Shown here: positions 1-64,000 of the stretch, in pieces
Layout: every line of letters starts with the position of its first letter
How positions within the stretch are numbered: position 1 is the first letter of the stretch
Translations under genes and position numbers: made by a program
DNA from: Asterias amurensis
Lineage: Eukaryota > Echinodermata > Asteroidea > Forcipulatida > Asteriidae
Reading direction: 5' to 3'
Assembly (NCBI RefSeq): GCF_032118995.1
Contig: NC_092666.1
Span: forward strand, 2,678,001-2,742,000
Length of the DNA stretch: 64,000 nucleotides
Notes under the pieces: generated by a model
The model's input: the letters and a program-made list of their open reading frames with translations, nothing else
Database searches by the model: none
Told to the model about the DNA's origin: nothing

Positions 1-168
1 CTAAATCAAATTCGTGGAAAATTATTTCTCGAAAACTATGGCACTTCAGAGGGTGCCGTTTCTCACAATGTTTTATACCATCAACCTCTCCCTATTAATC
101 GTCACCAAGAAAGGTTTTATGCTAATAATCATTTTGAGTAATTACCAATAGTGTACCGCTGGCTTTAA
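1..168. mobile_element. Family A MITE, 3' half
   Basis: It carries AAATCAAATTCGTGGAAAAT, the GAGGGTGCCGTTTCTCAC module and the ATTACCAATAGTGT end. A further family A fragment follows to about 285. Confidence 0.65.
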
Positions 169-287
169 TGCAGAGGGGGCCGTTTATCTCAAGTGTTGTA
201 CTATCATTAGCTCTCCATTGCTCGTTACCAATTACTTAAGTTTTTATGCAAACAATTATTTACAGTAATTGTCAATAGTGTCCTAGG

Positions 288-436
288 GTGGATTTCACAA
301 AGAGTTAGGACTAGTCTGATCTCGAGTTAGGACCAGTTACCCGTCCTAACTTAGGACTATCCATGCAATTTGTATATCTCCTAGGACTAGTCCTAAGTTA
401 GGATTAGTCCTAACTCTTTGTGAAATCCACCCCAGT
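288..436. mobile_element. Foldback element of GGACTAGTCCTAA type
   Basis: GGGTGGATTTCACAAAGAGT and ACTCTTTGTGAAATCCACCC are perfect inverted ends with CTAGTCCTAA repeats inside. Confidence 0.85.
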
Positions 437-1083
437 GCCTTTAAGTTCTTAATAACTCAAAAAACTGTCTTTGTGAATTATACCCAGGGCCCATTTTGCT
501 AAGCAGATTAGCAGGATACCAGTTACATATTGCAACATGTGACACGGAAGTTGGTAACCTTATTGTGGTATGCATAGTTTTGTCGTGCTGAAGCATTGGC
601 CCAGATGTTAAAGTCGTTGCAACAACCCTCTTTGTCGACTTCGATTTGAAAGCGGTACAATACACAAATCCAATATTTTGATACTGTTTTCATGAGAAAA
701 CATTTTGTTTTTACTAACATACTTGTGACTCTTCGCGTTCAAGTGGAACGCCTGGCCGATTTTTGAACTGTTAATTTAAAATTGATTATGATCAAAATTT
801 TCAAAATAACAAAATTAACCGCATAATACATGCCTATTCTCTTGATGTAAAATAGTGAACATTTCACTCTCTTGTCCGAGTGGTGTCAGTTTTACTCTTT
901 TAGAATGAAAATCAATCTGAGTCACTTTTTCGAGTGAAATTGGAACGAACTTCACTCCTGTCGAGTTGAACGTACCCGTCTATCACTCTAAAAAGAGTTT
1001 TCCGCCAAATGGCTCTTTGCAAGAGTGAGTGGCGGACAAACTGGGTGGTTTTTCACTCTTTTACATTGATAGAGTATAGGGCC
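437..1083. other. Upstream sequence, no gene seen
   Basis: No exon is recognised. From about 905 onward it matches 60468 onward, so this part belongs to the duplicated unit. Repeated ACTCT/GAGTG motifs at 860-1050 are shared by both copies. Confidence 0.5.
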
Positions 1084-1376
1084 TATATACATGGACTCGT
1101 CCGTATGTATTTCACCTTGAAGCTTGACTGCTGTTATAACAAAAGAACGGCAAACTTGTTCCCAAAACACGGAAGTAACATCCCTTGCATGTATATTGGA
1201 CTATGGTATTGACTCAATAAAAAAAATGTATGCACATGCATGTGTTTTCAAATCGTCATAACCAGAAGAAAACAGTATTTGATTAGTTTGACATAAGGTT
1301 CACTAAGGTGACAATTGGGACCGCACTCGCCCTATAGTATGGTCTACACTATTGTCACAGTGTGGTTTTGTATCGC
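1084..1376 (+). promoter_or_regulatory. Conserved upstream block of cassette 1 (candidate promoter)
   Basis: This block shares ordered short motifs with the blocks before every other leader: a CTCGTCCGT...TTTCACCTTGA start, an ETS-like ACGGAAGT (1169-1176), and a final GGTTTTGTATCGCATG at the leader start. Conservation of non-coding sequence directly upstream of each leader suggests a private promoter. Confidence 0.55.
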
Positions 1377-1425
1377 ATGAACATGTCGGGACTATTACTG
1401 TTCACCGTTGGAATACTGTTAAAAT
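1377..1425 (+). CDS. Leader exon 1 (signal peptide)
   Basis: It encodes MNMSGLLLFTVGILLK plus one base, then a GTGAGT donor. The short hydrophobic peptide is typical of a signal sequence. Two in-frame ATGs (codons 1 and 3) are available. It has no acceptor, so it must be a first exon. Confidence 0.8.
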
Positions 1426-1875
1426 GTGAGTTATGTTATTTAAGCGGGTATTTGAAACGCAGTTTTATACATAATAAAGTGAACTCCTTCTTTGGGAATT
1501 ATTTTGTATTTCTTATAATAATCGTCGTTTTTCGATGGTTCATAATATCGTTAGTAAGGGTTATTGTTTATTGAGCATTATTATACAGTGCTAAAACGCC
1601 ATCCGAGTGGGTTCAACGCTCCTGACCCCCACCCCCCCCCCCCCCGCCACCCACCCCACCCCCACCCCCTCAGTGAGCGTTTTATTCGCATTTTTTTTTT
1701 TTTTTTTATCGATGTCCCAAAATCGGTTTCACGATTTTTTCGTGACCCTGGATGATCGATCTCCAACTTTTACAAGTTTGTAAGTTTTATGCCTATGGTG
1801 GATTACATATACACAGCCAGCGGCTGTTTTGTTAGCAACACAAATATTCTGTAATGTCCACATTTAATTCCACAG

Positions 1876-2247
1876 TGTCAAGTGGTCAAGTGATGATAAC
1901 AGTATCTCCAACTTTGAATGTAGACAGCGGAAACTCAGCCACACTTTACTGCAGTTACACCACAGACGCCAGCTATGGTTATCGATTGTTTTTCGTTTCT
2001 TGGTCAATGGGAGAAACACTTCGTCAAGCTTATAAAGTAGCTGAGTTCCGTGAAGAAGGTGATATTCCAACCTATTACAACAACTACAGCCCACTGGATT
2101 ACATAGCAGCAAGAGATGTAGCTAATGGGGTAACCACTTTAGTTATTGCATCTGTTGATTTCTACAACGACACGGGACTATTCTGGTGTCGCGTTATTCT
2201 GGCTGATGGCTATGACGATAGTGAATCAGTTGAAGTGAAGGTGATAG
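1876..2247 (+). CDS. V-set Ig exon V1
   Basis: The exon lies between a CACAG acceptor and a GTAAGA donor and is 372 nt, phase 1-1. It encodes a V-set Ig domain: first Cys in TLYCSYT, the core Trp in VSWSMG, and the second Cys in NDTGLFWCRV, with the usual Asp five residues before that Cys. It follows leader 1 and joins leader and C2 exons in frame. A copy lies at 61424-61795; differences concentrate between the first Cys and the C-prime region. If the donor is not used, translation runs into a hydrophobic stretch (see the feature at 2248-2372). The ligand is unknown; a recognition domain is inferred from the fold and the array context. Confidence 0.9.
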
Positions 2248-2372
2248 GTAAGAAACTTGTGATTTTAACCATTTTGTTCATAATTTTGTGTTTTTCTTCT
2301 TATATTATTCTCTCGCAACTTCGACGACCAATTGAGTCAAAATGTTCACAAGATGAGAAGACTGGTCTTTGA
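2248..2372 (+). other. Possible intron-retention tail of V1 (membrane helix)
   Basis: Reading through the V1 donor stays open for 41 codons. It encodes KKLVILTILFIILCFSSYII followed by basic residues and a stop at 2370-2372. The second half derives from the TTAAAGGCACTGGACAC repeat family (TCTCGCAACTTCGACGACCA). The same open read-through exists after the copy at 61795. It could yield a single-V membrane protein, but the strong GTAAGA donor argues for normal splicing. Confidence 0.25.
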
Positions 2373-2570
2373 CAATCCAAAGGTGTCCCGTCCCGTGCAG
2401 AAATAGGTTACGAGACCGCACTTCGTTTTAAAAATCATCTCTGCTCGTCCTCAGTTTGTAAAGTGAAAACAGCGAGTTTTGCAACATAAGTTTTGTGAAT
2501 GGCTCTTAACAGCTGACTGACCTTTGAACTATTTGATTGTGATCAACATAACACAACGCACCTTGCATGT

Positions 2571-2875
2571 GCATTGACTCGTCCGTCGGTAGTCAAACCT
2601 TGAAACTTGACTGACATTGTACCTTAAGTTCGGCAAAATATGTTACCAGATGCGGAAATAAACCTGCTCATTGTATGAAAATGCTGCGCTGCGAATTTTG
2701 AACAGATCCGAGTACAGTAGTTTCAACTCAAAGTATTATTCTAAGCAGGAAATGAACGTTCTATCGAGTAAGTTCTCGTGCTCCAGCAATTGACATGTTC
2801 AACAAAAAACAAGCTGACAATATTGGGACCCCACTCGTCACATGAGTCTATACATTCAATACGGTTTTGCAGTAC
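2571..2875 (+). promoter_or_regulatory. Conserved upstream block of cassette 2 (candidate promoter)
   Basis: It contains the shared modules CCTTGAAACTTGACTGAC, GTTACCAGATGCGGAAATAA, CTGCGCTGCGAATTT, CTAAGCAGGAAATGAACGTT and TACGGTTTTGCAG directly before leader 2. Confidence 0.55.
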
Positions 2876-2924
2876 ATGAAGATGTCAGGACTACTACTGT
2901 TCATCGTTGGAATACTGTTTAAAG
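2876..2924 (+). CDS. Leader exon 2 (signal peptide)
   Basis: It encodes MKMSGLLLFIVGILFK plus one base before a GTAATT donor. Length and phase are identical to the other leaders. Confidence 0.8.
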
Positions 2925-3179
2925 GTAATTTACTTTTAGTGATTATTTTAAATGCAGAAGAATTGGTATAACAAAAACGATCATTCCCTTTTCACGAGCA
3001 AAAGTAAATGTATCAGCTGTGTTTCGCACTACGTTTCTTTCAAATTGTAAAGAAAGTCATTTTCAAGTTGAACTTATCACTTTAGTTTGTAAGTTAATTG
3101 GAGATTCGTAAAATAATCAACACTTTCATCAATAAAGTGACGTCAAAGAAATAGTTTAAAGTCAGTGTCTAAACTCTAA

Positions 3180-3365
3180 AGTGCTGATTCGTTCCTACAA
3201 TGTACTCGCTTTCGGGTCGAACTTTCTATCCACGAATGTAGTATTTCTCGTATATTCTCTTTAACTTAACAGGAACCTCATCTAAAGTGTACATTCGCGG
3301 ATAGAAAGTACTGCGTTCGGCCCGTACATAATCCACGAATCTACACTTGTTCGTGTATAATTCTC
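3180..3365. repeat. Intronic foldback sequence
   Basis: The arms TTTCTATCCACGAATGTAG (3223-3241) and ACATTCGCGGATAGAAAG are imperfect reverse complements, and outer portions also pair. It is probably a MITE relic. It is conserved in the second copy near 62730-62900. Confidence 0.5.
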
Positions 3366-3408
3366 TATAACATTATACCTCAATGTATTTTCTTCTTCTG
3401 TTCTACAG

Positions 3409-3783
3409 AGTCATGTGGCCAAGGGACAGTGACAGTTTCTCCGGACGTGACCGCTGACAATGGCAGTCCAACAACACTTTCCTGCTCATACACCGTGGAC
3501 AATAATTACTTATTATATAACCTAGAATGGAGAAGAGGGGAAAGTGTGAGGGACAGTTTCAGAATTGCTGATTTTGTAAATGATGTCGATCAGCCAATCT
3601 ACTACGGTAACTTCAGTGCATCGGAATACACAGCCTCTAGAGATAAAATTAATCGAATAGCTTCATTGGCTATTGCTTCTGTAAGATTCCAGGATGACTC
3701 TGAACTCTTCTGGTGTAATATTCAAGTGTATACTTCAGGTTCAGTGACACAAATCAGTGATTCAATTGAAGTGATTGTGATAG
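3409..3783 (+). CDS. V-set Ig exon V2
   Basis: The 375-nt, phase 1-1 exon follows a TTCTACAG acceptor and ends at a GTATGT donor. The V-set marks are TTLSCSYT (first Cys), LEWRRG (core Trp) and DDSELFWC (second Cys). It belongs with V1 by its TVSPD start and SIEVIVIG end. Its copy at 62979-63353 differs by about ten residues, spread along the domain. It can join leader 2, V1 or the following C2 exon in frame. Confidence 0.9.
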
Positions 3784-4504
3784 GTATGTTTAGGTATTTG
3801 AGGGTCTTTTGAGTTTGGATGTGTTGGTTTTGTGAGTGTTGTAGAGTACTAGCATAATGCTGTCTTTAGTGAGATTGGGCGAGTAGGCCTAATAGGTAAT
3901 TTATAAGTTTTTTTTTATACAACATAATTACACATTCAAACCGGGAACCTAAAACAAGAGGACAATAGGGTCCACGTTTCGGGTAAGATCCACAGTGAGT
4001 ATAAACAAAACAAAACACGTTGTTCTGTACAGTGATGTTTGTTCTAAATTCTTTGAAAATTTACATTTGTGTATTTAACACGTTTAACATTAATTAACCA
4101 TTCCTCAAACGAAGAGTTGACCTAAGATTTAAACATCCCTTTTTGCTTGACTTTGCTGTTGTTTTGTCCGCATTCTCAGTTGTAAATAATATACTGATAA
4201 AATTCGAACGTAGAAAATGTAGAATAAAATGGAATCGTTTTTACCATTACATCAATAAAACAGAAAATCCCTTGGAATTGTTCCATTGTTCAAAATATTG
4301 TATGCTAACTTTAATTTTGAGTAATAACCAAACGTGTCCAGTGCATTTAATATATGTAGCGCCCTCTACCGGTGACTAATACTATGGTATTCAATCAAGA
4401 CTACGAGTAAGGATGATTAGCCTTCGAAATTATCACCATCAATAATAACGTTCATATCTTAGATGTTAATATTGCATCGGGATACAGATTATTAATTTTG
4501 GTTT

Positions 4505-4680
4505 TTACCAATATACACCGATATGTCTACTGTTAGCACCGTATAGGCCTACTCAGTACTTTCCCGAGTCATGTGAAAAAGGGGATATTACTCAGTGAGA
4601 GTCGAACCCACATCCCTTTCAGACAGTGTCTTACCAACTAGACCGCCGAGATTGCCCGGTAATAAGAGGCAGTTCGAATC
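4505..4680 (-). mobile_element. tRNA-like repeat (CACCGATGTGT / ACTCAGTACTTTCCCGAG family)
   Basis: On the minus strand it carries TAGTTGGTAAGAC and GGTTCGACTCTCA, which resemble Pol III box A and box B. It sits next to an ACTCAGTACTTTCCCGAGT module that recurs at 20.8, 23.8, 29.1 and 52.1 kb. It is a tRNA-derived repeat, not a functional tRNA gene. Confidence 0.5.
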
Positions 4681-4728
4681 CTATGAATGAAATGTTAACA
4701 ACAATAATAATTTTATTTTGTTCTGTAG

Positions 4729-5055
4729 TTCTCCCAAGGAGCATCACAATATCTGATGAGTCTGGACCCTATCCTGCTCGTGGCACATCATACCTTGTAG
4801 AAGGAGATGAACGTCAGTACGAATGTGTGGTACCAGACATTAATCCAGGAGCTACCTTTACTTGGACTGTTGGAGGTCGGAGTCTTACAGCAGACAGCAA
4901 CATTGACGTCATTGGTAGTAATGGGTTAACAACCAGCGCAAGTAACACCACACTAACAGCTGAAGCAAGACACGATGGAGAGATGTTACAATGCCAAGCA
5001 TCAAACAAGAATGGACATGATGGAGTTTCTACCACTGTATTGATTGATGTCAAAG
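4729..5055 (+). CDS. C2-like Ig exon (first pair, domain a)
   Basis: This 327-nt, phase 1-1 exon has a TTCTGTAG acceptor and a GTAATT donor. It encodes an Ig domain starting VLPRSITISDESG, with the first Cys in RQYECVVPD, the core Trp in FTWTVGG and the second Cys in EMLQCQASN. It is clearly paralogous to the exon at 28420-28746: both share TSYLVEGD, VVPDINPGA and VTIDVKG-like ends. It sits right after V2 and may supply constant Ig domains to V1 and V2 transcripts, or extend a longer Ig ladder. Confidence 0.88.
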
Positions 5056-5205
5056 GTAATTATTAATCATATAATAATAATACTTGGTTCTTACATAGCG
5101 CTTTGTATCACGACCCTAGGGGTGTTTCAAATTGCACAGTATTTTTTTCCTGCAAGGTATGTGGAGCTACAGTATGAGACTTGTTCATAATAAGCACCAC
5201 GTAAT

Positions 5206-5716
5206 GGACATCCAAAGACATCAAGAATTCAACCAAGCTAAATCTTTACAGAGTCTTGGTTCTACCAATAGCCACCTACAGCTCCGAAACATGGACACTA
5301 AAGAAAGCAGATGAGCAGAGATTAAGGGTTTTCGAGATGGCCTGCTTGAGGAAAATACTGGGGGTCACCAGAAGGGACAGACTTCGAAACACAAGAGTAC
5401 GTGAACTGCTTCACTACTATAAAGATCTTCCAACTTCAATTAGGAAAACTAAACTCAAGTATTTTGGGCATGTGAATAGAATGGGCAATGGCCGATACCC
5501 CCCAAATACTTCTAGAGGGCCACATTGCAGGAAACAGACCCAGAGGAAGACCAGGGAAACGATGGCTGGAAGATAACAAGCACTTCTGTGAAGAGGCTGA
5601 CATACCATCTGTGGCAGCAGCAGGACACCTAGCAAGGAACAGAGACCTATGGAGACTCTTAGTTGGGAAGCCATCTCCGGGATCTACCTCGGGAGGACGG
5701 CTATGATGATGATGAT
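5206..5716 (+). mobile_element. LINE 3' fragment (reverse-transcriptase ORF C-terminus)
   Basis: Two frames joined by a shift encode YSSETWTLKKADEQRLRVFE and then RPRGRPGKRWLED and LARNRDLWRLLVGKP. These motifs are typical of the C-terminal end of non-LTR retrotransposon ORF2 (the GRP-x-RW-x-D type). The fragment ends in a short TGA-type repeat (5702-5718), as many LINEs do. It is a 5'-truncated, frameshifted and dead copy. Confidence 0.75.
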
Positions 5717-5717
5717 A

Positions 5718-5975
5718 CAAGGTGCTGTAGCGCAGTATGCTGTCGATCAAACCAGGAAACTCCGGGGCTAACCCCTATACTCTTTCCAATAAGTGCACTG
5801 GGATCTTTTACGAGCGTTACACAGCCCATGGGACCAACGGCTTTACGTCCCATCCGAAGGACGAAGCAATGGCTATGTATGTTGTTCTAGGACACAAGTG
5901 TCGACTGGGACTCGAACCCACACTCTACTGATCAGAAACACCAGAGTTTGAATTCGGTGCTGTGTTATAGAGCCT
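5718..5975 (-). mobile_element. tRNA-derived SINE copy
   Basis: It is the reverse complement of the SINE best seen at 30008-30400. It shares the CATCCGAAGGACGAAGC and GGACTCGAACCCAC modules. The head is at the high-coordinate end. Confidence 0.6.
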
Positions 5976-6079
5976 TGTTCGTCACTGAGTGACGGTTGTG
6001 CGCATAAAAATAAGAAGCCACTATATTGTACTGTACAAACTGAATTCCAACCTTCTTTCCTTTATCTTTTTTTTTGTAG

Positions 6080-6406
6080 TGCCCCCGAAGGCTTCATCGA
6101 TGTCGCTTTTCGATTCCAGCGGACCTCTTGGAGATCAAGTAGACGTCATTGAACAAACTGCACACACTTTCACCTGCAGGGTTGATGGTACCAAACAAGC
6201 TGCAACCATCAAGTGGTATCTTGATGACGTAGAGCAAACACCCACCACAACAACCCCTGGAGTAGGCAATGGACTGGTGGACACAGAAAGTCACTGGACA
6301 TTCACTCCACAGAGGGTCAACCATAGAAACACCGTCAAATGTGAGGCAAACACTGTGGATTCAGTGGGTCAATTCCCTTCAATATCTACTACATTGATTG
6401 TTATTG
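6080..6406 (+). CDS. C2-like Ig exon (first pair, domain b)
   Basis: This 327-nt, phase 1-1 exon has a TTTTTGTAG acceptor and a GTGAGT donor. It encodes an Ig domain beginning VPPKASSMSL, with the first Cys in HTFTCRVDG, the core Trp in IKWYLDD and the second Cys in NTVKCEANT. It is paralogous to 29274-29603 (shared VPPK start, FTPQR, CEA). With 4729-5055 it forms a duplicated two-domain module. Past the donor the frame stays open to a stop at 6595-6597, and an AATAAA-like signal lies near 6658, so a short secreted form ending here is possible but unproven. Confidence 0.88.
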
Positions 6407-6734
6407 GTGAGTATAACTTAAACATTAATTTAAACCTTCGACCTTGCCTTACACCATGCTTACATGATCGACAAAAAATATGCGATTTGGTTTTAAGTAG
6501 TGTTTTAAAAGAGTCCAGTGAAGGAGCTTATTTAATGTGGGTTTATAGCTTGTTCCAAAGTGTTGGAGCTATGACGGAAAAAGCACGATCGCCATAGCGT
6601 ATCATGGTGCGGGGTCCCGGGGAAAGCTGGAAATAAGCGATGATCAAAAGGTCCAAAAATAAAAATTCATATAGGCCTAAATTGTGCATAAAAATCATTC
6701 AACAAAAATTAGAAAATACACGTCAAAGCAAGGC

Positions 6735-7035
6735 AGTTAACCATTGCTTCGTCCTCCGGATGGGGCGTTAAGCCATTGGTTCTGTGTGTTGTGTAACGCA
6801 CATAAAATAACCCAGTGCAGTTGTCGAAAAGAGAAGGGGTTCGCCCGGTTTCATGGTTGTAGCTGCTGAATGCGCCTTTAAATAAGCACCTTGTAAACCC
6901 AAAGGTGCTACAGATTGCATAACTTCAATAACCTATATTTCTGTAAAATGTATAGGCCTAAGCGCCTCGAGTACCTTGCTGGTAGATACGTGCGCTAAAT
7001 AAAACTTCGATATCGTTAATAATATTATAATGTAT
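6735..7035 (+). mobile_element. tRNA-derived SINE, 3' part
   Basis: It carries CGTCCTCCGGATGGGGCGTT, AGAAGGGGTTCGCCCGG and the tail GCGCCTCGAGTACCTTGCTG ahead of a short AT tail. These are the modules of the copies at 30008 and 41542. The tRNA-like head is missing. Confidence 0.6.
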
Positions 7036-7157
7036 AATAGTGGGGTGTTATAATGGTGTTTGTCGCGTTAAAACGCCGTATTATTATGGCTTGAAACGCC
7101 CGTCGTAGGCCCTACCGAAAAAAAAAGTGTGTTACTGCTGGCGGAAATTAGCAACCG

Positions 7158-7441
7158 GCGCACGTCCGTCTGTATTGCACCTTGAAACTTGACTGACTAT
7201 TGTACCAAAACAACAGTAAAATATGTTACCAGATGCGGAAATAACCTGCTCATTGTAGGTATACGACGCTGCGAATTTGAATATGGCTCTATTTTACTTT
7301 CAATTCGTCATTCTAAGCAGGATATGAACGTTATTTTAGGTGAATTCTCGTTTTCCAACAAAGTTGACATGTCCAACTAAGCTGACCAAAAAGGACAACA
7401 GTTGCCCAGTAGTATGTTCTACGTTCATTACGGTTCTTTGC
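7158..7441 (+). promoter_or_regulatory. Conserved upstream block of cassette 3 (candidate promoter)
   Basis: It has the ordered modules GTCCGTCTGTATT, CTTGAAACTTGACTGAC, TTACCAGATGCGGAAATAAC and CATTCTAAGCAGGA. It is preceded by an AACGCC-rich stretch (7060-7160) found only before V3, V4 and V7. Confidence 0.55.
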
Positions 7442-7490
7442 ATGAAAATGTCAGGACTATTACTGTTCATCGTTGGAATACTGATAAAAG
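7442..7490 (+). CDS. Leader exon 3 (signal peptide)
   Basis: It encodes MKMSGLLLFIVGILIK plus one base, followed by a strong GTAAGT donor. Confidence 0.8.
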
Positions 7491-7684
7491 GTAAGTTCGT
7501 GTGTGACTGTGAATAGTATTTTTAAAGTGCATAACTTTTTGTACACAAAAACAGTATTTCTTCTTTGGGTAGATTGTTGTATTTAGGAATTGTATTTCTT
7601 TCCCGAATCTTGAAAAGAAAGTTTAGGAGATTTTACCTTTTGTACTTTCCCATGAGTTATTCACATTTCAAAATAAAAAGCACT

Positions 7685-7895
7685 TAAGCCCCTTTCATAC
7701 TAGAGCAATTGGGCAAGGGTCCCTTTCTAAATTGCAGCATGGTTGTAAAAGTTAACACATTGTACATCGTGTGAAAGGACGACAACTTTTGTTATGCCCA
7801 AGGTTCATTGACCTTGTCAAATATTGATACATTTTACAACCACGATATTAAGCAATGGACCCCTGTTGATTTTGCTGTCGTGTGAATAGGGCTGA
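7685..7895. mobile_element. Short inverted-repeat element
   Basis: The ends AGCCCCTTTCATAC and GTGTGAATAGGGCT are imperfect inverted repeats in the V3 leader intron. It is likely a MITE, with no coding content. Confidence 0.4.
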
Positions 7896-8453
7896 AGTCT
7901 ACCAGTGGGAGCTTACCTCGCATGGTAATGTATCAAACAATGCTGTGGCTGGTATGACGGGATGTGCATGTTTGCTCAATAGGCCTATAGTGCTTGTCGG
8001 AAATAGGTTTCCCATTGAAGAACACCTTCAACACCTTCAAATAAGTTACTTTATTTCCATAATTTTCCGTGATTATCATGAGGCCTATATAAAATTATGT
8101 TATTTCGTCAATGATTTTATCAACAGTTACTTTAAGTGCTTCTAAACATATTCAGGAGATTATGTGTGTCGCCCCCCCCCACTCCCCCCCCCCCCCCCCA
8201 TATGGCGAACCATGTGAGAGAAAAAACTTCTGACAAAGCCCTCTTTCGAATCATCCTCCCCTTCACATGACTGTTATATCATATCAACTAGATCGTAACT
8301 AAATATGTTATTGAACACTGGGCCCCTAAGGATAAAAACAGGTTCTTGCTTTTCAAAACCAGTGAACTCATTGGATACAATAGTTATTTCATTGGATAAA
8401 CGAGCAGTGACATGACAATCCCATGTTAATTATGTGTACTTTGTTTTGTTCAG

Positions 8454-8846
8454 TTTGCAATGGTAGAAAACTCACAATGACTCTGGAGTCTGAAGCAAGT
8501 TATGAAGGAAATCCCACTACCCTGTCATGCTCCTACACTATTCTGGACAATACATACGGACTACACGATCTGGAATGGTTCAAAGGAGATAGTTTTACGG
8601 GCCCATCTACCCTCAAGATCGCTGATTTCTATCGAGCAGCAGCGTCTCCTTCTTATTACAATGTTTATGATGATCCAACAAAATACCTGGTATCCAGAGA
8701 CAATGATAATTCCATCAGTACTTTTGACATTTTTAATGTGGATTTTAGCAACGATAGAGGGCGGTATTGGTGCAGAGTAACAGTGAGACCAATAGGAGGA
8801 GGGGCAACTGTGAATGAAATTGCTTCGACTGACTTGATTGTCTATA
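8454..8846 (+). CDS. V-set Ig exon V3
   Basis: This 393-nt, phase 1-1 exon has a TTGTTCAG acceptor and an A|GTAAGT donor. It encodes a V-set domain beginning CNGRKLTMTLESEAS, with the first Cys in TTLSCSYT, the core Trp in LEWFKGD and the second Cys in NDRGRYWCRV. It groups with V4 and V7 by the TM-LESE start, STFDIFNV and TDLIVYS end. It is slightly longer than the other groups, with the extra length after the second Cys, where a CDR3-like loop would lie. Confidence 0.9.
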
Positions 8847-8984
8847 GTAAGTACACACTAGACTGCCCCCTGTCTTTATCCGCAAGGATAAAGACATGTA
8901 CTTGCTTTTCAGAACCAGTGATTTGATTTGATTGAATGCAATGATGTCCTGGATAAACGTGCAGTGACGTTCTTTTACATATCT

Positions 8985-9053
8985 GTATTTTGATTGGTCT
9001 GGGGTGATGTCAGTGCAGCTGACAAAAATCACCTCGGACCAATCAAAACACAG
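8985..9053. repeat. Intronic hairpin
   Basis: TTTTGATTGGTC and GACCAATCAAAA flank a TGATGTCAG...CTGACAAAAATCA core. It can form a strong hairpin. Confidence 0.5.
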
Positions 9054-9547
9054 CTTAATTTCGGTCGTCAGCATGGATGCAGTGTCAATATGCTGTATTA
9101 TGTACATAACAGTACATGTACTTGCATGTAATGTTGCTTTGAAGGATTCGACTGTGTGTGAAATGATTGTAGGTGAAAGGTGAAGATGGACGGTATAGCA
9201 TAAACAATGATTGTGCACGATGTTGACTCCCAACAAAAGGGGCGGACATAGGCGCGTGTGAGTGTGCTGCGCGTTGTGCAGCGTTCACACACATAGGTCA
9301 TATTGGCAGATCAAGAAATTAAAACATTCAGAGGTAGGGTCATAAACCTATCCGCAAACACATTGCGCAAGCGCTAACTGTTGAATGAGGTGCATGATGG
9401 TCTAGCTAGGGATCAGATTGCTCACTAGGTAGACCAGCATGCACCGTGGCTCTACTGGAAACGCCTACATACCGTGTAATTGTGAAAAGGTCCGTATGTA
9501 CTGTGGTATGCGCCCAAACATCAACTGTGTATTAGTCTTTTCATGAA

Positions 9548-9826
9548 AACTAACGTGGGACTTTTCGAACGCTAGGTGGCAGCAGACTTACCAGGTTAAT
9601 CCATTTATCTCGTTAATAAGCGCAAACACCCATTGCGCAAAGCGCTTTCTGTTGAACGGGGTACATGCTGGTCTATAGCCAGTCTAGCTAGGAATCAAAC
9701 TTGAGTGCTAGCTAGACCAGCATGCACCTCATTCAATGCATACGGCGCGCGTACCGGGTATTAATTGCGTACCTGGTATATCTGCTGCCACCTAGCGTTG
9801 AAAAGTTTCTCATTGCACGTTTGTTC
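9548..9826. mobile_element. MITE-like element with long imperfect inverted ends
   Basis: ACTTTTCGAACGCTAGGTGG (9558-9577) and CCACCTAGCGTTGAAAAGT near 9790 are inverted. The interior has paired GACCAGCATGCACC arms. No coding sequence is seen. Confidence 0.5.
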
Positions 9827-10177
9827 TTGCAAGATTTAGAAGAGATAGGTTACGAGCCGACCAGATGATAAAATCGTTGGCAAAATAATCTTTGTTTGGA
9901 CCCAGTTTATAAAAACGGCAAAGGTGGGTGAAACATAAACTTGTGAGTTGGAACAAACGACAGATCTGTGAACTTTTAATTGATTATGATCAAACAAGAT
10001 ATAAAAAATACACCTGTACATAAATTTTAATGGGGAACAAAGCTGTAAATTAGAGTGTTGTATAACGCCGTTAATTTACAGCGTTATAACGTAAGGCGTT
10101 AAGGGTGTAATTGATGCAATAAAACGCCGAGTAGGGCCTACCGAAAAATATGTTTTGCTGTTGGCGGAAACCAGACC

Positions 10178-10469
10178 CAGGCGTACGTCCGTCTGTATCA
10201 CCTTGAAACTTGACTGACTTTTGTACCAAAAGTTCAGCAAAACATGTTACCAGATGCGGAAATAACCTGTTCATTGTATGTGGACTGTACTGCGCTGGTT
10301 TGAATAAACTCATTCAAAGTAGTTTCAATTTATTGTAGTCATTCTAAGCAGGAAATGAGAGTTATATTGAGTAAAATCTCGTGCAACTAATTTGACATGT
10401 TCAACTAAGTTTACAATTGGGCCCCTCTTGCCCAGTGTGGTCTTTATAAATATTGTGGTTTTGCAGCGC
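10178..10469 (+). promoter_or_regulatory. Conserved upstream block of cassette 4 (candidate promoter)
   Basis: It contains GTCCGTCTGTATCACC, CTTGAAACTTGACTGAC, TTACCAGATGCGGAAATAAC, CATTCTAAGCAGGAAATGA and GGTTTTGCAGCGC. It is preceded by the same AACGCC-rich stretch as the V3 and V7 blocks. Confidence 0.55.
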
Positions 10470-10518
10470 ATGAAGATGTCAGGACTAATTCTGGTCATCG
10501 CTGGAATACTGCTAAGAC
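10470..10518 (+). CDS. Leader exon 4 (signal peptide)
   Basis: It encodes MKMSGLILVIAGILLR plus one base. The donor is GTAGGT, weaker than in the other leaders. Confidence 0.75.
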
Positions 10519-10765
10519 GTAGGTATTATTTATGAGCGAATAATACGAATTTTCCTGGTTGTTTGAAACTACTCAAAAAGAGATAAAAAATTAACTTTGT
10601 GTTCCCACAAACCTCACTTTATATAGTTGGTATAGTTTGAGTCACAATATCTAAGGCACCTTTTTAATCATCTTTGTAGGGCTTTGTTGCACTGAAAAGG
10701 CCGGTAAATTAATAATTTTGTTTGGTGCATTTCTCGGTTATGAGGAGGGCTATAATAATACTTTT

Positions 10766-11145
10766 AAAGGCACTGGACACTATTGGTGATACTCAAAATA
10801 ATTGTTAGCATAAAACCTTTTTCTTGGTAACAAGCATTGGAGAGTTGTTGGTAGTATAAAACATTGTGAGAAACGGCTCACTCTGAAGGAATGATAGTTT
10901 TTGAGAAAAAGGGCCTTTCTCACTCAAATAATAAAATACTTCAGCTGAAGCCTTTACTATGCGTCTGAAAGCACACAAAGTAATGCACCAATGGTGTTTT
11001 CTCTTTCATTATTCTCTTTCAAATTCGATGACAAATGTTGAGCCCAAATTTTCACTGGGTTTGTTATTTTATGCATATGTATATGTTGGGATACAACAAG
11101 TGAGAATACTGGTCTTTGACTATTGACAATTACCAAAGGTGTTAG
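10766..11145. mobile_element. Foldback MITE, family A (TTAAAGGCACTGGACAC ends)
   Basis: It starts AAAGGCACTGGACACTATTG. The interior carries the family modules (AAACATTGTGAGAAACGGCT, AGCCCAAATTTTCAC) and the far end has CTTTGACTATTGACAATTACC. No protein is encoded. Confidence 0.65.
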
Positions 11146-11309
11146 TTACCAAACAATCAAAGTCACTTTATAATGATGGTAATTGCCCTGGCTGTTTATG
11201 TATGCACTATAATGCATATGATTAATTGAGTGTATACCTTTTGATAGCTGTGTAGGCCTACATGCATTTTATAAAAATAAGTGATTTTTTTTCTTTCTTT
11301 TTTCTTTAG

Positions 11310-11708
11310 TTACTAATGGTCAAGTAGTCACAATGAGTCTTGAATCTGAAACGAGTTATGTTGGCGACCACACTGCCATCTCTTGTTCGTATGCGATTTC
11401 GGACAGTTCTTATTTGGTTTACACTCTGAGTTGGTTTAAGGGAGACAGTCCTTTAGACCCATCAACCAAAAAGATTGCTGACTTCATTAGAGAAGAAACA
11501 TCTCCTTATTATGCAAATGGTTATGATGACCAGTCACGATACAATGTATCCAGATCTGGAAACAGTGGTAGCTTCGTCAGTACTTTTGACATTTTTAATG
11601 TGGAATTTAGCAGAGATAGAGGGCGGTATTTGTGCAGAGTAACAGTGATACGATTGGATGGAACAAACCCTTTTGATACAGCGGATTCGACTGACTTGAT
11701 TGTATACA
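11310..11708 (+). CDS. V-set Ig exon V4
   Basis: This 399-nt, phase 1-1 exon has a TTTCTTTAG acceptor and an A|GTAAGT donor, and is the longest V exon. It encodes TNGQVVTMSLESE at the start, the first Cys in TAISCSYA, the core Trp in LSWFKGD and the second Cys in RDRGRYLCRV, with Leu where V3 has Trp before Cys. It is the closest relative of V7. A serine- and glycine-rich loop precedes STFDIFNV. Confidence 0.9.
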
Positions 11709-12169
11709 GTAAGTACACGACCATCATCAAAATAAACTTTAAACAATTCAGTTTTTCCAACATTATAAACACATGGCGTTGTTATGTTTAATCTACGTTT
11801 GGTGGGTTTGAAACTTTGCATGTAATGTTCTAATTATTGCAAAATCAAAGGTGACATTTGGGTGCTAAATTCGTTGTCAAAACCATTCTTACTTTTAAAT
11901 TGAAAAATAAAACAAATATAATACCAAACCATTCGACACGCTTTTCAATTATTTAAAAGAAACTTAAAAATCAAGTCGAACGTTTTCAAGCGGAACACGT
12001 GGCCAATCATTGAACTGTTGTTTGATTATTTGATGTAAATAATACTAATAATAACAACGAAGTCGTATTGCGCACGTATCTACCAACAAACTACTCAATA
12101 CACTTAGTATATACATGTTTACAGAAAGATAGGTGAATAAAAAATGATGACTTTCTGAGACCGTATTAT

Positions 12170-12425
12170 GTAGCACCTTACAAGGGTTAACAAGGTGTTA
12201 CGGCAATTTTAGCAGCCACTACCAGAAACACCGGGCGAACGCCCCTCTCTTAGCGATAAGTATAACTGTGATCTTGTACGTGCATAAACAACGCACGGGA
12301 CCAACAGCTTAACGTCCCAACCGAAGGTAAGGGACACAGGTGTCACGACTCTCGAATTCGCACTCTGCTGAAACACCAGATTTTGAATCCGGTGCTCCAA
12401 AAACCGCTCGGCCATGACGAACACA
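12170..12425 (-). mobile_element. tRNA-derived SINE copy
   Basis: The reverse complement contains the head near 12420 (CCATGACGAACAC side), CAGAGTGCGAATTCGAGAGT and AAGAGAGGGGCGTTCGCCCG. These match the family at 30008-30400. Confidence 0.6.
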
Positions 12426-12464
12426 CAAAACGGATTACTTTTCCTATAGACCAACTTTTCCTAT

Positions 12465-12747
12465 AGACTTGTTCGTGTGTATTTAACCCTGAAACTTGAC
12501 TAGCTATATTGTACCAAGTGTAAACTTTGTCCCCAAACACGGAAGTAACCCACATTGTATGTAGCGCTGCGAGTTTAAAATAAATGGGTATAATGTGTTT
12601 CAATTTCTAGTCATTTCTAAGCAGGAAATTAATGTTATCGCGAGTAAAAACTAAAGTTCCAATTAATAATGTATCAACCAATAAGCTGACAGTTGCGACC
12701 TCACTCGCACGTAGTATTCGTCTACATTCAGTACGGTTTTGCAGCGC
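12465..12747 (+). promoter_or_regulatory. Conserved upstream block of cassette 5 (candidate promoter)
   Basis: It contains CTGAAACTTGACTAGC, CCCCAAACACGGAAGTAACC (ETS-like core at 12539-12546), GTAGCGCTGCGAGTTT and ACATTCAGTACGGTTTTGC just before the leader. Confidence 0.55.
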
Positions 12748-12796
12748 ATGAATATGTCAGGACTACCGCTGTTCATCGTTGGAATACTGTTAACAG
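12748..12796 (+). CDS. Leader exon 5 (signal peptide)
   Basis: It encodes MNMSGLPLFIVGILLT plus one base, with a GTACGT donor. A Pro replaces the Leu at position 7, as in leader 6. Confidence 0.78.
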
Positions 12797-13364
12797 GTAC
12801 GTTTTGTGACATTTGAATCGTAGAAGATTTGTACACACGGACCATTTTTTTTTTTTTTTTTTTTTTTACTTTGTTTGTAATGAGGTCTTGTTTTTCTTCA
12901 ACGAATTCTAAACCGAAAAGTTCAGGAAAATGTACTTTTCTAATAGTTGTACATTACCACGTAAACTTAGAGCAGGGCTAATTTGTGTCGTACTGCCTTC
13001 GAATCATGGTGGTTATTATGACGTGTGTATTCTTAATATAGGACTATCAAAATAATTCAATTTATATGAGGCCTATGTTATTTTGTAAACAAAGTTGTCA
13101 TTATTTTTGCCAACCATTGTGTTTCGGAATTTCTTTTGTAGTAGAATGTTGTTTGGGTTTTCTAAAAGTAGTTCAAATACTTGTCAAATTAGGATCTTAA
13201 CTCCATTTTGTTTGATTAACATCACGTCGTGACCCGCAGACCAAATTGGATGTGCTTTCAATCAGTTAGCAATAAAGAGTAAAAACATTTCATCTTCATA
13301 ATAGATGTATACTGCAAGTTATTTTATTCGGTTTTCGTTTTGGTTTCTTTTTGTTTTAATCAAG

Positions 13365-13718
13365 GTGTGGGTATTTCTGCCGAGCTGGATGTTGTTATCA
13401 GTAGTGGTCCATCGGTGGACAGTGGTACAGATACAACATTGACTTGCACATCAACTGAATCTGGTTCACCCAGAGAAGTTAGATGGAGTAAGGGTCCCAT
13501 CAATGGGACCCTTAATGATGCTGATACCATCGTTTTATACGTCATGGGTAGCCCTATCCAATGGGGTTCAGTAGATCAAAGCCATTATGAGTTTGATCTA
13601 ACTGCTAGTGGTGTTCCTCTCACCATTAAATCAGTTTCTCGGGCCGATGAAGCTCAATACTGGTGTACTTTGAAATTTGGAGCAAGGGAGTTCGGGTCAG
13701 CTGCAATGAGAGTAAGAG
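13365..13718 (+). CDS. V-set Ig exon V5
   Basis: This 354-nt, phase 1-1 exon has a TTTTAATCAAG acceptor and a GTGAGA donor. The domain begins VGISAELDVVISSGP, with the first Cys in TTLTCTST, the core Trp in VRWSKG, the second Cys in ADEAQYWCTL and the end AMRVRG. It founds the ELDVVIS group (V5, V6, V8, V9). The group is shorter than the other V exons and carries the D-E/D-A-x-Y-W-C signature close to classical V domains. It has two possible N-glycosylation sequons. Confidence 0.9.
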
Positions 13719-13734
13719 GTGAGATTCGGCGCAG

Positions 13735-13892
13735 GGCCCAATTTCACGGCTCTGCTTACCGCCGAATCTGCGCTTACGATCACGATTCCTCGTTTACGTG
13801 CAAGCGCCGGATTTCTGCGCAAGCCTTGTAAGTTTAGAATGCCTAGTAACATGCCTAGTTTACGGTAAGCAGAGCCATGAAATTGGGCCCAG
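13735..13892. mobile_element. Short foldback element ending GGGCCCAATTTCA
   Basis: GGGCCCAATTTCACGGCTCT and AGAGCCATGAAATTGGGCCC are inverted ends 16 nt past the V5 donor. Reading through V5 runs into it, which explains the extra open sequence there. Confidence 0.7.
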
Positions 13893-14191
13893 GTAAAACC
13901 AGACCACTGAGTTCACACTGGATGAAACAATAATGCGCAAAACTCTTACGCAGCAACAGCGGTTGTCTTATGTACTTGTTGTACCACAAAACACAATGTC
14001 CACGGATTTACATTAAACTTACAAAGTTTGGTGATGATGGTAATGGCAATGTCACGAATACGTTTTACATGCTTTTAAGCAAACATAGTTGTAGTGTTTT
14101 ACTCAAATCTAAAAAAAAAAAACTCAGAAAGTTATTATTAACTGCTAGGCCATGATACACTTAATACACAATGCAGCCTTTACAAACATAG

Positions 14192-14454
14192 AAATGTTTG
14201 TGTGTATTTCACCTTGACACTTGCCTGGCTATATACAACGTGTAAAGTTTGTCCCCAAACACGGAAGTAGCCCTGCGAACCTAAATAAAAGAATTTGGTG
14301 TGGTTTCAATTTCTAGTCACTCTATGCAGGAAATTAACGTTATAGCGAGCAAAAACTAAAGTTCAAAATAATAATAATTTATCGACTAAGCTGACAGTTG
14401 GGACCTCACTCACCCACAGTAGTATCGTCTACATTCAGTATGGTTTTGCAGCGC
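14192..14454 (+). promoter_or_regulatory. Conserved upstream block of cassette 6 (candidate promoter)
   Basis: It contains TGTATTTCACCTTGACACTT, CCCCAAACACGGAAGTAG, AGTCACTCTATGCAGGAAAT and ACATTCAGTATGGTTTTGCA. Confidence 0.55.
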
Positions 14455-14503
14455 ATGAAAATGTCAGGACTACCACTGTTCATCATTGGAATACTGTTAA
14501 CAA
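14455..14503 (+). CDS. Leader exon 6 (signal peptide)
   Basis: It encodes MKMSGLPLFIIGILLT plus one base, with a strong GTAAGT donor. Confidence 0.78.
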
Positions 14504-15112
14504 GTAAGTTTTGTGATTATTTGAGTCGTTGGAACACAAACACAGTTTATTCTTGGATAACATAAATACAACTGTTTGTAGCGCTTTATACATAGTGTTT
14601 CTAAGCACTTTACAAAAAAAGTAATAGGTAGTAGTATTATTTAAAATAAAAGAAAAAAAAAGGAGCAATCACGGGTAGGTATTCAATTTAGTTTTTAACG
14701 TGTTCACATTCGGGGAATTGCGTGTGATGAATGGGAGATTGTTCCAAAGTTTGGGGGCACACACGGGAGAAGGCTCGTTCACCGTAGCGAGTAATAAAGA
14801 TACGTGGACCGGGGGTCGAGTTCACAAAGAGTTGAAATTGATGTTATGTTTAGTCCAAATCAATCTGTAGTTGCTAGGCATTGTGTGATGTCAAAATACA
14901 AATCATGGTTATGATCACGGCAAACTCATCGACCCGAGGAGCTAGTTGAGGTGTGCTGTGTGATAAGAGGAGATATATTCACTTTTGTATTTAGCTCTTG
15001 GTTTTTCTAAATGTTCAGGAAATTGTTGTACCTTCCCGATAGTTTTTTTTTTTTTTTTTTTTGCATTAATATCTAACTCACCATAGTCTACCAACTTATC
15101 TTAATACGGGTT

Positions 15113-15221
15113 GTGGGGCCGATTTCACAAAGATTGAAAATTGATCATAACTGCAAACCAATCGTAGTTGCTTAGTAAAGTGTGATGTGACAATACAAAT
15201 GCTTTGTGAAATCGGCCCCTG
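15113..15221. mobile_element. Foldback element with GGGGCCGATTTCACAAAG ends
   Basis: GGGGCCGATTTCACAAAG and CTTTGTGAAATCGGCCCC are perfect inverted ends about 109 bp apart. A degraded relative lies at about 14815-14900. Confidence 0.75.
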
Positions 15222-15533
15222 GTTAGGTTGGTTATTTATGTATAAATTGTGTGTTCTTTTAGGTTTGCGGTAACAAGTGATTATTTAGGAATGTGCATCT
15301 ATAAGGCCTATTATTATTATTTTGTAAAACCAAGTTGCCATTGTATTGCCAACCATTGTGTTTTGTTATTTATTTTATAGAATGTTGTTTAAGTTGGGTT
15401 TCCTAAACTTTATTATAATAATTATAATATTGTGCAATTCGGATCATAGCTGACTCCTTGTATTTGATAATACACCTACTGTACATAACTTTTATTTGGT
15501 TTTCTTTGTGTTTTTGTTTTTGTTTTAATCAAG

Positions 15534-15890
15534 GTGTGGGTATTTCTGCACAGCTGGATGTAGTCATCAGTAGTGGTCCATTAGTGGACAGTGGTACAGA
15601 TACAACATTGACATGCACATCAACTGAATCTGGTTCACCCAGAGAAGTCAGTTGGAAAAAGGGTCCATTCGATGGGACTTATAATAATGCTGCACCGATC
15701 GTTTATTACCTCCAAGGTGACCCCGTCTTATGGGGTAACTCAGTGGATCCAAACCACTATGAGTTTGATCAAACTATAAGTGGTGTTCCTCTCACCATTA
15801 AATCAGTGACATTAGATGATGAAGCTAAGTACTGGTGTACCTTGAATATTGTGGGAGAGGAGAAAGGGTCAGCTGTTATGAGAGTAAGAG
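15534..15890 (+). CDS. V-set Ig exon V6
   Basis: This 357-nt, phase 1-1 exon has the same TTTTAATCAAG acceptor as V5 and a GTGAGT donor. It begins VGISAQLDVVISSGP, with the first Cys in TTLTCTST, the core Trp in VSWKKG, the second Cys in DDEAKYWCTL and the end AVMRVRG. It is very close to V5, with most change in the C-prime to D region (INGTLNDAD against DGTYNNAA) and after the second Cys. The pair suggests a local duplication of the cassette. Confidence 0.9.
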
Positions 15891-15944
15891 GTGAGTGTTC
15901 AGTGCGGGGATAAACCACTAAAGTCTAGGGTGGATCTCACAAAG

Positions 15945-16330
15945 AGTTAACGACATTGGACACTATTCGTAATTGTCAAAGACCAGTCTTCTCACTTGGT
16001 GTATCTCAGCATATGCATAAAATAACAAACCTGTGAAAATTTGAGCTCGATTGGTCGTCGGAGTTGCGAAATAACTATATGAAAGAAAAAACACCCTTGT
16101 CACACGAAGTTGTGTGCTTTCAGATGCTTGATTTCGAGACCTCAAATTCTAAATCTGTCCTAGAAATCAAATTCGTGGAAAACTACTTCTTCCTCAAAAA
16201 CGTCACTTCAGAGAGAGCCGTTTCTCACAATGTTGTATACTATCAACCTCTCACCATTACTCGTCACCAAGTGAGGTTTTATGCTGATAATTATTTTGAG
16301 TATTTACCAATAGTCTCCAATGCCTTTAAG
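15945..16330. mobile_element. Foldback MITE, family A
   Basis: It starts at ACATTGGACACTATTCGTAA, carries AATTTGAGCTCGATTGGTCG and AGAGAGCCGTTTCTCAC, and ends near ACCAATAGTCTCCAATGCCT. It is a nearly full-length copy. Confidence 0.65.
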
Positions 16331-16334
16331 ACTA

Positions 16335-16436
16335 GTCTTATCTTGAGTTAAGACGGGTTACTTGTCCTAACGCAGGACTAGCCATACGTTTTGTACGTCT
16401 CCTAGGACTAAAGTCTAAGTTGTGAAATCGACCCTG
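16335..16436. mobile_element. Partial GGACTAGTCCTAA foldback element
   Basis: It carries the CTAGTCTTATCTTGAGTTA and CTCCTAGGACTAAAGTC modules also seen at 288-436 and 40283-40466. Confidence 0.5.
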
Positions 16437-16895
16437 TTCATTTGTGTAACTTCTCAATGTTTTATCAAACTTGTAGGACATATTCCTTTTTTGTTGTCAT
16501 ATTTTTAAAAAACAAATTTGGGGGGCTGTTCAGTTTCTAATTGCAAGGGAACCCTGTTCTTAAGTGGTTTCTTTCATAGTGTGGTTTCAATGTGTAAGAG
16601 GGTTCCCACAACACCCTGTGCATTTTTATAATGCCTTTCAGTGGTTCATCAAATTTATATTTATAATTATTTATTGGCATCTTTGTTTTTATGCATTTGT
16701 GTACCCCCGTACTGCAGCGGTACACTTTTATGTATTTTATCTATGTAATTTTTAACAATATTTTCGTGTGCTGATCTCACTCAGTATTGGTACATTTATT
16801 TCAATGCTGTCATACAAAACAATACTACAATAATTCAGCTTAGTGTTACCGTTTTTGTTTTTGTTTTTTTTTAATGTTTTTTTTTTTTTTATAGA

Positions 16896-16921
16896 AATGA
16901 ATGAATGAATGAATGAATGAA
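16896..16921. repeat. (GAAT)n microsatellite
   Basis: Six consecutive AATG units follow two T-rich runs. Confidence 0.85.
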
Positions 16922-17513
16922 AGTTCCCTTCGGATAGAACAATAATGCGCAAAATACTCTTACGCAGCACCCAACGGTGGTCTTAAACTGGCATTATTTG
17001 GCAATTACTATTGTGCCCTGTATGGTGCTCTGTGGCAGCTTGCCCAGACATAGTCAACTTGTCCACAGAACTCGACAAAGTACTTAGTGTAACGTAGTTA
17101 ATACTAAGGTTACAGTTCAGTACTTTGGGGGGTTCATGTATTAATAAACTGCCGTGTCCTTTATGATGTTATTGAAAAAGTTCAATACATCTCTCCTGAC
17201 CCTGTCCAATGGGGCATTATGGTAAATCCATAACTCATTACGCCATTAAAGGGATATGTTGCCTTGAATCGGGCGGGTTGGTCTTTGAAAAGCGCTGGAA
17301 ACCGTTAGTTATAAAATGCGTATGGATAAATAGATGTTTTAAAAGTAGAATATAATGGTACACACACACATGCCTCGAAATTGCACGGTTTTCCTTTTAC
17401 GTCGGCCATTTTGTGGAGTAAAAATCGGCGTTGTGGTGCGTTCAAACGCCGCGATGGGGCTTTGAAACGCCGCATCTGAAAAAGTGTTTTGCTGTTGGCG
17501 GAAATCAGCCCCC

Positions 17514-17700
17514 GTACGTACGTCCGTATGTATTTCACCTTGAAACATTATACCAAAAGAACGACAAAATATGTTACCAGATGTGTAAGAATTAACCTGT
17601 TCATTGTATGTAAACTACACTGCGAATTTAAATAAATGGAAAGTATTTTCAATTCATAGTAACTCTTAGCAGGAAATGAACATTATATTGACCAAAAACT
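17514..17700 (+). promoter_or_regulatory. Truncated upstream block of cassette 7
   Basis: The block is present up to TAGCAGGAAATGAACATTAT (including TATGTTACCAGATG), but the last part, the leader exon and most of the leader intron are missing. Sequence passes directly into the pyrimidine-rich tract of V7. Confidence 0.55.
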
Positions 17701-17752
17701 GCCAACATGACTTTTAGAAGAAGAATTTAAATTTTCTATTTTCTTTTTTTAG

Positions 17753-18148
17753 TTACTAATGGTCAAGTAGTCACAGTGAGTCTTGAATCTGAAACCAGTT
17801 ATGTTGGCGACCACACTGTCCTCTCTTGTTCCTATGCGATTCTGGACAGTTCTTATGTAGTTTACACTCTGGATTGGTTCAAGGGAAATAGTCCTTCAGG
17901 CCCATCTACCCTCAGGATTGCTGAATTCTATCTAGATGCAACATCTCCTACATATGGCAGTGCTTACGATGACCAATCACAATACAATGTATCCAGATCT
18001 GGAAACATGAATAACTTCATCAGTACTTTTGACATTTTTAACGTGGAGTTTAGCAGAGATAGAGGGCGGTATTTGTGCAGAGTACTAGTGGTACGACCTG
18101 ACGGAACGAACTCTAATGCAATTGCCACAACTGACTTGATTGTGTACA
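17753..18148 (+). CDS. V-set Ig exon V7 (no leader of its own)
   Basis: This 396-nt, phase 1-1 exon has a TTCTTTTTTTAG acceptor and an A|GTAAGT donor. It encodes TNGQVVTVSLESE, with the first Cys in TVLSCSYA, the core Trp in LDWFKGN and the second Cys in RDRGRYLCRV. It is the closest relative of V4. No leader exon exists between V6 and V7, and the upstream block runs straight into the acceptor region, so a deletion removed the leader. The reading frame and splice sites are intact; it could still be used by splicing from an upstream leader, for example leader 6 with V6 skipped, or in multi-V proteins. Confidence 0.88.
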
Positions 18149-19616
18149 GTAAGTACTATTATTTTAGAACATTTTAAAAATTAAAGGAACATTACAGAAT
18201 TAGTTTTTGCGTACAAAACATTTGCTGGCAGAGTAAGCACTTAATGCAACTCATCATAATACATAACCTGACAAACCTGTAGAGGTTTGAGATCGATCGG
18301 ATATCTGGGTCACGAGAACACGATTACACATTTTGAATAATATTGGTAAAAATATGAGACACTGAATAAAACGCTCACTGAGCGATGAACTCCAAACGGG
18401 AAATTAGTTTTATTTTGGCTCATCAAATCTGACATTTCAGACAAAAATACTCCAAGGGATTTTTTTCTCATCATCATTAGACCGTGTGTACTTAATGTTA
18501 TACCCCGCTCGCACAGCCCCTACGACCTTAAAAAGACCATGCCGATCACCGGGATCTCAAAAATGTATCAAGTCGGGACACAATCGCCGTCAAAATCATG
18601 CAAGCAATAATGCAAATTAAAGACTGCACGCAACATTCTAATTCAATGCATTTGTGTGTACACAAGTACTGCTTCTACGTCAACACTGTTGCTGACTCGC
18701 TGTCATTTACGAGTGCTGCGATCTCACCACGATGCTACCACGCTGCTTGTGCGATAATGGCGTTCCCACCACGACTTTTTCCCCGCTCATTGTTAGCTAC
18801 GACCCGGCTACGCTTAATTTGAATATGTTCAAAATAAGCGTGGGGAGAGAATGCAGCTTCCCGACCTGGGAGAACCCACCCCGACCAAACCACACCCATT
18901 GAGATCCTCCCACGTTTAGCCCACGATTGGTCCTCGATTGGCCACGCTCTCGGCCACAGTGTTTATGGCGTATACCGAGGGTTCTCTTTGTTCTCCCATT
19001 GTTTGGACATTATTTATCAGACGTCCCCATTGGTTTTGTACACAAAATCTACCGAGGACTGTCCTCGGTGTAACCTTTTCCCGGATCCCTTTTGAGGTCC
19101 TCGGTTATCAATTAGTAGACATGCCCAGTGTTACTACACAGTGTTGTGGTACAAGATAGTTATAGTGTTGAGCTGAGAACAAAAGAAGTATGTGTATGGA
19201 CCACTATATGTGGACTTACACGCAGTGTTATTTACAGTGTTGAGGCAAATTATTTTTTTCCTATTAAACAAAGGAATGTCCACATAGGGACTGCAACACA
19301 TGGGTGTGCGCGGGGGTGTTTCGTGGTCCCTTTTTATTTTTTTTTTATTTTTTTTTTTTTGGGGGGGTGCATGTTGCAAAATCGAGGTGAGCAGATGCTA
19401 AATCGTTGTCAAAATAATATTTGTTTGTAATTTGTCAATTAAACAAGCCTTTCGACAAATAAAAAAACAGCATGGCGACAAACCCTTTGACACTCTTTTC
19501 ATTTTATGTTGATTTAAATAACATACTGAGTCGAACGCTTTCAAGTGGAACGGCTGACCGATTTTTGAACTGTTATTTTGATTTTGATCAAAATTGTAAA
19601 AATGCACTTTATATGT

Positions 19617-19890
19617 ACAGGACTCGTTCGTCTGTATTTCACCTTGAAACTGTAAAGTATTACACCAAAAGAACTGTAAAGTATGTTCCTAAACACGGAA
19701 GTACTACCTCCATTGTATGTATATTGCGCTGCGAGTTTGAATAAAATAGTTGTGTTCCCACGTTACAGGTTATCAGGAAATGCATTACATGAGTAAAGTC
19801 TCAAACTAAAATTTGACACTGTACTATGAAGTTACTGAATATTACAGTCGCCTGAAGTTTACGTTGCGTAGGCCTACGGTTTTGCAGAGC
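19617..19890 (+). promoter_or_regulatory. Conserved upstream block of cassette 8 (candidate promoter)
   Basis: It contains GACTCGTTCGTCTGTATTTC, CACCTTGAAACTGT, an ETS-like ACGGAAGT (19695-19702), TTGCGCTGCGAGTTTGAATA and ACGGTTTTGCAGAGC. Confidence 0.55.
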
Positions 19891-19939
19891 ATGAAAATGT
19901 CAGGACTAATCATGTTCATCGTTGGAATACTGTTAAAAG
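19891..19939 (+). CDS. Leader exon 8 (signal peptide)
   Basis: It encodes MKMSGLIMFIVGILLK plus one base, with a GTAATA donor. Confidence 0.78.
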
Positions 19940-20794
19940 GTAATATTATGGGGAATATTTGAATCGTAGAATTAAACATAAACGTTTATTCATCAATAGG
20001 AACAATTTTGTACTTTTTGGGTCTGTATACTTTTTGTATATTACAAAACACAATGTCCACAGATTAACAGTAAACTCACACAGTTAAAAGATATTGATGG
20101 TAAAAAGCTTATCCCTTTACATAACTTGCTGAGGTGCTGTAGTTTTTGAGAAACGAATAAAACAAGCCACTTTTGTATTTTTCCTTTTAGAACAGACAAC
20201 CATGGGGACAATATACACATCAGACACACACACATCCAAGTTTAAGACCGACATGGTCACTGCCAGACAATATTACTAAAAGTATAACATGAGAATTGTA
20301 AACTAATAAATTAACTTAGTGACTTGACAAAGTATCCAACATAGGCATATTATTCTTATTTAATATTAAATAATAAATAATAACATTTATTTAGAAACGC
20401 TCCCTAATAAACTATATCACAGCGCTTACAAAAAAACTGAAAATGCACAATAAACAACAACATCTTATCGGAAAAGCTACATACACAATAGTTGAAAAGC
20501 ATGAGTAAAAGAGAAAAGCTTAAACAGGGAAGCGATGTGTTTTCAGAAGTTTTTTTAAATTGGTCTGTGGAATTTGCGGCTTTAATGAAAGAAGGGATGT
20601 TGTTCCATTCTGTGGATGCGGTTACAGTGAATGTGCGATCGCCAGATTTGCTACGGGTCCTAGGAATGTTAAGCAAAAATGGGTCTCGAGAAGAGCGAAG
20701 ATTAGGGCGAGATGGGTTATGAAAAGTAAAGCAATCCTTGATATATAATGGCGTCTGGTCATGGATTCTAGTAAATTCATTGTATTATTTATTT

Positions 20795-20990
20795 TGGTTT
20801 TACCCATATACACCGATTTGTGTTAGTACTTTCCCGAGTTCTGTGAAAAAAATCACTGGAACATTACTCGGTAGGATTCAAACCCACGACCCGGGTAATA
20901 TGCCTGTGATTTTTTGCATAGAACTCGGCTAAGTACTGAGTAAACAGTGGTACCAACACATCGGTGTATATACGTAAAACCAAAATGAAT
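20795..20990. mobile_element. Inverted-repeat element with tRNA-like core (ACCGAT ends)
   Basis: TTGGTTTTACCCATATACAC and GTGTATATACGTAAAACCAA are inverted ends. The core holds GGTAGGATTCAAACCCACGA, a box B-like sequence on the minus strand. Copies lie at 23793-23996 and in part at 4505, 29075 and 52115. Confidence 0.6.
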
Positions 20991-21082
20991 ATTCTTTATC
21001 CCCTATGCAAATTTAACAATAAAATCCTTGTACTTCATACTACTATACTGATAATCAAGCTTCCTCTTATGTTTTAATAAAG

Positions 21083-21442
21083 GTGTACCTGCAGAGCTGG
21101 AAATAGTTATCAGCAGTGGTCCATTGGTTGACAGTGGTACAGATACAACATTGACTTGCACATCAACTTCATCCGGTACAATTAGAGAAGTCAGTTGGAA
21201 AAAGGGCCCCTTCAATGTGACCTTTAATGATGCTGATACCATAGTTTTCTATAACATTAAACAAGGTGTCTTATGGGGTCCTTCAGTGGATCAAAACCAT
21301 TATGAGTTTGATCATACTCTAAGTGGAGTTCCTCTCACCATTAAATCAGTTACTTTGCATGATGAGGCTCAGTACTGGTGTTATTTGAATATCGGCTCTG
21401 GAATCGGAAACCAGTTTGGTACTGCTGTTATGAGAGTTAGAG
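21083..21442 (+). CDS. V-set Ig exon V8
   Basis: This 360-nt, phase 1-1 exon has a TTTAATAAAG acceptor and a GTGAGT donor. The domain starts VPAELEIVISSGPLVDSG, with the first Cys in TTLTCTST, the core Trp in VSWKKG, the second Cys in HDEAQYWCYL and the end AVMRVRG. It is nearly the same as V9, its partner in the 3-kb duplication. A Gly-rich loop after the second Cys (NIGSGIGNQFGT) is shared by the two and absent from V5 and V6. Confidence 0.9.
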
Positions 21443-21842
21443 GTGAGTTTGAAATAATAATCAATTTTGTAACGTATGCCTTCTGTAGTGACGAATTATT
21501 AACTGTAAGTCAATTCAATTCAATAATTTATTTGTCCATTAAAAAGATACAAAATTACTGCACTATTATTTCAAATTTGTATTGTATTGTTATTGTATCA
21601 ATGTTATCACACAAAAAAAGCAAAAACTGCCCCCTGGGGAAGGGTTACAACTTTAACAATGTCAACACTTATAACAACAGAGCAAAGATCAAGAGGTTAG
21701 CATGAACGATATCAAATTATACTTGGTTTTCCTTAACTTAGACAGTGCTGCGATCTCACCACGATGCTACCAAACTGCTTGTACGATAAATGGCGTTCCC
21801 ACTACGACTTTTTCCCCGTTCATTGATAGCTACGACCCGGCT

Positions 21843-21876
21843 ACGCTTATTTTGAGCATGTTCAAAATAAGCGTGG
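21843..21876. repeat. Perfect hairpin in the repeat unit
   Basis: CTTATTTTGA and TCAAAATAAG pair around a six-base loop. The copy at 18810-18841 has the same hairpin with mismatches. Confidence 0.6.
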
Positions 21877-22635
21877 GGAGAGAATGCAGCTTCCTGACCT
21901 GGGAGAACCCACCCCGACCAAACCACGCCAATTGAGATCCTCCCACGTTTGGCCCACGATTGGTCATCGATTGGCCACGCTCTCGGCCACAGTGTTTATG
22001 GCGTATACCGAGGGTTTCTCTTTGTTCGCCCATTGTTTGGACATTATTTATCAGACGTCCCCATTGGTTTTGTACACAAAATCTACCGAGAACTGTCCTC
22101 GGTGTAACCTTTTCCCGGATCCCTTTTGAGGTCCTCGGTTATCAATTAGTAGACATACCCAGTGTTACTACACAGTGTTGTGGTACAAGATAGTTACACG
22201 TATAGTGTTGAGCTGAGAACAAAAGAAGTATGTGTATGGACCAATATATGTGGACTTACACGCAGTGTTATTTACAGTGTTGAGGATTTTTTTTGTCCAA
22301 TTAAACAAAGGAATGTTCACAGGGACTGCAACAAGTGGTCGTGCGTGGGGGTGTTTCGTGGTCCCTTTTTTTTTTTTTGGGGGGGGGGGGGGGGGGTGCA
22401 TGTTGCAAAATCGAGGTGACCCGGTGCTAAATCGTTGTCAAAATAATATTTGTTAATATTTCGACAAATTAAAAAAACACATGGCAACAAACCCTTTGAC
22501 ACTCTTTTCATTTTATTTTGATTTAAATTACAAAACACTTGTGAATGAGTCGAACGCTTTCAAGTGGAATGGCTGACCTATTTTTGAACTGTTATTTTGA
22601 TTTTGATCAAAATTGTAAAAATGCACTTTATATGT

Positions 22636-22911
22636 GCAGGACTCGTTCGTCTGTATTTCACCTTGAAACTGTATATACAGACTATTACACCAAAAGAACT
22701 GCAAACTATGTTCCCAAACACGGAAGTATACTTCCTCTATTGTATGTATATTGCGTTGCGAGTTTGAATAAAATAGTTGTGTTCCCACGTTACAGGTTAT
22801 CAGGAAATGCAAAAGATGAGTAAAGTCTCAAACTAAAAATTGACACTGTACTATGAAGTTACTGAATATTACAGTCGCCTATAGTTTACAATGCGTACGG
22901 TTTTGCAGAGC
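22636..22911 (+). promoter_or_regulatory. Conserved upstream block of cassette 9 (candidate promoter)
   Basis: Near-identical to the cassette 8 block, with ACGGAAGT at 22720-22727 and GTACGGTTTTGCAGAGC just before the leader. Confidence 0.55.
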
Positions 22912-22917
22912 GTGGAA

Positions 22918-22960
22918 ATGTCAGGACTAATACTGTTCATCATTGGAATACTGTTAAAAG
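22918..22960 (+). CDS. Leader exon 9 (first ATG lost)
   Basis: The usual first ATG is GTG here (22912-22914). The second in-frame ATG, at 22918, is kept and gives MSGLILFIIGILLK plus one base with a GTAAAT donor. Start use at the second ATG would still yield a signal peptide. The same second ATG is present in every leader and may be the true start generally. Confidence 0.7.
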
Positions 22961-23117
22961 GTAAATTATTATGGTGGAATTAAACGTATATTCGTCTATA
23001 GGAACAATTTTGGTACTTTTTGGGTCTGTGTTCTTGTATGTTACAAAACACAATATCTACAGATTTACAGTAAATTCACACAGTTTAAAAATATTGATGG
23101 TAAAAAGCTTATCGCTT

Positions 23118-23504
23118 TAAAGGCAGCGGACACTATTGGTAATTACTCAAAATAATTATTAGCATACAACCTTACTTGGTGATGAGTAATGGGGAGAGGT
23201 TGATGGTATAAAACATTGTGAGAAACGGCTCCCTCTGAAGTGACATAGTTTTCGAGAAAAAAGTAATTTTCCACGAATTTGATTTGGAGACCTCAGATTT
23301 AGAATTTGAGGTCTCGAAATCAACCATCTAAACGCATACAACTTCGTGTGACAAGGGTGTTTTTTCTTTCATTATTATCTCGAAACTTCGACGACCAATT
23401 GAGCTCAAATGTTCACAGGTTTGTTGTTTTATGCATATGTTGAGATACACCAAGTGAGAAGAATAGTCTTTGACAATTACCAATAGTGTCCAGTGCCTTT
23501 AAAT
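23118..23504. mobile_element. Foldback MITE, family A (full copy)
   Basis: It is bounded by TTAAAGGCAGCGGACACTAT and AATAGTGTCCAGTGCCTTTA. The central palindrome GAGACCTCAGATTTAGAATT...GAGGTCTCGAAATC is intact. Confidence 0.8.
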
Positions 23505-23792
23505 ATAACTTGCTGAGGTGCTGTAGTTTTTGAGAAACGAATAAAACAAGTCACTTTTGTACTTTTAGAGCAGACAACCACGGAGACAATATCACACTAC
23601 ATTACACACACACATATCCAAATTTAAGACCGACAGTTGAGACAAGACAAAGATGGGTTAATATAACTACATGTATACCATGAGAATTGTAAATTAATAA
23701 ATTAACTTAGTGACTTGCCATCAATTATGTATCCAACATAATAGGCATACTATTCTAATTTGGATTCTAGTAAATTCATTGTATTTTTCATT

Positions 23793-23996
23793 TTGGTTTT
23801 ACCCATATACACCGATGTGCGTATAGCCTTGTAACCTCAGTACTTGCCCAAGTTCTGCGAACACAATATTACTCGGCTGGGATTCAAACCCACAACCAGA
23901 GTAGTATTCCTATTATTTATTTCATAGAACTCGGGAAAGTACTGAGTAAACACAGTGCTAACACACATCGGTGTATATGGGTTAAACTAAAATGAA
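23793..23996. mobile_element. Inverted-repeat element with tRNA-like core
   Basis: TTGGTTTTACCCATATACAC and GTGTATATGGGTTAAAC are the ends. The core has GGGATTCAAACCCACAACC. It is the duplicate of 20795-20990. Confidence 0.6.
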
Positions 23997-24087
23997 TATT
24001 CTGTATCCCCATGCAAATTTAACATCTATTAAATTCTCTGTACTTCATAATTCTGACAACCAACCTTCTTCTTGTGTTTAAATAAAG

Positions 24088-24450
24088 GTGTATCTGCAGA
24101 GCTGGATGTTGTCATCAGCGGTGGTCCATTGGTGGACAGTGGTACAGATACAACATTGACTTGCACAACAACTTCATCCGGTACAATAAGAGAAGTCACT
24201 TGGAGGAAGGGCCCCTTCAATGTGACCTATAATGATGCTGATGCCATACTTCTCTATAACACTATAATACAGGGTGTCATATGGGATCCTTCAGTGGATC
24301 GAAATCATTACGAGTTTGATCATACTCTAAGTGGTGTTCCTCTCACCATTAAATCGGTTACATTAGATGATGATGCTCAGTACTGGTGCCGTTTGAATAT
24401 CGGCTCTGGAATCGGAAACCAGTTTGGTACTGCTGTTATGAGAGTTAGAG
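24088..24450 (+). CDS. V-set Ig exon V9
   Basis: This 363-nt, phase 1-1 exon has a TTAAATAAAG acceptor and a GTGAGT donor. It starts VSAELDVVISGGPLVDSG, with the first Cys in TTLTCTTT, the core Trp in VTWRKG, the second Cys in DDDAQYWCRL and the end AVMRVRG. Compared with V8, changes lie mostly around the C-prime strand (DTIVFYNIKQGV against DAILLYNTIIQGV), while framework stretches such as YEFDHTLSGVPLTIKSVT are identical. Confidence 0.9.
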
Positions 24451-24607
24451 GTGAGTTTGAAATCAAAATCAATTTTGTAACGTATGCCTTCTGTAGTGAC
24501 GAATTATTAACTGCAAGTCAATTCAATTCAATAATTAACTTGTCCATTAAAAAATGAAAATTGACTGCACTTTATGTCAAATTGGTATTGTATTGTTATT
24601 GTATAAA

Positions 24608-24638
<31 letters not shown>

Positions 24639-25081
24639 CACCGTCCCCTGGGAAAGGGTTACAACTTTAACAATGTCAACACTTATAAAAAATATAGCAA
24701 AGATCAGGAGGTTAGCATAAACGATATCAAATTATACTTGGTTTTCCTTAACTTAGAAAAAGCAGAGAATATACTCTGCATCACAATTCATAATGGCTTT
24801 ATAAATTACATTGGTGTATATCTGATCTATAATTGTTTGTTTTTCTTCGGGTTTTGTGACTGTTTGTTTTTATGTTATGTTCTTGTTATTGCAAAATCAC
24901 GGTGATGTGTATAAGACCATAATTGTTTAATTCGTTGTTAAAATCATCTTAGTTTGTTAATTGACAATTCTTTTGACATTCTTTTCATAAAACTTTTGAA
25001 CCAAGTCAAATGTTGATCGATCTTCAAACTGTTATTTGGTTATTATGTTAACAATCTTTTTTTTATGTGCACCGTAAATAT

Positions 25082-25362
25082 ACGTACACCCGCGTCTATA
25101 TTTCACCTTGAAACTTGAATGACTATTGTACCAAAAGTTCAGCAAAATATGTTACCAGATGCGGAAGTTGCCTCCATTGTTGTGCTGCGAATGTGAATAA
25201 AGGGACTTATTTTGTTTGCAGTCCGTAGTAATTTTGTACAAGGAAGTGAACGTTATTTTAGTCAAATCTCGAGTTAGACCTAAAATTTGACACTTCCATT
25301 ACTATAAGCTACTGGTTATCGTAGTCGCCTATGGTCTAGTCTACAGTGTGGTTTTGCAGCGC
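25082..25362 (+). promoter_or_regulatory. Conserved upstream block of cassette 10 (candidate promoter)
   Basis: It contains TTTCACCTTGAAACTTGAAT, GTTACCAGATGCGGAAGTTG, TGTGCTGCGAATGTGAATAA and GTGTGGTTTTGCAGCGC. Confidence 0.55.
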
Positions 25363-43530
<18,168 letters not shown>

Positions 43531-44320
43531 TCCATTCGGTTCGCCTTGTGTGCCGGACCGCGTCGGCCCTGGCCAGTTGGTGGGTAATGGAGCTCCGCGG
43601 GCCCCATGAGCGCGCTCTGATCTTCTGAATGCCTCAAACTCTGTACATTGACATACTCCGGAATGGTTCTCGCAGCCCCCACGTAAGACCAACCCCACCC
43701 CTAGCAGTTGGTTCATATTTCTAATAGAGATTTAAACATATATACGCGTATATACATTTTGTAAATTGGTGACAAGGGCCTTTTCATTTACCTAAATCTT
43801 GAAGTTCATACTTTAACTAAAGGGGTATAATTGGTATACCTTTGAGGGTAGAGGTTGAAAAGCCCTGTGAATGACATGGCAGCCTGTGGCTGTATACTCG
43901 ACCATTGGTACTTTTGGTTGATAAGCAGTTTGCAACAGCTTATTATATTTTCTCATTTAAAACAATCGAACGGTTTCTAAAACCAAAGTTTTTTCCCCCT
44001 TTAATATTATCAACTTGGCTATTCATATTTTGTTCAAATCAAGTCCCAAGATATGAGTTGTAAATAACATCACATTATTCCAGAATAACTAATATACTTT
44101 TACCATTAATACGAAATGGATTTGCAGTTGATATGTTATGTTTTGAACGTTATTTGAAAAATTGAAACGTGGCTGTTAAATTAAGGTAAATTTCGAGTTT
44201 TTAGCGGACAGTATTTTTGGTTTACCTTGCCCTATGTTATGTATGTAATTATAACCAACTTGTATTTTTTGGCAACCACCTTTGTAGAAGTTAGGAAATA
44301 AATATGTTATGCATAAACGA
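43531..44320 (+). other. Probable 3' UTR of the kinase gene
   Basis: No coding signal follows the stop. The first clear AATAAA is at 44297-44302. The end point is a guess. Confidence 0.5.
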
Positions 44321-44914
44321 AAAAGGGTTAAATTTATATGATTTATAGAGTTGAAGTGAATATTGAACAATGTAAAGATACAGGTACTTTCGTCTTCATT
44401 TGTTTCGTTTTTTTTTCTTTTCTTTATTTGTTCTTCATACATAACATTACATTATTTGTTTATATTTTGTTTTACTTATTATTTTTGTCTTGTGTTGTTT
44501 CTTTAGCAGTATGTTTCTATGATTTGGCCTTCATGGTGAAATCCTTTTGCCCATGAACTTTCCGTGTTGATGCAATATGATCACACCATTTCCTGGTTCA
44601 ACAAAACTATCTGGACTTGAATTATCTCCAAACTGGTTTTATTTGACCCCTAGACAATAGACATCCAGCAGCAGCATCCAGACTTTTCCCGAGTGACATA
44701 AAAAGGGAATGTGTAAGTTTTTAATTCTTTAAAATTGTGGCAACTTCTTGAGAAGCACGGCAGACAAGTATTTAGAGAATCATCTTAATTATGGTTTTGG
44801 AAAAAGAGAATTATAATCCTTGGTTCATATAAAGCGCTTTATCACACCCTTGTGGGCGTGTTAGAGCGCTTAGTATTTGTTCCTGTTGGGGAGCTACATT
44901 TTAAAGTATGTTGT
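44321..44914. other. Intergenic, no gene seen
   Basis: T-rich sequence with no recognisable exon or repeat apart from short T runs. Confidence 0.5.
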
Positions 44915-45162
44915 GTGCTTTAAGATGCCTTGAATTCGAGACCTCGGCTGAGGTCTCGAATTCAATTCAAATATTTAAGTGAGAATTACTTCTTTTCAAC
45001 GAAAAACTATGTTACTTTAGAGGGAGCCAATTCCCACAATTGTTTTTAACATATATACTATTTAAAAATATTATTAACAGCTCTCTATTTGCTCGTTACC
45101 GAGTAACTTTTTATGCTAATAATTATTTTGAGTAATTACCAATAGTGTCCAGTGTCTTTAAA
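44915..45162. mobile_element. Family A MITE, partial
   Basis: It contains GAGACCTCGGCTGAGGTCTC (central palindrome) and ends ATAGTGTCCAGTGTCTTTAA. Confidence 0.65.
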
Positions 45163-45337
45163 ACAATCGAACGGTTCCAAAACCCAAAGGGTGCCACTTA
45201 ATGGAATGTTTATAAGTTATGTTCACTCATATAAACATTTTATAAGTGTTTAAGTATGCGGGGTGCAAACTTATACCACCATAACAAAATGACAGTTCAG
45301 AAGAAAAGAGCTAAGAAGAAAAAACTCTGCATCGAGT

Positions 45338-45430
45338 TTTGGGCGAGGAGGGTTGGGGCGAGGAGGGTTGGGGCGAGGAGGGTTGGGCCGAGGAGGGTTG
45401 GGGCGAGGAGGGTTGGGGCGAGGGGGGCTG
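45338..45430 (+). repeat. 15-bp G-rich minisatellite
   Basis: About six units of GGGCGAGGAGGGTTG. Runs of three to four G could form G-quadruplexes. The open frame across it (ARRVG repeats) is an artefact of the 15-nt period. Confidence 0.85.
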
Positions 45431-45599
45431 CGGCTCATAAATCAAATACAAAACACTAATAACAGTGTATCACATCACCCAGTCCACCTACCATCCCTTT
45501 AATACTTTAAACGCTTAGCTCACGGTAAAAGCGACCATTTCCTCCACCACCCCGCCCCCCGAAAAAGGGGTCAATTCGATACTTTTCGTCGAATACCGA

Positions 45600-45835
45600 A
45601 AGACTATCGTGTGATACTTCGTGTGCTTTCAGATGTCTAAAAAGGCTTCAGGCTTAGAGTCTTTAATTATAATGGAGTGAAAAACTACCCCATTCTCAAA
45701 AACTACGTTACCTATAGAGGGAGCTGTTTCTCATAATATGTTTAATATTATCAGCAGCTCTATGTTTGTTAACAAAGTTGTCATGCTAACATAACAATTA
45801 TTTGCAGTAATTTACAATAGTCTCCAGTGATTAAT
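45600..45835. mobile_element. Family A MITE, diverged
   Basis: It has TCGTGTGCTTTCAGATG, AGAGGGAGCTGTTTCTCAT and ATAGTCTCCAGTGA, the family modules in diverged form. Confidence 0.55.
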
Positions 45836-46109
45836 TGGTGTGAGGGTCTAACAAATTGATCCAATTAAGCAAAAATCATTAATTCACATGGTACAGACAC
45901 TCTTTGGGGGGGGGGGGGTGCAACATTTGAGATTATTACCGCACCAGTGGTAAAACAGTCAATCACATAACTTTGAACGTCACGAGGTTGAGAGGGGTAA
46001 TTCCGTCTTTCTAATCTTATCAATAAATACTTCACAATCTCCTAGTACTGAAAAATGTAGACCTTCAACCGAACAAACAAACAAAAAAGTTTAAGTGTTT
46101 GTTTTATTT

Positions 46110-46506
46110 AAAGGCATTGGCCACTATTACTAAAAATAGTTATTAGCATAAAACCTTTCTTTGTGACGAGTAATGGGGAGAGGTTGATGGTGGCCTAGTT
46201 GATGGTATAAAACATTGTGAGAAACGGCTCCCTCTGAAGTGCCATAGTTTTTGAGGAAGAAGTAATTTTCTACGAATTTGATTTCGAGACCTCAGATTTT
46301 GAACTTGAGGTCTCGAAATCAACCATCTAAACGCACACAACTTCGTGTGACAAGGGTGTTTTTTCTTTCATTATTATCTCGCAACTTCGATGACCGATAG
46401 AGCTCAAATTTTCACAGGCCAGTTATTTTATGCATTATATGTTAAGATACACCAATTGTGAAGGCTAGTCTTTGACAATTACCAATAGTGTACACTGCCT
46501 TTAAGC
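46110..46506. mobile_element. Foldback MITE, family A (full copy)
   Basis: It runs from TTAAAGGCATTGGCCACTAT to ATAGTGTACACTGCCTTTAA, with the GAGACCTCAGATTTTGAACT...GAGGTCTCGAAATC centre. Confidence 0.8.
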
Positions 46507-47089
46507 ACATAGAAAGGAAACCTATAGGCCTAACCACTGAATCTGAACTATGGGATTTCTGCGCACTTCAAAAAGTCAAAGGCAAGACCCGCAAGACAAT
46601 TTGTTGCCACCTTGAACAAAATTTAACACACAAAATAAGTGAATAAAGCAGAAGAGAAAGAGCTATACCTACTTATTCTTTCAGCAACCTTTTACCCGCA
46701 GCGTAATTCAGTTCTTTAGGTGACAAAGTGGTAATACAAACGTCACTAAACGCTTCATCTTTGTTTGACACATCAAAGATACCTTTTAATGCAGCCAAGG
46801 GGGGCTGGCGGAAGGACTAAATTCATATTCTGTTTAATATTTTTAAGTAAGTACAACATAAGTTTTAACTACCCTTGAACATCACTCTGTTTACTGTAGT
46901 GATTTACCATGTGTGTAGGGAGAGCTGTGCTAGACTTGATATAGATGATGTCAATAGCTGAGAATACACGCCACAAAAAAAGGTAGGAAGCTCAGATGAA
47001 GAAAATCAACATGAGCATTTTGGAGGTCACGGATTTTTACATTTCGTTTGCAGACCGGGCTTGTATTGTTACATACCAGTTGGCATTCA
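46507..47089. other. Intergenic, nothing recognised
   Basis: No exon, tRNA or known repeat module is visible here. Confidence 0.5.
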
Positions 47090-47985
47090 ATGGTAAAAGC
47101 AACAACATTGCTCTGCCACAAGAGTGAGAGGGTAATACCATTACTCTAATTTCAAAAAAATAAACCCTAACTTCATCAGTTTTTAGAAATGTTGAACTGT
47201 AGACTTGGACTTTACCAACTGTAAAGTCCAGTCAATGGTCAAGTCAACAACATAGCTTTGTCACGAGAAGGGGGAATTCCGGTACTCTAAAATTAAAAAT
47301 AAACCCTTTATTAGTTTCTACAAACTATCAATTGGAAATTGAATGTTAGAATTTGGACTTTACCAGTTGTAAAGTCCATTCAATGATCAAGTCAACAATA
47401 AAGCTTTGTCAAAAGAGGGGGTAATATTCCATTACTCTGATTTTTAAAAATAAATCCTTCACCAGTTCCTAGAAGAAATGAACAAATGAAAAGCTTTGAA
47501 TGGTAGACTTGTCACCAGGTAGAGGGGGTAATAAAAAACTTCATTAGTTTCTAGAAATTTACCATTGGAAAGCTTGGAATGGTAGAATTGGGACTTCCAG
47601 TTGTAAAGTCCATTCAATGATCAAGTCAACAATAATAGCTTTGACACGAAAGGGGGTAATTCCAGTACTCTGATTTTTAAAAATAAATCCTTCACCAGTT
47701 CCTAGAAGAAATGAACAAATGAAAAGCTTTGAATGGTAGACTTGTAACTAGGTAGAGGGGGTAATGCCATTACTCTAAATTTAAAAAATCGTCAGTTACT
47801 AAAAATAAATAGTTGGAAAGCTTTGAATTGGGACTTTACCAGTTGTAAAGTCAACTAAATAAACAGGTCAACAGGATAGCTTTGTCACGAGAGGGGTAAT
47901 TTCATTCCTCTAAATTTACAAAATAAACATTTTATTAGTTTCTAGAAATTCACAATTTCTTTTTATTGGAAAGCTTTGAATGGTA
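47090..47985. repeat. Degenerate tandem repeat, units of about 120-240 bp
   Basis: The modules GTTGTAAAGTCCATTCAATG, ATCAAGTCAACAATA, GAGGGGGTAAT and GGAAAGCTTTGAATGGTAGA recur at least four to six times with substitutions and missing pieces. It is an old satellite-like array. Confidence 0.7.
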
Positions 47986-48839
47986 GAATGGTGATAATAC
48001 AATGACAGCGGTCTGTTCGTCCACCCGGATAAATGTCGCCCTCTAGTGTGCTTACTACAGAGTTCCACTTTTCACTCCACTCTGCAAATTTCAAAAATAT
48101 GGATCTTGAACTAAATAAAAATTAAAAACCAACTTATGGATTTAGTCGTCAAACTGCGTAATTTTTGGAAAACATAATTGAAAAAAATGTAGAATCATAT
48201 TAGAAGTCTACAAATTGTGCAGACTATAATTCCTTCTCATCGCAGAATAATGTTGTGATGATGACTGTGCTCATGTTATAATTGTACATGTCTTTCCTAC
48301 TCCCGCCGGAAGGTGGCGCTCTAATGAGACATTTCAACTCAATGATACATCTTCTCTACCATTGGTTTCTGTCAGTAGTTACGCATGTGTTACCAAAAAA
48401 CCATATTGTCAGGACAAACTACTTATGAAAACATTATTCATTTAACATGTCAATAATGTAGAACTAAGTTTGATTGACTTCCCATTAAAAAAATCCAAAT
48501 GAAATGAGATCCCAAACTAACAAAGAGGCATCACTTGGCTACGACCAACATGCCATACACGGAAAAGCCCACTTTGATTGTTGACATAGCCAAAACCATA
48601 CAAGTTGACAACATCAGCAAGAAATGAAGCCTGGTTAGTACTTTTTGACGTCATACACAGGGGCGTTTTCACAGCGAATGTTTCGCAGAAATTGAGCACA
48701 AGTCAACTGATGCGCATTATTCGTTGCGAAATATTTTGACGTCAAAATCTGTATCGCATTTGCCTTCGCATGAAGTATGAACCGGGCTGGAGTCAAGCTT
48801 CCTGCAGTGGGGAGGGAATTGGGTTAGATCTTCTCTTAC
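47986..48839. other. Intergenic, nothing recognised
   Basis: No gene or clear repeat. The region carries scattered AT-rich sequence only. Confidence 0.45.
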
Positions 48840-50800
48840 CATTCGATGTCCAAAAGATCTTGTTTTATCTTTGTAGAACTCCACATCGTCAGAAAACCAA
48901 TACCACACACTCCATAGAAACCTTCAACTTCACTGGTCAGTCAGAGTTGGTAACAAGATCTGAAAAGCAAGACAAAGACAATTTTAGACTAAGCTTAAAG
49001 TTGATTAAAGGTTGTGGACAAATAAGTGTCAAAGACCAGAATTCCCACTTGATGTATCCCATCATTAACGGTAAGTAAAAGAAAACAAAAAACTGTTCAT
49101 GTGCCCCTTTCCTTTGTATTTCCTGCCTGGGTTACACTAAACGGAAACAATTTTACAAAATTGTGTCTTGTTTTTCAAACAACAAACAAGTGTAATATGT
49201 TTAAAAAATTTATTGATGTTAGTTGATGAAAATCTGAGCTGTTCAACAAGTAGATTAATTGGTTATAAGCAAGAACACTGAAAGGGTTTTTCCCCCGAAA
49301 AATGCCCCCTCCAAACAAATAGTGCTCTCCATTGTGCCCCCTACAATTTTACCCTAACTTCAGCAATGAACACCATTGTAGATTGAGATTAGATTGTAGG
49401 TGAAGTTGTCTTGAATTGTATTAAACTCACTGAGTTGTTTGAGCTTTCTCTGGAGAGCAGTAATAATAATAATAATCGGTTTTCATACAAAGTGCTTCCA
49501 ACATCATTACCCCTGGTCACTGGGCCCTCCCTTTAACCATGCGAATTCAATCGAAAGAATCATCTTTGCCCTCACAGGTCCAATTTTCCCATAAGTCGAA
49601 AGAAGCAATGCCTTTCTCAGAGACACAAGTGTCATGACCTGGTCTCGAACCCACATCTACTGAGCAGAAGAAACACCAGAGTTTGAGTTCGATGCTCTTA
49701 TCTGCTCGGCCATGACACAAAATATGTCAGTATAAAGTTCCGTTTTATGAAGATTTTCAAAGCGGAATAGGCTGAAATTCTTCTTTACCTTTCAGTTTGG
49801 TAGTTTTCTACAGCATCACACCTTCCATAGTTGTATGTTGGTTGAACACACTGTGGTAGAAGTCATCCTTGCTGGGGCGGTGTTAAGCAGCTCTCCTCCT
49901 GTTTGGCTGGTTGTCACAATCCAAGGAAACTTTACAGAGTTGGTGGAAAAGATCTGAAAGACAAGACATTACAAACTTTCTCTTTAGACTGAAATTTTAG
50001 CGTCAAATACAACAAAGTCTGATTGAAGTTAACTTCACTTGTTTTTATCATTAATTTCTAAGCTTCAACAAAATAATACTTCATCATGGATGCGAAGGGG
50101 CACAGGCGGCTTGAAGATGTGGGGCAGGCTTGGGGCAGGGCAGGCCTGATACTTCATGGAGGCAACGAAGGTGATTGCCTCCATGCCCCTTGGTCATGCA
50201 TTACCTTGTTGCCCTTGAAATGCTCCAGTACAAATTTACATTTTCTTAAAAGTGTGCCCTTTACCACAGAAAAAATGCTTGGTGTCATTGCCCTTTCAAA
50301 AATGAAGCCTTGCACGCGCGTCACACACGGCGACTGATGCCACACTAACCATGTTGGTGGTCAAAAGGTTTACGTGTAAACGCTGCGTCGCCTAAAATGC
50401 GCACTTCTCTCAATAACACTTGTTGACATTGACCACCAAAATGGCGCATCCAAGATTATTCTGATGATGACGTCAGGTGAAATGGGTCAATACAAAGAGT
50501 TTAATTATCAACACTGAGTAGCCCAAAATTATTCTTTACCCTTCAGATTAATAGATTCACAGCACCACATCTTTCATTCTCTCTACATGTAGGTTGAGCA
50601 GCCATCCTTGCTGGGTGAAGCTTGAAGCTCTTCCCTGGTGAGTTGGCTGTCGATCGCAATCCATCGAAACCTGTAACTTCATGGTCAGCCAGAGTCGATG
50701 AAAAGATCTGACAGATAAAACAAACAAACTTTTATTCAGCTTGAATTGTTGGTGTCGAATGCAACAAAAGTCTGATTCAAGTTAACTTCACTTGTTTTTA
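48840..50800 (-). repeat. Diverged relatives of the array module (three copies)
   Basis: Segments at about 48880-49070, 49790-50045 and 50535-50800 share CATCCTTGCTGGG, AAAAGATCTGA(A/C)AGA and GTTAACTTCACTTGTTTTTA. They partly match the 52270-52600 portion of the 2816-bp units. On the minus strand two of them end in a donor-like AAG|GTAAAGAA or AG|GGTAAAGAA. They look like old copies of the same exon-like module. Confidence 0.5.
49618..49722 (-). mobile_element. SINE head fragment
   Basis: The minus strand reads TTGTGTCATGGCCGAGCAGA, with GATGTGGGTTCGAGACCAGG as box B-like sequence. Confidence 0.6.
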
Positions 50801-51560
50801 TAATTACAAGTAATATCGAAAGGCATCATGGGGAAAATTCACAATGACTTCAATACATAAGTCATCTTTCCAGTTGTTATTGGAGAGGAAGGGCCAGGGA
50901 TCGAAGGGAGGGGGGAGGGTTGACGTGCAGTAAAAATTCCAGGATAAACTGATTTTGTTGTCCGGCCAGAACACTAGTGTCCAAGGCATATTATTCTCTA
51001 GCACAAGATCCGCCAACAAAATTGATTGCATCAAATAAAACAACTACCACCCCCACCCCACCCCCACCCCCACCCTCCCCCCGACAATTGTGTCTTTGCA
51101 CCCATCCCTTTAAAAAGAAGAAAAAGAAGAAAAAATGTTGCCCCCCCCCAGATGAACATTTTAAAGGCACTGCTTCACATTTTCCCTGCTTTGGTAATGC
51201 AAAGTTAACAGAGTATCTTAACCATGTAAAAATGGTGTTTCAATTGATGTTGTGTTCTGTATTGCTTAAAATACATTTGATACATTTGTTTGATAAAAAT
51301 GTCTAAACTTGAAATGAAAATTTCTGAAAACACTGAAATTATTTAGAAAACTAACATTGTCATGGTAAGTGTATTACACAAGGATAGGGCCTTCATGACA
51401 AATAAAAGATCAAAATAACTGCTCATTGACATAATACAAATAAGATTTCTTTCACGACTTAAATTTACATTACATTGTCAAACATGTAGCAGTGTCTGGT
51501 TGTATCAAGTTGCCATTCACTTTATACACTGTAAAGCAAAAACCACATGCTGATCACTCA

Positions 51561-51661
51561 GGCCCCGCCCCTTAAAATATATTGACCAATCACAACTGAG
51601 AACACGTGCATAAAAGTTTTGACCACTACATTCACACAGTGCAGAATAGCTACACACGTGA
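51561..51661 (+). promoter_or_regulatory. Promoter-like cluster in the array unit
   Basis: In order: GC box GGCCCCGCCCC (51561-51571), CCAAT box GACCAATCA, E-box CACGTG (51603-51608) followed by CATAAAAG, and a second E-box CACGTGAC (51655-51662). The cluster repeats at +2816 and +5632. Function is inferred only from motif order. Confidence 0.35.
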
Positions 51662-52295
51662 CCCCATTAACAGAATTGTGGGAGGGGCTGAATGGTCAAA
51701 CTGCAGACAACATGTCTGTCGCCATTTTTCTTAAATCACACAAGTAGGCTATCCCTTGTATGCATTGGAAAGTCATAAATAAAGCATCAGATATTCGGTA
51801 TTTTAATACAGCATCAAACTGAGGCTATTTTTACACGAATTTGTCTCAAATACATATGCTACACACTGTATTTCATATAAAAGTTTCCATGCCATAAGTC
51901 AGTGTTTTTTAGAATAGAGGATGGAGCAATTTGTCTTCAATTAAATTGAAATTCATTTCAGTGGGTTGTCTTCTGTTTTGCACTTTATAGCAACAGTTTA
52001 ATCTATTTTGTACGAATTTGCCTCAAATACATGTTACACTGTGCCAACCTGAAAAACTTTCCATAAATCAGTGTTTTTGAGAGGCAATTAGTGTCTTAAA
52101 TTGATAATGACAAACATTCGACGCTGTATACAAGACTCGGGAAAAATACTGAGTATATAAAATGGTTACACACCTCGGTGTAGGGTAACACAAAAATTAA
52201 CATTCTTTTTAACCCCGATGCAAATTTAACATCTTATTACAGTTTAAAGAATGTGTTAAGGGCAGCAAAATTTGACACATTTTTTAGGTTCTTTA

Positions 52296-52870
52296 CCTTT
52301 CGGGTTCGTGGACATCATGATCAACACATTCCGTTGTCTCGTGGTTGAAAACATCCTTGGTTAGGTGGTGTCTTGCAGCCTTTCCTCCCGCTGGGATGGG
52401 GGCTGCAGCTCTTGTCGTCGTACCACGGGTTGCTTTGCTGCTCTGACACCGGCTGTTGGAGTGCTGGATTGATGTTTTTTCTGATAGAGGCACTTAGTTT
52501 ATCGGTACCATCTTCGTGTCTAACCTTCGCCACACAAGTTGAATTGAAGACAGCACAATGAAGCTTGAAAAGCAACTGAAAGCTAAGCAGAGAAATATTC
52601 AAGTTGTGGATGAATTGTTCACAACATCTTCATTCAAGAGAAGTCAGCCCGTCTTCCCGAGCTGGTGCTTTCTGGTTCCTTGCAGACCAACTTCATGGTC
52701 GGCAATTTCGTAGTTTTCCCATGTGGCTTGGCCTACTCAACGTCGTTGCGACTTGCCGAATCAATTCACACAAACTTGAGTCATTCACACTGCTGCTAAC
52801 GAGCCCAAAATCTTACTTTTGCAACTTTTCTATTTGTTAGAAGACAACATTGACGACTCAGTAGTGTAGC
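52296..52870 (-). other. Possible minus-strand exon in the array unit
   Basis: The minus strand runs from an AAATGGCGGCGC motif (YY1-like, about 52868) to a donor-like CCCGAAAG|GTAAAGAA at about 52290. Inside, an open frame of 93 codons (52321-52602) has a hydrophobic start MNISLLSFQLLF and a Cys-containing basic end (KSCSPHPSGRKGCK). I recognise no family. It may be a non-coding RNA exon. Copies lie at 55112-55686 and 57928-58502. Confidence 0.3.
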
Positions 52871-52956
52871 GCCGCCATTTGTCTAGACGTCTCATGTTAC
52901 AGTATACCTATAATGTACATAGGTAAAACCACAGCGCGTGAATTCGGAAACATCTC

Positions 52957-52981
52957 ATTTGCATAACAAAGAGATTTGCAT
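52957..52981. promoter_or_regulatory. Sox-POU composite site plus second octamer
   Basis: The minus strand reads CTTTGTTATGCAAAT (52957-52971), the consensus Sox-Oct composite. A second ATTTGCAT follows at 52974-52981. It lies about 90 bp upstream of the possible minus-strand exon. Identical sites are at 55773-55797 and 58589-58613. Confidence 0.5.
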
Positions 52982-53610
52982 AAAACTGTTACATTCTTGG
53001 GCCAAACAGATGTAGGAATGTGCACTGTATGTAATGTGTATAGGACTGTTCCTGTGGTTTTATTAAGGATATTTTCTGGCTGTGGTGGGTGCCAAGTATT
53101 TCTTAGCTCAAACGAAGATATTTTAATTTAAACACGCAGTGTCTGACTAGGTAGGTTTACGAGTTCCGAACGAAAGATTAGGAGACACAAAAATGAAAAG
53201 AGAGTCCAACAAAATAAACCAGGAGGTTTGTTTAAAAGGTATGGGTCGAAAATTAAAACGTGTTATATTTATCCGAAAAGCGTAAAGTGTTACTGGAACA
53301 TAAAGATATGCTTACCATTTGTTCTGGACATTTGAAACACATGCAATACTTTGCCTTTTTTCAACAATTTTGAATAAATAACAAAAACTAAAGGAGGACT
53401 TTATTTTACTTCAATCTGGGAATGGGGGACAAGAGGGGGGACGAATATAAATTTGAAATGGCTAAGAAAACATTAATCGTTGAAAACTTTGTACTGCTGT
53501 TAACCACACTAACGGACTTACGCACCCATACACTGTAAAAACAGTGTTTAGAGTTAAACACATTACTGTACCCACTTTTTAAATTATGTTTAAATTATAA
53601 ACATGTTGTA

Positions 53611-56426
53611 TTTTTATAATTACAAGTAATATCGAAAGGCATCATGGGGAAAATTCACAATGACTTCAATACATAAGTCATCTTTCCAGTTGTTATTGGA
53701 GAGGAAGGGCCAGGGATCGAAGGGAGGGGGGAGGGTTGACGTGCAGTAAAAATTCCAGGATAAACTGATTTTGTTGTCCGGCCAGAACACTAGTGTCCAA
53801 GGCATATTATTCTCTAGCACAAGATCCGCCAACAAAATTGATTGCATCAAATAAAACAACTACCACCCCCACCCCACCCCCACCCCCACCCTCCCCCCGA
53901 CAATTGTGTCTTTGCACCCATCCCTTTAAAAAGAAGAAAAAGAAGAAAAAATGTTGCCCCCCCCCAGATGAACATTTTAAAGGCACTGCTTCACATTTTC
54001 CCTGCTTTGGTAATGCAAAGTTAACAGAGTATCTTAACCATGTAAAAATGGTGTTTCAATTGATGTTGTGTTCTGTATTGCTTAAAATACATTTGATACA
54101 TTTGTTTGATAAAAATGTCTAAACTTGAAATGAAAATTTCTGAAAACACTGAAATTATTTAGAAAACTAACATTGTCATGGTAAGTGTATTACACAAGGA
54201 TAGGGCCTTCATGACAAATAAAAGATCAAAATAACTGCTCATTGACATAATACAAATAAGATTTCTTTCACGACTTAAATTTACATTACATTGTCAAACA
54301 TGTAGCAGTGTCTGGTTGTATCAAGTTGCCATTCACTTTATACACTGTAAAGCAAAAACCACATGCTGATCACTCAGGCCCCGCCCCTTAAAATATATTG
54401 ACCAATCACAACTGAGAACACGTGCATAAAAGTTTTGACCACTACATTCACACAGTGCAGAATAGCTACACACGTGACCCCATTAACAGAATTGTGGGAG
54501 GGGCTGAATGGTCAAACTGCAGACAACATGTCTGTCGCCATTTTTCTTAAATCACACAAGTAGGCTATCCCTTGTATGCATTGGAAAGTCATAAATAAAG
54601 CATCAGATATTCGGTATTTTAATACAGCATCAAACTGAGGCTATTTTTACACGAATTTGTCTCAAATACATATGCTACACACTGTATTTCATATAAAAGT
54701 TTCCATGCCATAAGTCAGTGTTTTTTAGAATAGAGGATGGAGCAATTTGTCTTCAATTAAATTGAAATTCATTTCAGTGGGTTGTCTTCTGTTTTGCACT
54801 TTATAGCAACAGTTTAATCTATTTTGTACGAATTTGCCTCAAATACATGTTACACTGTGCCAACCTGAAAAACTTTCCATAAATCAGTGTTTTTGAGAGG
54901 CAATTAGTGTCTTAAATTGATAATGACAAACATTCGACGCTGTATACAAGACTCGGGAAAAATACTGAGTATATAAAATGGTTACACACCTCGGTGTAGG
55001 GTAACACAAAAATTAACATTCTTTTTAACCCCGATGCAAATTTAACATCTTATTACAGTTTAAAGAATGTGTTAAGGGCAGCAAAATTTGACACATTTTT
55101 TAGGTTCTTTACCTTTCGGGTTCGTGGACATCATGATCAACACATTCCGTTGTCTCGTGGTTGAAAACATCCTTGGTTAGGTGGTGTCTTGCAGCCTTTC
55201 CTCCCGCTGGGATGGGGGCTGCAGCTCTTGTCGTCGTACCACGGGTTGCTTTGCTGCTCTGACACCGGCTGTTGGAGTGCTGGATTGATGTTTTTTCTGA
55301 TAGAGGCACTTAGTTTATCGGTACCATCTTCGTGTCTAACCTTCGCCACACAAGTTGAATTGAAGACAGCACAATGAAGCTTGAAAAGCAACTGAAAGCT
55401 AAGCAGAGAAATATTCAAGTTGTGGATGAATTGTTCACAACATCTTCATTCAAGAGAAGTCAGCCCGTCTTCCCGAGCTGGTGCTTTCTGGTTCCTTGCA
55501 GACCAACTTCATGGTCGGCAATTTCGTAGTTTTCCCATGTGGCTTGGCCTACTCAACGTCGTTGCGACTTGCCGAATCAATTCACACAAACTTGAGTCAT
55601 TCACACTGCTGCTAACGAGCCCAAAATCTTACTTTTGCAACTTTTCTATTTGTTAGAAGACAACATTGACGACTCAGTAGTGTAGCGCCGCCATTTGTCT
55701 AGACGTCTCATGTTACAGTATACCTATAATGTACATAGGTAAAACCACAGCGCGTGAATTCGGAAACATCTCATTTGCATAACAAAGAGATTTGCATAAA
55801 ACTGTTACATTCTTGGGCCAAACAGATGTAGGAATGTGCACTGTATGTAATGTGTATAGGACTGTTCCTGTGGTTTTATTAAGGATATTTTCTGGCTGTG
55901 GTGGGTGCCAAGTATTTCTTAGCTCAAACGAAGATATTTTAATTTAAACACGCAGTGTCTGACTAGGTAGGTTTACGAGTTCCGAACGAAAGATTAGGAG
56001 ACACAAAAATGAAAAGAGAGTCCAACAAAATAAACCAGGAGGTTTGTTTAAAAGGTATGGGTCGAAAATTAAAACGTGTTATATTTATCCGAAAAGCGTA
56101 AAGTGTTACTGGAACATAAAGATATGCTTACCATTTGTTCTGGACATTTGAAACACATGCAATACTTTGCCTTTTTTCAACAATTTTGAATAAATAACAA
56201 AAACTAAAGGAGGACTTTATTTTACTTCAATCTGGGAATGGGGGACAAGAGGGGGGACGAATATAAATTTGAAATGGCTAAGAAAACATTAATCGTTGAA
56301 AACTTTGTACTGCTGTTAACCACACTAACGGACTTACGCACCCATACACTGTAAAAACAGTGTTTAGAGTTAAACACATTACTGTACCCACTTTTTAAAT
56401 TATGTTTAAATTATAAACATGTTGTA
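53611..56426. repeat. 2816-bp tandem unit, copy 2
   Basis: Same content and length as copy 1. The possible minus-strand exon is at 55112-55686 and the Sox-POU site at 55773-55797. Confidence 0.95.
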
Positions 56427-59242
56427 TTTTTATAATTACAAGTAATATCGAAAGGCATCATGGGGAAAATTCACAATGACTTCAATACATAAGTCATCTT
56501 TCCAGTTGTTATTGGAGAGGAAGGGCCAGGGATCGAAGGGAGGGGGGAGGGTTGACGTGCAGTAAAAATTCCAGGATAAACTGATTTTGTTGTCCGGCCA
56601 GAACACTAGTGTCCAAGGCATATTATTCTCTAGCACAAGATCCGCCAACAAAATTGATTGCATCAAATAAAACAACTACCACCCCCACCCCACCCCCACC
56701 CCCACCCTCCCCCCGACAATTGTGTCTTTGCACCCATCCCTTTAAAAAGAAGAAAAAGAAGAAAAAATGTTGCCCCCCCCCAGATGAACATTTTAAAGGC
56801 ACTGCTTCACATTTTCCCTGCTTTGGTAATGCAAAGTTAACAGAGTATCTTAACCATGTAAAAATGGTGTTTCAATTGATGTTGTGTTCTGTATTGCTTA
56901 AAATACATTTGATACATTTGTTTGATAAAAATGTCTAAACTTGAAATGAAAATTTCTGAAAACACTGAAATTATTTAGAAAACTAACATTGTCATGGTAA
57001 GTGTATTACACAAGGATAGGGCCTTCATGACAAATAAAAGATCAAAATAACTGCTCATTGACATAATACAAATAAGATTTCTTTCACGACTTAAATTTAC
57101 ATTACATTGTCAAACATGTAGCAGTGTCTGGTTGTATCAAGTTGCCATTCACTTTATACACTGTAAAGCAAAAACCACATGCTGATCACTCAGGCCCCGC
57201 CCCTTAAAATATATTGACCAATCACAACTGAGAACACGTGCATAAAAGTTTTGACCACTACATTCACACAGTGCAGAATAGCTACACACGTGACCCCATT
57301 AACAGAATTGTGGGAGGGGCTGAATGGTCAAACTGCAGACAACATGTCTGTCGCCATTTTTCTTAAATCACACAAGTAGGCTATCCCTTGTATGCATTGG
57401 AAAGTCATAAATAAAGCATCAGATATTCGGTATTTTAATACAGCATCAAACTGAGGCTATTTTTACACGAATTTGTCTCAAATACATATGCTACACACTG
57501 TATTTCATATAAAAGTTTCCATGCCATAAGTCAGTGTTTTTTAGAATAGAGGATGGAGCAATTTGTCTTCAATTAAATTGAAATTCATTTCAGTGGGTTG
57601 TCTTCTGTTTTGCACTTTATAGCAACAGTTTAATCTATTTTGTACGAATTTGCCTCAAATACATGTTACACTGTGCCAACCTGAAAAACTTTCCATAAAT
57701 CAGTGTTTTTGAGAGGCAATTAGTGTCTTAAATTGATAATGACAAACATTCGACGCTGTATACAAGACTCGGGAAAAATACTGAGTATATAAAATGGTTA
57801 CACACCTCGGTGTAGGGTAACACAAAAATTAACATTCTTTTTAACCCCGATGCAAATTTAACATCTTATTACAGTTTAAAGAATGTGTTAAGGGCAGCAA
57901 AATTTGACACATTTTTTAGGTTCTTTACCTTTCGGGTTCGTGGACATCATGATCAACACATTCCGTTGTCTCGTGGTTGAAAACATCCTTGGTTAGGTGG
58001 TGTCTTGCAGCCTTTCCTCCCGCTGGGATGGGGGCTGCAGCTCTTGTCGTCGTACCACGGGTTGCTTTGCTGCTCTGACACCGGCTGTTGGAGTGCTGGA
58101 TTGATGTTTTTTCTGATAGAGGCACTTAGTTTATCGGTACCATCTTCGTGTCTAACCTTCGCCACACAAGTTGAATTGAAGACAGCACAATGAAGCTTGA
58201 AAAGCAACTGAAAGCTAAGCAGAGAAATATTCAAGTTGTGGATGAATTGTTCACAACATCTTCATTCAAGAGAAGTCAGCCCGTCTTCCCGAGCTGGTGC
58301 TTTCTGGTTCCTTGCAGACCAACTTCATGGTCGGCAATTTCGTAGTTTTCCCATGTGGCTTGGCCTACTCAACGTCGTTGCGACTTGCCGAATCAATTCA
58401 CACAAACTTGAGTCATTCACACTGCTGCTAACGAGCCCAAAATCTTACTTTTGCAACTTTTCTATTTGTTAGAAGACAACATTGACGACTCAGTAGTGTA
58501 GCGCCGCCATTTGTCTAGACGTCTCATGTTACAGTATACCTATAATGTACATAGGTAAAACCACAGCGCGTGAATTCGGAAACATCTCATTTGCATAACA
58601 AAGAGATTTGCATAAAACTGTTACATTCTTGGGCCAAACAGATGTAGGAATGTGCACTGTATGTAATGTGTATAGGACTGTTCCTGTGGTTTTATTAAGG
58701 ATATTTTCTGGCTGTGGTGGGTGCCAAGTATTTCTTAGCTCAAACGAAGATATTTTAATTTAAACACGCAGTGTCTGACTAGGTAGGTTTACGAGTTCCG
58801 AACGAAAGATTAGGAGACACAAAAATGAAAAGAGAGTCCAACAAAATAAACCAGGAGGTTTGTTTAAAAGGTATGGGTCGAAAATTAAAACGTGTTATAT
58901 TTATCCGAAAAGCGTAAAGTGTTACTGGAACATAAAGATATGCTTACCATTTGTTCTGGACATTTGAAACACATGCAATACTTTGCCTTTTTTCAACAAT
59001 TTTGAATAAATAACAAAAACTAAAGGAGGACTTTATTTTACTTCAATCTGGGAATGGGGGACAAGAGGGGGGACGAATATAAATTTGAAATGGCTAAGAA
59101 AACATTAATCGTTTAAAACTTTGTACTGCTGTTAACCACACTAACGGACTTACGCACCCATACACTGTAAAAACAGTGTTTAGAGTTAAACACATTACTG
59201 TACCCACTTTTTAAATTATGTTTAAATTATAAACATGTTGAC
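56427..59242. repeat. 2816-bp tandem unit, copy 3
   Basis: Same as copies 1 and 2 except one substitution noticed at 59114 (T for G). At its end the sequence continues into the complete foldback element (59160-59376), which the other copies cut in half. Confidence 0.95.
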
Positions 59243-59376
59243 ACCTGCTTAGATGGTTTGTATGATTCAAAGACACACAAGAATAACATGGTAAAGGTTA
59301 AACATGTGAACAGAGTGGGTTAAACTTATGCTAAGAAATGTGTTGAACACGTAAACACTGTTTTTAGAGTGTAGTG
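59160..59376. mobile_element. Foldback element with AAACAGTGTTTA ends
   Basis: ACACTGTAAAAACAGTGTTT at one end faces TAAACACTGTTTTTAGAGTG at the other, and GTTAAACATGTGAAC lies inside. A related copy lies at about 25640-25850. Confidence 0.7.
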
Positions 59377-59963
59377 TTGTTAATATTGAGCATGCAAGGA
59401 TGAAATTACGTTTATTACACACAAGGCGAACATTTGCATAATAAACATTAATCTCGTAGGTGCAATTATGTTTACAGTCAATTACGGCTGCTAATGGGTT
59501 GGGGTAGATTTTGAAATGTTTTGCTTCCAGTAGCCTAACCGTTGTGTATAGTTTTTGTTTTATTATAAAACCGGAGCGTGCAAAGTATTAAACTTGACTC
59601 AAGTACCAATCCCGTGGATCGTGTCGGAAACTTAATTCTAGCATTTTGACGGCGAGGGCGCACTGCTGTATGGCTTGTTTGCTAGTTGGCACGATGAGCC
59701 TGGTGACCTCTAGACTTGACTCAAGTCACAATCCCGTGCCACCCCATGAAACTACTGCTTTGTGATGCTCTGCATCATTCCCCAACCTGTTCCGCATTCT
59801 CAGGACCACATTTTGACGGCGAGCGCGCACTGTACTGTGTATGCTACGTTGTTTTATAGTAAGTTGGAGTGATATGCATAGGGACATCTCACACGAGAAT
59901 GGGACTTGAATCAAGTCTAGGTGACCTCTCACACGATAATGGGAATTAATAAGTTAAAATTGG
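59377..59963. other. Intergenic with a short direct repeat
   Basis: CATTTTGACGGCGAG-GCGCAC occurs at about 59642 and 59810, and ACTTGACTCAAGT near 59593 and 59714. No gene is recognised. Confidence 0.5.
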
Positions 59964-60181
59964 TGCGTTCGATTAGCTTCCCCGGGTCGGCCCTGCGGTT
60001 CCCATTCGGGTGAGCTCCTGGCAGGAGCTAATCGAACGATCCCTCGCCCTTTCGTGGTGACGTCATGCACCTCGGGCCAGCCCCAAGTGACCCGTCCCAC
60101 ACGCAGGGCACTTGGGGCTGACCCAGGTGAGCCCCCGGGGGCAGATCGGGGTCGACCCGGGGAAGCTCGAACGCACCCATA
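59964..60181. mobile_element. Foldback MITE with GGTGCGTTCG ends
   Basis: GGTGCGTTCGATTAGCTTCC and GGAAGCTCGAACGCACC are the ends. The interior matches 25907-26153 and 35156-35412. Confidence 0.8.
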
Positions 60182-60212
60182 GATAAATTCCCTATTTCTT
60201 TAAAACTACGTT

Positions 60213-60468
60213 AAAGGCCGTGGACACTATTGGTAATTGTCAAAGACTAGCCTCCACAGTTGGTGTATCTCAACATATGCATAAAATAATGAACCTGTGA
60301 AAATTTGAGCTCAATCGGTCATCGAACTTGCGAGATATGAATGAAAGAAAAAAACACCCTTGTCACACAAAGGTGTGTGCGTTTAGATGGTTGCTTTTGA
60401 GACCTCAAGTTCTAAATCTGAGGTCTCGAAATCAAATTCGTGGAAAATTACTTCTTTCTCGAAAACTA
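60213..60468. mobile_element. Family A MITE, partial, at the duplication start
   Basis: It begins TTAAAGGCCGTGGACACTAT and breaks at CTCGAAAACTATG, where it is joined to sequence matching position 905 onward. The matching element at 1-168 is not broken at that point. Confidence 0.7.
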
Positions 60469-60652
60469 TGAAAATCAATCTGAGTCACTTTTTCGAGTGA
60501 AATTGGAACGAACTTCACTCCTGTCGAGTTGAACGTACCCGTCTTTCACTCTAAAAAGAGTTGTCCGCCATATGGCTCTTTGCAAGAGTGAGTGGCGGAC
60601 AAACCGAATGATTTTTTCACTCTTTTACATTGATAGAGTAGAGCCTATATAC

Positions 60653-60938
60653 ATGTACTCGTCCGGGGATGTATTTCACCTTGAAACTTGACTGCTGTTA
60701 TAACAAAAGAACGGCAAACTTGTCCCCAAAACACGGAAGTAACCTCCCTTGCATGTACATTGGACTGTGGTATTGACTCAATAAAAGAATTTTGGGCACA
60801 TGCATGTGTTTTCAAATCGTCATAACCAGAAGAAAACACTGTTTGATTAGTTTGACATAAGTTTCACTAAGGTGAAAATTGGGACCGCACTCGCCCTATA
60901 GTATGGTCTACACTATTGACACTGTGGTTTTGTATCGC
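60653..60938 (+). promoter_or_regulatory. Conserved upstream block of cassette 1, second copy
   Basis: It matches the block at 1084-1376, including CCAAAACACGGAAGTAACC and GTTTTGTATCGC. Confidence 0.55.
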
Positions 60939-60987
60939 ATGAACATGTCAGGACTATTACTGTTCACCGTTGGAATACTGTTAAAAT
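60939..60987 (+). CDS. Leader exon 1, second copy
   Basis: It encodes MNMSGLLLFTVGILLK plus one base with a GTGAGT donor, the same peptide as at 1377-1425. Confidence 0.8.
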
Positions 60988-61423
60988 GTGAGTTATGTTA
61001 TTTAAGCGGGTATTTGAAACGCAGTTTTGTACATAATCAAGTGAATTCCTTCTTTGGGAATAATTTTGTATTTATTATAATAATCGTCGTTTTGTCTTCG
61101 ATGGTTCCTAATATCGTTAGTAAGGGTTATTGTTATTGAGCATTATTATACAGTGCTAAAACGCCATCCGAGTGGGTTCAACGCTCCTGACCAACACCCC
61201 CACCCCACCCCCTCAGTGAGCGTTTTGTTTGTGTTTTTCTTTTCTTTTTTCGATGTCCCAAAATCGGTTTCACTCTTTTCTCGTGACCCTGGATGATCGA
61301 TCTCCGTCTTGTACAAGTTTGTAAGTTTTATGCCTATGGTGGATTACATAAAGTGCTTACACTGCCGGCGGCTGTTTTGTAAGCAACACAAATATTTTGT
61401 AATGTCCACATTTAATTCCACAG

Positions 61424-61795
61424 TGTCAAGTGGTCAAGTGATGATAACAGTATCTCCAACTTTGAATGTAGACAGCGGTAGCTCAGCCACTCTTACCTGC
61501 AGTTACACCACAGATGCCAGCTATGGTTATCGATTGTTTTCATTATTGTGGTCAATGGGAGAAACAATTCGTGATGTATTAAATGTAGCTGAGTTCCGTG
61601 AAGAAGGTGATATTCCAAAATATCACAACAACTACAGCCCACTGGATTACATAGCAGCAAGAGATGTAGCTAATGGGGTAACCACTTTAGTTATTGCATC
61701 TGTTGATTTCTACAACGACACGGGACTATTCTGGTGTCGCGTTATTCTGGCTGATGGCTATGACGATAGGGAATCAATTGAAGTGAAGGTGATAG
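61424..61795 (+). CDS. V-set Ig exon V1, second copy
   Basis: This 372-nt, phase 1-1 exon is the duplicate of 1876-2247. The first Cys is in TLTCSYT, the core Trp in LLWSMGE and the second Cys in NDTGLFWCRV. The second half is almost unchanged from V1, whereas ten codons in 61540-61626 differ, all changing the amino acid. Reading past the donor again gives a hydrophobic stretch. It is probably the first V exon of the next receptor gene. Confidence 0.9.
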
Positions 61796-62115
61796 GTAAG
61801 AAACTTGTGATTTTAACCATTTTGTTCATAATTTTGTGTTTTTCTTCTTATATTATTTTCTCGCAACTTCGACGACCAATTGAGTCAAAATGTTCACAGG
61901 TTTGTTGTTTTGTGCATAATATGTTGAGATACAGAAATAGGTTACGAGACCAGACTTCGTTTTCAAAATCATCTCTGCTCGTCCTCAGTTTGTAAAGTGA
62001 AAACAGCGAGTTTAGCAACATAAGTTTTGTGAATGGCTCTTAACAGCTGACTGACCTTTGAACTATTAATTGATTGTGATCAACACAACCAAATACACCT
62101 TGCATGTACATTGTA

Positions 62116-62419
62116 CGTTGACTGGTGCGTCTGTAGTTCACCTTGAAACTTGACTGACTATTGTACCAAAAGTTCAGCAAAGTATGTTGCCAGATGCGGA
62201 AATAACATGTTCATTGTATGGAAATACTGCGCTGCGAATTTGAACAAATTCATTCAGAGTAGTTTCAATCCAAAGTAATTCTAAGCAGGAAATGAACGTT
62301 ATATCGAGTAAGTTCTCGTGTTCCAGCATTTGACATGTTCAACAAAATAATAACAAGCTGACAATATTGGGACCCCACTCGTCACATGAGTCTATACATT
62401 CAATACGGTTTTGCAGTAC
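62116..62419 (+). promoter_or_regulatory. Conserved upstream block of cassette 2, second copy
   Basis: It contains CCTTGAAACTTGACTGACTA, CAGATGCGGAAATAACATG and TACGGTTTTGCAG. Confidence 0.55.
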
Positions 62420-62468
62420 ATGAAGATGTCAGGACTACTACTGTTCATCGTTGGAATACTGTTTAAAG
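62420..62468 (+). CDS. Leader exon 2, second copy
   Basis: It encodes MKMSGLLLFIVGILFK plus one base with a GTAATT donor, as at 2876-2924. Confidence 0.8.
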
Positions 62469-62978
62469 GTAATTTACTTTTAGTGAACATTTTAAATGCA
62501 GAAGAATTGGTATAACAAAAACGATCATTCCCTTTTCACGAGCAAAAGTAAATGTATCAGCTGTGTTTCGCACTACGTTTCTTTCAAATTGTAAAGAAAG
62601 TCATTTTCAAGTTGAACTTATCACTTTAGTTTGTTAATTAATTGGAGATTCGTAAAATAATCAACACTTTCGTCAATAAAGTGACGTCAAAAAAAATAGT
62701 TTAAAGTCAGTGTCTAAACTCTAAAGTGTAGATTCGTTCCTACAATGTACTCGCTTTCGGGTCGAACTTTATCCACGAATGTAGTATTTCTCGTATACTA
62801 TCTTTAACTTAACAGGCACCTCATCTAAAGTGTACATTCGTGGATATAAAGTACTGCGTTCGGCCCGTACATTATCTACGAATCTACACTTGTTCGTGTA
62901 TACACTTGTTCGTGTATTATACACTTGTTCGAGTACATAACATAATACCTCAATGTATTTTCTTCTTCTTTTCTACAG

Positions 62979-63353
62979 AGTCTTGTGGCCAAGGGACAGT
63001 GACAGTTTCTCCGGACGTGACCGCTGACAATGGCAGTCCAACAACACTTTCCTGCTCATACACAGTGGACAATAATTACTTATTATATAACCTAGAATGG
63101 AGAAGAGGGGAAAGTGTGGGGGACAGTTTCAGAATTGCTGATTTTGTAAATGATGTCGATCAGCCAATCTACTACAATAACTTCAACTCATCGGAGTACA
63201 CAGCCTCTAGAGATAAAATTAACCGAATAGCATTATTGGCTATTGCTGCTGTGAGGTTTCAGGATGACTCTGGACTCTTCTGGTGTAATATTCAAGTGTA
63301 TACTTCACGTTCAGTTACAGAAATCAGTGATTCAATTGAAGTGATTGTGACAG
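62979..63353 (+). CDS. V-set Ig exon V2, second copy
   Basis: This 375-nt, phase 1-1 exon is the duplicate of 3409-3783. It keeps TTLSCSYT, LEWRRG and DDSGLFWC. About ten residues differ from V2, among them changes in YYNNFNSSEY and YTSRSVTE. Roughly as many silent changes are seen, unlike V1. The C2-like exon that should follow lies beyond the window. Confidence 0.9.
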
Positions 63354-64000
63354 GTATGTTTAGGTATTTGAGCGTACTTTGAGTTCGGATGTGTTGGTTG
63401 TGTGAGTGTTGTAGAGTGCTAGCATAATGGTGTCTTTTGTGAGATTGGGTGAGTAGGCCTATAAGTATTTTTTTCACGCAACACATTACACATTCAAACC
63501 GGGAACACATTCAAACCGGGGACCTATAAAAAAAAAAGGACAATAGAATCCACTGTTAGGGTAAGGTCCACAGTTGAAAAACGTGTACAAAACCAATAGG
63601 AGATTTTGCAAAAAAAAAGTATAAACAAAAGAGGGATAATAACACATTTTTCTGTACTGTGCTGTATGTTCCTAATTCTTTGAAAATGGATAATTTGTTA
63701 TTTAACACGTGTAACATTTATTATTAACCATTCCTCAAACGAAGTTTTGACCTAAGATTTAAACATCCCTTTTTTCTAAACTTCGCTGGGTTTTGTTTTT
63801 TTGTCCGCATTCTCAGTTGTTATTACCGTTAAAAATAGAACATAGAAAATGTAGAATAAAATCCACTGGAATTGTTTGCATTGTTCAAAAGATTAGTTTG
63901 AACTTGTTCGCTATTTTGTTCACTTCTTAGAAGTAACAATTGTCATGCAATGTTTTATATGCGATTAGATTATGACTGCAGTCATGACAATGGTGAATAT
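63354..64000. other. Intron after V2, second copy
   Basis: It matches 3784-4150 with indels, then diverges. No exon is seen before the window ends. Confidence 0.6.

Follow-up and report, generated by a model that had tools for sequence, protein, structure and literature searches.

Interchangeable V-type immunoglobulin cassettes upstream of a receptor tyrosine kinase: a probable gene layout in the sea star Asterias amurensis

Can one receptor tyrosine kinase take its extracellular head from any of several V-type immunoglobulin (Ig) exons, each with a start of its own? The question is raised by a window of 64,000 nucleotides of the sea star Asterias amurensis (C19:2678001-2742000, on a contig, C19, of 15,767,093 bases), which was analysed together with its genome, searched over 491.5 Mb in 23 contigs. 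The original prediction held that ten V-type cassettes, nine of them with their own leader, feed a single set of Ig, FN3, transmembrane (TM) and kinase exons. The reading favoured here, and considered highly probable, sees a single receptor tyrosine kinase gene whose 5' cassettes are tandem and interchangeable, each with its own start region and leader (Table 1).

Table 1. Features of the locus, in window numbering
Feature	Position	Strand	Evidence
Conserved block ahead of leader 1, putative promoter	1060-1382	+	Nine-region alignment; homologous blocks at all nine leaders
L1 leader exon, ATG to donor, MSGLLLFTVGILLK	1383-1425	+	In isoform model P0003
V1, V-set, phase 1-1	1876-2247	+	Exact match in P0003
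L2 leader exon; further in-frame ATG at 2876	2882-2924	+	Same leader peptide in cluster-B P0004
V2, V-set, phase 1-1	3409-3783	+	Cluster-B twin in P0004
C1' Ig, C1 homologue; spliced after V1 (A model) or V2 (B model)	4729-5055	+	Exact in P0003
C2' Ig, C2 homologue; spliced to C3	6080-6406	+	Exact in P0003
L3 leader exon	7448-7490	+	In P0005
V3	8454-8846	+	In P0005
L4 leader exon	10476-10518	+	Absent from isoform representatives
V4, modelled second V after V3	11310-11708	+	P0005
L5 leader exon	12754-12796	+	In P0008
V5	13365-13718	+	In P0008
L6 leader exon	14461-14503	+	In P0007
V6	15534-15890	+	P0007
V7, without leader, modelled second V after V6	17753-18148	+	P0007
L7 leader exon	19897-19939	+	Absent from isoform representatives
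V8	21083-21442	+	Related cluster-B copy V8c in P0001/P0002
L8 leader exon	22918-22960	+	Same leader peptide in cluster-B P0001/P0002
V9	24088-24450	+	Absent from isoform representatives
L9 leader exon	25369-25411	+	In-frame exon reading
V10	26216-26590	+	Cluster-B twin V10b in P0001/P0002
C1 Ig, cassette part; after V10 in cluster-B models, skipped by four cluster-A models	28420-28746	+	
C2 Ig, cassette part, donor GTTTGT	29274-29603	+	
C3 Ig, receiving splice site; where all eight isoform models converge	31880-32197	+	
C4 Ig (I-set)	32785-33120	+	
FN3 exon	33643-33930	+	PF00041, E 8.8e-14
Linker exon, 24 nt	34420-34443	+	
X exon, membrane-proximal beta-rich domain, RKRR furin-like site	35588-35872	+	
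Transmembrane exon, GC-AG donor	36706-36831	+	Confirmed by P0003 tail
Juxtamembrane exons	36938-36971, 37249-37319	+	
Kinase K1-K4	38030-38215, 39334-39444, 40524-40711, 40801-40923	+	
Kinase K5-K8, to stop	41330-41441, 42281-42377, 42902-43001, 43453-43530	+	
Cluster B start: leader 1b (60945), V1b, leader 2b (62426), V2b	60945-63353	+	

All ten V exons, which lie between 1876 and 26590, are open, are bordered by an AG acceptor and a GT donor and have phase 1-1, and nine leader exons with a near-constant peptide and a phase 1 donor are spaced 1.5-5.4 kb apart, each ahead of its own V, which bears out the predicted ten V-type exons and nine leaders. Ten open reading frames of the window were run against Pfam, five of them V exons (V4 and V6-V9 were outside the submission); V1, V2, V5 and V10 score above the V-set cut-off, V3 below it (23.2 vs 26 bits). 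Both cysteines and the core tryptophan are common to all ten V domains in their alignment. A structure model of V1 (pLDDT 89.5) predicts a V-set fold with nine strands, whose order may be read as A-A'-B-C-C'-D-E-F-G, and antibody V domains form the majority among its 50 best listed neighbours of solved structure. The leader exon would supply half of a signal peptide, completed by the first residues of the V exon. Within the window a 30-base leader pattern matches ten times, at eight of the nine leaders and twice in a second cluster (B) that follows the present one (A); in 100 shuffles it matches nowhere. Across the whole genome a 66-base leader query recovers at least 20 copies, nine of cluster A and 11 of cluster B, and none outside the two clusters with 20 of 20 candidates scored, the counts being lower bounds. 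The interval between V6 and V7 was searched and holds nothing leader-like, and two Ig exons homologous to C1 and C2, named C1' and C2', are located between V2 and leader 3. In the intron that separates C1' from C2' there is a fragment of an open reading frame (5205-5576) that by eye resembles reverse transcriptase. A TM-like stretch that would be reached by reading through the donor of V1 was put down to a repeat, D19, that is present elsewhere in the window.

The sequence ahead of the leaders was compared as 300-bp blocks, each with its end 30 bp short of the ATG, a pair passing when its score was more than 1.5-fold the highest reached in 20 shuffles. All 36 leader pairs can be aligned over this block, and control stretches pass in 5 of 36 (start of the leader-V intron), 3 of 36 (end of that intron) and 2 of 36 pairs (-1000 to -700). 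That old cassettes conserve the upstream block while their introns have drifted is what a private start region for each cassette would lead one to expect, and the block is a candidate private promoter. The promoter-leader-V units of the original prediction therefore gain a conserved block upstream of each leader, and the promoter in them stays putative.

On the 3' side, L9 to K8 can be read as 20 exons in a single frame, encoding 1183 amino acids and a stop, in the order L9-V10-C1-C2-C3-C4-FN3-linker-X-TM-juxtamembrane-K1..K8. The intron after the TM exon (36832-36937) is of the GC-AG type, with which the deposited protein agrees. The tyrosine kinase domain is recognised with high significance (PF07714, E 1.8e-94), and its translation contains the VAIK lysine, HRD and DFG, the motifs of an active tyrosine kinase. 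Compared with PDB sequences, FGFR1-3 make up 59 of the 60 best of 2563 matched entries (best FGFR E 9.9e-89), and the top-ranked match is an entry named EGFR (E 1.5e-94). The comparison of kinase folds is also led by FGFR structures; it is based on the full-length model of P0008, whose overall confidence is low (mean pLDDT 63.8) and which was used only for the kin of the kinase and for the X domain. Among the 11 Pfam families detected there are only Ig-type, fn3 and kinase families and one sub-threshold phosphatase match. The membrane-proximal FN3 of the insulin receptor is cleaved, and the furin-like site in the X domain recalls it; the motif R-x-K/R-R occurs in 23 of the 38 related proteins scanned (P0001-P0037 and P0052), with its placement within X confirmed by eye in only a part of them; P0018, P0021 and P0028 of this set lack it. 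A run of TTAGGG telomere-type repeats is also found in the intron between K5 and K6, at about 41501-41539.

Whether the heads are joined to this body can be read from NCBI gene models, the product of a pipeline in which alternative isoforms as a rule have transcript support. Among the best 120 of 2239 matches of a protein search, eight A. amurensis sequence groups derive from the gene pair (27 members), and their representatives, P0001-P0008, are the isoform evidence. Exact exon matching assigns four of them to cluster A, namely P0003 (L1-V1-C1'-C2'-C3...), P0005 (L3-V3-V4-C3...), P0007 (L6-V6-V7-C3...) and P0008 (L5-V5-C3...), and in all four the sequence from C3 to the stop is identical to the independent exon reading of the window. 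The cluster-B models are P0004 (L2-V2-C1'-C2'-C3...), P0006 (V3-V4-C3..., beginning within V3), P0001, which runs from V8c through the V10a leader exon, here internal and coding, to V10b-C1-C2-C3..., and P0002, which has the arrangement of P0001 without C2. Six of the ten V exons are thereby covered in cluster A (V1 and V3-V7), whose representatives lack V2, V8, V9 and V10 as well as L2, L4, L7, L8 and L9, and cluster B adds counterparts of V2 and V10 plus V8c, which is of V8/V9 type. The predicted junction of different private leaders and V exons to one kinase is therefore found in the models. All eight enter the body at C3, so the constant part begins there, and not at 28420 as had been proposed; C1 and C2 go with V10, and C1' and C2' with V1 or V2, as parts of cassettes. 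The picture of ten cassettes stands as a layout and has to be amended in its units, since C1' and C2' had been overlooked, V7 follows V6 without a leader, and V3-V4 and V6-V7 are two-V units. Each of the eight models carries one or two V domains, on which ground one giant protein with all of them was rejected.

Two other ways of reading the 5' half are weighed against these models. In the first, V1-V9 would be short genes of their own or the decayed remains of tandem duplication, and leader 9 with V10 would be the sole cassette to feed the kinase. The spacing of the leaders, each before its own V, and the look of C1' and C2' as a duplicated V-C1-C2 unit severed from the kinase would fit it, but the V exons end in donors, the L1, L3, L5 and L6 cassettes are joined to C3 in the four cluster-A models, and both clusters retain open frames and good splice sites, which makes this reading extremely unlikely. 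In the second, transcription would start at one upstream promoter in the manner of Dscam1, with the V exons as internal, mutually exclusive exons and the leaders as relics. This is very unlikely, as the models open with different leader peptides and each leader retains its upstream block when the introns are mostly not conserved, even though the V exons do have acceptors and a leader exon is internal in two cluster-B models. The element TTTTGCAG before the leader ATG was considered as an acceptor for a shared 5' exon and is not favoured: L1 and L3 have lost TTTTGCAG, and in P0007 it is part of the coding frame, yet a leader exon is internal in P0001 and P0002. The arrangement with interchangeable cassettes is compatible with the reading frame throughout, because V exons have phase 1-1, leaders end in phase 1 and C3 begins in phase 1, so that every cassette fits C3. 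Since the V exons have acceptors of their own, their skipping must be regulated and is not automatic, and the combination of V8c and V10b with an internal leader exon in P0001 and P0002 speaks against a strict rule of one cassette per protein.

The prediction overlooked cluster B, which begins inside the window, lies directly downstream of cluster A and extends from 60945 to about 110856 in window numbering. It comprises 12 V exons, all without stops and with AG/GT borders kept, 11 leaders, C1'/C2', two C1-C2 pairs, C3, C4, FN3 and a kinase body. Between the two clusters, at about 50953-58261, two open reading frames are repeated three times with a spacing of 2816 bases. The 3' halves (29221-44001 in A) differ by 166 mismatches in 14,900 columns, about 99% identity outside gaps, and this kinase half diverges less between A and B than most of the V half, which suggests recent homogenisation, or recombination, of the kinase part; gene conversion is a possible route. 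Cluster B could also be the second haplotype of A, placed in tandem by misassembly, a reading that would agree with its position directly downstream and with the small number of 3' mismatches. It is quite unlikely, given that the V exons diverge more (dS up to 0.16 among V1-V7), that B has 12 V exons and an extra V10-C1-C2 unit, and that the models of A. rubens, judged by eye, likewise resemble two genes.

Comparison of the clusters also bears on whether the heads are in use. Over V1-V7 there are 44.0 synonymous changes in 597 sites and 73.0 non-synonymous changes in 2028 sites, a rate ratio of 0.49; V8-V10, which have several partners in B, were kept out of this pool. Single exons give 0.93 (V1), 1.24 (V5), 0.83 (C1') and 0.94 (C2', with four changes), and C2 against one of the B copies gives 1.44, so that several exon ratios near or above 1 indicate loose constraint. 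The array might be real and most cassettes rarely used, the isoforms being noise or automated stitching and only one or two heads doing the work. The evidence does consist of gene models, the combined P0001 is odd, and 3' halves that are about 99% identical can mislead short-read junction calls; on the other side stand the pooled ratio over V1-V7, the stop-free V exons of both clusters and the modelling of A. rubens with the same architecture, and this reading is judged unlikely. Among close copies, amino-acid differences are modestly enriched in loops (54/426 vs 86/1058 elsewhere, odds 1.64, p 0.008, from 12 pairs that are partly non-independent), the most so in the C'-D (CDR2-like) stretch (30/193); the CDR3-like loop shows no enrichment (6/71).

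Related V exons are also present at other loci. A genome query with V4 (19 candidates scored) returned 14 matches, of which A and B account for 13, and one with V9 (27 candidates scored) returned 24, of which nine are in A and B, seven at C19:13.005-13.021 Mb, five at C4:23.266-23.283 Mb and three at C19:2.37-2.45 Mb. Two further V arrays are thereby outlined (C19:13005224-13021211 and C4:23265761-23283131), and downstream of both there are kinase exons on the same strand (C19:13,035,443 and C4:23,301,796-23,303,807), with which, we infer, each array forms one gene. In the parts of these arrays that were examined, short leader-like matches precede three of five V exons on C4 and two of four complete V exons at C19:13.01 Mb. 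In the congener A. rubens, the V of P0023, which represents 19 members, resembles the array at C19:13 Mb, and P0009 and P0010, two genes by eye, combine a leader and a V3-like head with C3 and a kinase. A protein search with the V5 head returned four proteins, all of them cluster A or B models, and none from outside A. amurensis passed. The search with V1-C1'-C2' found five proteins, the cluster A and B models plus P0020, a protein of 1048 amino acids with the order V2-C1'-C2'-C3-C4-FN3-X-TM, in which by eye a tyrosine-rich tail replaces the kinase; it is 61% identical to P0003 over V-C1'-C2', and its record of 5,524 bases is too short for introns and thus probably a cDNA. P0032 of A. amurensis (22 member sequences) belongs to the same ectodomain family, both tails being tyrosine-rich and ITIM-like by eye, and the kinase forms and P0020/P0032 may be likened to an inhibitory/activating pair. 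P0034, from Patiria, stops ahead of the membrane.

Several known systems share parts of this layout. UGT1 has alternative first exons with their own promoters, spliced onto common exons, and the variable part of protocadherins and of UGT1 is one large exon without an acceptor, and neither system is known to include an Ig domain or a kinase. The sea-star gene resembles both in splicing alternative first exons to common exons, but differs from clustered protocadherins in that there is no cadherin match in Pfam and that leader and V are on separate exons. In vertebrate V genes the leader is split off by a phase-1 intron, and the same split and the V-set fold are seen here as in antibody and T-cell receptor genes, from which the present V exons are set apart by encoding strand G and ending in a GT donor, with no J segment, the models joining V to Ig. 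The FGFR ectodomain consists of Ig domains and is not known to include FN3; the kinase domain is FGFR-like, whereas the ectodomain includes an FN3 exon. The asteroid kinases P0011, P0013 and P0015 have, by eye, a homologous C1-C2-C3-C4-FN3-X-TM-kinase body, and in their models a single V head is accompanied by two extra Ig domains, both of which are missing from the gene of the window, the one that has the V array.

The original prediction compared the locus with arthropod Dscam, in which internal exons vary behind a single promoter, and omitted the closest precedent, the chelicerate sDscam genes. As described in the covered part of the source, these consist of tandem 5' cassettes, each with a start, one or two Ig domains and its own promoter, ahead of a constant 3' part; the constant exon can be joined both to cap-proximal and to downstream cassettes, and the genes are tandemly duplicated (PMC4835542). 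The same text describes promoter choice in protocadherins and mutually exclusive splicing of internal exons in insect Dscam1 (PMC4835542). The gene models of the sea star follow sDscam in anatomy, with tandem 5' cassettes of leader and Ig spliced to a constant part; as far as that account goes, sDscam uses Dscam Ig7/8 cassettes without a kinase, whereas the sea-star gene has V-type heads, optional Ig exons, FN3 and a tyrosine kinase. This kind of layout is thus already known from sDscam, and what is new, and sets the gene apart from that family, is a constant part that is a receptor tyrosine kinase (PF07714). Dscam1 likewise derives Ig variation from one locus, but the present models start at private leaders (L1, L3, L5 and L6). 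VCBPs combine two V domains with a chitin-binding domain, according to the part of the source covered (PMC2632668), and no such domain is among the 11 Pfam families found here. A literature search limited to titles and abstract openings, and mostly to papers outside subscription, found no such array on a kinase among the matches listed. A review of invertebrate Ig proteins treats Ig-domain kinases and, in the text covered, describes no such array (PMC11999971), and a coelomocyte proteome reports a Tie-2-like kinase in coelomocytes that, in the text covered, is not tied to the gene of the window (PMC13409769).

In the proposed mechanism, a cassette would consist of a start region and a leader followed by one V, by two V (V3-V4 or V6-V7) or by a V and two Ig exons (V1 or V2 with C1'-C2', V10 with C1-C2). 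Transcription would begin at one leader, the last exon of the cassette would be spliced to the C3 acceptor with the intervening exons skipped, and the mRNA would encode one ectodomain head on the constant Ig-Ig-FN3-X-TM-kinase body. The cassette may be chosen per cell or per tissue, different heads may bind different ligands, and binding would activate the kinase, possibly in immune or self-recognition cells. The same gene logic could serve other ends, either the homophilic identity of cells or neurites or signalling in development, in the style of protocadherins and sDscam. Both of these have been linked to synaptic specificity and neuronal self-recognition in the part of the source covered (PMC10154414), but a catalytic kinase tail is unlike either of them, and this non-immune role is a possibility of real weight, if short of an even one. 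More tentative, and on the doubtful side, is a multi-locus Asterias repertoire made up of A, B and the sister arrays, in which each cell would pick one V cassette promoter, put one V head on a kinase and so contribute to the recognition of pathogens, or of self and non-self, by coelomocytes.

If the models are right, a V-domain receptor would be diversified by promoter choice and coupled directly to a tyrosine kinase, in a deuterostome from which rearranging antigen receptors are not known, and neither the kinase output nor the V-type heads nor the deuterostome host was to be expected. One receptor could then recognise many different targets, and the near-identical kinase half would make the locus a clean system of many heads and one signal. 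Two questions would become testable: whether echinoderms have a somatically selected repertoire of V-type recognition, and whether the layout of protocadherins and sDscam has arisen again independently, with an enzymatic tail.
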